Positions 1-64,000 of a stretch of 64,000 nucleotides of DNA are shown one piece after another. The translations under genes and the position numbers were made by a program. Source of the DNA: Microglena sp. YARC (lineage: Eukaryota; Chlorophyta; Chlorophyceae; Chlamydomonadales; Chlamydomonadaceae); the NCBI GenBank assembly GCA_022414725.1, contig CM039463.1:86257711-86321710 (forward strand), written 5' to 3'. The stretch's first letter is position 1. Each line of letters begins with the position of its first letter. The notes under the pieces are model-generated. The model made no database searches and was not told the origin of the DNA. It saw only the letters and a list, made by a program, of their open reading frames with translations.

Positions 1-403
1 CAGCGACCCTCAACCCTAATCCTCAACCACAGGACCCCCCCACCACCACCCCCCACCGCAATTTAAATTTCCAAACACTTAGCCCCCTAAGCTGCGACCC
101 ATACCTCAATTCCACTCAAATCTTGATTTCAAACATTTCACTCCCCCCCCACCCCCCAACCCACAAATCTCGACCCCCCCACCACCAAAAAACAAGGACC
201 CTCAGCCCCAGAAAATTCACCTCAACAAATCTTGACCTCAAAACATCCCACCCCCCCCACCCCCTTGAATCTTGATTTCAACCATTTCACACCCCAATCC
301 CCAAACCACCACCAAATCTCGAACGCAAACGTCCCCCCCCCCCCACCCCCCCACACACGCGCACATGCACATACCCCAAAAACGTCTCGACCCCAGACCT
401 CAC
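1..403. other. C-rich intron sequence of the NDH-2 gene
   Basis: Intron following exon 6 of the minus-strand dehydrogenase gene. It is C-rich with poly-C/CCACC tracts and degenerate short repeats built around AATCTTGATTTCAAACATTT-like units. Open frames here are low-complexity (Pro/His/Thr) and I see no exon. Confidence 0.5.
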
Positions 404-3400
404 CTTGTAGTCATCCTTCAGCTTAGGGTACAGCTTGATCAGGTCGTACTCAATCATGTCTTGCATCTCTGCTGCCACTTCAACACCAGTGGGGCCGCCT
501 CCCACAATGACAAAAGAAAGCAGCTTCTTGCGCTCCTACATTTGGAGAACAGTCATAGTTTCAAACTGTATGTATGTATGTGTGTGTGTATATATGCATG
601 TATGAAAGTATGTATGTATGCATGTACATATGTATGTTACAGTCCAGGGGTGGGCCAAATAGGCCAAAGGGACTTGGCTAACCGTGACAGGAGGGGTTAA
701 AAAGAAAAGGCGTTGATAAACTGAACCCCAAACAATCGTTTTCCTGACGGGGACCCTGCGTTCGTTTGGGTACCACGCAATCAACATACAATTACAATAC
801 AATGACCAAACAACAAAGTCCCCCTTCAATTTGTCAGGCCGCGGGCACATTTGGAGCCCAGTAGGGCACCAGGGGGAAAAATGTAGTCATCATAGCGGAG
901 GTGCGCACGCATAGTTCTTCTTTTCAGCTACATGCAGCAGCTTCTAGGCAGCTCCCTGCGCCAGCCACTAGGCTAAGTCCCAAGATTTCGACAGTTCTGG
1001 ACAGCGGATCCTGCCAGCTTCCAGACACACTAGGTTGCGACAGCTGTGGCTGAATAGCCAACGAGGGGAGCTGCCTAGAAGCTGCTGCTTAGAGCTAAAA
1101 AGAAAAACACTGTGCGCACGTCATTCATAATCGTTATAATCATCATGGCCGTACTCATCATCGCCATGATGAAATATGTAAAAACAGTAATGATACCGCC
1201 TGGTAGGGCGTGGTATTGAGGGAGCCCCGTCTTTCTGCAGTACGGAACGGCCTGCTACTTTACCTGGACAAAGCTATCATGGCAGTTGGCAGTAACCGCG
1301 AACACTAAAGCACAAAATATATTAATTGTATTGAGAAAGCAGTTCCTTGAGCTCCTTTAGTTGGAGAGAACTGTCAGAGAGGAGGTGAGTATTACAATAT
1401 AAAGTGCATCATGCACCATGCCACATAATTGAGGTGCACTTAAGCCTCAGCCACATTACAACCTTCAACACTTTCTATATCTATCTGTCTATCTATCTAT
1501 ATAATTACATTTGTTTTAAAATATAATATTAGCATGCATCATGCCACATTCGCATTATTTTCTTTATGTTATTATTAATGTGCACTTCCAGCCTCAGACA
1601 CATCACAACACTACATATGTAAAACTTGTTTATCTATATCTATCTCTATATGTGTTTATAATATAAATATTATCATGCATCTTGCCGCATTCGCAATATT
1701 TTCTTCGTGTTATTATTAATGTGCACTTACAGCCTCAGACACATCACAACACTACATATATAAAGCTTATATATCTATATATACATGTGTTTATAATATA
1801 AATATTAGCATGCATCATGCCACATTCATATTCATATATTTGTATTATTATTAATGTGCACTTACAGCCTCAGGCACATCAGGGAGAGATGCCCTCTCAA
1901 AGCATTCAGTCAGTCGGCTGCGCAGCTTGTTGGCGTCCTCAATGGACTTGAAGAAAGTGCAGTAATCAGCCACACCCTTGATTCCAAAGGTGTTGTTCAC
2001 GCAGCCAACCTGTGTTGGACAAATGTGAAATGTGATGACAGAGAAGATAGATCGGCATCACACAGCCAAGCTGGGTGGGACACACGTGAAATGTGAAATG
2101 TAGGAAAACAGAAATTGCACTGCGAACCAGGCAAACAGGCGGAAAACAGGAAAACAGACAGATATACAGAAAACAGGCAAACAGACAAATTGCAGTAAAA
2201 CAGAAATTGCACTGCTAACCAAGCAAACAGGCAGAAAACTGGAAAACAGGCAGAAAGCAGGCAAATTGCAGGGAAACAGACATCAAACTGCAAACCAGGC
2301 AAACAGGTAGAAAACAGGAAACAAGCAGACAGACAGAAAACAGGCAAATAGGCAGAAAACAGGCTAATAGCAGGAAAACAGACATCGCACTGCGACCCAG
2401 GAATGTGCTCATAACTATGCTTGCAGCAGTGGCATCCGTTCATATAACACAGCACAGTCATCGGTCATAGTCTGCTGATGAGCTAAGGGCTGATATGGCC
2501 ATGACAGGCCATATCAGCCCTTAACTCATCAGCAGACTTTGGCTGTGAACTTAACAAGAGTCATGATTCAGGGGGCCCTCGTCCTTGCTGTCCTCTTGGG
2601 CCTCGGACCCCTCATTGTCCTTCCCCTCCTCGTATTCATCGCTGACATCGCTGACATCAATGTCATCATGTCATCAATGTCATTGATGAGTACAAGGACG
2701 GGAGGACAGCGAAGGATCCCAGGCAAGAGAATTGAGGTTTGGTGTTTAGGGTAAGGGATGTAGGCCTTAAGAGTAAGGGATGTAGATTGTGAATTTGGGG
2801 AGGGTGTCAACAACATGCTAAGTAAGAAAAAAAATGAAATGAAATTATATATCGAGCCATATAAATAAAATAAATGAAATGATGTATCCAGATATACATT
2901 AAAAATTATATATAACATTATCAAATGCACTCACTCCCATGATCAAATAAAAATAAATAAAATAAATAGATAAAATCATACATAATAGAATCAAATGTAC
3001 TCACTCCCATGATGAGAACATCGTAAGGCACTTTGAAGCATGCCTCAACAAAGCCGGTGTCCTTGGGGAAGCAGCACACGAGCTCCTTCTTGGTGGGATC
3101 GATGTCGCTGCAGATGGCCTCGTAGTAGTCAGCCTGCAAGCATGTGAACATGTGTAGGAATGTGTGCACACATGTGTAGTACAACTGCAGATGGCCTCGT
3201 AGTAGTCAGCCTGCAAGCAAGTGAACATGTGGAGGACTGCATGGAAACATGTGTACAACTGTGTTCCGTACATGCACGGAAGTAGAAATACGAAAACCAA
3301 GCATGCGACCAACCAACCAAGCACTCAACCAACCAAGCATGTAACCAAACAACCAAACAACCAAGCACACAAAACAACAAGGGCGCCCTTGTGTTGGATT

Positions 3401-5130
3401 GGACCAACTGGACCAAGGGATCCACTGGTGGCTAGGGATGGTAATGGGTAGGCCCGCTATAACCATGGAGGGGCGGTAACTAGGGTTGTTTGGTGTGCGG
3501 TGCGCGGTGTGTGTAACCTTGTTTCTGCCCTCGTGTTAGGTATGGGGATCCGCTGGGGATGGGGAGCTAGGGTTGTTTGGTGTGTGATTTGCGTAACCTT
3601 GTTGCTGTCCTCGTGGCTATTCTTGCGGAACGTGTGTCTCGTTTAACGCGCTTTGGTACACAGTTGCGCGTTACCTCATAAACTGGGGCTATGCACCCTC
3701 CGCCTGTGACCAGGCAGTCTCCTTCGGGATGACTTGACTGTCGAATCCCAACGTCAAGTGGTTCGGGACGCAGTTTGACTTAAATCTACCTGGAAGACGA
3801 GGTGACGTGACTGAAGATACATCTTGTCTGAAATTTGCTTCGAGTCGGAGAATGGTTGACTGTATTTACGAGTTTATCGAGCTGCCTGCCGTTTGCAAAC
3901 GTCAGTTGGTGCGGTCTAAATGCACTTTGTAGGGCGAACCCTTAGGTTCCCTAGCGCACCCGTTTGGCGCACCCGTTTGGCGCATCCGGCAGTACGGCTG
4001 TTGTACCGAAGTCGCTACCCATGGAGGGGCGGTAACCAAGCATGCAACCAACCAACCATCCAAGTGACCTCGCAACACACCTTGTTTCCGAGGAAGTTCC
4101 TGACGGGCTCGACGATGGATCGCTCCTCCATGGTTCCGGTAGCTACGGCAGGCAGTAGCGGAGTGTACAGGAAGTAGTTCCTTGGCGAGATGAGGATGAC
4201 CTCATACTTCTCACTGCATACGGTGGTGTGGGAGGTTGGAGCAGATGAGCGCATTCGAAACAAGGGTTGGTTGAGCTGATCGCTACCGGCTCATTCTGCA
4301 TGGGGTCTAAATTGCAGCTCGCACTAACACGTGACCGCATCAGTGTTTTTTCGTTGCTCTTGTTGTTTGCTACAGTCCAGGGGTGGCCAAATAGGCTATA
4401 CTATTTACATGATAACACAATATCCCATTGGTAGGGGACGCGTGTACACAGGCTACTGCAACTCGTGCGTGACGCCACTCTTGGCATGCGGGTGTATGGA
4501 GGTCCACCGCTGATGCGTACATGGCGGACGGCTGGAGCTTAGAGCTTCGCGGCTTACCTGACGTTTTTTGGCAGTGCCTTGATCAGACTCATCGCGGCCC
4601 AACCGGAACCCAGGACAACAACACGGGGCTTGCCGGTTCCAGTGCGCTTCATGTCGCTAGGGTCGAGCTCGGTGTACAAAGCCTCCTGCAGTAGGCAGCA
4701 GGGTACGAGGAGATTCAGGGACTGGTTGGGATTGGTAGGATGGAGTTCGGTGTGGGATGGTAAGGGTTGTCCGTTTGAGAGAAGGCAGGGATGGTGTGTG
4801 GGTGTGTGGGTGGGGGGGGGGCTCGGGTCTGTTAGCATGGGGTTCCATGGGTAGAGTTAATTGGGCTGCTGCGGGAAAATCAGTGGGGCACGCATGAGCA
4901 ATGACAATTTCACCATCGTCATTCAGCAGCACCAGGGATCCTCGGAAAATCCAACAACCGAATAATCGAATAATACTCGACTTGTATGCTAGGGATGGAA
5001 GGGTTTAGGAAGCTCTCACATCTTTGACAGCGACAGCAGCCCTAGGGCGCAAAGCAACGCGAGCATTCCTGGGCCTGCAGGCCACAGCGCTGCGAGCCTT
5101 GAGCTGGGAACTGAATCGTGTAGTCTGCAT
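404..5130 (-). CDS. Type II NAD(P)H dehydrogenase (NDH-2), 3' part outside window
   Basis: Single-subunit flavoprotein that oxidises NAD(P)H and reduces a quinone without pumping protons. Exons on the minus strand: 5130-5020, 4685-4558, 4213-4081, 3133-3005, 2009-1866, 535-404; all junctions are GT-AG and in phase. The ATG at 5130 opens a 37-residue Arg/Ala/Ser-rich, acid-poor leader ([20 protein letters not shown]...) that looks like a plastid or mitochondrial transit peptide. Exon 2 has the FAD-binding [10 protein letters not shown] motif and exon 3 the family block [19 protein letters not shown]. Exon 5 carries [13 protein letters not shown], and exon 6 the second dinucleotide motif [16 protein letters not shown]. 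The blocks resemble the plant NDA/NDB clade more than NDC1. About 229 residues are visible; the C-terminal half, including any EF-hand or membrane anchor, lies beyond base 1. The target organelle is inferred. Confidence 0.88.
637..770 (+). repeat. Dispersed repeat family A, copy 1
   Basis: About 135-bp repeat beginning ACAGTCCAGGGGTGGGCCAA and ending near GGGGACCCTGCGTTCGT. It lies in NDH-2 intron 5. At least 12 further copies occur in the window in both orientations. It has no inverted ends, which suggests a SINE-like or other short element rather than a MITE. Confidence 0.8.
910..1112. mobile_element. hAT-like MITE, family D, copy 1
   Basis: A 203-bp element with inverted ends (CATAGTT...TTTTCAGCTAC, then GCAGCAGCTTCTAGGCAGCT and its complement at the far side). 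It is flanked by a perfect 8-bp direct repeat TGCGCACG at 902-909 and 1113-1120. The 8-bp target duplication and the CA... ends suit a non-autonomous hAT element; it carries no transposase. Confidence 0.85.
1431..1885. repeat. Donor-edge array, NDH-2 exon 5
   Basis: Three copies (about 1431, 1578 and 1720) of the 3' edge of exon 5 plus its donor, spaced about 135-145 bp, precede the genuine junction at 1866. On the plus strand each reads like GTGCACTTACAGCCTCAG, the complement of CTGAGGCT|GTAAGTGCAC. The first copy has lost the donor consensus. Confidence 0.8.
2001..2400. repeat. Acceptor-edge copy of NDH-2 exon 5 and adjoining minisatellite
   Basis: The exon 5 acceptor region (2001-2040) recurs at about 2060-2100 (CAGCCAAGCTGGGTGGGACA). 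The following 300 bases are a degenerate array of units such as GGCAAACAGGCAGAAAACAG, in intron 4. Confidence 0.65.
2469..2538. repeat. Near-perfect 32-bp hairpin in NDH-2 intron 4
   Basis: Arms at 2469-2500 and 2507-2538 pair over 32 bp with one mismatch (G-U compatible in RNA) and a 6-base loop, ATGACA. The arm begins AGTCTGCTGATGAG. It could be a foldback element, a small-RNA precursor or a replication palindrome. There are no coding neighbours within the intron. Confidence 0.85.
3109..3216. repeat. Tandem duplication of NDH-2 exon 4 acceptor edge
   Basis: The sequence from CTGCAGATGGCCTCGTAGTA through AGTCAGCCTGCAAG occurs at 3109-3141 (real exon start plus acceptor) and again at 3184-3216, 75 bp apart. 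The second copy is a decoy acceptor with the first exon bases. Confidence 0.85.
3463..4036. repeat. 538-bp insertion flanked by 18-bp direct repeats
   Basis: The sequence CCATGGAGGGGCGGTAAC occurs at 3463-3480 and 4019-4036 around 538 bp of different composition, in NDH-2 intron 3. The insert has an internal duplication (CTAGGGTTGTTTGGTGTG near 3481 and 3566). Long direct repeats suggest a retroposon target duplication or a segmental duplication; no coding content is recognised. Confidence 0.55.
4371..4403 (+). repeat. Dispersed repeat family A, fragment
   Basis: Only the left end (ACAGTCCAGGGGTGGCCAAA) is present, in NDH-2 intron 2. Confidence 0.6.
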
Positions 5131-5531
5131 TTTTTCGGTCAATAGGTCGGGGGCAAGAGTACCGAGCAAGCTCAGATCAAGATCAGCAAAAGGGTTCTAG
5201 GAGGTGGATATAGATAGAGAGACAACACCCGTTGGGTTTGAAAACGATTGCGGTAGCTGCCGGAATTGCATGAACGATGCGAGGGGTGTGACTTCTTTAC
5301 ATGGGAAAAGCACACTTGAAATTCGGTAAGCCCTAACCTGAAGCCGGACCTGAGCGGGACCTGGGTACTTTTTTAGTGGATGGCATGAAGTCCCCCTTAA
5401 TTCCGGCTGACAAAACGCTGCTGGGCGCGCCCATCCACGTGGATGTGCGGTGTGGGCATCTTGGCGCCGCACCGCGGATATTGGAATGACACGTGTTGAC
5501 AGGCGGCAAAGTGAAGGGGAAACGGACGTTG

Positions 5532-5583
5532 ATGTCGGAACGATGTCGGAACGATGTCGGAACGATGTCGGAACAATGTCGGC
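5532..5583. repeat. 11-bp tandem repeat (GATGTCGGAAC)
   Basis: About 4.5 near-perfect head-to-tail copies lie 400 bp upstream of the NDH-2 start codon; the last copy has one change (CAATGTCGG). Confidence 0.9.
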
Positions 5584-6809
5584 TCTGCCACTTGACTGGT
5601 TTAACGGATTGGATCAACCGCTCGTTTGCATGAGAACGAGACCGCTAATGTTCATCTCCGAGATAAAAATATTGTGTATTGGTTGTTTTTATCACGCACT
5701 GGTGGCGCTTTATGACTTGACTCACGTTTGTATCCCCCCCCCCCACACACACACACCGACTCGGATGGGCATAGTCGCGTATTTTTGCAACGGTGATAAT
5801 AGGCTTGGCCAGAACCACATGGCCTTGCTCGCAGCTCTAGAGCGTTCGTCTCCAATGCACAGCGGTGCTGCGTCTCGTACCATGCTGCGGGATGATTCTG
5901 CCGGCACATGATGCACGTGGCGGGCGGCTGGGGCTGTCGGGCATGGTTATTGCATGGGGGGCGAATTGTTGTCCACGTCGCCATTCAGGCGAATATAACT
6001 GCTACTGTATACATATTCTGCAACTGTTTAAATGCTCGCCCCATGGCTGATAACAATCCTCACATCACGCTTCCGAGAGGAGGCGGCGACTTTCCGTGCC
6101 GTGCAGTTACCCTTGTGATGTCGGGATTGCACTGCCAGTTCGTCTCGAGGCGACGTGAGGACTGTTATCCGTCACAGGCCCCCACACGCGTGTGCACACG
6201 GGCATACTAGCATTTGCCCACGCAAGAAGGCGTGTACTTTATTTTACCGAAACCGTCGCAGCGTGTGAGCGTGCATGCAGTTTCCGTCCGCAAGGATGCA
6301 TGAGCTCCTCAAACTTTCAGAAACAGAAGAGCTGTCGGAGCTGTGAGCATCTTCTAACTAATCTTGATCTACTTGATCTGATCTGCTGAATTACTGGATA
6401 CTAACCAACTGAATCTGCCTGATCTGATCTCCTGTGCGGTTGAATTGATTGGATGTTTCTGGCAGGGCAAGCTCGTCTCAAACGGCTTGTTGGGGGTTGT
6501 ATCTCTACCTGCGTATGCTAGCCTTGATGCCGGTGTGTGATCTCAGAACACCTTAAAAGGCTGCTGAGCACATCGTGCTTTACTGCTTTAAATACCCGGG
6601 TTCGAAGGGTGGTGAACTGAGGCTTGATTTATTTAGCAACGATCCAGGCTGCTTGCCGTGACAACACACACATCCTTGACATGGGCGGCCTTACACTGTA
6701 TTTATTTTTATTTGTATGTATTGTATTAACACTGTATTTATATGTACATCAGTGTATATGTATTGTATTTACACTGTATTTATTTATTTACCTGTGTTTT
6801 ATATGTATT

Positions 6810-7010
6810 GTACGATGCCTACGATTTCCTCTGGGAAAACTCACATCCACGTGCCTCTCGCAGCTCATTGCATCAGCGCATTGTGCTTGACAATGAAATC
6901 TGCTGTTTCGTACCAGTACCTACAGGTTGCGCAGTTGCATTAGCCTCACATTATGCGGTTACGCCACCCTCTGGGCCTACCTTTAGGGGACCCGCCAGGG
7001 CACCCTACTA
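6810..7010 (+). repeat. Dispersed repeat family G, copy 1
   Basis: Shares blocks CTCGCAGCTCATTGCATCAG, AAATCTGCTGTTTC and GACCCGCCAGGGCACCCTAC with 37880-38270. The other copy carries extra sequence between the blocks. Function unknown. Confidence 0.7.
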
Positions 7011-7075
7011 ATGTTTTATATATCGGTAGGAGGGACTGAGGGAGTGCGTGGGGCACTGGACTGCTTGTGTAGTAC

Positions 7076-7190
7076 GGTAGGGCGATTGTTTGGGATTCAG
7101 TTCATAGACGCCTTTTCTTTTTTGGCCAGCCTGTCACGGCTGGGCAAGTCCCTTGACCCTTTTGGCCTACCTCTGGACTGACTAACACTA
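7076..7190 (-). repeat. Dispersed repeat family A, inverted
   Basis: Complement of family A: begins GATTGTTTGGGATTCAGTTC and ends CTACCTCTGGACTG. Confidence 0.75.
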
Positions 7191-7307
7191 CGTTAGGACG
7201 GTGCACTGGCGTTTGCAAGTAAGGTCCAGTACTTGCTGGGGGGTCAGGAGCCTTGAAAATACAACATCTTCTACGAACCCCTGTTGCCTATATTTACACC
7301 ATGACAC

Positions 7308-7447
7308 TGTAGCATGAACTCAGCCCCCCCGTCGGTAAACCGATTGTTTGGGGTTCAGTTCATCTGTGCTTATTCGTTTTAAGCCCCTCCTATAACTGCT
7401 GGTCAAGTCCCTTTAGCCTATTTGGCCTACCCCTGGACTGTAACAAC
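7308..7447 (-). repeat. Dispersed repeat family A, inverted
   Basis: Nearly full-length inverted copy, from GCATGAACTCAGCCCCCCCG to GGCCTACCCCTGGACTGTAA. It is 120 bp from another inverted copy. Confidence 0.8.
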
Positions 7448-7523
7448 ATACAAATAGAGACCTAGACAAGTCTGCAAACTGTATATATAATCCGCTTAGT
7501 GTGCTCCCTGGTGGGTTATCGCA

Positions 7524-7524
<1 letters not shown>

Positions 7525-7572
<48 letters not shown>
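7525..7572 (+). repeat. 48-base G homopolymer
   Basis: Uninterrupted run of 48 G just downstream of the TPR-gene stop codon. A run of the same length occurs at 63664-63711. The true length may differ, because such tracts are hard to sequence. Confidence 0.9.
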
Positions 7573-7575
<3 letters not shown>

Positions 7576-7669
7576 TGGAATTGGCAGACGGTGAGCAGCC
7601 CAGAGTTGGCTGAAAAACCACGTAACAATCCAATCCAATTAACGAACTCATGTTGGTTGTAGATATAGG

Positions 7670-8599
7670 CTAAGTGCGGAGCATCACTGGCAGCGGCCCA
7701 AAAGCATCGGCATCGATGGAACAAGAAACTCCAGGCTTTCCATCCTCGTCCAAGGGAATCCACCTGAGCAGATTCAAGCAGGGTTTTTGCTGGGATGAGC
7801 ATTATTCATGTATTTTTTGTGGTTGGCCCCAGTGCAAGCAAACGAGCTGCCCCCCTCATCCTCACGCCTCGCAATATGGCAAACTACCGTTATTTTTTTC
7901 TTTATTTTAGAGTGGGGGCAGGAGGAGGACAAAGCATATCTCTTCCCCCACGCCTAAAAAAACCGAGGAGGGCTGCCCCCCCCCCCCCCCCCCCCCTCCC
8001 CCCCTAAATAGAACTAGGAGGAACGACTTGAAATTATATATGGATTATAGGTACCTTCACTGCGGCGCTCACTATGGCATCCTCAGAATTCCCAAACAGG
8101 GATTGTGTGATAGTCAAAATTCAGTTCTGCCCCCCCTTTGGGGTTGCCGATGTACCGTAGTCACCCTCAGCCTTCTCAGGGGGCGGCCAGAAACTTAAGT
8201 TCTCGTTATTTCAAACAAAACGGTAGTGGGACAGTTTTCTCAGCATGTTTCAGCTACACTTCCCCTTGGGGCTACTCCCACCCAACTCGACCCCAATGTT
8301 GAATGAGCCTTGACCGGAGGCCAGTTCAGGTTTCGACCCAATCCCCTCCCCCCCCCCCACCCCCACCCCACCCACACACACACACACACACACTCTGTCA
8401 CACCCACCCACACATTCACCCACATTACCCACCCATGCATACCACCCGTTCACCCACCCATTCATACCACCCATTCACCCACCCATACCCCGGTCTGAAG
8501 TGGTGCCAATGAACTGCCCTTTTCAACACCAATTCAATGGTGCTCAGAATGTCATTTGGAGGTCTGAGTAAAAAAGATTGAAAAAACATGAGAAGGCTG

Positions 8600-8634
<35 letters not shown>

Positions 8635-11600
8635 ACGAGGTGCTCAGAATGACCAGACAAGTCCTATGCACCGTCGCAAGCGACGCGGAAATTGGCTGAG
8701 TATGTTGGCAACAGTACGAAAGATGGCAACGATGGAGCTGACCGAAGCGACTTAGTTCCCGTTGGCTGACGTGTCGGGCTTTAATTTTTGTTTTTTTCGG
8801 TCGGACAAACGGACAAATGGGTAAACATCCCGTCCCCTTGAAGAAGGGGCTACGCCAAAAATGAGCTCAAAACATAGCCATGAACCATGCCATTATAGCC
8901 CCATTCTGCGAAAAAATTGAGCGGCCTTACTGATTATTTGGAGTCCTTGGCTCCTCCTGGTGGAGGAGTATAACTTCAGTTAAAAAATAGTTATAACTAG
9001 AGTTTATGGAAATTGCATCGAGTCAGTTACTTGATTTTTTGTTGGATAGAGTTATGCACGAGTGAAATATCATCGCTCTACTTAAATGCATGTAACAACT
9101 TCAATTATAGCAATTCAGTGGATGATTAGGATTTGGTTATTCGAAACACTTCGTAGTTCTTAGTTTGTGCCTCGAATTTGAGCATTTGGCCAGTGAATCG
9201 GCGAGAGTTCTGACATTGTGGCTTCCGAATCGATAATACTGAGAATTCTGAAAACTGTCGGCAATTTTGACTGAAAAGTAGAGGTATGAATTACGAGCTA
9301 CAATACCCAAATTCAAATCATCCCCTGAATGGATACAACCCTTAAAAGAGAATTCAATTACTTTATTATAATTGCTTCAGATAACTAGTACAAGCGTTTA
9401 GGGTGCTAGCACTAGCAGTGCACTACCTACCAGCATGTCTTATAATTATAATTAATTATACTTGCAGAATCAAATGATCACAGTAGCACAAACTCAGGGC
9501 CCCCATCAGTAAAATAATTGTTTGGGGTAGATTTAATTGGTGCTTTTTCTTTTTACCCGTTGCTGTCACGGTTGGGCAAGTCCCTTCAATTTATTTCCCA
9601 GTTTAGAAATTGGGTTACATGGTAGCTTCATGGGTTTAGGCCTCCTCCAGGGACATAGTCCTGGTAGCTTTAGTAGGGCTGCCCAGGGTGTTAGGGGGGC
9701 GCTACCCCCTGAAAATTGGGGGGGGCTCGGGTCTCAGGCAGCGTACATTTCGGCCAAAACTGGGTCTCAGGTAGCGATCGGGATAGGTAGTGGGGGAAAA
9801 AATATCTACAAAGATTTCAGCATCGTTACCCCATATGCATTCCTGCCATACGTCGCATGAAGGAGTCCCTATCGCCTGGAGGGTGACACTTACTACGTCT
9901 GCCATGGTGACCTTCCCCAGCTGCGGCGTACGAGAGGGTCCCCTTACCCCCCCCCCCCCCCCCCCCCCCCCTCCCCCCCTCAAGGCGTTATCTTTTTTTA
10001 CCCCGTTTTACTGAAGTGAAAGAGTACTACCCCCGGCGCCAGTCGTGCACTACTTTTTAGATCAGCGTCAGCTACACTTTAAGCTTTTGGTCCCCGGCCT
10101 TTCTTTTTACCTTTCGGTCAACAAAATAATCAATATTGAATATGACCCCACACCCCCTGTACACTAATCTCTCTCGGCCACGTGCGTGCCGGCGGTTCTT
10201 CTTTTTTTCAAGGAGGGTTTTTGCCTGAAAGGGTGGATCTCCTTATGCTAGGTACTTCAGTGATTTTATTTTTCAAATCTGAAAGTGGGTTTTTCGAGAT
10301 TTATGGTTCTAGGCCTCCTCCAGGGACAGCGATTTGGTGGGTTTTTGCAGCTTTTTGTAGCTTTTGGGGGCCATTTGGGGCAAAATACAAAACTTTTTTT
10401 CTTTCTTTTTTATAGCGGATAAAAATATCCCTAAGGTCCCTTACCTGTAGGGAACAGCAACTAATATTAGTGTTTGAAAAACTTATATTAACTAATATGA
10501 TCATATTGTCACAATATTCTGCAATAATATTAGTTTTCCAAATAAATTCGAAATTCTGGTGAGACGGCTCGTCTGACTAATATTATATAAGATGATATAA
10601 TATAATATTATGTATTCCCTAATATTATATAACATAGCCGACCCCTACTTACCAGCACTTGCGCTGGAGTGTCGAGTCAAGCTGTTTCGAGTCTAGCTGC
10701 ACGAAGACACCATCTTCTTGACCCCACTTCCATGATGACTTGGTCCAGGTCTGCATATTTGACATTACATTACATCAGTGTTGTAGACAGGTCTTAGATG
10801 ACGCAAGACAAGCCCGCTCCACAACATCCGGGGGAGGGGAGGGGAGACAGGGGAAGGGGGGATCTCCGACCATCCTCAAAATCTAAGTGATAATTGGCTC
10901 TAGCTGCATCAATACTCCGTCTTCTAGACCCCACTTCCATGATGACTTGGCCCAGGTCTGAATATTTTTAGGGACCGGCAAATCGTAAGATGTTGAGCAA
11001 AGGCGAGTATGATATACCATGATATGGCATATGATGACATGATAGCGTACGATATCACATTGCCGCTCCCTACATATTTTACATTACATTACATCAGTGC
11101 TGTAGACAGGCTTTACATGATCCAAGATAAGCCCGCTCCACACTATCCCGGGTAGGGTAGGGGGTAGAGTAGGGTAGGGGGGGGGGGGTAGGGGTAGGGT
11201 AGGGGGTAGGGGAGGGTAGGGGGGGGTAGGGGTAGGGGTAGGGTAGGGGGGGGGGGGGGGGTAGGGGGTAGGGGAGGGGGTAGGGTAGGGTAGGGGGGGG
11301 GGAGGGGGGGGGGGGGGGGGGGGTCTTCCAACCATCCTCAAAATCACAGGGTACAAGCGATCATGTACCTCAATACAAGTGATGATGTACCTAATGCAGG
11401 CGGCGAGCAGCCAAATTGCTGGCTGAAGCTATGTAAGCAAGTTCAAGTACAAGCAATAAAGCAAGGCAGTAAAGAAGCAAGGAAGCAAGTTGTATGTGCA
11501 GGGACAGGCAACTAATATAAGTGTTTGAAAAACTGGTATTAACTAATGTTATATAAGTGTCACAATGATATTAGTTTTTCAAATACATTCAAAATTCTGG

Positions 11601-14600
11601 TTAGACGGCTCGTCATTCTAATATTAACTAACATTCACTCATATTATTCATTCACTAATATTAACTAAGTTAGCCTTTCCCAATATATGTGTGCCCTTTC
11701 TTCAGTTCTTGATTGTTTGAGGTTTGGCAGGTCTCTCCAGCCAATTGCCTGGCTAACCCTGGACTGTGGCATATGTTCTGTTATGATACTAGGGGGTGTC
11801 CGCCCTCTGCAGGTTGTGGCGTGGCGTGGCGAGGTGATGTTTGGCGTGGTGATGCTGGTGTGGTGTGGCGTGGTGTGCTGTGATGTGGTGCGATGTGACG
11901 TGGCGTGGCCTGCCCCCACCCATGAGTACTTCATACCTGATGAGTGGCAATACTTGGCTCCCTCCCCTCCTTCCCCTTCCTCCCTACCTCCTTCCCTCGA
12001 GCACCCTCCCCCTCCCTTCCCGACCCCCCTCCCACTACCCCTCAGCCCCCACCCATGAGTACTCCATACATGAGTGGCAATACTTGGCTACCTTCTCTCC
12101 CTCCTTCCCTCCAGCACCCTACCCCTCCCTCACCTCCCTCTCTCCAGCAACCTACCCCTCCCTCCCGCAACCCCCTCCTTCTCTAACCCCGGAGTACTCT
12201 ATACCTGAGGAGCGGCAATGCTTGGCTGCCTTCCCTCCCTACCCCCAACAGCCAGCCCTTCCCTCCTTCCCTCCAGCACCCTACCCCTCCCTCCCCTCCC
12301 TCTCTCCAGCAACCTACCCCTCCCTCCCTCCCCTCCCTCCAGCAACCTACCCCTCCCTCTCTAACACTGGAGTACTCTATGCCTGAGGAGTGGCAATCCT
12401 TGGCTACCTCCCCTCCCCACCCGCCTCCCCTCCTTCCCCTTCCTCCCTCCCTTCACTCCAGCAACCTACCCCTCCCTCCCTCCCTTCACTCCAGCAACCT
12501 ACCTCTCCATCTCTAACTCCGGAGTACTCTATACCTGAGGAGTGGCAATGCTTGGCTACCTCCCCTCCCCACCCGCCTCCCCTCCTTCTCCTTCCTCCCT
12601 CCCTTTCCTCCCTCCAGCACCTTACCTCTCCCTCTTTAACCCCGGAGTGCTCTATATCTGAGAAGTGGCAATGCTTGGCTACCTTCCCACCCTACCCCCA
12701 GCAACCAAACCTTCCCTCCATCACCATACCCCTCCCTCACCTCCCTCTCTCTCTCCAGCAACCTACCCCTCCCTCTCTTATCCCCCTCACCCCACCCCGG
12801 AGTACTATTTACCTGAGGAGTGGCAATGCTTGGCTTGGGCATGACTGCGAAGACAGCTGCAGCGTCCAGCTTTGTGCTTTGTTGGCGCAAGTAGTCTATG
12901 AAGCCTGTCGTTGAAAGAAAATAGGTTGTGGTGGTGTTATAGTGGTGGTGTGATTGGGTTGTGGTGGTGTTGTGGTGGTGGTGTTGGGTTAGTTTGGGTT
13001 GTTGGTGGGTTGTTGTTGGTGGTGGTGGAGTGGTGGTTGGATGGTGATGTGCACAAGGCCCCCAAGAATACACCGAATACACTAAATATACTGATACGCT
13101 TAACATATCTGATATATGCTATGCGCTTTGTATACCGTACTGCTCTCAAAATTTAACGGTTGCAAAATTTGACGTTTGGGGGGGGGGGGGGGGGGGTATT
13201 ATAAACTGACGGTTTACATTTTACGTTTTTTAATAGGAATATAAACTGACGTTACACATTTGACCGTTTCCATTTTAATAGAATCCATCTATGCAACTGA
13301 ACATTTGTACTTAATCATGTTACACTGGTTCATGGTTCATGGTACAATTTTAGGGTACACTGTTCTAGGAACTGCAAGGAGTGTACATATAATACTGCAA
13401 TGATCCCAACATCTTGTTCAGCATAACACTACCGGTACTCATTGAAATAACTAGAAGGAGACATTCAGTCGTTTCCATTAACTCCTGAAATCCTCTCTTG
13501 CTCAGTTAATGTCATAAGCATAAGCATAACGTATGTTCATGTGTTGCTCAGCGACCTAGAAGGGCCAAGGGTTGTGTGCCTTTCAATGGCCAGAAGCTTG
13601 TGAAAGGGCTCCCAGGTCACATACTTCTTCTTGTGGGGTCTAGTTTTGAGCTCAGACCCGTCTAGGAGGTAACCCAGCGTCAAAATGAAATTCACTGCCC
13701 TCTTAGTGAAAAACTTGCTGCTCGTCTTCGCAGAGGTAGTCGATGGCTTGCGAACGACAGCATCTCAAGCTTCGGCTGCAACTCGATTCACCTCTTTGTT
13801 GGTGACGATGATCTGCCCTGGCTCTACCCGGTCGAAAAACCCCACATGGTCCTTTGCTTCTTGTGAGTTCAAGCTATTAGAGGGCGTAAACGTCCCTCCG
13901 GGGATCTGTCGAGGGGCTGAGCCATGAAATGAGAAAGGCAGCCTTGTCGACCACTGCTGCGTTTTGTCCGGTCTGGAGGAGCCTAGGTTCGTTGCCGGTA
14001 GTAAGCCCTATCCAAGTCGAAGCCCTACCCAAGTAATATCGCACGTGATTTGAGGTTGACGGCTTTTTCGTTTCGTAATATACCGTACGCCCCGATTTGA
14101 CGGTTGCTCCCGTCAATTTAAACCGTTAAATTTTGAGAGCAGTACGGTATTTAGTACGTCAAATATATTGAATATGTAAGCTTATAATATGGAAGATATG
14201 CAATATGAAATACCATATAAAATAGTATAGCTTTTATGAGATACTAAGCATATGAAATATAACACATTATACATTCTCCTTAGTATATTAAATATAGCAC
14301 TTTATACATTCTACTTAGTATATTAAATATAGCACTTTATACATTCTACTTAGTATATTAAATATAGCACTTTATACATTCTACTTAGTATATTAAATAT
14401 AGCACTTTGTACATTCTACTTAGTATTTTAAATATAGCACTTTATACATTCTACTTAGTATATTAAATATAGCACTTTATACCTACTACTAAGTTTATAA
14501 GTATAAATATTTAGGGTGAGGAAAATACCTGATATATCTATATACATCTAAATAAGCAAACCTGAGTTTTGGCAAAGGGGCAAAGGGCACCTTAAAAAAA

Positions 14601-16258
14601 AAAACTGGTTTGATGTTAAGGGCATAGGGAACCATGTCATATTGCAGGCCACTCCTACAATAATTACTTCTTTTCTGGTGGCTTTTCTGATGTAACTGCA
14701 TAAATTATAGATATACATGTTTCAAATATATATCTACATCTACATAGATCTATCTAGTCCGTCAAAAAAATACATATTTGCCGCACCCTAAAAATATTAT
14801 ACCTTCAAAGACGAAGTCTATGAAATATAAAACACTATACCTTCCACTAAGCATTTAAAATATAAAACACTATACCTTCCACTAAGCATTTAAAATATAA
14901 AACACTATACCTTCCACTACGTATTTAAAATATAAAATAATATACCTTCCACTAAGCATTTAAAATGTAAAACACTATACCTTCCACTAAGCATTTAAAA
15001 TAAAAAAAATATACCTTCCACTAAGCATTTAAAATATAAAATAATATACTGTATGCCTGCTCCTACTAAGTAAATCTAATTGTATAAGCATATTCCAGAC
15101 CAGGGTTGGCCAACCACTGTTTGTTTTGGGGACTACATTTAACAGATTCTAACCACCTTCCTTTTCCTGCCCTTGGTCAATCTATAATCAGTTAACATCA
15201 CTCTCTAAGCCACTCGGGTGGCGACGAAGGAGCCTGCTACTATTAAATATTACTATTACTATTACTATTAAATGGTAGATATCACTATTACTCAAGTAGT
15301 ATTGTCTCCCCATGGAGGGTCTCAGGAGTTTCAAAGGCCCCTACTCATCTATGCACACACACACACTCCCCACCCACCCACCACCACCACTACAACAACC
15401 CCCACCCCCACCACTACCCCCGTACATGCTGGTCTTACCGTTTAGTGTCTCAGGAGTGTCAAAGGCCCCTACTCATCTATGCACACACACACAAACTGGT
15501 GTAGGGTCTCAGGAGTGTCCAAGGCCCCTACTCAGCTATGCACACACACACATTCCCCACCCCACCCACCACCACCACTACAACAACCCCCACCCCCACC
15601 ACTATCCCCGTACGTGCTGGTCTCACCGTGAAGTGTCTCAGGAGTGTCAAAGGCCCCTACTCCTCGGACGTGTAGTTCTTGTTCCTCGTGGGATGCGGTG
15701 TTTGGACCTGAGACGTGAAGGTTCCACGTTTGTTTAGTTTAGTTCAGTCTAGTTTAGTTGAGTCTCCTCTAGTTTAGTTTAGACTAATCTAGTTCAGTTA
15801 AGAGGGGTTAAATTTAGTTTAGTTTAGTCTACTTGAGGGGGGGGCAAGAATAAAGTTGGCAGACCGCATGTTCGGAAGTTGTTATATTGATCCCTGGGAC
15901 CCCCCCCCCCCCCCCCCCCTCCCCCCTCTTTGAGACCTTATATCTGAACACCCAGACAGTATTACATAGTGAAAGGGGGGTCCATGAGCATTATCTCGCC
16001 AAGGCTTTTCCAACAATACAACCAAAATATACAAATATCAAGTTTGGACAAATTTATATAGATTTTAGTATTTTTACAACTTTCTTGAGCGCTCGGCAGT
16101 CGTCCGCGCCCTTGGAGGAGATCACCAAGGTATAGATAGGACTGAAGGCGTTATTTATCTGTCTACCTATCTTCATCATCATCATTATCATGGCTTAATC
16201 GACTCAACTTGTGTTCTGGAGCCTGATGGTCTGCTCGGGTGGTGTGTGTGTGTGTTTG

Positions 16259-16303
<45 letters not shown>

Positions 16304-19300
16304 TCGACCCCAGGCTCGACTGCTGTAGGAACCTCGAAGGGGACCAGAGTTCAGAACGCGCTTCCAAACGCGTTGCACACGCGCATTTTCCCTCGTGCGA
16401 AGCTGGGCGCAAAGGTCTGGGTGACGTCCAGCCTGGATATACCTTCCAGGAGATCCACCAATTACACCCTGCGTCTAACGACAGCAGATTTGCACTCCTC
16501 TCGTCGAGACATACTCATTGGTGTACCTCACGCTCGAAATTCGCACTGGCAAGGAAGTTACACGAGGTACAAATAAAATTGGGAAAAACGGTCTGACCCC
16601 CCCCCCCCCCCCCCTCGTATCTCGGCCGCCCGTGGTGCATCGACATTATTTTTTTTATCGACTATTGCTCGCAGTTCTCTATCCATATCGAACATGCGGT
16701 ACAAAATATTTTCCCTTGCCCCCCCCCTCGAGTCTACTCTAGTTTAGTTTAGCCTCCTCTAATTTAGTCTAGACTAATCTAGTTTAGTTTAGAGAGGTTC
16801 AGTTTAGTTTAGTTTAGCCTCCTCTAGTTTAGTTTAGACTAATCTAGTTTAGTTTAGAGAGGTTCTGTTTAGTTTAGTTTAGTCTTCTCTAGTTTGGTTT
16901 ATACAGGCTAAATTTAATCTAGCTTAATCAGTCATAGTCATAGTTTCGTCTAAATAGGTTATATTTAGTCTAGTTGAGTCTCCTCTAGTTTAGTTTTATA
17001 TTTTGTTCTGCTCTGCCTTGTTCTTGTCCGTTTTGTTTTGCTTTGTTTTGTTCCGTTTTGTTTTAATCTATTTTGTTTTGTTCCGTTTTGTTATGATCTG
17101 CTTTGTTTTGAACCGCAAGGTTTGAATCTGCTTTGTTTTGTTCCGTTTTGTTTTGATTAAATTTACATTGTTTTGTCCCCTTTTCTTTTAATCTGTTTTG
17201 TTTTGTTCCGTTTTGTTTTCATCTGTTTTGTTCTTTTCCGTTTTGTTTTTATCTGTTTTGTTTTGACCCAAATTTTTCATCTGTTTTGTTTTGTTCTGTT
17301 CTGTTCAGTTCTGTTCCCTACTCTACTCTTTTGTACTGATAAATAAAATAAATAGAGGAATAGTACGCCTTATTACAAGGCGTGAGGTTGAGGGGCCCAG
17401 CCCGTTTGCTTGCACTGGGGCCAACCACCAATCTTGTGTACTGCATAGACGCATAGTTCAACTCATGTGATTAGCAACCGCATCTGGAAGGAAGTGGACC
17501 ATTGGATTAGTGGGTGAAGGTTGTTGTTGTTGTTCTGGTTGGTGTGGTGGTGGTGGTGGTGGTGGTGGGTAGCGATTTGGTTGTACCATAGTGGTGGTGG
17601 TGTGGTGGTGGTGGTAGCGTTTTGGTTGTGCGGTGCGGTGGTGTGGTGTTGGTGGTGTGATAGTGTTGGTGGTGATTGGAGACCGCACCTGGAAGGAAGT
17701 GGACCATTGGCGTGAACGTCGTTCCGTTATCTCTCAGCTCTAATGCAACTTCTTGGAGGTATTCCGAGCAGAAGGTAGCCACCTTTTCAGCAAAGCGAGA
17801 AAACACAAATACATGAATCCATTGATACATGAATACATGCAGGTGGCAACCTGTGCGACAAAAGTGAGACAAACATAAATACTGGTACATGAATGAATAA
17901 ATACATGAATCCATCGATATATGAATACATGCAGGTGGCAACCTGTGCGACAAAAGTGAGACAAACATAAATACTGGTACATTAATGAATAAATACATGA
18001 ATCCATCGATATATGAATACATGCAGGTGGCAACCTGTGCAACAAAAGTGAGACAAACATAAATACTGGTACATGATTGCCCAAATACATGAATCCATCG
18101 ATATATGTATACATGCAGGTGGCAACCTGTTCGACAAAAGTGAGACAAACATAAATATTGGTACGTGATTGCCCAAACACATGAAAATGAGAAACCACAA
18201 ATTCATGAATCTATTGATATATGAATACATACAGTTGGCGACCTGTTTGAACAAAGTGAGAAAACATAAATACCGGTACATGCGGGTACATGAATGAATA
18301 AATACATGATTGAATAAATACATGATTGCCCAAATACATGAATCCATCGATTTATGTATACATGCAGGTGGCAAGCTGTTCGACAAAAGTGAGACAAACA
18401 TAAAAACTGGTACGTGATTGCCCAAATACCGGTACATGAAAATGAGAAACCCCAAATACATGAATCCATCGATATGTGTATACATGCAGGTGGCAAGCTG
18501 TTTGACCAAAGTGAGAAAACATACATAAATGCATGAATGCAATAATATATTAAAGTGAGAAAACACAAAAACACGAAAGTAGTATTATATTCATCCATGA
18601 ATATGTGAACATGTGAAAACATTAATTCCAAGCCCCACCACCACCACCACCACCAAATCTTGCCTATCTCATACCACCCTCCCCCCCACCATCTCTTGAC
18701 TCCCCAGGTCCTCCAGTGGGAGGGCCTCAGGCTAAGCTGCAGCTGGCTCCACCCCATCGCCACCACCAAATTCTGCCTATCTCATAACCCCCACCCCCAC
18801 ACACACCTTCCAACCCCCACCCACCTTTTCGCTCCCTAGGTCCTCCTGCGGGGGGGCCTCAGGCTGAGCTGCAGCCGGCTCCACCCCATCGCCACCACCA
18901 AATCCCGCATATCTCATAACCCCCCTCCCCCCCCCCAAACACCCAACACCCACCTCTTCACTCCCCAGGTCCTCCTGAGGGGGGGCTCAGGCTGAGCTGC
19001 AGCCGCCTCCACCCCATTGCCCCCCCCCACCCACCCACCCACCGCCACCACCACCACCACCAAGTCCCCCTCTCATACACTGCCACCCCCACCACCCTCA
19101 CCCCCACCCCCTTCCAACCCCTCCACACCCCCCACACCTTTTCACTCCCCAGGTCCTCCTGTGGGGGGGCCTCAGGCTGAGCTGCAGACGGCTCTACCCC
19201 ATCGCTCTTCTGCTCCTTAAATTTGAACCCCGACGCTTTAGTTGGATCCTCAGTTGGCTTGGCCTTCTTCTCCTTTGGGAGGATGCCCTTTGCCTTATTG

Positions 19301-20960
19301 TCCATCAGCCTCGTAACGTTGCGAATCTTCACGTTCAGGTCTTTGCTATCGGCGTTGAGCTCTAGGGCCTTCTGGTAAACTTTAAGTGCCTGTGGATCGG
19401 GGTTCAGGGTAATTTTAGCAAAAACAAAATGGCAAAATTTGTATAACCTTTCCCGTTATTTTCTTGAAGAAAAGAGTTTAACAAACGCGACTGATTTGAA
19501 GTTGGGGTTGGGTCCTTCTAGTTAACTTCAAAAGCCTGTGGTTTGGGGTTCAGGGGTAGAAGTTGGGGTTGGGTCCTTCTGGTAAACTTCAAGTGCCTGT
19601 GGTTCAGGGTTTAGGGGTAAAAGTTGGGGTTGGGTCCTTCTGGTAAACTTCAAGTGCCTGTGGTTCAGGGTTTAGGGGTGGAAGTTGGGGTTGTGTCCTT
19701 CTGGTAAAATTCAAAGCCTGTGGTTTGGGGTTTAGGGGTAGAAGGTGGGGTTGGGCCCTTCTGGTAAACTTCAAAGCCTGTGGTTCGGGGTTTAGGGGTA
19801 GAGGGTGGGGTTTGGGACCTTCTGGTAAACTTCAAGTGCCTGTGGTTAAGGGGTAGAAGTTGGGGTTGGGGTCCAGAAATAGTGTGGAGGTTTTGATGAG
19901 TGTTTGGGGTGGTGGGTGGTGGGTGGTGGGGTGGTAGATGGTGGGGGGTGGATGGTGGGTGGGACGTGCGTGAAAACACACGCCTCTGTCAAAATCTGTC
20001 CCTGTCGAAATGTGCCTAAACAAAAACAGCAAAAACACACACGCCTCTGTCAAAATCTGCCCAGGTGTGTGTGAACACAATAAATCATGCACATTCCAGT
20101 TAAAGTGTGCGTGATTTTACCGATTTCAAGCACTAACCCTTCCAGAGTTTTTTTAACAGTGTGTGTGATTTTGGACTTGGTCACGCAAACACATACGTTT
20201 TGGACAACCCTGGGAAAGAGGACGGTGTGGACCGTGGCAGATCTCTCTCAGATACCCTCCTCTTGAACAGCCTCTTAAATACCCTCTTAAAGACCAGCTC
20301 AAGGCCCATTACATGTGTACTACAGCACTGCTCCTCTCTGCTCTTTGTACAGCCCCTGACCCCCACAAATCCTGCCTTTTCTGAAGTAGCCCTTCTCCCA
20401 TTAAGTCCCGTTCAAGCCCAGCCGTACCTCATCGTACTGCTGCTGATCCTCTAAAATTGCTCCTTTTCTGAAATATCCCTTCTCCCACTCAGGGCGGAGC
20501 TTAATACACTCCTCAGCATCCTCAAGCGCCTTGCCAACCTTTTTCAACTTCAGCAGAGCTGCACTCCGGTTGCTGCATGCGTATGGAAAGGAAATCACCT
20601 TAGCCGATATATTAATCACAAAACATTAAGAGGCACCTTAACTCATAAGTGCTTCAAACGAGTGCGTAAGATCTCATTGCACTCCTCCGTATCTTCAAGT
20701 GCCTTGCCAACCTTCTTAAACTTTAGCAGAGCTGCGGTCCTGTTGCTGCATGTGTATGGAAGGGAAATCATATGAGCAGATAAAAACCAATCACATGTAC
20801 TGACACTCATACGTGCTTCAAACGGGTGCGGAAGATCCCCTAAGAACTCCGCATCCTCAAGGGACTTGCTAAGCTTCTTCAATTTAAGCCGAGCTGCGCT
20901 CGGGTTGCTGCTTGCATATGGAAATGAAATCACATTAGCAGAAAACGAATCAAACAAAAA

Positions 20961-21011
<51 letters not shown>

Positions 21012-21222
21012 GGGAGTGCTGCTAGTTGCAGCAGCACTCTGGGGGACAGATCTGCATGGGATGAAGGGAGGTTCATGGAGGTCGGGCTGCGCGCATGTGT
21101 GTGTGTGTGTTGTGTGTGTGTGTGAGTGTGTGTGTATGTGTGTGTGTAGTTCTGCTGCACTCAGCGGGACAGATCTGCATGGGACGAAGGGAGGTTGGTG
21201 GAGGTCGGGGCTGCGCATGTGT

Positions 21223-21267
<45 letters not shown>

Positions 21268-22298
21268 TAGTGCTGCTGCAACTAGTAGCACTCTGAGGGA
21301 CGGGTCTGCATGGCAAGAAGGGAGGCCCATGGACCTGCATGGGGTGAAGGGCGGTTTGTGGAGGCTGGGGGCTGCGCATGTGTGTGTGTGTGTGTGTGTG
21401 TGCGTGTAGTGCTGCTAGTTGCAGCGGCACTCTGAGGGACAGGTCTGCAGGGCAAGAAGGGCCGCCCATGGATATGCATGGGATGAAGGGCTGTTCGTGG
21501 AGGCTGGGGGCTGCGCATGCGTGTGTGTGTCTGTGTGTGTAGTGCTGCTGGTTGCAGCAGTATCTAAGGGACAGGTCTGCATGGCAAGAGGGGCGGCCCA
21601 TGGATCTGCATAAAGGGTGGTTCATGGAGGTTGGGGGCTGCGCACGGTTGCGGGTGTGGGTATGATACATGGAAGTATGGGGCTGTGTGGCAGAGCATGG
21701 CCGCTTATTGCAGTTTTGATATTTGTACAAGCACTCTGATGCATGGATCTGCATGTCATGAAGAGCTGGTTATGGACGATGGGGGCTCCGCATGTGTGTG
21801 TGTGCGTGGATGTGATTCATGGAGGGGTAGGGGAATTAGAGTTGTCTGGCATGGCATGGCCAAAATTAATTAATTGTAGCAACACTGCACCTTACGGCAG
21901 CCTGCACCTCTTCAGTTTGTACACCATTGTTTAAACATGTAGTTGTTGAACAGGTGTTCAACACCCTGAACACCTGTTTAACAACCTGAACAGGTGCAGG
22001 CTGCATGTAGAGTGCATGGCGAGGAGTGGGTTCCCACATGAAGATTGAATGATTCGTGCACGTTTGGGGCTGTCTGGCAGGGCAAGGCTGATAATTACAG
22101 TGCTGATTTCTGCAGCACCACAAGGTACAGATCTGCTTGGCAAGCCGGTGCCCACCTGAACAGAACTGCGCTTTCCGGATCCTGCTTGATGGCCTTGGAA
22201 TACAGAGCCGCTGCCTTCAGGTAGTTCTCCTTCCCGAATTCCGCGTTCGCCTCGGCCTTCAGGTCCTGGGCCTTCGCAGAGGGCTCCGATGACGACAT
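7670..22298 (-). CDS. TPR co-chaperone-like protein with novel C-terminal domain
   Basis: Exons (minus): 22298-22156, 20572-20428, 19389-19138, 17782-17689, 12904-12813, 10750-10653, 7763-7670; all GT-AG and in phase, 918 nt, 305 aa. Residues 10-115 form three tetratricopeptide repeats of the HOP/CHIP type. K14, N18, N49, K79 and R83 occur with exactly the spacing of the HOP TPR1 carboxylate clamp, so binding of an Hsp70/Hsp90 EEVD tail is predicted. A charged linker follows (KEKKAKPTEDPTKAS, PEAPPQEDLGSEK). The C-terminal half contains FIDYLRQQSTKLDAAAVFAV, KWGQEDGVFVQLDSK and WWIPLDEDGKPG, ending VMLRT. I do not recognise this domain. No transit peptide is obvious, so it is probably cytosolic. 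The gene is 94 percent intron, and almost every splice junction is copied in nearby arrays. The exon 4 acceptor (AAAAG) is weaker than usual but is supported by the array copies (GCACAG). Confidence 0.85.
8643..8866 (+). repeat. Dispersed repeat family B, copy 1
   Basis: About 205 bp shared with 62508-62714: CGTCGCAAGCGACGCGG (partly palindromic), GGCAACGATGGAGCTGACCG, CGGTCGGAC and a CCCCTTGAAGAAGGGGCT hairpin before CGCCAAAAATG. GC-rich, no coding signal. Confidence 0.8.
9482..9600 (-). repeat. Dispersed repeat family A, inverted
   Basis: From TAGCACAAACTCAGGGCCCC to CACGGTTGGGCAAGTCCCTT, diverging at its right end. Lies in TPR-gene intron 6. Confidence 0.75.
9622..9800 (+). repeat. Dispersed repeat family E, copy
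   Basis: Shares GGCCTCCTCCAGGGACA, a TAGCTTTA block and TAGCGATCG with copies at 10262-10390, 26715-27090 and (inverted) 46285-46480. Confidence 0.6.
10262..10390 (+). repeat. Dispersed repeat family E, copy
   Basis: TTTTTCAAATCTGAAAGTGG through GGCCTCCTCCAGGGACAGC to the TTTTTGTAGCTTTTGGGG block. It matches 26985-27090 and the complement of 46380-46480. Confidence 0.65.
10448..10647. mobile_element. hAT-like MITE, family F, at a splice donor
   Basis: A 200-bp AT-rich element starting TAGGGAACAGCAACTAATAT and ending TAGCCGACCCCTA. It is flanked by CTTACCTG (10440-10447) and CTTACCAG (10648-10655), an 8-bp target duplication with one mismatch. On the minus strand the right flank is CTG|GTAAG, the actual 5' splice site of TPR exon 6; the left flank is CAGGTAAG, a consensus donor. 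Intron 6 therefore begins inside the target duplication. Confidence 0.75.
10893..10965. repeat. Acceptor-edge copy of TPR exon 6
   Basis: The first part of exon 6 (10750 downward) is repeated here with CCCCACTTCCATGATGACTT and CAGGTCTG, followed by the disrupted acceptor. One decoy copy. Confidence 0.8.
10969..11072. mobile_element. hAT-like MITE, family C, short copy
   Basis: A 104-bp element, TAGGGACCGGCAAATCGTAA to ATTGCCGCTCCCTA, rich in GATATCATATG palindromes. The 8-bp flanks are AATATTTT and CATATTTT (7/8). It is inserted in the decoy acceptor copy of exon 6. Confidence 0.75.
11150..11325. repeat. GGGGTAGGGTA tandem repeat
   Basis: G-rich repeat of TAGGG/TAGGGG units with embedded poly-G, in TPR intron 5. 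It is potentially G-quadruplex forming. Although telomere-like, it is irregular and lies between exons of a gene. Confidence 0.85.
11499..11683. mobile_element. hAT-like MITE, family F, copy 2
   Basis: CAGGGACAGGCAACTAATAT to TTAGCCTTTCCCAA. It shares the GTGTTTGAAAAACT and GACGGCTCGTC blocks with the copy at 10448. The flanks TGTATGTG/TATATGTG match 7/8. Confidence 0.65.
11925..12850. repeat. Donor-edge array, TPR exon 5
   Basis: Six decoys of the exon 5 end plus donor (plus strand TGAGGAGTGGCAATGCTTGG; minus CCACTCCTCAG|GTATAG). They sit near 11936, 12069, 12206, 12382, 12535 and 12657, 120-180 bp apart. They are separated by CCCTCC-rich sequence and end at the real junction at 12813. Confidence 0.85.
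13132..14150. mobile_element. 1.0-kb element with perfect 30-bp inverted ends
   Basis: Ends at 13132-13161 and 14121-14150 are perfect inverted copies (ATACCGTACTGCTCTCAAAA...). If the terminal AT/TA is excluded the flanks fit a TA target duplication, as in Tc1/mariner-like elements. It encloses a decayed coding fragment on the minus strand. It lies in TPR intron 4. Confidence 0.8.
13546..13877 (-). pseudogene. Decayed coding fragment inside the TIR element
   Basis: The minus frame reads as a protein-like sequence of about 110 residues (EAKDHVGFFDRVEPGQIIVT..., TKRAVNFILTLGYLLDGSEL, KYVTWEPFHKLLAIERH). There is one internal TGA at 13767-13765 and a terminal TGA at 13548-13546, and two stops sit just upstream. 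I do not recognise the family; it may be a transposase remnant or a captured gene piece. Not a functional gene as it stands. Confidence 0.45.
14265..15060. repeat. AT-rich tandem repeats
   Basis: Two arrays in TPR intron 4. One has about 60-bp units with TATTAAATATAGCACTTTAT and ACATTCTACTTAG (14270-14490). The other has about 50-bp units with TATACCTTCCACTAAGCATT and AAAATATAAAACAC (14800-15050). No coding signal. Confidence 0.9.
15325..15665. repeat. Tandem GTCTCAGGAGTGTCAAAGGC repeats
   Basis: Four copies of a block, TCTCAGGAGTGTCAAAGGCC then CCTACTCATCTATG, separated by CA and CCACCA tracts (about 15330, 15447, 15510, 15637). It resembles a junction-edge array but I could not tie it to an exon. 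Confidence 0.7.
15725..17000. repeat. TTTAG-type satellite, interrupted by a transposon
   Basis: TTTAGTTTAG-rich repeat at 15725-15833 and 16731-17000, with higher-order units CTCCTCTAGTTTAGTTTAGA. The interruption is the 897-bp element at 15834-16730. Confidence 0.85.
15834..16730. mobile_element. 897-bp hAT-like element
   Basis: Begins TGAGGGGGGGGCAAGAATA and ends CTTGCCCCCCCCCTCG (imperfect inverted ends). It is flanked by a perfect 8-bp target duplication AGTCTACT at 15826-15833 and 16731-16738. The interior has a GC-rich stretch (16300-16590) open in two plus frames, not recognised, plus poly-C/poly-G tracts. Confidence 0.75.
17000..17330. repeat. TTTTG-rich tandem repeat
   Basis: Degenerate units TTTTGTTTTGTTCCG and ATCTG, about 30 bp each, in TPR intron 4. 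Confidence 0.9.
17455..17510. repeat. Donor-edge copy of TPR exon 4
   Basis: The block GGAAGGAAGTGGACCATTGG with the adjacent donor-side sequence at 17470-17506 duplicates 17680-17711. In the copy the donor reads CCAG|ATGCGG, so GT is lost. Confidence 0.75.
17800..18540. repeat. Acceptor-edge array, TPR exon 4
   Basis: Seven copies (near 17839, 17933, 18028, 18115, 18231, 18364 and 18487) of a roughly 95-bp unit containing GCAGGTGGCAACCTGTGCGA. On the minus strand this is CGCACAG|GTTGCCACCTGC, matching the real exon start GTGGCTACCTTCTGC. The AG is intact in all the copies with CCTGT. Confidence 0.85.
18690..19018. repeat. Donor-edge array, TPR exon 3
   Basis: Three copies of the last 60-70 bases of exon 3 plus donor (about 18697-18770, 18838-18893 and 18961-19018) precede the genuine end at 19138. 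Two of them keep both an upstream pyrimidine-AG and a GT, framing a 21-base in-phase unit. Confidence 0.85.
19500..19860. repeat. Acceptor-edge array, TPR exon 3
   Basis: Six copies of a roughly 61-bp unit with CCTTCTGGTAAACTTCAAGT and GCCTGTGGTTCAGGG. On the minus strand this is CCACAG|GCACTTGAAGTTTACC, the start of exon 3 (GCACTTAAAGTTTACC). Confidence 0.9.
20640..20940. repeat. Acceptor-edge copies of TPR exon 2
   Basis: Two diverged copies (20670-20760 and 20840-20925) of the first 70-80 bases of exon 2, still readable as NRTAALLKFKKVGKALEDTE and NPSAARLKLKKLSKSLEDAE. They look like duplicated TPR coding sequence but lie in intron 1. Confidence 0.85.
20985..21870. repeat. Intron 1 array with GT/G-run microsatellites
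   Basis: About eight units of roughly 110 bp containing GCACTCTGAGGGACAGGTCT and GCATGGCAAGAAGG. They are related to the sequence next to the exon 1 donor (22115-22150, GTACAGATCTGCTTGGCAAG). Each is interrupted by a GT microsatellite. Confidence 0.85.
21897..22004. repeat. Nested inverted repeat
   Basis: Inner arms 21942-21960 and 21967-21985 (GTTGTTGAACAGGTGTTCA, one mismatch, loop ACACCC). Outer arms 21897-21915 and 21986-22004 (GCAGCCTGCACCTCTTCAG, one mismatch). A 26-base bulge lies on the left side only. Confidence 0.85.
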
Positions 22299-22920
22299 CG
22301 GAACTATTGATCTATGGGATGTCGCTCGGTCGACGGAGTTGAGCTCAATTGATGGATGGAGCTAGATCGACGGATGGAACTCGGTATATGAAAGGCAGTC
22401 AGGCAGTCAAGCAATTAAGCAGCCAGACAGATAATTATTAACCAGGCTTGGCTCAAGGATCAGGGAAGGAAGGAACGCAGACCAAAGTCGGAGAGGCTCG
22501 GTGTATGGATGGAGGATCGAGGTGTGTGGTGTGGTGGTTTCCGGCAAGCAGCAGAAAACGTTTTAGCTGAGCCAATTTTTCAGATCACGGGAGGAAGGTT
22601 GGATCTCGCCTTAGTACGTTCGAAGTTCTGACGGATCGGTACCGGAAAGCCAGTTGGTGGTACCGATGGCGATGGGTGATGGGGGTGGGGTCGGGTGGGG
22701 TCGGGTGGGGTGGGGGTGGGGGTAGGGGGCCCGGGGGCGGGCTCATGGGCCTGTCACGAATGCGTGCGGGTAACAAAAATACACGAATTCGTCTACCTCA
22801 AGTCTGCTACAAACCGAGACATTTCTTGAACTTCGCTCCGCTGCTTAACGTCGAAGCTTCATACCAAGTTGTTGATTGAGAAACGTGTTGAAAGCCTATT
22901 CTCGCGGGTTACTCAACACC
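22299..22920. promoter_or_regulatory. Divergent promoter region, TPR and PP2-A10-like genes
   Basis: 622 bp between two divergent start codons. It contains a G-rich GGTCGGGTGGGG repeat (22679-22735), potentially quadruplex-forming. No clear TATA box. Shared promoter use is inferred from position only. Confidence 0.5.
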
Positions 22921-25900
22921 ATGGGCTCGGACCCGGTTAGTCTACCCGGGGTTTCGTTCATTATCACGAACCGCAACGCAGTGTTCGGCACGCTTGCAGC
23001 CACTGCTGCGACCTATTTCGCCTACAAAGCCTACCATTCCGAGACAGCCTCGCTGCTGCGGAAAATAAATGTGATCGCCTCAAACTACGCCGATGCCATG
23101 GTGAAAGCTAGCAGCGCCACTTCCCTGCTCGCCTCTGACCTTAATGCCTACCTTAAGAGCAACGGAGATGATTTACCTGCCAGCGTGAAGCAAGCCTGCA
23201 AGTTGCTCCAGTCTGCGGAGGTACAAGAATCCCTGGGCGGAACAGTAAGCACCGTGGTTCAGTCAGCTGTGAAAGCCAGCAGCCGTCCTGCTGCTGAAGA
23301 GGGGGGGTCTGGTGTGAATGGGCCCACACAATTGGACAAGATCCTGGAGGTGGCGTTCGGGGACCCCTGCCAGAAGCTGGTGGCCATGGTGGTGAAGACA
23401 GCAGTTGACAGCGGTACAGGGACGTATTGCGATTACATGGAGCGAATTGCTAGAAACCCTCCCCCACCAGGACCAGTGAATCCAGCCACCAGCCCTGCTG
23501 CTATACTGTCTCTGGTGGCAAGTGAGGAAGGAGAGAAGGTGGGTGAGGGTGGTCGAGGGTGAGGGTAGACAACCCCATGCATGTCTAGGGAAAGGCTAAG
23601 CTAGTTAATATTAGTGAATGAATAATATAAGTGAACCTTAGTTAATATTATAATGATCAGCCGTCTCACCAGAATTTTGGAATAATTTGAAAAACTAATA
23701 TTATTGTGACACTCTTATAATATTAGTTTTTCAAACACAAATTTTAGTTGCCATTCCCCATGCATTCGTGTGTGTGTTGCAGTCAAAGGGTTAGCCAGCT
23801 AGACTAGAGGGATTTGCCCAACCAAAAATATGCACATGGGTATCTTAAACCTAACCTTGTCACCTTGTCACTATGTGCATGCACGTCACACCAACCCACT
23901 TGCGTGTCCATGCACATGTGCGTGTGCATGTGTGTATGCATATTTGAACTTGGTTACATAGCTTTAGCCAGTAATTTAGCTGCTCGTATGCATGTGCGTG
24001 TGCATGTGCATGTTCAAGTAGGAGTGCATCCGTGTGTGCAAGTACTAGTGCATATATATGCATGTATATGCACCTCACACCAACCCACTTGCCTGCCCAT
24101 GTGCGTTTGCATTTGCGCATGCATGTGCATGTGCATTTGCGTGTCCAAGTGCATGTGTGTGTGCATATGCATGTATATGCACCTCATCACACCTACCCAT
24201 GCGCATGTGCGAGGTCCTTTCCGGCATGTCTACCATAGTTTATATTTTCAGCTACGAGCTGCAGGTTTTAGGCAGCTCCTTGGGCTCTCTCTTCATCCAA
24301 ACTTGAAGTAACCTAGGCACCTGGGAGCTGAGATCGTCAGCTTTCCAGAGCTCCTGGAATCTTTGGGGTGACCCATAGGCAGTCTCAGAGAGCTGCCTAG
24401 AAGCTTGTGCTGGTAGCCGAAAAGAAAAACAGTGATGTCTACTTTAGCACCTGTTCCAGCAGTGTGTTTGTAATCATACCTTTGCATGAACGTCAACGTG
24501 TGACAATGACATTTATTGTCGCACAAGTGTGAAGGCATCTGCATCACTTTCACAAATTGTTCCATAGATCCCTTGACTTTTTCACCTGCCCACTGCCTCC
24601 CCCCTTCACCCCCCCTCACCTCACCTCCCCCCCCCTGCCCCTGTCCCCTGCCCCTGTCCCCTCCCCTCCTCACATCCAACTGCCCCCCCCCCCCACCCCC
24701 CCCCCCTCCCACGTCTCCCTTTTCTTGCAGCTGCTCTCATTCACACTGAAAACCTTGATCGAGACTGGCATCGTGAGCTATGTGGATGCGTATAAGGGCT
24801 ACAACATGTACGAGGACGTAGTGGCTAGTATCAGTACCCAAGACAACCGCGACGCCATCACTGACCTTGTGACCCGCATTACGGGCTCCTTCGTTAAGGA
24901 GGCTGCGGGAGCCTACCAGAGCGTTTCAGCAGCAGCAGCAGCAGCAACAGCAGGTAGAGGGGAGAGTGGGAAGGTGGGGTGGGGGCTGGGGGGTGTCTGG
25001 AGTTGTGGATAGGCAGGGTAGTGGTGGTGGTGGGGGGGGGGGGGGGATCCTAATCAGAACCCAAGACAACCATGACACCATCACTGACCTTGTAACCCGC
25101 ATTACCGGATCCTTCGTTAAGGAGGCTGCGGAAGCCTACCAGAGCATTTCGGCAGCAACAGCGCAGCAGCAGCAGGTAGAGGGGAGAGTGGGAGGGGGGT
25201 GGGGGATAGGCAGGGCGGGGGTGGGGAAAGTGGGAGGGTGAGGGGGGGGGGGATAGGTAGGGGGGGGGGGGGTAGGGTTGTGGATAGGTAGGGGGGGGGG
25301 GGGGGGGGGGGATCCTAATCATTAACCAAGATAAACGCGGTGCCATGACTAACTTGGCATTACTGGCTCCTTTGTTAAGGGGGCTGCTAGTAGTGGGGAA
25401 AGTGGGAGGGGTTGGGTCAGGGGGTAGCTGGTGGATTGGGGGGGGGGGGGGGGGTAGGGGGAAGGGTTGGGTCAGGGGTAGCTGGTGGATTGGGGGGGTA
25501 GGGAAGGAGTTGGGTCAGGGGGTAGCTGGTGGATTGGGGGGGGTAGGGGGAGGGGTTGGGTCAGGGGGTAGCTGGTGGATTGGGGGGGGTAGGGGAGGGG
25601 TTGGGTCAGGGGGTAGCTGGTGGATTGTGGGGTAGGGGGGAGGGGTTGGGTCAGGGGGTAGCTGGTGGATTGTGGGGGGTAGGGGGGAGGGGTTGGGTCA
25701 GGGGTAGCTGGTGGATTGGGGGGGGTAGGGGGAGGGGTTGGGTCAGGGGGTAGCTGGTGGATTGGGGGGGTAGGGGGAAGGGGTTGGGTCAGGGGTAGCT
25801 GGTGGATTGTGGGGGGTAGGGGGGAGGGTTGGGTCAGGGGGTAGCTGGTGGATTGGGGGGGGTAGGGGGAAGGGGTTGGGTCAGGGGTAGCTGGTGGACT

Positions 25901-26240
25901 GGGGGGGTAGGGGGGAGGGGTTGGGTCAGGGGGTAGCTGGTGGATTGGGGGGGGTAGGGGGAGGGGTTGGGTCAGGGGGTAGCTGGTGGATTGGGGGGGG
26001 TAGGGGGAAGGGGTTGGGTCAGGGGTAGCTGGTGGATTGGGGGGGTAGGGGGAAGGGGTTGGGTCGGGGGGTAGCTGGTGGATTGGGGGGGGTAGGGGAA
26101 GGGTTGGGTCAGGGGTAGCTGGTGGATTAGGGGGGTAGGGGGGAGGGGTTGGGTCAGGTTAGGGGGGGGAGTGGTGGTGGTGGTGTGTGTGTGGGGGGGG
26201 GATCCTTCATTCGGGAGGCTGCGGGAGCTTACCCGAGTGT

Positions 26241-26274
<34 letters not shown>

Positions 26275-28374
26275 GGTAGGGGGGAAGTGAGAGGGGCGGG
26301 TCAGGTCGGGGGGGAGCTGATGGAGAGGGGGGGGAAGTAGGGTGTGTGCGGGGGGCTCCTTCGTTCGGGAGGCTGCGGGAGCTTACCTGAGTGCATCATC
26401 ATCATCAGCAGCAGCAGCAACAGGAGGTTGGGGGAAAGTGGGAGGTGGGGGCTGTGGTGGTGGTGGGGCTGGGGGGAAGGGGGTGGGAGGGGGAGGGGAG
26501 GGAGGAGGGGAAGCTCTGAGTAGCAGCAGGAAAGGGTTGTTGCCACCAGAAAAGTGAAAACAGTGCTATAAAACCTGGGAAAAACCGGAGCTTTTTTGCG
26601 GGTTTTTTTATGTTTTGCAGTTATTAGTAGCAGCAGGAATGGGTTCGTGAATGCCATCATTGCTATGGTGTACCGCATAACAAGCCGTGACAGCGGAACA
26701 TAGTCTACCAATGTGGCCACTTAGAGGGGAAACAAACTTTATTTATGTAATTGGATAGCGATAATTTGGGTCAAAACGGGGTCTAAAGTAGCGATCGCTA
26801 TGTATAGCAGAAAAACAAATCCCTGTTAGACATCTGAACAGTTGTCAAGCTGCCAACCAATGCCTTCGAAGAACGGGAAGGGGTGAGCAGCTGAGCTGAA
26901 TAATAATGAAAAAAACTGAAGGCAACCCCACAAACACCACCATAGCGGAACATAGTCTACCAATGTGGCTATATTAGATCAGGGATTTGTTTTTAAATCT
27001 AAAAGTGGGTTATTCAAGTTTTATGCTTTTAGACCGTCTCCAGGGAGGTCCATTTTACAGCTTGTTATAGCTTTTTAGGGCATTTGGGGCCCACTCACCC
27101 ACCCACCTTCCCACCCACCTTCCCACCCACCCATCCACTCACCCACCCACTCACCCATCCACCCACCCACCCACCAACCCACCTTCCCACTCACCCCCCC
27201 ACCCAGCTTCCCACCCACCTTGCCACCCACCCACCCACCCACCCACCCACCCACCTTCCCACCCAGCTTCCCACCCACCTTCCCACCCAGCTTCCCACCC
27301 ACCCACCCATCTACTCACCCACCCATCCACTCACCCACCCCCCCACTCACCCACTCACCCATCCACCCATCCACCTTCCCACTCACCCATCTACCCACAT
27401 TCCCACCCACATTCCCCCGCACTCGCCCATCCACTCACCCACCCACATTCCCATTCACCCACCCACTCACTCACCCACCCACCTTCCACTCACCCTCTCC
27501 CGATCTCACTCCCTGCAGCCACCACACCCACCTTCCCACCCACCCACTCACTCACCCACCCCCCTTCCCACCCATCCACTCACCCACCCACCCACTCACC
27601 CACTCACCCATCCACCCACCTTCCCACCCACATTCCCACCCACTCACCCATCCACTCACCCACCACCTTCCCACTCACAAATTCACCCACCCACCCACCC
27701 ACTCACCCACCCACCTTCCCACCCACCCACCTTCTCACCCACCCACCTTCCCACCCACCCACTCCCAATCTCACTCCCTGCAGCCACCCACCCACCCACC
27801 CACCCACCTTCTCACCCACCCACCTTCCCACCCACCCACTCCCAATCTCACTCCCTGCAGCCACCCACCCACCTACTCACCCACCCACCTTCCCACCCAC
27901 CCACTCCCAATCTCACTCCCTGCAGGAAGCCTACCTGCCCCAGACTCAGTGTCTTCAAAACACGGGAAGGGGGGAGCAGCAACCCCACCCCCATCCCACA
28001 ACCTTCCCATACACCCACCCACCCACCCACCACCCTTGCTCCTTGCAGCCAGCCTACCTGCCCCAGACTCAGTGTCTTCAAAAAATGGGAAGGGGGGAGC
28101 AGCCCCCCCTGAATGGTTGCACGGCGTCGTGAGCGTCATTAAGGAGAAGGACGTGAGAGCTCTCGCAGTAGATGTTGTCGGCTCGGCGTCACGCGAGGTC
28201 GTAAGGGGAACGCTCGAGACTCTCATCTACGGACGAGAGAGCAGTCGACCGTACAAAGAGGGGCTTAGGTCGACGGGGAGTTTGGGGGAGTCGCATTTCT
28301 ATGCGCTCATCACCATTTGCATCGCCCTTTTCATGTTCTCGATGGCTCCACACGCATTGTCCCTGACTGGATAG
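22921..28374 (+). CDS. PHLOEM PROTEIN 2-LIKE A10-type membrane protein
   Basis: Exons 22921-23538, 24731-24953, 28049-28374; GT-AG, in phase, 1167 nt, 388 aa. The first ATG (ATGGGCTCGGACCCG) is used; upstream in-frame codons are not ATG. An N-terminal hydrophobic segment (AVFGTLAATAATYFAYKAYH) is followed by a pattern I recall from plant PP2-A10-like proteins: a helical N-terminal domain (LNAYLKSNGDDLPASVKQ), a middle SFTLKTLIETGIVSYVDAYK block and DNRDAITDLVTRITGSFVKE. The C-terminus has a predicted transmembrane helix (FYALITICIALFMFSMA). The biochemical role of this family is not established; the two hydrophobic segments suggest a membrane location. Exon 2 ends in a poly-Ala stretch from a GCA repeat directly at the donor, so donor slippage is possible. 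Both introns contain junction-edge arrays. Confidence 0.72.
23586..23760. mobile_element. MITE, family F, copy 3 (inverted)
   Basis: TAGGGAAAGGCTAAGCTAGT to GTTGCCATTCCCCA. It shares the GATCAGCCGTCTCACCAGAA and TTTTTCAAACAC blocks with 10448-10647 in opposite orientation. The flanks TGCATGTC/TGCATTCG are only partly alike. Confidence 0.65.
24234..24434. mobile_element. hAT-like MITE, family D, copy 2
   Basis: A 201-bp element with CATAGTTTATATTTTCAGC...and the complementary end ...GAAAAGAAAAACAGTG. It has a perfect 8-bp target duplication ATGTCTAC at 24226-24233 and 24435-24442, in intron 1 of the PP2-A10-like gene. Confidence 0.85.
25045..26440. repeat. Donor-edge copies of PP2-A10-like exon 2
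   Basis: Four copies of the exon 2 3' part (25060-25172, 25310-25385 partial, 26195-26276 and 26355-26425). The best one reads through ITDLVTRITGSFVKEAAEAY and retains the GCAGCAGCAG|GTAGAGG donor. Two blocks flank the 46-bp minisatellite. Confidence 0.85.
25386..26165. repeat. 46-bp minisatellite
   Basis: About 16 units of GTTGGGTCAGGGGGTAGCTG followed by GTGGATTGGGGGGGTAGGGG. G-rich, highly homogeneous, inside intron 2. Open frames in it (GGVGSGGSWWIGG) are repeat artefacts. Confidence 0.95.
26715..27090 (+). repeat. Dispersed repeat family E, two blocks
   Basis: Blocks 26715-26830 (TAGCGATCGCTATG) and 26985-27090 (TCTCCAGGGAGG, TTATAGCTTTTTAGGGCATT) match copies at 9622-9800, 10262-10390 and 46285-46480. 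Confidence 0.6.
27090..28048. repeat. CACC-rich array with acceptor-edge copies of exon 3
   Basis: (CCCACCCA)n sequence containing repeated CACTCCCTGCAG acceptors near 27510, 27770, 27850 and 27915. One copy (27925-27985) carries the first 60 exon bases (GCCTACCTGCCCCAGACTCA...). The real acceptor is at 28048. Confidence 0.85.
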
Positions 28375-28424
28375 GTGTATTTTTATGTCCATGTATGTAT
28401 ATATGTAGGTATGTCACAGTACCA

Positions 28425-28432
28425 TGGATATA

Positions 28433-28499
<67 letters not shown>

Positions 28500-28620
28500 G
28501 CATACCATGGATTTGGTATGTAGGTAGGTAGGTAGGTGTATTACAGTACCATGGATATAGTAGATATATATGTGCATACCATAGATTTGGTAGGTAGGTA
28601 GGTAGGTAGTTGTGTTACAG
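28425..28620. repeat. TA microsatellite within GTACCATGG repeat
   Basis: About 55 bases of (TA)n at 28434-28490. The flanking unit CAGTACCATGGATATAGTA / ACCATGGATTTGGTA plus GTAG repeats recurs twice more. Confidence 0.9.
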
Positions 28621-28971
28621 TACCATGGGCAGCAGACGTCTTAGGAAAGGTCTTAATCAACAGGAGCACCTCAGGAACCACTCGTCTTTGTTAGGCTCGC
28701 TTTCCACTGCTCAGCGTGTGTTGGTTTGCCTATTCAAATGTATGTTGCAGTATAGCAGACAACTAGGCGAGGTCGTATCAACCCGAGCACCTCAGGGACC
28801 ACTCATCTGTGGTAGGCTCGCTTTCCACTGCTCACCGTGTATTGTTCTGCCTATTCAAATGTGCGTTACAGTGGTAAGGGTGGGAGTGGGTTGGTGAGAG
28901 GGAAGGTGGGTGGGAAGCTGTGTTAGGCTCATGATGCACTTCTCGCCCTGTTCTGTTCTGCCTATTCAAAT

Positions 28972-29036
28972 GTATGTTACAGTGCAGGGGTAGCCAAATA
29001 GGCTGAAGGGACTTTCCCAACCTGAGACAGTCCAGA
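28972..29036 (+). repeat. Dispersed repeat family A, left half
   Basis: GTTACAGTGCAGGGGTAGCC through GGGACTTTCCCAACCTGAGA. Confidence 0.7.
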
Positions 29037-29266
29037 TCCTTGTACATGTGTGATCACTGTATGTAGGTTGTTACCGCCCTCAATGTGGCAGAGATCCCAC
29101 TGTTACACTGGTTACACCGGAGGTGCCGATTATACTAAGGTTTCGGCATCTACCAAGGCCTTCAAACCACTCCAATCGACCAAGGCCTTCAGCCCATGCC
29201 ACCTGCGCATGAATCTGCTACATGGGCCGGTCACCATAAATTGACACGGGCGGTCAGGTTGTTTGC

Positions 29267-29397
29267 AGTCCAGGGGTAGGCCAAATAGGCTAAAGAGACT
29301 TGCCCAACTGTGACAGGAGACGCTAAATCGAAAAAGCACTGATGAACCCCCCAAAGCATGTTTTACCGATGAGGGCCCTTAGTTTGTGCTACAGTGG
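29267..29397 (+). repeat. Dispersed repeat family A, full copy
   Basis: From GCAGTCCAGGGGTAGGCCAA to AGGGCCCTTAGTTTGTGCTA. Confidence 0.85.
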
Positions 29398-29547
29398 AAA
29401 TTTGATTATAAGATACTAATGGTACTTGTGTGTAACTGTACGAAGCGTAGACAGGTTGCAGGCAAGTTGTGTGCATGTACTTGTTCGTTTGTTAATGTAT
29501 GCCAGTGTGTGTTATGTACGTGTTTGTGTGTTAGTGTATTTGTCTAT

Positions 29548-29595
29548 GTTGCAGTCCAGGGGTAGTAAGACAGGCTACGTGGACTTGCTGGACCT
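29548..29595 (+). repeat. Dispersed repeat family A, fragment
   Basis: TTGCAGTCCAGGGGTAGTAA and a diverged GGACTTGC block. Confidence 0.55.
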
Positions 29596-29796
29596 CAACC
29601 AATTGAAATTGATCCAGTGTATCAGGAAGTTCTGATGAGAAGCACACATACATGCAGGTATATGTAGCTACTTGGCCACATGCAGCTATTTGGCTGCATG
29701 TAGCTACTTAGCTACATAGGCCTGTGCAATTGCATCCTGTTCTTTATTGTAACATTTTCATGTCGTCCCGCTGTTTTCTCCTATATATATGTATGT

Positions 29797-29850
29797 TACA
29801 GTCCAGGGGCAGCCAGTTAGGCTGAAGGGACTTGCCCAACCTAGCATGAG
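29797..29850 (+). repeat. Dispersed repeat family A, fragment
   Basis: GTTACAGTCCAGGGGCAGCC to GGGACTTGCCCAACC. Confidence 0.65.
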
Positions 29851-30053
29851 CATACGGTATTGGTTGTGCATGGTATTGCTTGTCGCATGAACTGAGGTTA
29901 GCGGCAAAATTGTTGGTCGGAGCCATGTAACCTAGTTCAAGTGCAAGTATTGGTTGTGACGATGCAGATGAAGACCGTGACACGGTTTTGGGTTGGAGTT
30001 TGAACTATCGCATGTATTATTTTATTGTGGAGAGAGTTAAATTCCGGTATCCC

Positions 30054-30200
30054 CATAGCACGAACTCCGCCCCCCCGTGGCCCTGTCGTAGACAATTTGT
30101 TGGGGCTCAGTTCACAAGTGCTTGCTTCTTGAACTGCCTTTCCTATTCTTGAGGTTGGGCAGGTCTTGTCAGCCTATTCGGCTATCCTTGGATTGTAAAA
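30054..30200 (-). repeat. Dispersed repeat family A, inverted
   Basis: From ATAGCACGAACTCCGCCCCC to CTATCCTTGGATTGTA. Confidence 0.75.
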
Positions 30201-30548
30201 ATACAGTTATACCGGAACCTACGTTATTGCATTGAGGAACGTTGGGGAGATGTTTTTTCATTCCGGCCTAGTACTTCAGTATTAATCAATATTCCGGTAT
30301 ATCCAATGAAAGTGGACTGCAGAAAGCTGGAGTTCTCCAGTTGTCTGAATTCCTTTAAATTATCAAATGAACTTACCGGTAGGATGCTTCCTGGTTCCAG
30401 TGGATACAGCACAGGGGACTTGAATATTGGAATTGGAAACCATGGAACAATTCAATTGTTGGAATTGGATGACGGTGAGAAGCAGAGCAGCCCTTCTTGA
30501 AATTGGAAGACGGGGAGCAGACCTGACCCCCAGAGCAGACCTGACCCC

Positions 30549-30955
30549 CTCATTTATCGCAACTCCTTACTCCACACCCCTCGCAGTGAACGCTGGAACG
30601 CAGTGGACCTGGCCTGGACCCCTCATCACTGTACCGCGGCGCTGTCAGTCTGTACTGGTTTTCAGGCTCATTAAACGCCGGCCACCAGACCTTATCTCCC
30701 TCATTTATCGCAACTCCTTACTCCACACCCCTCGCAGTGAACGCTGGAACGCAATGGACCTGGCCTGGACCCCTCATCACTGTACCGCGGCGCTGTCAGT
30801 CTGTACTGGTTTTCAGGCTCATTAAAAGCCGGCCACCAGACCTTATCTCCCTCATTTATCGCAACTCCTTACTCCACACCCCTCGCAGTGAACGCTGGAA
30901 CGCAGTGGACCTGGCCTGGACCCCTCATCACTGTACCGCGGCGCTGTCAGTCTAC
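30549..30955. repeat. 151-bp tandem repeat
   Basis: Copies start at 30549, 30700 and 30851 (last one partial) with CTCATTTATCGCAACTCCTT and are almost identical. The plus frame is open (ERWNAMDLAWTPHHCTAAL) over about 400 bases but is explained by the repetition. A retroelement origin is possible but unproven. Confidence 0.9.
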
Positions 30956-32271
30956 ACAATTATTCACACATCAATCCCCCCACACCCTACACAGGAAATG
31001 CGAAATTTCCGCAATCACGCCTAAATACGTGATTGCCGTGGAGCTCGTACCTCGCTCCCGTTGATTCCTCTGCTCTACACATTCACCCCCTTTTCCAGAC
31101 ACCTGCTGTTCAGACTTTCTCAGGTATGCTTAGGTATGCTTCCTCCTGTGGTCCAAGTTTCTTTTCAACTTCTTCTTTTCTCCACCCTCATTCCTTGCCC
31201 ACAGCCTAACGCTCCACCTACACACACTGTCCCCCTCTATCACACCCCTTCAACCGCACACTGCCAAACACTCCCCCCCCTCCCACCTCCCCCCCCCCCA
31301 CACACACACACCCCTCTTGACCACCATCCCCACAATCTCACTCCCCCACCACACCGCCCATAACCACTCACTCACCCCCCTATCACAACACGTTCTTACT
31401 ACAAACCACCACCAGCCTTCACATCACACCCCTCACCCCCACCCCACCACCACAACCCTGGCCAGGGCGTGCGAGTCGCTTAGACCGGTCTGGGCCAGTA
31501 AATCCCCTCCAAACACACAAACTCACACCTTCCCTCTTCACCACCTAACCCACACTCATTCCCCCACCACATCACACATAACCACACACTCTCCCCCCAT
31601 CACCAAACGTTCTTACAACTTACCACCCACCCATACCTCCACAACACACCCCTCACCCCCCCACACACAACCACCTGGTCTGGGCGTGAAATTCGCCCAA
31701 ATAGACCGGTCTGGGCTTGAAAATCGCCCAGACCATAGTTCCACTGGAGATTGCTCTTTTCCTGGCTTGCCGAGGTTTACCTTAGCGGTTAGGGGCGGCG
31801 TTAGATCGCAGGACACGCAGGCTGAGTTACAAATGTGGTGTGTTCTACATCCCTTGTGATCTACAGTACCCTTGCTGTATCGACCCTACTTGCGAGAGTA
31901 GGAAGGGGGTGGTGAGGTTCGATTCCTCAGTATTTTGGCGTCCTGGCCCTAAGCAAACCTTGTAGGGAAGTACTGTCGGATTTCTGCCCTCGTGGTGGTT
32001 CTCTAGTTATGTCTCCTTGATTCCGCCTCTAACGACCATGGCAGGGAGCTTGTCTGCCGTGGTCAACAGGGGTAGTGGTGAATGTTCGTTTGGTCGTGGG
32101 TTGGTATCTCTCACCAACCCTAAGTGCGCCTACTTTGCATATTGTAGGAGTGGCACCACCATTCGAACTGAATCCTCCGTGTCGCTGGTTTGTGTCGGGA
32201 GACCCACCTCCTGGGGTGGAAGTCCTTTTTTTTTCACAAGCTTTTTTTTTTCACAAACTAGGATCCAGTAA

Positions 32272-33175
32272 AAACATCAACATTTTGGAGGCTGTCGATG
32301 TCGAAGGTATTATGTCTGAAGTTTTTGAGTCATGGAGGTTTAAGTACCCAAGTGACACCAATGCAGTTAGAGACATCCCTGATGAGAGAAGGGTTGGCTT
32401 TAAACGCCTCCGATACCAAAAATGGTTCGTAGCCAACAGCAATGATGAGAATGGCTTGATTCCCTTTACATCCGCCTTACATAAGCAGGATCAGATTCGT
32501 TCTATAGCACAGTTTAGAATGGGTTCCCATTGGCTGAACACAGAAAGAATGAGGGTGGTGGATAGAGCACACATCCCTCGCTCAATGAGACACTGTCAAA
32601 TGTGTGGGTTCCAAAAACCTGAGGATGAAATGCATATGTTTGAGTGCCCTTTTTATAATGATATTCGCCTCCGCTACCAGAAGCTGTTTACAGATATTTA
32701 TAGGCATGTCCATGAGGATACCAACTTAACCGTATGGAATGTGGAATTCTGCGATTCCACATTCAGAACCTTTATGAATGGAAATGGCACTAAGTCTTTT
32801 TGGAGCAACCTAGCCGACTATCTTTCTACTTGTAGAAGAGCAAGACAGGAAGCCCTGGACTGCTTAGTGGCCACCGTAATTTATCATCCCTTTTTTTCTT
32901 CTTCTTGTGACTTCTGATTTGTTAGCTTCTTACCTCCGCCACTGTAAGTGGTTGAGATCTGGGTCCGGCTCTAAGGGTTTAATACCTACGCCACCAAAAC
33001 GGTGGTTGGGAGTTTGGTTTGTTTGTCCTCGACACACCCCTGATGTAATGGGGTTTTTTGCTTTGTGGGTGCTTTTTCTTTTTGATTAAAGCACAGAGTC
33101 TCATACACCCTCGCGGTGTCAAGTAGACTTTAACATGTAATGTAATGTAATGTAACAACTAAAAAAAAAAAAAAA
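32272..33175 (+). mobile_element. LINE (non-LTR retrotransposon) 3' end
   Basis: An open frame to the TGA at 32915-32917 encodes about 215 residues typical of a LINE ORF2 C-terminus, with a CCHC zinc motif (CQMCGFQKPEDEMHMFEC, C-x2-C-x9-H-x3-C). A short 3' UTR ends in TAATG repeats and an A-run at 33135-33175, the expected LINE tail. Reverse transcriptase and endonuclease are absent, so the copy is 5'-truncated. The left boundary is uncertain and may lie several hundred bases upstream. Confidence 0.8.
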
Positions 33176-33659
33176 TCATGGAACGATCAAATCCGATTTT
33201 TAGCTGGACTTGACCTTGGTTACATGGCTCCAGCCAGCGATTTGGCTGCTCGCGACCCCCCCGTCTTTGGTAGTATCTATTTTACTCGGGGAAATCAGGT
33301 TGGATTAGAACGGCGTACCAGCCGTCACGCACTCACACCCCCGGACGTCGGATTAAACTACAAGGTACTGTGTTAATAAAATTTAGCAGGGTACTACATT
33401 TTCCCATTCTGGGTTATGTGAACAATGCAGTCTTCAAGTTACGTGCTAGCAGTGCCTGTAACGTAACTTTGGGTCCCCAGGATCAGCGATAACATAATTA
33501 CCGGGGGAAATGTAATCATCCCCGTAATAACCAATCAAAATCTAAGCATTATAATCAAACTACTCGACTACACTACACTACTTAGAGTGCAGAAAACGTT
33601 CCCAGGCTCAATTGCGTCGGGGATGCTGGGGCGCACTTGCTAAAATATAAAATACACAT

Positions 33660-34320
33660 TCAGATTTTAGGTGATGGTAATCTTCTTTTGCTGGACCCCG
33701 TTCTTGTACAATTTTGCCGCGGACGTCACTCTTGTACGAGTTCAGGCGATGGCAATCTTCTTGTTCTGGACGCCGTTCTCCTAAGATTTTGCGGTGGAGG
33801 CTGTTCTTGTACAACTTCAGGAGATAGTAATCTTCTTGTTCTGGACGCCGTTCTCTTACGGTTTTGCCGTGGATACCGTAATAGTACGAGTTCAGGACTA
33901 CTTCAGGGTACATCAGGAGGACCCCCGGCTCTGCTGCCTGAGGCGCAACCAATTGTATAGCCTGCGTCCTGCGACCCAACGGACCCTTCCTTCTGGTCAA
34001 AGGAACCCTCCCCACGTTGCGCCCTCCGACGCAACCGACTCTTCGACGTTGCATCTGCAACGGAGGACACAGCGTCCTGAAGACCTAGACAACCCTGGTT
34101 CAGGCTATAGTAATCTTCTTGTGCTGGACGCCGCTGTTGTAAAATTTTGTCGTGGAGGCCGTTCTTGAATGACTTCAGGAGATAATAATCTTCTTGTTCT
34201 GGACGCCGTTCTCTCCCGTTCTCTCTCTCTTCTTGCTGTGGGCACCGTTACAGTACGAGTTCAGGCTATGGCAATCTTCTTGTGCTGGACGCCGTTCTTG
34301 TAAGATTTTGTGGGCATCGC
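33660..34320. repeat. Terminal-exon array of the formyltransferase gene
   Basis: Seven to eight degenerate copies of a 60-70 bp unit (GGCAATCTTCTTGTGCTGGA, CGCCGTTCTTGTAAGATTTT). The unit is the last coding part of the gene (minus: ACAAGAACGGCGTCCAGCAC through the stop). The copies lie 3' of the stop codon. Confidence 0.85.
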
Positions 34321-35624
34321 CTTCTTGGTTGGGGGCTGCACCTGTAGGACCTGGATGCACATAATTTGAATTCGGATTGTAACATGGTTTTTCAGACTCT
34401 AGACTGCTCACCATCTGCTAATGCCAAGCCCCCCCCACGCCATACCCATGGAAACTAGGGAGCCAAATATGCGGATGAGACAGTATAAAGACTTATCCCT
34501 GATGCACAAAGCCAAACGAAATTCAAAATCAAAATCTAACCTGGATGCACAGAGCAAAATGATTTATTGATTCTCAGGACGTCTAAGTCGGGTTGTTGGG
34601 TACCAGTTCATTAACTGTTTCTTTCAATTCGCCCCTCCTCGTAATCTAGAGGTGATCTTGATTGCTAGTGGTTTATGTTGATTGTTACAGTCCTTGATTG
34701 TAAGTGTTTTATGTTGATCGTTACAGACCTTGATTGTAAGTGGTTTTTGTTGGTTGTTAGCGTCCTGAGAGACCAATCCAGGGGTAGGCCAACGAGTCTC
34801 AAGGGACTTGCCCAACCGCGACAGGAGGGGCTTAACACGACAGGAGGGGCTTAAAACGAAAAAACACTGATAACTGGATCCCAATCAATTGTTTTACTGA
34901 CGGTGGCCCTGAGATCTTGCTAGCGTGAAACTATAATTCTACGATTATAATTTCTTTCCTGGTAAACAAAAATTACCAGAGCAAACGCGCCCCTTTCATG
35001 TAGTCCACTCACCAGAGCCACTCACCCAAGTCTATCTTCAATACCTCCCCCCCCCCCCCCCACCACCCGCCACACCCACCCACCCACCACCACACCACCA
35101 CCATTCCCCCCTGTCCCTCAGCCACCCACACCCACCCACCCACATCCATCCAACCACCCATACCACCGTCTCCCCTGTCCAGGGTACTACATTTTTTCAA
35201 ATTGGACAGCACTTAAAGCGCACAAACGTCAAATTGGTCAGCGCTTTGTAGTGCAAAAAGCGCAAAAACTGCACGCTGCGCCCACAGGTGGTTGAAACAA
35301 CTGTGCGAAACACACAGAGCGGCTCAAAAAGCGCGCGTGTGATTGCGCTGCCGCGCGCACTTTGTAGTACCCTGCCCCTGTCCCCCAGCCAGCCACCCTC
35401 AACTCTCCCACCCACAGACTCATCCACCCACCCGTACCACCCTAACCCACATACCTGCAACCAGCTTGTCCCTCCAGCACAAGGAATAATCATTGAATCA
35501 TCTGATCCCCAATGGACCTCCCCATCCTGTGTAGATGGGGAGGGAGCTATGGAGGCCGGGGCTACTTTGGTCTTCAGAACCTTCATGCTAATGGTCTCTT
35601 GCTTTCCTGCATTGGGGGCCAATC

Positions 35625-35676
<52 letters not shown>

Positions 35677-38600
35677 CATTGGAGTCCAACCTTGAAAGAC
35701 ACCAAATCACTGATCGCTTACAGAAAACCCCCTTTCTGAGACGAAAAAAAGCTCTGACCTAGACAGGGTGCCATGGACACAGCCTTGCTCTACAGGAGTT
35801 CAAGAAGACGGTGTGCAGCACAGAGTTGGCTGAAAAACCATGTAACAATTCAATTCAACTCGATTGAATTCAATTTAATTCAAATCGATTCAATCGGATC
35901 AAATGGAATATATATACATATCCATCTATCTATCTATCTATCTATTTATCTACCTGATGAGGTGTCTTCCAAAACAAAGGAGGCACTTGTTCCTGGCCAT
36001 CCAGCATAGCCTCGCACTTTGTTGTGAAGCGTGACGGCATCCAGTGAGAAGTCGAGAATACTGTCCTCCTTTGTCAGCTGAATGTTTGGAATTTAAATTT
36101 ATTTCAGATTTACAATTATTTTTATTTTGTGCCAGGTTTGTGCAAACAATTTATTTTAGATTTACAGATTTACTTTTATTGAATATTTACAATTGTGTTT
36201 ATTTTTACACAATGTATTTAAAATTGATAGATCTACCTCTATTTAAGATTTACATTGTACCCTTGTAAGGGTAAATAAGGGATGGAAGATGGGAAGAATT
36301 GACTTGCTGTACAGTCTAACTGTACTTCATAATTCATAATTAATCATTCATAAGTAGAAGATGCAAGATAGGAAGCCTTATAGCCGTTCAGCGGTTGACT
36401 TGGATTTGGGTCTCGTTGTTCGTAGTTTGTACCTCCACTTTTCAGGCAAAAATCCTGGCAATTCTCAGAATTGTTAGAATTCTCGATTCTCAGGCCAAAA
36501 TGTCAGGCCAATTCATAGGCCAAATTCTCAAATTCGAGGTACGAACTATGAACTACAAAGTGTTTCGAAAAACCATATCCAAATCATCCACCGAATTGCC
36601 TTAATCACTTTGCTTCATACCATATACTCAATAAGTTATACTTCATACTTCATACTCAATACTTCACACTCAATCGTTTATACTTCACACTTCATACTCA
36701 ATACTTCATACTCAACGCTTCATCCTTAAAAAACAAAAATGTATCAGCCTCATTGTTGTTGGCAACAGTTGCAAAAGAGGACCCGTGGCATTGTATGAGC
36801 AGCACGGACAATATTGTATACTTTATATTCAATACTTCATACTTTATATTCGATGCTCCATCCCTACAAAACACAATTGTTTCAGCCTCATTGTTGTTGG
36901 CAACAGTTGCAAAAGAGGACCCGTGGCATTGTATGAGCAGCATGGACAACCCTTGGCTGATGGTATATAAAAACATGCTGTAATGGTTTACCAACTTTAT
37001 CAGTCTCATCTGTAATTGCCTTTTCTGCATGCAGCACTGGAACATAAATAATGTTCCACTGGCCTGTGCTGGCACATAAACACATGCTGTGATGGTATGA
37101 TAAGATACTACTGGTACCTGACTGGTATATAAAATCATCTTGTGATGGTTCATTTTACCAACTTTATCAGTCATATCTGTAACTGCCTTGTCAGCGTGCA
37201 GGGCTGATACATACATAATTTGCTGATGGTTTATAAAATCATGTTGTGATGGTTCTGTTTACCAACTGTCCCAGTATCGCATCTGCTCCTACATTGACTA
37301 CATGCAGCACTGATATATAAATAAGTTGCTACTGGTAGTTGTCTGGTACATAACAACATAACAACATGATGGTACATGTCTGGTACATTGCTACTGGTAG
37401 TTGTCTGGTACATAACAACATAACAACATGCTATGATGGTTCTGTTACCGGTATAGCATCTGTTCCTACCTTGACTGCACGCAGCACTAGTTCATAGATA
37501 ATTTGCTACTGGTATATGAGTATATAAATATGCTGTGACGGTTTTCCTTTAACCAACTGCATTCGTATCATATCTGCTCCTACCTGAACTGCATGCAGCA
37601 GTGGTTGGTCGACCCCCCCAGGGGGCTCAGACCTTTGCGATACTAAGCGAAATCGTCAAATCGTGCTGTTTCTTCAGATTTCCCAAGAATGCCGGTCAAA
37701 TTTCCCGGTTAAACTGAATGCCGTGAAATTTAAGCGACGCGTGATCGATTCCCGTCGGGGGCGGATTACCTCGGGGGCACTTTTTAGCGTACAGATCTCA
37801 GGGTTGCGGACTGTGGACGCGGCGTTTTCATTTGCAGTTTCCCTCCTGTCCTGTGGACTCAGTCTAGGGACCTGGAGCATGTCTACGATTTCCCCTTGGA
37901 ATATTGCATCTCCGTGCCTCTCGCAGCTCATTGCATCAGTGCATTGTGCTTGACAAGGAAATCTGCTGTTTCACACTAGTTCCTGCAGGTTGCGCAGTAG
38001 CAACTGTAGCCTCGGGAGTTGCTGCATCTGCCTGCATGGAACTAGTGCAATAGAGCAAATTAAGTTCATAAGTCTTACAGGCCACTAAGTTGAATAATAA
38101 CGCCATGCCATGGTATATTGATTCTTGACCCCCTAAACATTAAATTGTACGGATAAGTAAGCACCTGCTTGTGCATCTTTCACCAAGGAGGCTGCCACTG
38201 CTGCTTGACGAACATTACACCACCCCCTGGGCCGACCTCCAGAGGACCCGCCAGGGCACCCTACTATTTATAAATAATTTGGTAACTGTTTAGTTTTTTT
38301 ACCAACTGTATTAGTGTCAGATGAATGGTTCACACTGTTCAACAGCGGTCCTGCGCGATAAATGCACCTCAAATAGCTTGATCCTACCTTGGCTGCATGC
38401 AGCACTTGGGATTCGTCCTGAGGGGTGGCTAGCTCCTCTCCCTTTCCTTCAAACACCTCAGGCAATTTACTTAATAGCAGGTCGGCGCCGAGCTCAAAGA
38501 GCTGCGCCAGAAGCTCAGGTTGCTGCACGTCTGCATCCACAGCAAACTACACATAGAGGCAGGGCAGGGGTGGCAAGGAGTTGTGAAATAATAAATGAAT

Positions 38601-41600
38601 GATGCATGTGTCGGTGCCCAGCTCAAAGAGCAGCACCAGAAGCTCAGGTTGCGGCACGTCTGCATCCACAGCAAACTACACATAGAGACAGGGCAGGGGT
38701 AACAAGGAGTAGTGAATGCATACATAAATGATACACGTGTCGGTGCCCAGCTCAAAGAGCAGTACCGGAAGCTCTGGTTACTGCACGCCTGCATCCACAA
38801 TGAAGTACACATAGGGGTAGGTAGGGCAGGGCAGGGTTGGAAGAGTTGTAAATGATGAAAGTGTGGCGGAGTATGTGGAGCAGGCAAGTATCTGCCTGCC
38901 TGCCTGCCTATCTGCCTGCCCATCTGCCTGCTTGCTTGCCTGCCTATCTGCCTGCCCATCTGCCTGCCTATCTGCCTGCCCATCTGCCCGCTTGCCTGCA
39001 TGCCTGCCCATCTGCTTGCCTGCCCATCTGCCTGCCTGCTGTCTGTCTGAAAGCTATGCTGCCTGCCCCCCCCCCCCCCCCCCCCCCCCCGCCCGCCCCC
39101 CCCCATCAATTCAGCCTTCAGGTCAAACACCTAATTCCATCCACCTAGCACCAACCTTATTCTGAGTAGGCAGGCAGATACTCACCTCCCTCGCCCCCCC
39201 TTCCCCCTCTCCCCCTCTCCCCCCCAACCCAACCCTACCCCCAGCATTCACCCTTCAGGCAAGCACCTGATTCTGTCCACCTTGCACCAACCTTATTTTG
39301 AGTAGGCAGGCAGATACTCCTTCTCTCTCTCCCCCCCACCCCCCTCTCTGCTCCCCTCCCTCTCTCCCTCCCCCTCCCCCCTCTCCCCTCCAACCCCAAC
39401 CAACCCCTGCCACCCCCATCATTCATGCTTCAGGCAAACACCCGAGCCCGACCACCTTGCACCCACCTTCTTCTGAGCAAGCACGGGACCCGCATCACAC
39501 TTAAAAACTGTGTAGGCCACACTAACGCCGCTTTCCCTTACACCATCTTCCAACGCCCTCTGGACTGGAGCAGCTCCACGGTACCTGTTTAGGATTTAGC
39601 GTTAGGGTCCAGTGTTTAGGGCTTGCGGTTTAGGGCTCAGGGTTTACACTGTGTTTGTTACAGAACCTTTAGGATATATCGTGTAATATGTTGCTTGATA
39701 ATCATGCAACCAGGTCGATATTGACCCTAAACCCTGCCCCGCATTTTTCAGCTACAAGCAGCAGCTTCTATGCAGCTCCCCTGGCTTGCTATGCTTGAGC
39801 AACGTAGTGCATCTGGGCGCCCACAATATCAGCTTGCTAGTACTGTTTGAATCTCGGGGCTTAGCTCAGTGGCTTGCCAGGGAGCTGCCTAGAAGCTGCT
39901 GCTCGTAGCTGAAAAGGAAAGCTATGCTCAACGCATTACTCACTCAGGCCAAAGGCTAGATAGTTTTGGGACCAAGACGATATTGACTACCATCGCCTTG
40001 CCACCTTTGCGTCGCTACCATGGGTCTAGCTAAATTACTCAGAATCGCCCACCTGGACCCCATGGGTCTGGCTGAACTACTCAGAATCGCCCACCGGGAC
40101 CCATGGGCCTAGCTAAACTTCTCAGAATTGCCCCCCAGGACCCCCGAACGCCTGACTCACTTGGGTACAAGGCTAGGGTGATTGCCCCCCAGGACCCCCC
40201 AGGACCCCCGAACGCCTGACTCACTTGGGTACAAGGCTAGGGTGATCGCCCCCCAGGACCCCCGAACTCCTGACTCACTTGGGTACAAGGCTAGGGTGAT
40301 CGCCCCCGAGGACCCCGCACTCCTGACTCACTTGGGTACAAGGCTAGGGTGATTGCCCCCCAGGACCCCCCAGGACCCCCGCACTCCTGACTCACTTGGT
40401 AGAAGGCTAGGGTGATTGCCCCCAGGACCCCCTGACTCACTTGGGTAGAAGGCTAGGGTGATTGCCCCCCAGGACCCCCTGACTCATTTGGGTAGAAGGC
40501 TAAGGTGATTGCCCCCCAGGACCCCCTGACTCACTTGGGCAGAAGGCTAGGGTGATTGCCCCCCAGGACCCCCTGACTCACTTGGGTAGAAGGCTAGGGT
40601 GATTGCCCCCCAGGACCCCCTGACTCACTTGGGTAGAAGGCTAGGGTGATTGCCCCCCAGGACCCCCTGACTCACTTGGGTAGAAGGCTAGGGTGATTGC
40701 CCCCCAGGACCCCCTGACTCACTTGGGTAGAAGGCTAGGGTGAACGTTGAGCGTGCCATACTTAGGGATGTCGAGGAATGCCTGAGGGAGCATGTTGCCG
40801 TATGCAGCCGTCACCATTATATCTGGAGCTATGCTTGTCATGGCAGCTAGGAATTCAGGCTGCAGGTGGTGCAGTGGTGAAAGATAACATTCAAATGATT
40901 GGGTGTGGGCAAATTGCATGTTGCTGTAGGCTGCAGTCACCACCAGAGCTACGCTTGGCATGGCGCAGAGGAAATCGGGCTGCAGGTGATGCAGTGGTGA
41001 AAGATAACACTACAAAAGCATAGACTGAGGGAGAATTATCTTTTGCCGTATGCAGCTGACACCATTATATCTGGAGATATGCTCGCCATGGCGGCTAGGA
41101 AGTCAGGCTGCAAGTGGTGCGATGGTGTGGGATGATTTCAATACATCACAGTTTGTGAGAGCATTTTGCTATAGGCTGCAGTCACCACCAGAGCTATGCT
41201 GGTCATGGTGGACAAGAAGTCGGGCTGCAGGTGGTGCAGTGGTGAAAGAAAACATAAAAAAAACAGACTGAGGGATAATTGACTGTTGCCTATGCAGCCG
41301 TCACCATTATATCTGGTGCTATGCTTGTCATGGCTGAGAGGAAGTTGGACTGCAAGTGGTGCAGTGGTGAAAGAAAGCATAAAAAAAGCATTGACTGAGG
41401 GAGAATTGCATGTTGCTGAAGGCCACAGTCACCACCAGAGCTATGCCGGTCATGGCTGAGAGGAAGCCAGGCTGCAGGTGGTGCGTTGGTGAAATATGGA
41501 ATCCACTGACAGTCATGACAAGGGCGAGGGTGTACATAAGGACGCGGATGAGGACGAGGGTGTATATGTGGATGGGGATATGGATGAGGATGGGGATGAG

Positions 41601-44600
41601 GGAGTAGATGAAGATGAGGATGAGGATGAGGATGAGGACGAGGGTGTATATGAGGATGATGAAGAGGTTGAGGATGAGGATGAGGACGAGGGTGTATATG
41701 AGGATGATGAAGAGGTTGAGGATGAGGATGAGGACGAGGGTGTATATTAGGATGATGAAGAGGTTGAGGATGAGGATGAGGACGAGGGTGTATATGAGGA
41801 TGATGAAGAGGTTGAGGATGAGGATGAGGACGAGGGTGTATATGAGGATGATGAAGATGTTGAGGATGAGGATGTAGATGAGGATGGGGATGAGGATGAG
41901 TGTTTAGATGAGAATGAGCATGAGGATGAGAAAGAGGTTGAGGATGTAGATGAGGATAAGGGTGTAGATGAGGATGAGGTTGTAGATGACGGTGAGGTTG
42001 TAGATGAGGATGAGGATAAGGATGGGGATTAGGTTGAGGATGAGGATGGGGATGAGGATGAGGATGAGGATGAGGGTGTATATGAGGATGAGGATGAGGG
42101 TGTAGTATGTATGTATGTTACAGTCCAGGGGTAGGCCAAATATGCTTAAGGGACTTGCCCAATCGTATAGGAAGGGCTTAAAAAGAAAAAGCACTGATGA
42201 ACTGAACCTCAAACAATTGTTAAACGACGGGGGCCCTAAGTTCGTGCTACAGTGATAATTTAATTCTACAATATAACATCGTGTAGATGAGAATGGGGAC
42301 GAGGACGACGACGACGACGGCGAGGGTGTATATGAGGATAAGGATGAGGATGAGGATGATCACAACAAAAAGTGATGGGTAAGACCTTTGAGGGGACAGC
42401 ACATTCACATCTTTATCTGACACCGGCCCTTTTATTTGAGAGTGGTCCATTCACCCTGTTATTTGAGAATCAATTAATTCAAAGGAAAAGGATGGGGATG
42501 AGGATGATCACAACACAAAGTGATGGGAGACTTTTGACAGCAGACATCACATTCAAATCTGATCTGACACCGGGCATTTTATTTGAAAGTAGTACATTCC
42601 CCTCTTATTTGAGAACCCATTAATTGAAAGGATAAGGATGAGGATGAGGATGATAGAAATAAAAAGTGATGGGAAAGAGCTTTGGCAGCGGACATCACAC
42701 CCACATCTTTAGCTGACACTGGGCATTGTATTTGAGACTTGTCCGTTTCCCTGTTATTTGAGAATCCATTAAATGAAAGGATAAGGATGAGGATGATACA
42801 AATAAAAAACGATGGGAAAGAGATTTGATAGCAGACATCACACCCACATCTTTAGCTGATACTGGGCATTGTATTTGAGAGTAGTCCATCCCCATTTTAT
42901 TTGAGAATCCATTAATTGAAAGTATCAGGATAAGGATGAGGATGATCATAATAAAAACTGATGGGAAAGACTGTTGGCAGCGGACATCGCACCCACATCT
43001 TTAGCTGACACCGGGCATTGTATTTTAGAGTAGTTCATTCACCCTGTTCCTTTGAGAATCCATTAATTGAAAGGATGAGGATGAGGATGAGGATGATCAT
43101 AATAAAAACTGATGGGAAAGACTGTTGGCAGCGGACATCGCACCCACATCTTTAGCTGACACTGGGCATTGTATTTTAGAGTAGTTCATTCACCCTGTTC
43201 CTTTGAGAATCCATTAATTGAAAGGATGCGGACGAGAATGAGGATGGGGTCATGAGGATGAGGATGAAAACGAGAATGAAGATGAGAATGAGGATTATAA
43301 AAATACTGACATAAAGTGATGGGAAAGACTTTAGACAGCGGACAGCACATCTTTAGTTGACAACAGTCAATTCATGTTATAGTCGTCTTTTTCCCTGTTC
43401 CTTTGAGAATCCATTAATTGAAAGGATGCGGACAAGGATGAGGATGAGGATGAAAACGAGAATGAGGATGAGAATAAGGATTACAAAAAACAAATAAAGA
43501 GTGATGGGAAAGATTTTTGGCAGCAGACATCACACTCACATCTTTAGCTGACACTGGGCATTGTATTTGAGAGTCGTCCATACCCCGGTCCCTGGCAAGC
43601 TGCTCAACTGGCGATAGCTGGACGGCCTTCCCTCGACCTTTGGGCCTAGCTGGTTGGCAGACCACAGCTGACACCTAGGGGTGGGTGATTGGGGGGCGGG
43701 GGCGAAGTTATAGGTAGGGAGGGGTGAAACAAATAAACAAATAAAAATGTTTTTTCAAAACATCAAAAACAAAACTTTTTTGTTTGTAAATGTTTGGAGG
43801 CAGGGAGGGGTGAGGATGGGGGGGGGGGGGGGGGGGGGGGGGGGGGAGGGGCGTGGGGAGGAGAGGGTTGGAGGCAGGGAGGGTAGGCAGGGGGGGGGGG
43901 GGGAGGGGGTTGGAGGTAGGGAGGGGGGAGGATGTGGGGGGGGAGGAGAGGGTTGGAGGCAGGGAGGGTAGGCAGGCAGGGGGGGGTATCTGGGGGGGGC
44001 GGGGGGGGGAGGGGTTGGAGGTAGGGAAGTGTGAGGATGGGGGGGGGAGGCAGGGGGGGTCGGCAAGGAGTGGGGGGATCCAGGGGGGAGGGAAGGTTGG
44101 AGGTAGGGAGATGTGTAGTTGGGGGGGGGGGGGGGGGGGGTAGGGAGGTGTGAAGATGGTTTGGGAGAAACCATGGGGTGGAGAGGGGGGGAGGCATGAG
44201 GGTAAATAAGGGGGGGGGGGGGGGGGGGGGGGGGAATCCAGGAGGGGGGATGGTCTGGTTGAGTTAAAGGACTGCTGGCCCTTTTTAGTTTGGATGAGAT
44301 TCGCACTCAGGGAGCTGCCTAGAAGCTGCTGTAGGTAGCCCGAAATGAAGACGGCAACACACTAAGGAAGCTGCCTAGAAGCTGCTGCAGGTAGCCTGAG
44401 ATGGAGACACACTTAGGGAGCTGCCTAGAAGCTGCTGCAGGTAGCCTGAAATGAAGACAGAAAACGCACTCAGGGAGCTGCCTAGAAGCTGCTGTTGGTA
44501 GCCTGAATGAAGACGGGCAACACACTCAGGGATCTGCCTACAAGCTGCTGCAGGTAGCCTGAAATAAGGACGGGCAACTCACTAAGGGAGCTGCCTAGAA

Positions 44601-45920
44601 GCTGCTGCAGGTAGTTTGAAATGAAGACAGGCAACACTGAGGGAGCTGCCTAGAAGCTGCTGCAGGTAGTTTGATATGAAGACTGGCACAACACTAAGGG
44701 AGCTGCCTAGAAGCTGCTGCAGGTAGTTTGAAATGAAGATGGGCACCACACTAAGGGAGCTGCCTAGAAGCTGCTGCAGGTAGTTTGAAATGAAGACGGG
44801 CAACACTGAGGGAGCTGCCTAGAAGCTGCTGCAGGTAGTTTGAAATGAAGATGGGCACCACACTAAGGGAGCTGCCTAGAAGCTGCTGCAGGTAGTTTGA
44901 AATGAAGACGGGCAACACTGAGGGAGCTGCCTAGAAGCTGCTGCAGGTAGTTGTAGTGTTAGTGGTAGTGATTAAGACGGGCAACACACTAAGGGAGCTG
45001 CCTAGAAGCTGATGCAGGTAGCCTGAAATGAAAACGATCAACACACTCAGGGAGCTGCCTAGAAGCTGCTGCAGGTAGCCTGAAACGAAGACAGAAAACG
45101 CACTCAGGGAGCTGCCTAGAAGCTGCTGTTGGTAGCCTGAATGAAGACGGGCAACACACTCAGGCATCTGCCTACAAGCTGCTGCAGGTAGCCTGAAATG
45201 AGGACGGGCAACACACTAAGGGAGCTGCCTAGAAGCTGCTGCAGGTGGCCTCAAATGAAGACGGGCAACATTCTTGGGGAGCTGCCAAGAAGCTGCTGCA
45301 GGTAGCCTGAAATGAAGACGGGCAACACACAAAGGGAGCTGCCTAGAAGCTGCTGCAGGTAGCCTGAAATGAAGACGGGCAACATTCTTGGGGAGCTGCC
45401 AAGAAGCTGCTGCAGGTGGCCTCAAATGAAGACGGGCAACATTCTTGGGGAGCTGCCAAGAAGCTGCTGCAGGTAGCCTGAAATGAAGACGGGCAACACA
45501 CAAAGGGAGCTGCCTAGAAGCTGCTGCAGGTAGCCTGAAATGAAGACGGGCAACATTCTTGGGGAGCTGCCAAGAAGCTGCTGCTGGTAGCCTGAAATGA
45601 AGACGGGCAACATTCTTGGGGAGCTGCCAAGAAGCTGCTACAGGTAGCCTGAAATGAAGACGGGCAACACACAAAGGGAGCTGCCTAGAAGCTGCTGTAG
45701 GTAGCCTAAATGAAGACACAATTAGGGATCTGCCAAGAAGCTGCTGCAGGTAGCTCGAAATGAAGACACACTGAGAGCTGCCTAGAAGCTGCTGCAGGTA
45801 GCTTGAAATGAAATGAAGAAGCAAAAGTGTACCAACCTGGAATGAAGCATCTGGAGCTTGTGCTGCATCTAGAAGCTTCTGCAGAACTATAGCTGCCACC
45901 TTCGGGGGGAGGGGGAGGTG

Positions 45921-45952
<32 letters not shown>

Positions 45953-47155
45953 GGGGGGGGGGGGGGGGCTAGGGGCCTGCGGAGAGGGGGGGAGTTATGG
46001 TGGTGATGGTGGTGGATGTCTAGTGGTGGTGGTGGTGGGCTGGTTTGTGTGGGTGGGGGGGTTGGGGGGTGCGTGGGGGGGGTGGAGGGTTTGTCTGGTT
46101 AGTGCATTTTGTAAGTGTTTGCGTTTGCGTTGTGTCTGTATTCGTATTTGAATTTGATTGTTTACTTGTATTTATGGTTGCGGTATTGGTGGTGGTGGTG
46201 GTTGTGGTGTACTGTGGTGTTGGCAGTGATTCCCAACCTAGTAAAAATGCTGTGTATTGTGCGGGTTATGTGCAGGGCTTGGTATTTCCCCTACATATAG
46301 CGATCGCTAGTTTTGACCCCGATTTGGCAAAAATATCGGTTTAAAAATGTGAAAAAACAGTTGTTTTGTTTCCCTCATAAGCTTTTAAAAGCTATAAAAG
46401 CACTAAGAAGCTGTCCCTGGAGGGGGCCTAAAACCACAAAGCTAGAAAAAAACTTTCAGATTTGAAAAAATACCTGGGTATGTGTGCTATATTTACGGAC
46501 TTTCTTTTCATATGATGTTGACCAAATGCGAGTTTGATATCATATGATATCATACAAATTGCATCATATGATAATGTATATAAATTGTAACTTAAGCCTA
46601 GTCAGACTGCCGGCATCATATGATATCATTTGATATGATATCATATCATATGATGACAAGATATCATATGATATGATATGATATCATATGATGGCACGAT
46701 ATCAAATGATATTATATTGCCGTTCCCTAGCTATATAGCAGCTTGTGTTTGGTGGTTGTGTTTGGTGGTTGTGTTTGGTGGTTATGGTTGTTGGTTGTAA
46801 ATTTGTGGTTGTGGGGTTGTAGGCCATGGGCTGTGCGTTGTGGGTCAGGGTCGAGGTTTGTGGGTTATGGTGTGGAGGGTTTGATGTGAAGTTTGTGGTG
46901 TGTTATTTTTGTTTTTGGATTGAGGTCTGTGGTCTGTGTGTTGTGGTTTGTGGTTCGTTTGTGTGGTGTGTGGTGTGTGGCTGAGCTGTATATGTGAGGT
47001 ACCCATTGTACCTGGGGTGTACCGAGGAACACAATGTTCCTCTTGGCAGCCGAACACTGCCCAACCTCCGCTCTGTGAAGGTTCCTAGTCGCATGCCCAA
47101 GGCCAATGCTGCGCCTCACACCGACCACCCTCTGACTTGTCGACGCAGCATGCAT
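34261..47155 (-). CDS. FMT: Methionyl-tRNA formyltransferase, organellar
   Basis: Formylates initiator Met-tRNA with 10-formyl-THF for plastid or mitochondrial translation. Exons (minus): 47155-47012, 45899-45837, 43674-43540, 40859-40723, 39584-39467, 38546-38388, 36077-35954, 35606-35455, 34341-34261; GT-AG, in phase, 1113 nt, 370 aa. About 38 residues of basic leader ([20 protein letters not shown]...) precede [20 protein letters not shown]. Hallmarks follow in order: [60 protein letters not shown] (folate/catalytic Asn and His), [12 protein letters not shown] (catalytic Asp), [27 protein letters not shown] and [20 protein letters not shown] short stretch at 35051-35018 encoding VLKIDL would fit the family between the last two blocks but breaks the frame in any GT-AG join, so it is left out. 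Core length is normal. About 91 percent of the locus is intron. Confidence 0.92.
34776..34916 (+). repeat. Dispersed repeat family A, full copy
   Basis: CCAATCCAGGGGTAGGCCAA to CGGTGGCCCTGAGATCTTGC, with an internal duplication of GACAGGAGGGGCTTAA. Formyltransferase intron 8. Confidence 0.8.
35180..35374 (+). mobile_element. 195-bp hAT-like MITE (CAGGGTAC family), copy 1
   Basis: Ends CAGGGTACTACA and TGTAGTACCCTG... as inverted termini; perfect 8-bp target duplication CCCCTGTC at 35172-35179 and 35375-35382. The interior is rich in GCGCAAAAA and GCGCGC motifs. The same length as the inverted copy at 61701-61895. Confidence 0.9.
35613..35676. repeat. (TTAG)n microsatellite
   Basis: Sixteen or so units directly upstream (gene sense) of the exon 8 acceptor. 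The gene-sense strand reads CTAA repeats, which could act as many branch-point-like sequences. Confidence 0.9.
36738..36960. repeat. 140-bp tandem duplication
   Basis: The block CAGCCTCATTGTTGTTGGCA through GAGGACCCGTGGCATTGTAT occurs at 36746-36815 and 36886-36955. The minus frame is open ([15 protein letters not shown]) in both copies; it is not recognised. Formyltransferase intron 6. Confidence 0.8.
37000..37620. repeat. Donor-edge array, formyltransferase exon 6
   Basis: Five or more diverged copies (near 37010, 37190, 37285, 37465 and 37585) of the exon 6 end plus donor: plus strand CTCCTACCTTGACTGCATGC-like, minus GCATGCAG..AAG|GTAGGAGCAG. Each is followed by CACTGGTACATAA-like sequence. 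Confidence 0.75.
37880..38270 (+). repeat. Dispersed repeat family G, copy 2
   Basis: Shares CTCGCAGCTCATTGCATCAG and GACCCGCCAGGGCACCCTAC with 6810-7010; contains about 190 extra bases between the blocks. Confidence 0.7.
38590..38830. repeat. Acceptor-edge copies of formyltransferase exon 6
   Basis: Two copies (about 38610-38690 and 38735-38815) of the first 70 exon bases plus acceptor: GTGCCCAGCTCAAAGAGCAG and GCATCCACAGCAAACTACAC. Confidence 0.85.
38885..39050. repeat. TGCC/TATC tetranucleotide repeat
   Basis: (CTGCCTGCCTATCTGC)n, in formyltransferase intron 5; the ORFs across it are repeat artefacts. Confidence 0.9.
39140..39320. repeat. Donor-edge copies of formyltransferase exon 5
   Basis: Two copies (near 39155 and 39290) of GCACCAACCTTATTCTGAGT AGGCA compare with the real end GCACCCACCTTCTTCTGAGC at 39459-39478. 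The minus donors read AAG|GTTGGTGC. Confidence 0.8.
39750..39928. mobile_element. hAT-like MITE, family D, copy 3
   Basis: TTTTTCAGCTACAAGCAGCA...GGAGCTGCC...GCTCGTAGCTGAAAAGG: the same inverted ends as at 910-1112, but without a clear target duplication because the left tip is deleted. In formyltransferase intron 4. Confidence 0.75.
40130..40722. repeat. Donor-edge array, formyltransferase exon 4
   Basis: About 12 units of roughly 46 bp, CCCCCTGACTCACTTGGGTA and GAAGGCTAGGGTGATTG. On the minus strand this is CTAGCCTTCTACCCAA|GTGAGTCAGG, exactly the end of exon 4 and its donor. Nearly all copies keep GTGAGT. Confidence 0.95.
40895..41490. repeat. Acceptor-edge array, formyltransferase exon 4
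   Basis: Five copies of a roughly 120-bp unit carrying the first 60-70 exon bases (plus GCAGCCGTCACCATTATATC, GGAAGTCAGGCTGCAGGTGG). They still read as [19 protein letters not shown] in the minus frame but are intronic. Confidence 0.9.
41500..42105. repeat. GAGGAT repeat with 66-bp higher-order unit
   Basis: (GAGGATGAGGAC)n with about five 66-bp units GAGGGTGTATATGAGGATGA / TGAAGAGGTTGAGG. Plus-strand acidic ORFs ([16 protein letters not shown]) are opposite the gene and judged non-coding. Confidence 0.9.
42115..42255 (+). repeat. Dispersed repeat family A, full copy
   Basis: GTTACAGTCCAGGGGTAGGC to GGGGGCCCTAAGTTCGTGCT. Confidence 0.9.
42390..43539. repeat. Donor-edge array, formyltransferase exon 3
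   Basis: About seven copies of a 120-190 bp unit with CACCCACATCTTTAGCTGAC and ACTGGGCATTGTATTTGAGA. The minus strand reads CCCAGTGTCAGCTAAAGAT|GTGGGTG, the end of exon 3 with its donor. Confidence 0.9.
43790..44240. repeat. G-rich repeat (GGAGGCAGGGAGGG)
   Basis: Degenerate 35-50 bp units GGGTTGGAGGCAGGGAGGGT with long G runs, in formyltransferase intron 2. Confidence 0.9.
44310..45830. repeat. 55-bp array made of family D MITE ends
   Basis: About 27 units of AGGGAGCTGCCTAGAAGCTG, CTGCAGGTAGCCTGAAATGA and AGACGGGCAACACAC. The core GGGAGCTGCCTAGAAGCTGCTG plus the near-CAGCTAC tail is the terminal inverted repeat of family D MITEs. It lies in formyltransferase intron 2, immediately 3' of exon 2. 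Confidence 0.9.
46285..46480 (-). repeat. Dispersed repeat family E, inverted copy
   Basis: TAGCGATCGCTAG, then AAAGCTATAAAAGC, TGTCCCTGGAGGGGGCCTA and TTTCAGATTTGAAAAA, the complement of 10262-10390. Confidence 0.65.
46494..46729. mobile_element. MITE, family C, long copy
   Basis: AT-rich ATCATATGATATCATATGAT palindromes; ends ATTGCCGTTCCCTA. The left end is degenerate. Flanks GCTATATT/GCTATATA match 7/8. Formyltransferase intron 1. Confidence 0.6.
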
Positions 47156-47534
47156 CGTAGACCTTGGACCTCAAAGCGGTTGGTAAGTTGGTTTGCTCTT
47201 CAACGGTATTGGCTGATAGATTGTGCCTTCGAAAGCGTTGCGATCGGCAGATGGTGGGATGAGTAGCAATCGGGCAGTAAATGTAGCCAGGAAGATTGAA
47301 TGATGGGTTGGTTGAGTTGGTTAAAAACCTCCGAGAAACGTGCTTGGCTTGGCTTGGCTAGGCCATGCCAGGTTAGGCTAGGCCGGTGAGGCTAGGCCAC
47401 CGAGGCTAGGCCGGGGGCGGGGCCCGGTGGCGGGGGCTAGGCCAGGCCAGGCTTGGCTTTCTAATCATCGCGCTCACCCCTCACAGCCCGTTACTTGGAA
47501 TTGCCCTCTCTCTGCCTTCTCCTCTCCTCATCGC
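47156..47534. promoter_or_regulatory. Divergent promoter region, FMT and SurE genes
   Basis: 379 bp between divergent start codons of two probable organelle-protein genes. It contains five or more GGCTAGGCC repeats and a GGGGGCGGGG GC-box-like tract (47343-47458). Co-regulation is inferred from arrangement only. Confidence 0.55.
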
Positions 47535-50500
47535 ATGCAGCTTCGAACTAGACCCTTGCTCTCGCCAGTCAGAGCCCAAACTCGGGGAAGCGCAGCTACC
47601 GTCACTCATCGCTCCGTCTCGATACCGGTAGCTCGGGCTATTCGTCCACACGCGGTGGGTGGGGATATGGTGGCGTGGGAAGGTTGTTACCGCCCTCAAT
47701 GTTGGACAGACTCGTTTTCGAACATGTGGAGCTCATGGGTTGGGCATAGAGTCATAGGGTCAATGGGGATGGGGGTGGGGGTTTTGAATGGGGATGGGGT
47801 TGGTCGTGGGGATGGGCATGGGGGGGATGGGGGAGTGGGGGGTTGTGGGGTGGATGCGGATGTGAATGGTGGGTTGGATGAGGATGGGTGTGTGGATGTT
47901 GATGTTGATGTGCAGGGTGTGGATGGGGATGGGTGTGTGAGTTTGGGGGGTGACCGCTACCGGTGGAAGGGGGGCATCGAATGAGTGAATAGAGTCAATG
48001 AAAGAGTTTCTGATGCACATTGTACTCTGATAACAATAACCTTTGTGCTGGTGGGTCGGCTGTGGTGAGGGCGGACTGGTAGGTAGGTGCAGTGTGTCTG
48101 GGGTGTAGTGTATCTGGAGTGGAGATGTAGGTGTAGTGTATCTGGAGTGTAGATGTAGGTGTAGTGGTGAGAAGGAGGAGGGGGAGGAGGATGGGGGGAG
48201 GGGGAGGTATTGGTGTAGGTGTGGGTCAAACACTTTTTGAAATATTATGAATACATGAATACATGAACCATGATCTGGCGCTGTGCAGGAGATGCCCATC
48301 ACTTGCCCTCGCATCCTAGTCTCATTTTGTGTACAGTACCAAATATTATGAATAAAATAAACAATGCTCTGATGCTGTGCTGGAGATGCCCATCACTCGC
48401 CGTTGCATCCTGGTCTCATTTTGTGTACGGTACCAAATACTATGAATACAAATAAACAATGCTCTGATGCTGTGCTGGAGATGCCCATCACTCGCCGTTG
48501 CATCCTGGTCTCATTTTGTGTACGGTACCTAATACTATGAATACAAATAAACAATGCTCTGATGTTGTGCTGGAGATGCCCATCACTCGCCGTTGCATCC
48601 TGGTCTCATTTTGTGTACGGTACCAAATACTATGAATACAAATAAACAATGCTCTGATGCTGTGCTGGAGATGCCCATCACTCGCCGTTGCATCCTGGTC
48701 TCATTTTGTGTACGGTACCAAATACTATGAATACAAATAAACAATGCTCTGATGCTGTGCTGGAGATGCCCATCACTCGCCGTTGCATCCTGGTCTCATT
48801 TTGTGTACGGTACCAAATACTATGAATACAAATAAACAATGCTCTGATGCTGTGCTGGAGATGCCCATCACTCGCCGTTGCATCCTGGTCTCATTTTGTG
48901 TACGGTACCAAATACTATGAATACAAGATAAACAATGCTCTGATGCTGTGCTGGAGATGCCCATCACTCGCCGTTGCATCCTGGTCTCATTTTGTGTACG
49001 GTACCAAATACTATGAATACAAATAAACAATGCTCTGATGCTGTGCTGGAGATGCCCATCACTCGCCGTTGCATCCTGGTCTCATTTTGTGTACGGTACC
49101 AAATACTATGAATACAAATAAACAATGCTCTGATGCTGTGCTGGAGATGCCCATCACTCGCCGTTGCATCCTGGTCTCATTTTGTGTACGGTACCAAATA
49201 CTATGAATACAAATAAACAATGCTCTGATGCTGTGCTGGGGATGCCCATCACTCGTCCTTGCATCCTGGTCTCATTTTATTGTTTAATATTATTTATAAC
49301 AAGTAAAGATAAACATGCTCTGATGCTGTGCTGGAAATGCTCATTACCCGTCCTTGAATACTGGTCTTATTTTGTTTTTCAAAACATTTAAATACAGTAC
49401 AATAAAATCTTGCTCTGATGCTGTACAGGAGAAGCCAATCACTCCTCCTTGCATCCTGTTGTCATTTGTTTTTTCAGCTATATGTTATACAATTATATAA
49501 AATAAAACTATGCTCTGATGCTGTGCAGGAGATGCACCACTCCCCCTTTCCATCCTGGTCTCATTTGTTTTTCAAATCTCATAAATACAAAAATGGAACA
49601 CTAACCATGCTCTGTTGCTGTGCAGGAGATGCCCATCACTCGCCCTTGCATCCTGGTCTCATTTTATGTTTCAAACAATATTGTTAAAGAGACATTTGTA
49701 AAATATACCATGCTCTGGTGCTGTGCAGGAGATGCCCATCACTCGCCCTTGCATCCTGGTCTCGTTTTATTTTTCAAACAATATTATTAAAGCGACATTT
49801 GTAAAATATACCATGCTCTGGTGCTGTGCAGGAGATGCCCATCACTCGCCCTTGCATCCTGGTCTCATTTTTGTTTTTCAAACAATTTTAATAATACCAA
49901 TAAAAAATAATGCGGTGCTGCTGTGCAGGAAATGCTCATCTCTCGTCCTTGCATCCTGGTCTCATTTTATTTTCAAATATTATTAATAAAACAAATAATT
50001 AACAATGCCCTGATGCTGTGCAGGATATGCCAATCACTCGTCCTTGCATCCTAGTCTCATTTTGTCTGCCTGAATATTATTAAAAACAAAACAAAAAACA
50101 AAAATTAATTGGCCATGCTTTGCTGCTGTGCAGCTGATGCCCATCACTCGCCCTTGCATCCTTGTCTAGTTTTTGTTTTTCAAATATCATTAAAAAAATA
50201 AAGAATCATAAAAAAGGCTCTGATGCTGTGCAGGACATGCCAATCACTCGCCCTAGCATCCTGGTTTCTAATGATGATGGCATTGACGCCCCTGGCCTCA
50301 GGGCCTTGGTTGCTAACCTTGTAAATGGAGATTTCGCTAACGTGAGTACCCACTCCTTCCCCTCCCCTCCCCCTCCCCCCTCCCCCTCCCCTCCCCCTCC
50401 CCCTCCCCCTCTCCTGCCCCCTCCCACCAGCTTCCCACGAACCACAGCCACCAACACTCCCCCTTCCCACAACCCACCGCCCTAGTCTCCAATGATGATG

Positions 50501-51523
50501 CCATTGACGCCCCTAGCCTCAGGGCCTTGCTTGACAACCTTGTAAATTCAGATTTCGCCGATGTGAGTACCCCCTCCCCCCCCCTTACCCTCCCCCTCCC
50601 CCTCCCACCAGCCTCCCACACACCACAGCCACCAACACTCCCCCCCTCCCCACCAGCCTTCCACCAATCACAGTCACCAGCAGTACCCACTCCCTCTCCC
50701 TCTCACCCTGCCCCTGCCCCATCCCCTCCCTCTTCCCGTTCCCGTTCCCCTTCCCCCTTCCCCTTCCCCCTTCCCCCTCCCCATTTCCCTCCCCCCTCCC
50801 CCGCTCCCCCTTCCCCCTTCCCCCTTCCCCTTCCCCTTCCCCTTCCCCTGTTCCCCTTCCCCTCCCCTTCCCCTTCCCCTCCCCTTCTTCTTCCCTTTTC
50901 TACTGAACCAACCAGCCTGACAGGTCTGCAGTCAGCCTGACAGGTCTGCGGTTCGTGCCCTTGCCAGGATCATAAATTTCACTTGACACCTTGAAAGAGG
51001 TAGAGACCTTCCCTCCATTCTGTCAAGGGCGCCAACCCCAGGCCTGTCAGGATGATGGTTTCTGTTGAACCAACCAGCCTGAGCTCGACTGGGCCTGACA
51101 ATATCCACTGTTAACACTTTTACCTGTACCGCAGACCTGTACCGCAGACCTGTACCGCAGACATGTACTGCAGACCTGTACCGTAGACCTGTACCGCAGA
51201 CCTGCACCCCAGACCTGTCGCAGAGCTTCTGTCCTCCCCCCCCTGGTGTTCATATGCGCAACACAGCCTGAATGACGTGACCTGTTGATACCTTCCTTCT
51301 GTTTCAGGTCTATCATAAATGATGTGTAGGGAACGGCGATGTGATATCATATGAATATATGATATCATGTCATCATCTGATATCATCCAGCAGTCTGACT
51401 TGGCTAAAGTTCCATTTATATACAATATAATATGATGCAATTTGTGTGATATCATATGATATCATTCTCACCTTTGCTCAACGTCATTTGATATGCTGGT
51501 CCCTAATGATGTGACCTGTTGAG

Positions 51524-51556
<33 letters not shown>

Positions 51557-51987
51557 TGGTATTCATCTACGCTATACAGCCTGAATGACGTGACCTGTTG
51601 ATCCCTCCCCCTGTTTCAGGTCTATCATGAATTATGTGTAGGGAACGGTGGTATGATATCATATGAAATCATCCAGCAGTCTGACAAGGCTAAAGTTACC
51701 ATTTATATATAATGGTGCAATTTGTCTGATATCGGACTCACCTCTGCTCAACATCTTATGATATGCCGTTCCCTAATGATGTGACCTGTTGATCCCTCCC
51801 CTGCGTCAGGTCTATGTGTCTGCCCCAACCGATGAACAATCGGCACAATCACATGCCATCACAGTTAGCAGGTAAGTTTTTTGTTGGTTAGTTAGTTAGC
51901 TAGTTAGTTAGTTAGTTAGTTAGTTAGTAATGTAGTTAGTTAGTTACAATCACATGCCATCACAGTTAGCAGGTAAGTTTTTTGTTG

Positions 51988-52021
<34 letters not shown>

Positions 52022-52206
52022 AATTTAGTTAGTTAGTAATGTAGTTAGTTAGTTACAATCACATGCCATCACAGTTAGCAGGTAAGTTTTTTGTTGGTTA
52101 GTTAGTTAGTTAGTTAGTTAGTAATTTAGTTAGTTAGTTACAATCACATGCCATCACAGTTAGCGGGTAAGTTTTTTGTTGGTTAGTTAGTTAGTTAGTT
52201 AGTCAT

Positions 52207-52237
<31 letters not shown>

Positions 52238-55200
52238 CAATCACAAGCCATCACAGTTAGCAGGTAAGTTGTTTGTAGTCTCACACGTTTGTTTGTTACC
52301 TGCTTTAGAAGGTAGGCAGATAGTCACTTAATTAATTGGTTAGTTAGTTAGTTAGTTAATAAGATAGATAGTGTGACAGCTCATCAATTATGTCTCGCAT
52401 AAAACCTCATCCTCCCCCCCACCCACCCACCCCACCCACCCCTCCTACCCATCCACCCATCCACCAACGTACCCACCCACTCACCCACCCACCTACCCAT
52501 CCACCCATCCACCAACCTACCCACCCACCCACCCACCCTCCTACCCATCCACCCATCCACCAACGTACCCACCCACCCACTCACCCACCCTCCTACCCAT
52601 CCACCCACCCTCCTACCCATCCACCCATCCACCAACCTACCCACCCACCCACCCCTCCTACCCATCCACCCATCCACCAACCTACCCACCCACCCACCCA
52701 CCCTCCCTACCCATCCACCCATCCACCAACCTACCCACCCACTCACCCACCCTCCTACCCATCCACCCATCCACCAACCTACCCACCCACTCACCCACCC
52801 TCCTACCCACCACCCATCCACCAACCTACCCACCCACCCACCCTCTGAGCAGGTACCTAACATGCGAGGCGCGAAGCATTGATGGCGTGGTTGCTGCCGT
52901 GGCAGTGGATGGCAGGCCTGCAGACAGCGTCATGATCGGCCTCTACTCACCTGCCCTTCCAGTGAGTTCACCCAAATTCAAAGTTTTAAATTCGATTTTT
53001 TGTAGTCGCTGCTGTGGCGGTGGATGCAGACCGCAGATAGAGTCATGGTCGGCCTCTACTCACCAGCCGTTCCAGTAATTTCATCCAAATTCAAATTTTG
53101 AATTCGCATTTGTGTAGTCGCTGCTGTGGCGGTGGATGGCAGGCCTCTAATCACCTGCCCTTCCAGTAAGTTCACCCAAATTCAAAGTTTTAAATCGAAT
53201 TTTTGTGGTTGCTGCTGTGGCGATGGTTGGCAGGCCCGCATATAGAGTCATGATAGGCCTCTGCTCACCTGCCCTTCCAGTAAGTCCATCCAAAAACAAA
53301 TTTTAAATTCAATTTTTTGTGTAGTCGCTGCTGTGGCGGTGGATGGCAGGCCCGCAGATAGCGTTACGACAGGCTTCTACTCACCTGCCCTTCCAGTAAG
53401 CTCATTCAAATTCAAATTCTTCAAATTTGTTGAATTTCAATTTGCATTCGGGTTCAAATTCAGATGCAAACGATATCTTCGCTTTCATTGAGTTGACCAG
53501 ATTCGGAGTTTTTGGAATTTAATGGACTGCACTTGCTTGAAAATCATTGTCTGGGTCTGGTGTGGGAGGCAGTTTTTTTGTGTGCAAGCGGTCACACATT
53601 GTGCGACGCGGTGCAACCCCCGTGCGACCCTCAGGTGTGCGAGTTTGGGGCGAAATGGGCCCATGGTCGCCACGAAGTGCGACCGCGAGTGAGTGATTTC
53701 TGCCCTGGGTTGCACCTGGAGCATTCCTGTAGCAGGGTACTGCATTGGGTCAATTTGTTCAGCCTCTTTTTTCGTAACTACCATTTTTGTAGCCTCTCTC
53801 GCGCAACTGCCTTTCAACTCCACCCTCCAACTCCACCCTCCAACTCCACCCTCCAACTCCACCCTCCAACCCCACCCTTACAACCCTCAGAACAACTCAA
53901 ACCACCCCTCTGACCAACTCCACCCTTTCAACTCCACCCTCCAACTCCCCACTTCCAACTCCACCCTCCAACCCCACCCTTCCAACCCTCAGACCAACTC
54001 GAACCACCCCTCAGACCAACTCCACCCTTTCAACTCCACCCTCCAACCCTGCCCTTCCAACCCTCAGACCAACTCGTACTAACCCTCAGTCCAACTCCCC
54101 CCTCCCAACTCCACCCTTTCAACTCCACCCTCCAATCCCACCCTTTCAACCCTCAGACCATCTCCACCCTTTCAACTCCACCCTCCAACCCCACCCTTCC
54201 AACCCTCAGATCAAATTGTACCAACCCTCAGACCAACTCCACCCTTTCAACTCCACCTTCAACCCCCACCCTTCCAACCCTCAGGCCAAATCGTACCAAC
54301 CCTCAGACCAACTCCACCTTTTCAATTCCACCCTCCAACCCCACCCTTCTAACCCTCAGACCAAATCGTACCAACCCCCAGACCAACTCCACCTTTTCAA
54401 CTCCACCCTCCAACTCCACCCTTCCACCTCGTACCAACCCTCAGAGGCTAAGACCAACTGCCCCCTTCCAACCACCAGACCAACTACCCCATTCCAACTC
54501 ATACCAACCCCCAGACCAACTCCATACCCCCAACTTATCCCTTAGACCAACTCCAGTACAAACCCCCAGACCAACTCTACTCCCTCAACTTGTCCCTGAG
54601 ACCAACACCTTTAATCTTGTGGTTGCTGGAATCAACCGAGGGGACAACTGTGGTCTACACGTGATTTACTCATCACAATCACTATCACTCCCCCCTCCAA
54701 CCCTCAGACCAACTTTAGTACCGACCCTAAGACGAACTCCACCCTGTCTATTTGCACCAACCCCCAGACCAACTCCACCCCCCCAACTTGTCCCCCAGAC
54801 CAACAAATTCGATCTTGTGGTTGCCGGAATCAACCGAGGGGACAACTGTGGCTTACATGTGATTTACTCAGGCACTGTTGGGGCTGCAAGAGAGGCTGCA
54901 TGTAAGGTGCGTGGGAAATGTTGTTATATTTATGGGCCTTGCCACAAGCGGCGGCAACTGTGGCTTACATGTGATTTACTCAGGCACCCTTGGGGCTGCA
55001 AGAGAGGCTGCATTTAAGGTGGTTGGGAAAGGTTGTTATATTTACGGGCCTTGCCACAAGCGGGGGCAACTGTGGCTTACATGTGATTTACTCAGGCACC
55101 CTTGGGGCTGCAAGAGAGGCTGCATGTAAGGTGCGTGGGAAATGTTGTTTGATTTACGGGCCTTGCCTCGCGTGGGGACAACTGTGGCTTACATGTGATT

Positions 55201-58200
55201 TACTCAGGCTCTGTTGGGGCGGCAAGAGAAGCTGCATGTAAGGTGCATGGCAACAAGATCAAATATTGTTTTGCTCGCATGGCTTTCAAAATATATTATC
55301 TTTTCTATGAGGAGGTAAACGCTGTTGAGCCTGTAAGAGAGGCAGCACGTAAATTTTCAAGTTTTAATTAAATTTTATGCAATTTTATGATTCTTAATGT
55401 AATGTTATTTTTAATTTAATTTAATTATTACTGTAATGTTGTTTTAAAAACAATTATAAGATGAATGCTGTTGAGGCTGTCAGAGAGGCAGCACGTAAAT
55501 GTTTAATGTTCAATTTAATTTATTTTTTACATTTTAATTTAATTTCCTTTTTTAATTTTGTATGAGATGAATGCTGTTGAGGCTGTCAGAGAGGCAGCAC
55601 GTAAATGGTTAATTTTAAATGAATTTAATGTAATGTTTACATTTAAATTTAATATATATTTTTATTTTGTATGAGATGATCAGATGAATGCTGTTGAGGC
55701 TGTCAGAGAGGCAGCACGTAAATTTCTCATTTAAAGCTTTCTTTTTTATTTTTATTTTAATCTCACAACAGCTCAAAATATTTTTTTATTATGAGATAAA
55801 CGCTGTTGAGGCTGTAAGAGAGGCAGCACGTAATCGTTCAATCCTGTAACATCCTCCTACAACACGCTCGTAGCATCACGGCACTAAAGCACCACATTAA
55901 CATTTAGGGCGCTTTGCATTTTCAATCAACACCACTTCACATGCCCTGCCATTAACCAAAACCAACCACTTCCTTTTCAATCAACACCACTTCACACTCC
56001 CTGCCATTAACCAAAACCAACCACTTCCTTTCAATCAACACCACTTCACACTCCCTGTCATTAACCAAAACCAACCACTTCGTTTTCAATCAACACCACT
56101 TCACACACCCTGTCATTAACCAAAACCAACCAATTCAGACGGTTGACTCAGATTCCTTACAGTTGCTTTTCATATTTCCAATACATATAATTTACCCTTA
56201 TGGGTTGAGGAAATAAGCACACATGCAGGCTTCATCATTGTCAGTACTTATATTTGCAAAAGTTGGGGGCCTGCTTGCTGGACATTGAGTCACTGCCCGA
56301 GAGGTCCAGCGATCTTTCAGATGGGGCCCCCATTGGTACAAGTGCTAGTAGACATATTTAAGGTGTATGCTGGGCCTTGTAAAGATTTAGCTTCGTGTAT
56401 GATATTTCCCTTAATTAGGGGGTATATCACGACACTGGCTGGCTTTACTGGTCTTATCAGCTTTTACCATTAAAAAAAGTCAACTGCACTATCTAGCTTG
56501 TAAGTCCAGACTGTTCAGGTCTGTCTTTGTGCTACTACCATATGCAAGAGTCGCTGCAATTTCACACACGTGCCCTCAGGATATAAAAATCAGTCCCACT
56601 AAGTAAAGGAAAGGAGTGTAAAGGGGGACTGGGGGAAAGGTGTAGGAGTAAGGAGCATGTACAGGACAGCAGGCTTGGCTAAGTGATGGGGTATCAAGAG
56701 AAAGAAAGAGGGGGGGGAAGCTAGGCTCAGAGGCTGGAGGCAAAGTTCAACTTGACCGAGAGGTCTGGGATCAGATATGCCTTAATGGCATCTGATTTCC
56801 ACCTACCTTGAGTTCTAATAGTCTCTAGATCTGCCCCATTAGCCCAAGCTGCTACTACGCCTCCCCGTCTGAGGCTGTGCAAGGCAAAGCTAGCTGGATC
56901 TATGTCCAGTTTGGGGTGAGAGTGTGCAATAGCAGTGAGAAAAGACTTCAGTCTATAGGACAAAGCCTGACCTGAAAGAAGGGGGGACTACACTGACAAA
57001 AGTAGAGCAATAAGCTCACTCCTCCTAAGGAGGTCAAAAAAACCCATCACTAGCCAAGCTGCATCTTTAGTAAACACGTCCTCCATGTGGGGCAGCAGGG
57101 TTTTCAGCTTCCTCATGGTCTCCAGACACACAAACATGAGGGACTTACAACACTGCCCTCTTTGCCACATGCAACTCCCTCAGGCCCTGGAACACCCTAA
57201 AGGCCTTAGAGATCTGTCCGCAAACACTGGAAACCAGAGTGCTAAGGGTCCAGTCCCTTGGGCCTGTGCCATTCAGCTAGTGCTGACATGGTTGTAATGG
57301 TGGCCGGTTGGTTATGACCTCCTGCCCAACCCATGACCAGCTTTAACTAGCATCAAAGGCACTTGTTCCTTGGGGCCAGGAGGGAGTGCATTCTGCTCAG
57401 TAAGCAAGTAACTTCAGCCATGCACTTGGTGTCGCTTAAGATCACTTGCATAAGTGTCTTGTGAGCTTCCGTACAGCCAAGGTAGAGCCTCCAACATCCC
57501 TAACTCCCTGGCCCTTGTTGGCCTTGGAAGCTAGTGATGTGGAGAGACACTCTTATAGTGTGCAGGCTGAGCACTTGAATGTACCACAGGACATGGCATT
57601 CCTGCCCAAGCTGATGCACTGGGGGTGGCTGTGCTGGCTGCAGCTGGTGCACCTAAGCATCCTTCCCTTGGTGCCTTGGTAGATGGTACATCCTATGGGG
57701 GGGTGGGAGGAAGATATGAAATGGGTAAGCTTCTGGGCAGGTCTGATCACAAGCAAAGTGTGTCAGTGGGTGAGGCCACCCAAGCATATAGGAGATCCAC
57801 AGTTTTTCCTAATGCCAATAATGGGATGTTATCATCCCTGATGCGTGTTATCCTGGAACCCCCCTTATACACAGCTGAAACAGCTTGGACCTTATCCATG
57901 TAGCACAAGACTGACGTTCCTGCCAGTCTATGTGCCCAGTGCTGCAAGCAAATCATGCAAGCTTCGAGTTCTAGGACACCTATTGTGCACATGTACCCCT
58001 ACCGACTCATGCCACTCCAGCTCCAGAGCCTTGTCCCAGACTCCAGGTCACTTAGTGTGCCCTTGTTAGATTTATTTAAAGTGTAGGCTGGACTTTGTAA
58101 CGTTTTAGCTCTTGTGTGTGATATTTCCCTAAATTAGGGGGTATATCACACCATTGGCTGGCCGTACTGGTCATATCAGCTATGTTACCATTTAAATATC

Positions 58201-61200
58201 TATGGGATTTAAGCCTGTGCCTTGTAAGTGGTATGGTAGGTGGTGACAGGGTATAGGGCATCAAACAAGAGTTGGATAGTGCAGGTATCCCCAAGGGTGT
58301 GACCTTTGGGGAAGAGCTATCCATCTACCTATTTTTTACCTGTCACAGGGTTGTTTCAGGGGTGGTGAGTGATCAAGGTAACTGGCTCATACAACCATTA
58401 CCCCAGTGAAGGAAGTGTCTACTAGAAACCTAGGACAAGGGACACCTAATTCATCTGCCCAGTATTGCCATCTCTCTATATTTAGCTTGGTTCCAGTTGA
58501 GTTGAGCCACTTTTCCCTGTCTTCCAAGTCATGGGGTTGGAACATCTCAACCATCAGTCTCCCACAAAGGGTTGTGATTTGAATGCAGCTATGAAACTGA
58601 GTGGGTACTGTAGGAAGACAAATTCTAGCACAAGCTGAACGACGCAAACTTCAAGGCGAGCAGGGCTGCTGTGCAAAGGCACTGGGCAGAAAAGGAAGGC
58701 AAAGAAGGAGAACGCGATGGTCGACTACGAGTCGCGGAGCAGAGGGGGAGAGGGAAGGAACTCAATACTCTCACCTTTCTTCTCGATCTGGCTGGGAGGG
58801 AATCTAGCGGCATAGGCGCTAGAGGATTGGAGGTCTTGGGGGCAACAGGAGCTATAGGAAAGGTCGATGAATGCAACTCCCGTTGCTCACTCATCTTGCG
58901 ATGGGTTGGGATTATGGTGTAGCTTTTGAGAGCGAGCCTTGATCGGAGGCCCGTGCGCCATCTTCGATCGTTTTGCGGGGACTGCGGGATGGAATCTCGA
59001 CGCAACTCGAAAAGTTGGTTAAGATCAAGGCTTAGCAACTTGTGGCACCAATATTTTAGTGCCCCCAGTGACTGTGCACTTGATTAAATACCGGGCAGGA
59101 CAGTACTGCTGTGAAAACACTGGCGGTGGTTACTCCTGGTTTTGCCCGGGGGTTTACGGGTATTTGAAATATGAAGGCGTCCTGCAGAATCTTACGTCGC
59201 GCGTCCGAATACTCCATTTCACCCACTACTGTGTGGGAAATGCGGCCTTTGTTTTCAATCAATGCCACTTCACACGCCCTGCCATTAACCAAAACCAACC
59301 ACTTCGTTTTCAATCAACACCATTTCACACGCCCTGCCATTAACCAAAACCAACCACTTTGTTTTCAATCAACACCACTTCCCATGTCCCACCCGTGTCG
59401 CAGGGTGTACCCGCTATTGCGTTTTCAATCGACAACCACCTGGCCAGGGAGCAAGAGGACTACACACAGGCAGCAGCGCTCTCGGTTTCCGTTGTCAAGG
59501 TAAGTCTGTGTGGGTGGTGGTTGTGGGCGGTGGTGGGTAACCATCTTCAACACACGCATGTATTTTCTCATTTATTACAGTCTGTCTTAGACAGGATCAG
59601 GGCAGCAGTAAAACAGATGGACGGTTACATATAAATATGATCTGCAAATATATAGGGAAGGGCAAATCATATGATGTTGACCAAAGACGAGAATGATATC
59701 ATATGATATCATACAAAAATCATATGATTTAATATCATATGATATGATGGCCCAGGCCAAAGTTACCTAGTCAGACCACGGGAATCATATGATATCATAT
59801 GATGAAATGATATCATATGATGTCATATTGCCGACCCCTACATATATATGTGTTCCAGCATTTATGTCTGATCAGGGGAGCAGTAAAACTTACAGATACT
59901 CCCAGCATATAGCGTTTGTGTGATACAAATTGTTACCAAGTTGAACAGCCAATCGACTGAGTAAATCTGGGTAGAAGAAAATTAAAAGCAAGTTGTTTGT
60001 TCAGCTCTCAACAGGCTGTCTTATGCATGCTCTGTATTTGTCACCTAATAAAATGGTTTTGCCTCAGATTGCAGTCTGTCTTCTCCTACAGCAAGTTGTT
60101 TGTTTTGCTGTCAACAGGCAGTCTTAGGCATGCTTTTTATTTGTAATAACATGAATACACAATTAATTCTCGTTGCCTCAGATTACAGTCTGTCTTATCC
60201 TACATCAAGTTGTTCGTTTTGCTCTCAACAGGAAGTCTTAGGCATGCTTTTTAATTGTAATTACAGGTAATTACAAAGAGTAGTTTTGCATCAGATTGCA
60301 GTCTGTTTTCTCCTACAGCAAATTGTTTGTTTAGCTTTCAACAGGCAGTCTAAGGCATCCTTTTTTAATTACAACAAATAGTTTTGCCTCAGATTGCAGT
60401 CTGTCTTCTCCCACAGCAAGTTGTTTGTTTTGCTCTCTACAGGCAGTCTTAGGCATGCTTTTATTTTTAATTGCATTAATAAACAATCAATGTAATGAAT
60501 ACATAATTAATAAATGTTGGCTCAGATTACATTCTGTCTTCTCCCACAGCAAGTTGTTTGTTTTGCTCTCTACTGGCAGTCTTAGGCATGCTTTTATTTT
60601 TAATTGCATTAATAAACAATCAATGTAATGAATACATAATTAATAAATGTTGGCTCAGATTACATTCTGTCTTCTCCCACAGCAAGTTGTTTGTTTTGCT
60701 CTCTACTGGCAGTCTTAGGCATGCTTTTATTTTTAATTGCATTAATAAACAATCAATGTAATGAATACATTATTAATAAATGTTGGCTCAGATTACGTTC
60801 TGTCTTCTTCCACAGCAAGTTGTTTGTTTTGCTCTCTACTGGCAGTCTTAGGCATGCTTTTATTTTTAATTGCATTAATAAACAATCAATGTAATGAATA
60901 CATTATTAATAAATGTTGGCTCAGATTTCAGTCTGCCTTCTCCTACAGCAAGTTGTTTGTTTTGCTCTCTACTGGCAGTCTTAGGCATGCTTTTATTTTT
61001 AATTGCATTAATAAACAATTAATGTAATGAATACATAATTAATAAATGTTGCCTCAGATTTCAGTCTGCCTTCTCCTACAGCAAGTTGTTTGTTTTGCTC
61101 TCAACATACAGTCTTAGGCATGCTTTTTATTCGTAATTGCGAGAAAACACAATTCATATAATGAAGACATAATTAATTAATTTTACTTCAGATTACAGTC

Positions 61201-61464
61201 TGTCTTACTGGATCAGGGCGACAGTAAAACATATGGATGATTCTAGCATATAGCCCATTATAGCGTTTTGCAGCCAATTTGAACAGCCAGTCGACCGACC
61301 GATGAAGTTTGGGTAGAAGAAAATTAAAAGTAGCTTGTTTGTTTTGCTCTCAACAGGCTATATTGGGCATGCTCCCCTCTCAAGCCTCCTCCTCTACAGC
61401 TGCTCCCCTTGGATTACTGAAGGGTGCTGTCCTGAACATTAACTTCCCAAGCCAGAAGTGCAAG
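47535..61464 (+). CDS. surE: SurE-type 5'/3'-nucleotidase, 3' end outside window
   Basis: Metal-dependent nucleoside-monophosphate phosphatase (stationary-phase survival protein E family). Exons: 47535-47654, 50234-50341, 51810-51871, 52853-52961, 54799-54906, 59404-59499, 59581-59607, 61357-61464; GT-AG, in phase, 246 residues so far. Exon 1 is a basic Ser/Thr/Arg leader (MQLRTRPLLSPVRAQTRGSA...), probably a transit peptide. Catalytic features are present: ILVSNDDG (metal-binding Asp pair), APTDEQSAQSHAIT (Ser), VDGRPADSV, AGINRGDNCGLHVIYSGTVG (Asn) and GVPAIAFS, then LKGAVLNINFPS. Exon 7 is a 27-base microexon, chosen because its GTAAAA donor keeps phase. A DIRS-like element sits antisense in intron 5. 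All introns carry junction-edge arrays. The remaining exons lie to the right of 64000; acceptor-like decoys of the next exon appear near 63525 and 63890. Confidence 0.92.
48260..50233. repeat. Acceptor-edge array, SurE exon 2 (about 20 decoys)
   Basis: Units of about 95-105 bp, GATGCTGTGCAGGAGATGCC then CATCACTCGCCCTTGCATCC TGGTCTC, end at the real exon 2. The block 48340-49260 is highly homogeneous and carries GTGCTGGAG (AG lost). Most more diverged copies from 49420 to 50233, and the first at 48285, keep CAG|G. Confidence 0.95.
50486..50562 (+). pseudogene. Duplicated pseudo-exon 2 of SurE
   Basis: A 77-base copy of the 3' part of exon 2 preceded by CTAG and followed by GTGAGTACC. It would read SNDDAIDAPSLRALLDNLVN: two catalytic-loop glycines are changed. 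Its length and phase do not fit exon 1 or exon 3, so use would shift the frame. Confidence 0.8.
51327..51505. mobile_element. hAT-like MITE, family C, copy
   Basis: A 179-bp element TAGGGAACGGCGATGTGATA to ATATGCTGGTCCCTA; perfect 8-bp target duplication ATGATGTG at 51319-51326 and 51506-51513. Confidence 0.85.
51639..51775. mobile_element. hAT-like MITE, family C, copy in second unit
   Basis: A 137-bp element TAGGGAACGGTGGTATGATA to ATATGCCGTTCCCTA; flanks ATTATGTG/ATGATGTG. It probably arose by duplication of the unit containing the copy at 51327, then internal deletion. Confidence 0.8.
51872..52280. repeat. Donor-edge array, SurE exon 3
   Basis: Four further copies of ACAATCACATGCCATCACAG then TTAGCAG|GTAAGTTTTTTG, each followed by (GTTA)n; the donor is intact in all of them. 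Confidence 0.9.
52410..52845. repeat. CCCACCCA repeat with CCATCCACCAACCTACCCAC units
   Basis: Pyrimidine/A-rich repeat that ends at the exon 4 acceptor and may serve as a very long pyrimidine tract. Confidence 0.9.
52995..53410. repeat. Donor-edge array, SurE exon 4
   Basis: Four copies of GTGGCGGTGGATGGCAGGCC and CTCACCTGCCCTTCCA|GTAAGT, about 105 bp apart. They are the exon end plus donor. Confidence 0.9.
53815..54600. repeat. Acceptor-edge array, SurE exon 5
   Basis: More than 12 repeats of CAACCCTCAGACCAACTC within CCAACTCCACCCT sequence. The real junction is CCCCCAG|ACCAACAAATTC, so each unit holds the acceptor plus the first six exon bases. Confidence 0.85.
54601..54690 (+). pseudogene. 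Copy of SurE exon 5 5' half
   Basis: GAG|ACCAACACCTTTAATCTTG... reads NTFNLVVAGINRGDNCGLHVIYS and stops matching after TTTACTCA. Intronic decoy, no donor. Confidence 0.8.
54907..55840. repeat. Donor-edge arrays, SurE exon 5
   Basis: Three copies of GGCTTACATGTGATTTACTC through GCATGTAAG|GTGCGTGG (54950-55250). Then five or so AT-rich units with GCTGTTGAGGCTGTCAGAGA and GGCAGCACGTAAAT (55315-55835), diverged from the same junction. Confidence 0.85.
55905..56135. repeat. SurE exon 6-edge array, left part
   Basis: Four units TTTTCAATCAACACCACTTC then ACACGCCCTGCCATTAACC, derived from the exon 6 segment GCGTTTTCAATCGACAACCACC. The array continues at 59248-59385 after the DIRS insertion. Confidence 0.85.
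56136..59247 (-). mobile_element. DIRS-like tyrosine-recombinase retroelement, decayed
   Basis: About 3.1 kb inserted inside the exon 6-edge array, antisense to SurE. In minus order: an unrecognised N-terminal region (58400-58910); an RNase H-like block at 57990-57750 (LELEACMICLQHWAHRLAG, MDKVQAV); a PHD-like zinc finger at 57720-57555 (CTSCSQHSHPQC); recombinase box I near 57010 (LLRRSELIALL); and box II at 56890-56750 (HSLRRGG, GRWKSDAIKAY). Reverse transcriptase is not seen. Internal direct repeats of about 122 bp lie at 56354-56474 and 58074-58196. Frames are split, so it is probably inactive. Confidence 0.75.
56727..56963 (-). pseudogene. Tyrosine recombinase C-terminal fragment
   Basis: Encodes ASFALHSLRRGGVVAAWANG (H-x-x-R) and TQGRWKSDAIKAYL with the nucleophile-position Tyr. 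Box I Arg is in the separate upstream frame (57170-56988). This is the C-terminal catalytic part of a DIRS/Ngaro/Crypton-type recombinase. Confidence 0.75.
59248..59385. repeat. SurE exon 6-edge array, right part
   Basis: Three units of the array at 55905-56135, running up to the real exon 6 acceptor at 59403. Confidence 0.85.
59653..59840. mobile_element. hAT-like MITE, family C, copy
   Basis: A 188-bp element TAGGGAAGGGCAAATCATAT to ATTGCCGACCCCTA with ATGATATCATATGAT cores; flanks CAAATATA/CATATATA (7/8). SurE intron 7. Confidence 0.8.
60000..61140. repeat. Acceptor-edge array, SurE exon 8
   Basis: About ten units of 95-135 bp with AGCAAGTTGTTTGTTTTGCT, CTCAACAGGCAGTCTTAGGC, copies of the real TTTTGCTCTCAACAG|GCTATATTGGGC. 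Units from 60558 to 61000 are nearly identical and read CTCTACTGGCAG (AG lost); the distal ones at 60110-60440 keep CAG. Confidence 0.9.
61190..61250. repeat. Copy of SurE microexon 7 and donor
   Basis: TTACAGTCTGTCTTACTGGA TCAGGGCGACAGTAAAAC duplicates exon 7 (59581-59607) with its GTAAAA donor; a further partial copy is at 59868-59890. Confidence 0.8.
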
Positions 61465-61611
61465 GTGAGCTTTTCTTTTTTCCTTTTTGTTACTTTTTGC
61501 GGACTTTTTGGTTGTTGTTTAGTGATGGTAGTGGGTGGTGGTGGCGGGGGTGGGGGGGGGGAGGAGGGAGAGGGGCATGCTCATACACAGTTGTACAACT
61601 TGCGTCACTAA

Positions 61612-61665
61612 AGGGGGCTGTCCTGAACATTAACTTCACCAGCCAATGGTGCAAGGTGAGCTGAT
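61612..61665. repeat. Donor-edge copy of SurE exon 8
   Basis: GGGGGCTGTCCTGAACATTA ACTTCACCAGCC...GTGCAAG|GTGAGCT repeats the last 50 exon bases and donor at 61415-61470. Confidence 0.85.
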
Positions 61666-61700
61666 AACATTACATAACATTAAATGACATGTGTAGGAAC

Positions 61701-61895
61701 CAGGGTACTTCCAAGCGCGCGCTTTTGCGCGCTGGCGCGCTGCCTTTTTGAGCCCCACTGCGCATTTCGCGCAGTTTTTTGCACCCCCTTGTGGGCGCAG
61801 TAAGCAATTTTTGCGCATTTTGCACTACAAAGCGCAGTTTTTTCGTTTTCAAGTGCGCCAAAGCGCTGGCCATTTTGGTCAATGGAAGTACCCTG
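61701..61895 (-). mobile_element. 195-bp hAT-like MITE (CAGGGTAC family), copy 2
   Basis: CAGGGTACTTCCA ... TGGAAGTACCCTG perfect inverted ends; perfect 8-bp target duplication GTAGGAAC at 61693-61700 and 61896-61903. Inverted relative to the copy at 35180-35374 and the same length. Confidence 0.9.
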
Positions 61896-61920
61896 GTAGG
61901 AACAGGAATCGATCCCGTTT

Positions 61921-61990
61921 CGACGATTGGCTCAATGGTAGAGCTCGTTGTAATCAGAAGGTGCGGGGTTTGAATCCCTACGGGTGCGCC
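61921..61990 (+). repeat. tRNA-like sequence (tRNA pseudogene or SINE head)
   Basis: TTGGCTCAATGGTAGAGCTC resembles a tRNA D-arm/A box; GGTTTGAATCC resembles a T-arm/B box; it ends GGGTGCGCC. The anticodon region (TTGTAATCAGAAG) looks like a tRNA-Thr(UGU) 3' half, but the 5' half of that stem and the 5' acceptor strand do not match. Not a functional tRNA. Confidence 0.5.
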
Positions 61991-62156
61991 TTACGGTTCG
62001 CAGTCGCTGTCAACCGCCATGGTAGCACTGTCCAGGCAAAGGACAGTAGCAGCCTATTCTCCACCGCCAGAAGACAGGGCTCCCTTAATACCACGCCCCA
62101 CTTGCCTGCAACTTGTCACTTACATATATAGACCACGGGGTGCCTGAATAGCCCGC

Positions 62157-62360
62157 TTTTGTTGTTTTTGTTGTTGTGTTGTTGCTTGTGTTGTTGTTGT
62201 TGTTGTGTTGTTGTTGTTGTTACTTTTGTTGTTGTGTTGTTGCTTGTGTTGTTGTTGTTGTCGTTGTTGTTGTTGTTACTTTGTTGTTGTTGGTGGTGTT
62301 GGTGGTGTTACTTTCGTTGTTGTTGTTGTTCTTGTTGTTGTTGTTGATGTTGTTGTTGTT
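62157..62360. repeat. (TTG)n repeat
   Basis: TTGTTGTTGTTG with interspersed CTTGTG and TACTTT, ending at a family A copy. ORFs of Leu/Val/Cys are artefacts. Confidence 0.9.
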
Positions 62361-62502
62361 ACAGTCAAGAGGTAGGTCAAGTAGGCTTAAGGGGCTTGCC
62401 CAACCATGATGCCAGGAGGGGCTAAAACGAAAATAGCACTGATGAACTGAACCCCAAACAATCGTTTTACCAACAGGGGCCCTGAGTTTGTGCTACAGTG
62501 AC
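62361..62502 (+). repeat. Dispersed repeat family A, full copy
   Basis: TTACAGTCAAGAGGTAGGTC to GGGGCCCTGAGTTTGTGCTA. Confidence 0.85.
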
Positions 62503-62507
62503 TGTGC

Positions 62508-62714
62508 AGTCCTATGCAGCGTCGCAAGCGACGCGGAAAATTGGCGGAGTGTTTTGGCAACGGAACGAAAGGTGGCAACGATGGAGCTGACCGAAGCGAG
62601 TTAGTTACGCGACCGTTGGTTGACGTGTTGGGCTTCAAATTTTTCGGTCGGACGGACAAATGGGTAAACATGGGGTCTTCCGCCCCCTTGAAGAGGGGGC
62701 TCCGCCAAAAATGT
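62508..62714 (+). repeat. Dispersed repeat family B, copy 2
   Basis: CCTATGCAGCGTCGCAAGCG through CCCCCTTGAAGAGGGGGCTC to CGCCAAAAATG, matching 8660-8862. Confidence 0.8.
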
Positions 62715-63663
62715 AATTCTACCAGGCTGCAAGGGTTTGATTTCGGCGGTGGTAGTCTTGGTGGTGGGTGGTGATGTTGGTGATATTGGTGGATGTGTTG
62801 GTTGGTGGTGGGTGGTGATGTTGTTGGATGTGTCGGTGATGTTGTTGGGTGTGTCGGTGATGTTGTTGGGTGTGTTGGTGATGATGGTGGTGGTGGGTGG
62901 GTGGGTGGGGGCTACTTTTCACACCCACCCTTCCATGCCCCCCACATAAGCACCTCACACCCCAGGGCCCCCACACTCACACCCTGTGCCTACACACTCA
63001 CATAGATCACGGGGTAGCTGAATAAGCTGCAAGGGATGGTGTTAATGGTTGGTGGTGGTTTTGGTGGTGGGTGTGTTGGTTTGTGGTAGGGGGCGGCGGT
63101 GGTGGTGGGTGGTTTGGATGGCTTGTGTGTGTGAGGGGGAGAGGGGGGGGGGGGGGGGGGGGGGGGGGATACCCCTGGGCAGCTCAAAGTTCGTGGGACT
63201 AGCCAGGTATAAAACAATTGTTATGCCTTGCCACGGGGCGTGAGTTTGAAGGAACCTTCCCGTTCGCTCGCACTGGGGAATGGTTGCTGTGGGTTTTGCT
63301 TTCACAGACCGCTACTGCGCCTGAGCCCGGACTACTGCGCGACAGCACGGAGGAAAATTGTCGGCCTCTTTTAACGCTGCAGGTCAGCAATCGTGAACCT
63401 GGCAACTGTCAATCACGAACCCCCGACCTGTCAATTAAAGCTGGTACTACAATACTAACCAAGCCTGAGCTCTGATACTAGCCTAGGAAGCTCTCCTGAC
63501 ACCCGCTGTCTCCTTCCCTCTTTAGGTTCCTCTGCAAAGCCTTCATATTGGTGGTGGTCTTGGTGATGGGTGGTGATGTTGGTGGGTGTGGCTGGTGATG
63601 GTGGTGGTGGTAGGGGGAGGTGGGTGGGTTGGATGGTGTGTGTGTGTGAGGGTGGGGGGGAGT

Positions 63664-63712
<49 letters not shown>

Positions 63713-64000
63713 GGGGGAGGACTCGTGGGGCGCTCAAAGCTCATGGGACTAGCATAGTAGACTGGTTAGTTGGTGGTTGGCCCCAGTGCAAGCAAACAGG
63801 CTGCCCCCCTCAACCTCACGCCTTGTAAGGTAAGGCGCACTATTTATTTATTGACTCTCCTGACACCCTCAGTTTCCTTTCCCGCCAGGTCCCTCTGACA
63901 GCCTTTCACATGAAACTCAGTCAATCTCTTTCTCTTGCCTTTTCCAACTGTTGATATTTCGTCGTGCGAAAGCAATCAACCTAGATCCAAGACCATAGAA
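62715..64000. other. SurE intron 8: low complexity and acceptor decoys
   Basis: GGTGGTGTTGGTGATG repeats, G runs (63146-63169, 63664-63711) and two similar blocks CTCTCCTGACACCC...CCAG|GTCCCTCTGACAGCCT (63490-63545 and 63858-63915). These look like acceptor-edge decoys of the next SurE exon. The second could itself be an exon (VPLTAFHMK), but it soon hits a stop. Confidence 0.5.

Follow-up and report, generated by a model that had tools for sequence, protein, structure and literature searches.

Introner elements place one family at many sites, changing intron content genome-wide, and intronic minisatellites and VNTRs consist of tandem units with locus-dependent copy numbers and homogenised blocks. 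A 2007 PNAS paper reportedly described introns derived from tandem arrays. New introns are known to arise by tandem duplication (PMC3443670, PMC4974935), and human segmentally duplicated genes are described as carrying variable internal tandem repeats at exon-intron boundaries, with 27 intron modifications after manual inspection, some of the repeats activating cryptic sites and yielding new introns, often with an alternative transcript (PMC2812944). The original prediction for the stretch analysed here was that arrays built on copies of splice junctions inflate most introns of its five genes, and that no account of such a thing as a genome-wide pattern was known; our search of open-licence literature likewise turned up no paper that describes exon-edge arrays as a feature of a whole genome.

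The window, by which we mean the whole 64-kb stretch of DNA that was analysed, lies on contig C2 of a Microglena assembly of 568,105,699 bp in 2,390 contigs, and we modelled five genes with 28 exons in it:

34261..47140, minus strand: methionyl-tRNA formyltransferase gene (FMT), exons 47140-47012, 45899-45837, 43674-43540, 40859-40723, 39584-39467, 38546-38388, 36077-35954, 35606-35455 and 34350-34261
50234..61464, plus strand: SurE exons 2-7, at 50234-50341, 51810-51871, 52853-52961, 54799-54906, 59404-59499 and 61357-61464; the model starts at exon 2
12813..22298, minus strand: TPR gene, five exons, at 22298-22156, 20572-20428, 19389-19138, 17782-17689 and 12904-12813; it may continue
1866..5130, minus strand: Pyr_redox_2 gene, which we take to be type II NADH dehydrogenase-like, exons 5130-5020, 4685-4558, 4213-4081, 3133-3005 and 2009-1866; it continues
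22921..28374, plus strand: gene of the same-species EukProt protein P0121, exons 22921-23538, 24731-24953 and 28049-28374

We placed the exons by open joined frames and GT-AG ends, by Pfam matches in four genes (Formyl_trans_N 1e-37, SurE 4.2e-49, TPR_2 9.8e-16, Pyr_redox_2 8.5e-14) and, in three genes, by homologues or a protein of the same species; with the fifth gene the EukProt prediction P0121 agrees exon by exon. FMT was traced to its stop codon, a TGA at 34261-34263, and the 5' end of its exon 1 was set by hand, while the last two SurE exons and the stop lie outside the window, at 64201-64358 and 66638-66860 in window numbering (stretch L010). Protein comparison places the window in a chlorophyte green alga, with the SurE and FMT products nearest to Volvox and Chlamydomonas proteins among the best 120 matches listed for each, those for FMT coming from the 7,998 scored candidates with the most shared words. 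Cymbomonas, another green alga considered as the source, was set aside on account of its published mean intron length of ~297 bp (PMC5741210).

When the 40-nt coding edge at each junction of the five genes was aligned with its own intron, 22 of 50 junctions (9/24 acceptors and 13/26 donors) scored above all 500 dinucleotide shuffles, against 1/26 mid-exon probes and 0/50 reverse-strand probes. An earlier run with 200 shuffles gave two positive mid-exon probes, in P0121 exon 2 and FMT exon 4, both sites where the units extend far into the exon. The original prediction spoke of about 25 boundaries, and counts made on 44 junctions, before FMT exons 7-9 had been discovered, agree with it: a copy extends 6 nt or more to either side of the junction at 23/44 boundaries, an exon-edge copy is present at 25/44, and looser local alignment recovers 116 junction-crossing copies, including low-scoring ones in a CCCA repeat at P0121 exon 3, at 27/44. 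The copies overlap the exon by 6 to 110 bases and are mostly 70-95% identical with private changes. Alignment, or inspection by eye where stated, gave the following features:

40127..40696, minus strand: FMT exon 4 donor array, 11 copies (local alignment)
40946..41497, minus strand: FMT exon 4 acceptor array, 5 copies, all retaining AG
42376..43387, minus strand: FMT exon 3 donor array, 7 copies of a ~151-bp unit
39120..39308, minus strand: FMT exon 5 donor, 2 copies
38636..38831, minus strand: FMT exon 6 acceptor, 2 copies
37000..37620, minus strand: FMT exon 6 donor, diverged copies seen by eye, in a family that the script calls junction-crossing
33673..34250, minus strand: FMT coding end and the region of its stop, copied in tandem 3' of the stop, with 75-bp units at 33669-33897
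48257..50165, plus strand: SurE exon 2 acceptor array, 20 copies
50523..50599, plus strand: SurE exon 2 donor copy
51271..51625, plus strand: SurE exon 3 acceptor, 2 copies with only 6 exon nt apiece
51946..52276, plus strand: SurE exon 3 donor, 4 copies
53035..53427, plus strand: SurE exon 4 donor, 4 copies
54511..54640, plus strand: SurE exon 5 acceptor, 2 copies
54979..55840, plus strand: SurE exon 5 donor array, in which the script finds 3 clear copies and the eye further, diverged ones
59980..61124, plus strand: SurE exon 7 acceptor array, 10 copies
61617..61662, plus strand: SurE exon 7 donor copy
19501..19854, minus strand: TPR exon 3 acceptor array, 6 copies of a 61-bp unit
18663..18992, minus strand: TPR exon 3 donor array, 3 copies
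20706..20942, minus strand: TPR exon 2 acceptor, 2 copies
18025..18531, minus strand: TPR exon 4 acceptor array, 4 diverged copies that each include 10 nt of exon
17467..17505, minus strand: TPR exon 4 donor copy
11909..12680, minus strand: TPR exon 5 donor array, 6 copies
1425..1746, minus strand: NADH dehydrogenase-like exon 5 donor array, 3 copies of a 141-bp unit
3185..3239, minus strand: NADH dehydrogenase-like exon 4 acceptor copy
2902..2943, minus strand: NADH dehydrogenase-like exon 4 donor copy with 9 nt of exon
2058..2096, minus strand: NADH dehydrogenase-like exon 5 acceptor copy with 13 nt of exon
25137..26450, plus strand: P0121 exon 2 donor copies, at 25137-25205, 26230-26301 and 26399-26450
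27892..27965, plus strand: P0121 exon 3 acceptor copy, with weaker upstream copies in the CCCA repeat

The examples named beforehand (both sides of TPR exon 3 and of FMT exon 4, and the SurE exon 2 acceptor) are all among these. Two of the FMT exon 4 donor copies equal the real site across all 56 aligned bases (21 exon, GT, 33 intron), and in the SurE exon 2 array TG replaces AG in one neighbouring copy and throughout a block of ten near-identical copies, a block that points to local homogenisation. The FMT exon 6 donor edge is marginal, with a score of 28 against a shuffle maximum of 27, and at the TPR exon 4 acceptor the exon-only edge test detects no copies.

Other repeats share this DNA. 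An array beside FMT exon 2, at 44311..45794 on the minus strand in intron 2, was considered as an exon copy and rejected; it is a minisatellite of 27 copies of the terminal repeat of a dispersed inverted-repeat element, a MITE-like sequence of ~150 bp with inverted ends CAGCAGCTTCTAGGCAGCTCC that occurs at 935-1087, 24259-24409 and 39759-39901 and, by eye, at L010:2890-3075. AT-rich palindromic stretches with CATATGATATCA-like repeats were seen by eye at 46500-46760 (FMT intron 1), 51310-51750 (SurE intron 2) and L010:3130-3310, and a G-rich 46-bp minisatellite of ~16 copies occupies 25447-26158, close to the exon 2 donor within the intron of P0121. Away from the modelled genes, 30536-30953 consists of 151-bp tandem units with open frames and no known gene, and 32033-32914 holds a 294-aa open frame that lacks a Pfam match and has a C..C...H....C pattern reminiscent of the zinc fingers of retroelements.

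How much of the introns is array was counted over repeat families covering at least 50 bp. Of 46 junctions, 22 lie inside an array and 24 are not crossed, and among the 38,080 bases of the 23 complete introns 9,520 fall in junction-containing arrays and 7,287 in others. Five of these introns have no array family (334, 344, 347, 1,104 and 1,112 bp), the three shorter than 350 bp being array-free, so that the claim of inflation in most introns is fair without extending to all of them. Intron length follows array bases closely (Spearman 0.83, 23 introns). The units lie head to tail and fall within the size range of minisatellites and other tandem arrays (~10 to a few hundred bp), and, as the original prediction held, they do not form one transposon family: unit sequences are unrelated between junctions, and direct repeats within 2 kb make up 48.7% of intron bases in the window against 1.9% for those more than 6 kb apart. 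Repeat coverage is flat, at ~0.5-0.7, across 400 nt of intron, and in the exon falls to 0-0.06 beyond 80 nt.

Exon-edge copying is real and recurs beyond the window. A search for the CCT chaperonin family gave 64 exon matches, of which we used 31, at five loci on contigs C1, C2, C3 and C5 where several exons lie near one another, the genes of two loci (L033 and L034) being close paralogues. With exon limits taken as the limits of the profile matches, some of which extend into the intron, rather than as checked splice sites, 21/50 CCT edges scored above all 500 shuffles, against 4/47 mid-exon and 1/50 reverse-strand probes. Dropping a sixth match of L033, itself a copy, left 21/48 edges above all 300 shuffles, with 17/48 and 15/48 for probes shifted inward by 15 and 30 nt. 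One locus (L032) has ~5 acceptor copies with long coding parts, and L033 has ~6 donor copies as well as one long copy of a CCT exon. Outside the window, both edges of SurE exon 8 are copied (scores 43 and 55, 0/1,000 shuffles each), and the SurE exon 9 acceptor has no copies. Tandem repeats are also common well beyond the introns of the window: in twenty 10-kb stretches taken at round-number positions, mean tandem coverage outside simple repeats is 40%, single stretches ranging from 0 to 100%. Three of the twenty (L011, L022 and L030) are nearly all tandem repeat, with coverage of 0.97-1.00. The mean coverage weakened an early idea of ours that the arrays are specific to introns. Within the window, tandem coverage is 56% in introns and 18% in the sequence beyond the gene spans known at that stage, which later proved to contain FMT exons 7-9 and their introns; a general duplication process does not predict this difference, which counts against the explanation we prefer.

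The original prediction took the process to be general and to act across splice sites, possibly at R-loops. A slippage-like tandem duplication that recurs elsewhere does fit, but the tie to splice sites or R-loops finds no support. Coding ends are copied at two of the three stops tested: the FMT coding end, together with the region of the stop, is repeated several times 3' of the stop (score 66, 0/500 shuffles), the SurE coding end is copied downstream (score 42, 0/1,000 shuffles), and the P0121 stop has no copies. None of three starts tested has copies; those over a start would add upstream ATGs and may be harmful. Nor is there a preferred offset, the ratio of exon overlap to unit length running from 0.03 to 0.71 over 21 crossings, and array families that cross junctions (22) are matched by families that do not (21), with identities of 83.4 and 83.1% (P=0.50). 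Copying of stop codons, free offsets and non-junction families as numerous and as diverged together indicate that the copying is not specific to splicing.

These observations bear on the proposal that splice sites are duplication hot spots, through R-loops, co-transcriptional splicing or pre-mRNA-templated repair. What speaks for it is the number of crossings, since the 22 of 46 found are far above random placement in the present introns (about 5.5 +- 2.0 expected, maximum 14 in 20,000 trials) and above placement of single units in present introns stripped of their arrays (10.9 +- 2.2 expected, maximum 20 in 20,000 trials; the unit simulations used units of up to 500 bp). Because arrays lengthen introns, however, we simulated founding in shorter introns rather than present ones, the ancestral length being an assumption. 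In six core-Reinhardtinia species the median intron length is 198-343 bp, with 229 bp in C. reinhardtii (PMC8226300), and single founding units in 229-bp introns yield 19.8 +- 2.2 expected crossings against the 22 observed (P=0.22), with P=0.043 at 300 bp and P=0.004 at 400 bp. Arrays containing one conserved member should, we infer, also stay detectable for longer, and with crossings that fit 229-bp founding introns a junction-directed process is not needed. Our early idea that anchoring proves junction targeting was weakened by these founding-length simulations, and we consider direction by the junction unlikely, although a modest preference of duplication for junctions or coding edges is possible.

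That the copies are real alternative or tandem exons under selection has only a slim chance of being correct. Most copies keep the frame, raw mismatches lean to third codon positions (176/109/274 by position), and the EukProt FMT prediction P0126 joins three copies as coding. The raw spectrum, however, is superseded by one that splits shared from private changes, in which copy-private changes are near even (63/44/68, P=0.058) and the sites at which the exon stands apart from the majority of copies are not (20/10/34, P=0.001), which suggests a constrained exon and near-neutral copies; as the difference between these two spectra is not significant (P=0.11) and single-copy mismatches, left unpolarised, stand at 25/24/39 (P=0.088), weak constraint on the copies is possible. 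In-frame stops occur in 9 of 96 copies examined and net frameshifts in 17, and copies in the window contain one exon edge, reaching at most 110 nt into the exon, rather than a whole exon. In the FMT and SurE relatives that we inspected each segment is present once and not repeated. P0121 uses the outermost sites and skips the copies. Both proteins, P0121 as well as P0126, are predictions; at its start P0126 has three junction copies fused together, and it is missing exons 1-3. Selection for extra splice sites or longer introns, as decoys, back-up sites or regulation, seems very improbable to us: at 7/14 donors with copies at least one copy, by eye, has the identical 9-nt donor site, but GT or AG is retained in 82/116 copies where ~87 are expected from flank identity (46.1 acceptors, 40.5 donors), and loss at about the flank rate counts against retention for function. 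An assembly artefact is hardly credible. Tandem repeats are error-prone and we worked from a single assembly, but the copies, mostly 70-95% identical with private changes, differ at each locus and occur in all five window genes and all five CCT loci.

We therefore think it likely that the arrays reflect pervasive short tandem duplication, tolerated at coding edges and followed by minisatellite growth. Slippage or unequal exchange would frequently duplicate units of mostly ~50-250 bp at arbitrary positions; duplications within coding sequence would be purged, and those running from non-coding DNA across a coding edge would be tolerated, since the outermost copy (the 5'-most donor, the 3'-most acceptor or the first stop codon) would still give a normal mRNA and protein. 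The extra copies would then drift near-neutrally and turn into minisatellites, and introns would swell as a result. Anchoring to splice sites would be only apparent, for two reasons: introns were presumably once short, a few hundred bp, so that many duplications of 100 bp would have run over a boundary, and arrays that include part of a conserved exon would stay recognisable for longer. Correct splicing at the outermost site would probably be accounted for by exon definition: with two FMT exon 4 donors identical over 56 bases, nearby sequence alone is insufficient, and the choice must be made by position or wider context. A stronger version, in which tandem duplication in this lineage favours coding edges, at exon ends and stop codons alike, exon-edge satellites are a main source of intron and genome growth, and the spliceosome reliably picks the outermost of up to 20 near-identical sites by position alone, strikes us as doubtful.

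If general in this 568-Mb genome, the pattern would be a visible, transposon-free route of intron growth. It would also measure directly which duplications at gene edges are tolerated by selection, and would amount to a natural experiment in choosing among near-identical splice sites, as at the FMT exon 4 donors. Exon-edge copies also corrupt gene annotation; P0126, which opens with copies, was misled by them, and annotation of the Microglena genome therefore needs caution.

Compared with known systems, the arrays share the traits of intronic minisatellites and VNTRs, but here the units contain a coding edge and splice site, and in many genes. Like introner elements they alter intron content, whereas each junction in the window has a separate sequence rather than a shared one. 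They resemble intron gain by tandem duplication in that the duplication touches exons and splice signals and is hidden by splicing (PMC3443670, PMC4974935); they differ in that existing introns seem to grow, and in that the potato case there is a single duplication of intron-exon structure where we find arrays of up to 20. The human boundary repeats are alike in that a minisatellite includes the exon-intron boundary and alters introns, as at 22/46 junctions here, and unlike in belonging to recently duplicated paralogues, whereas the genes here are ordinary ones with no evidence of new introns (PMC2812944). With boundary minisatellites and intron gain already known, what differs here is the extent, about half of tested junctions in ordinary genes.
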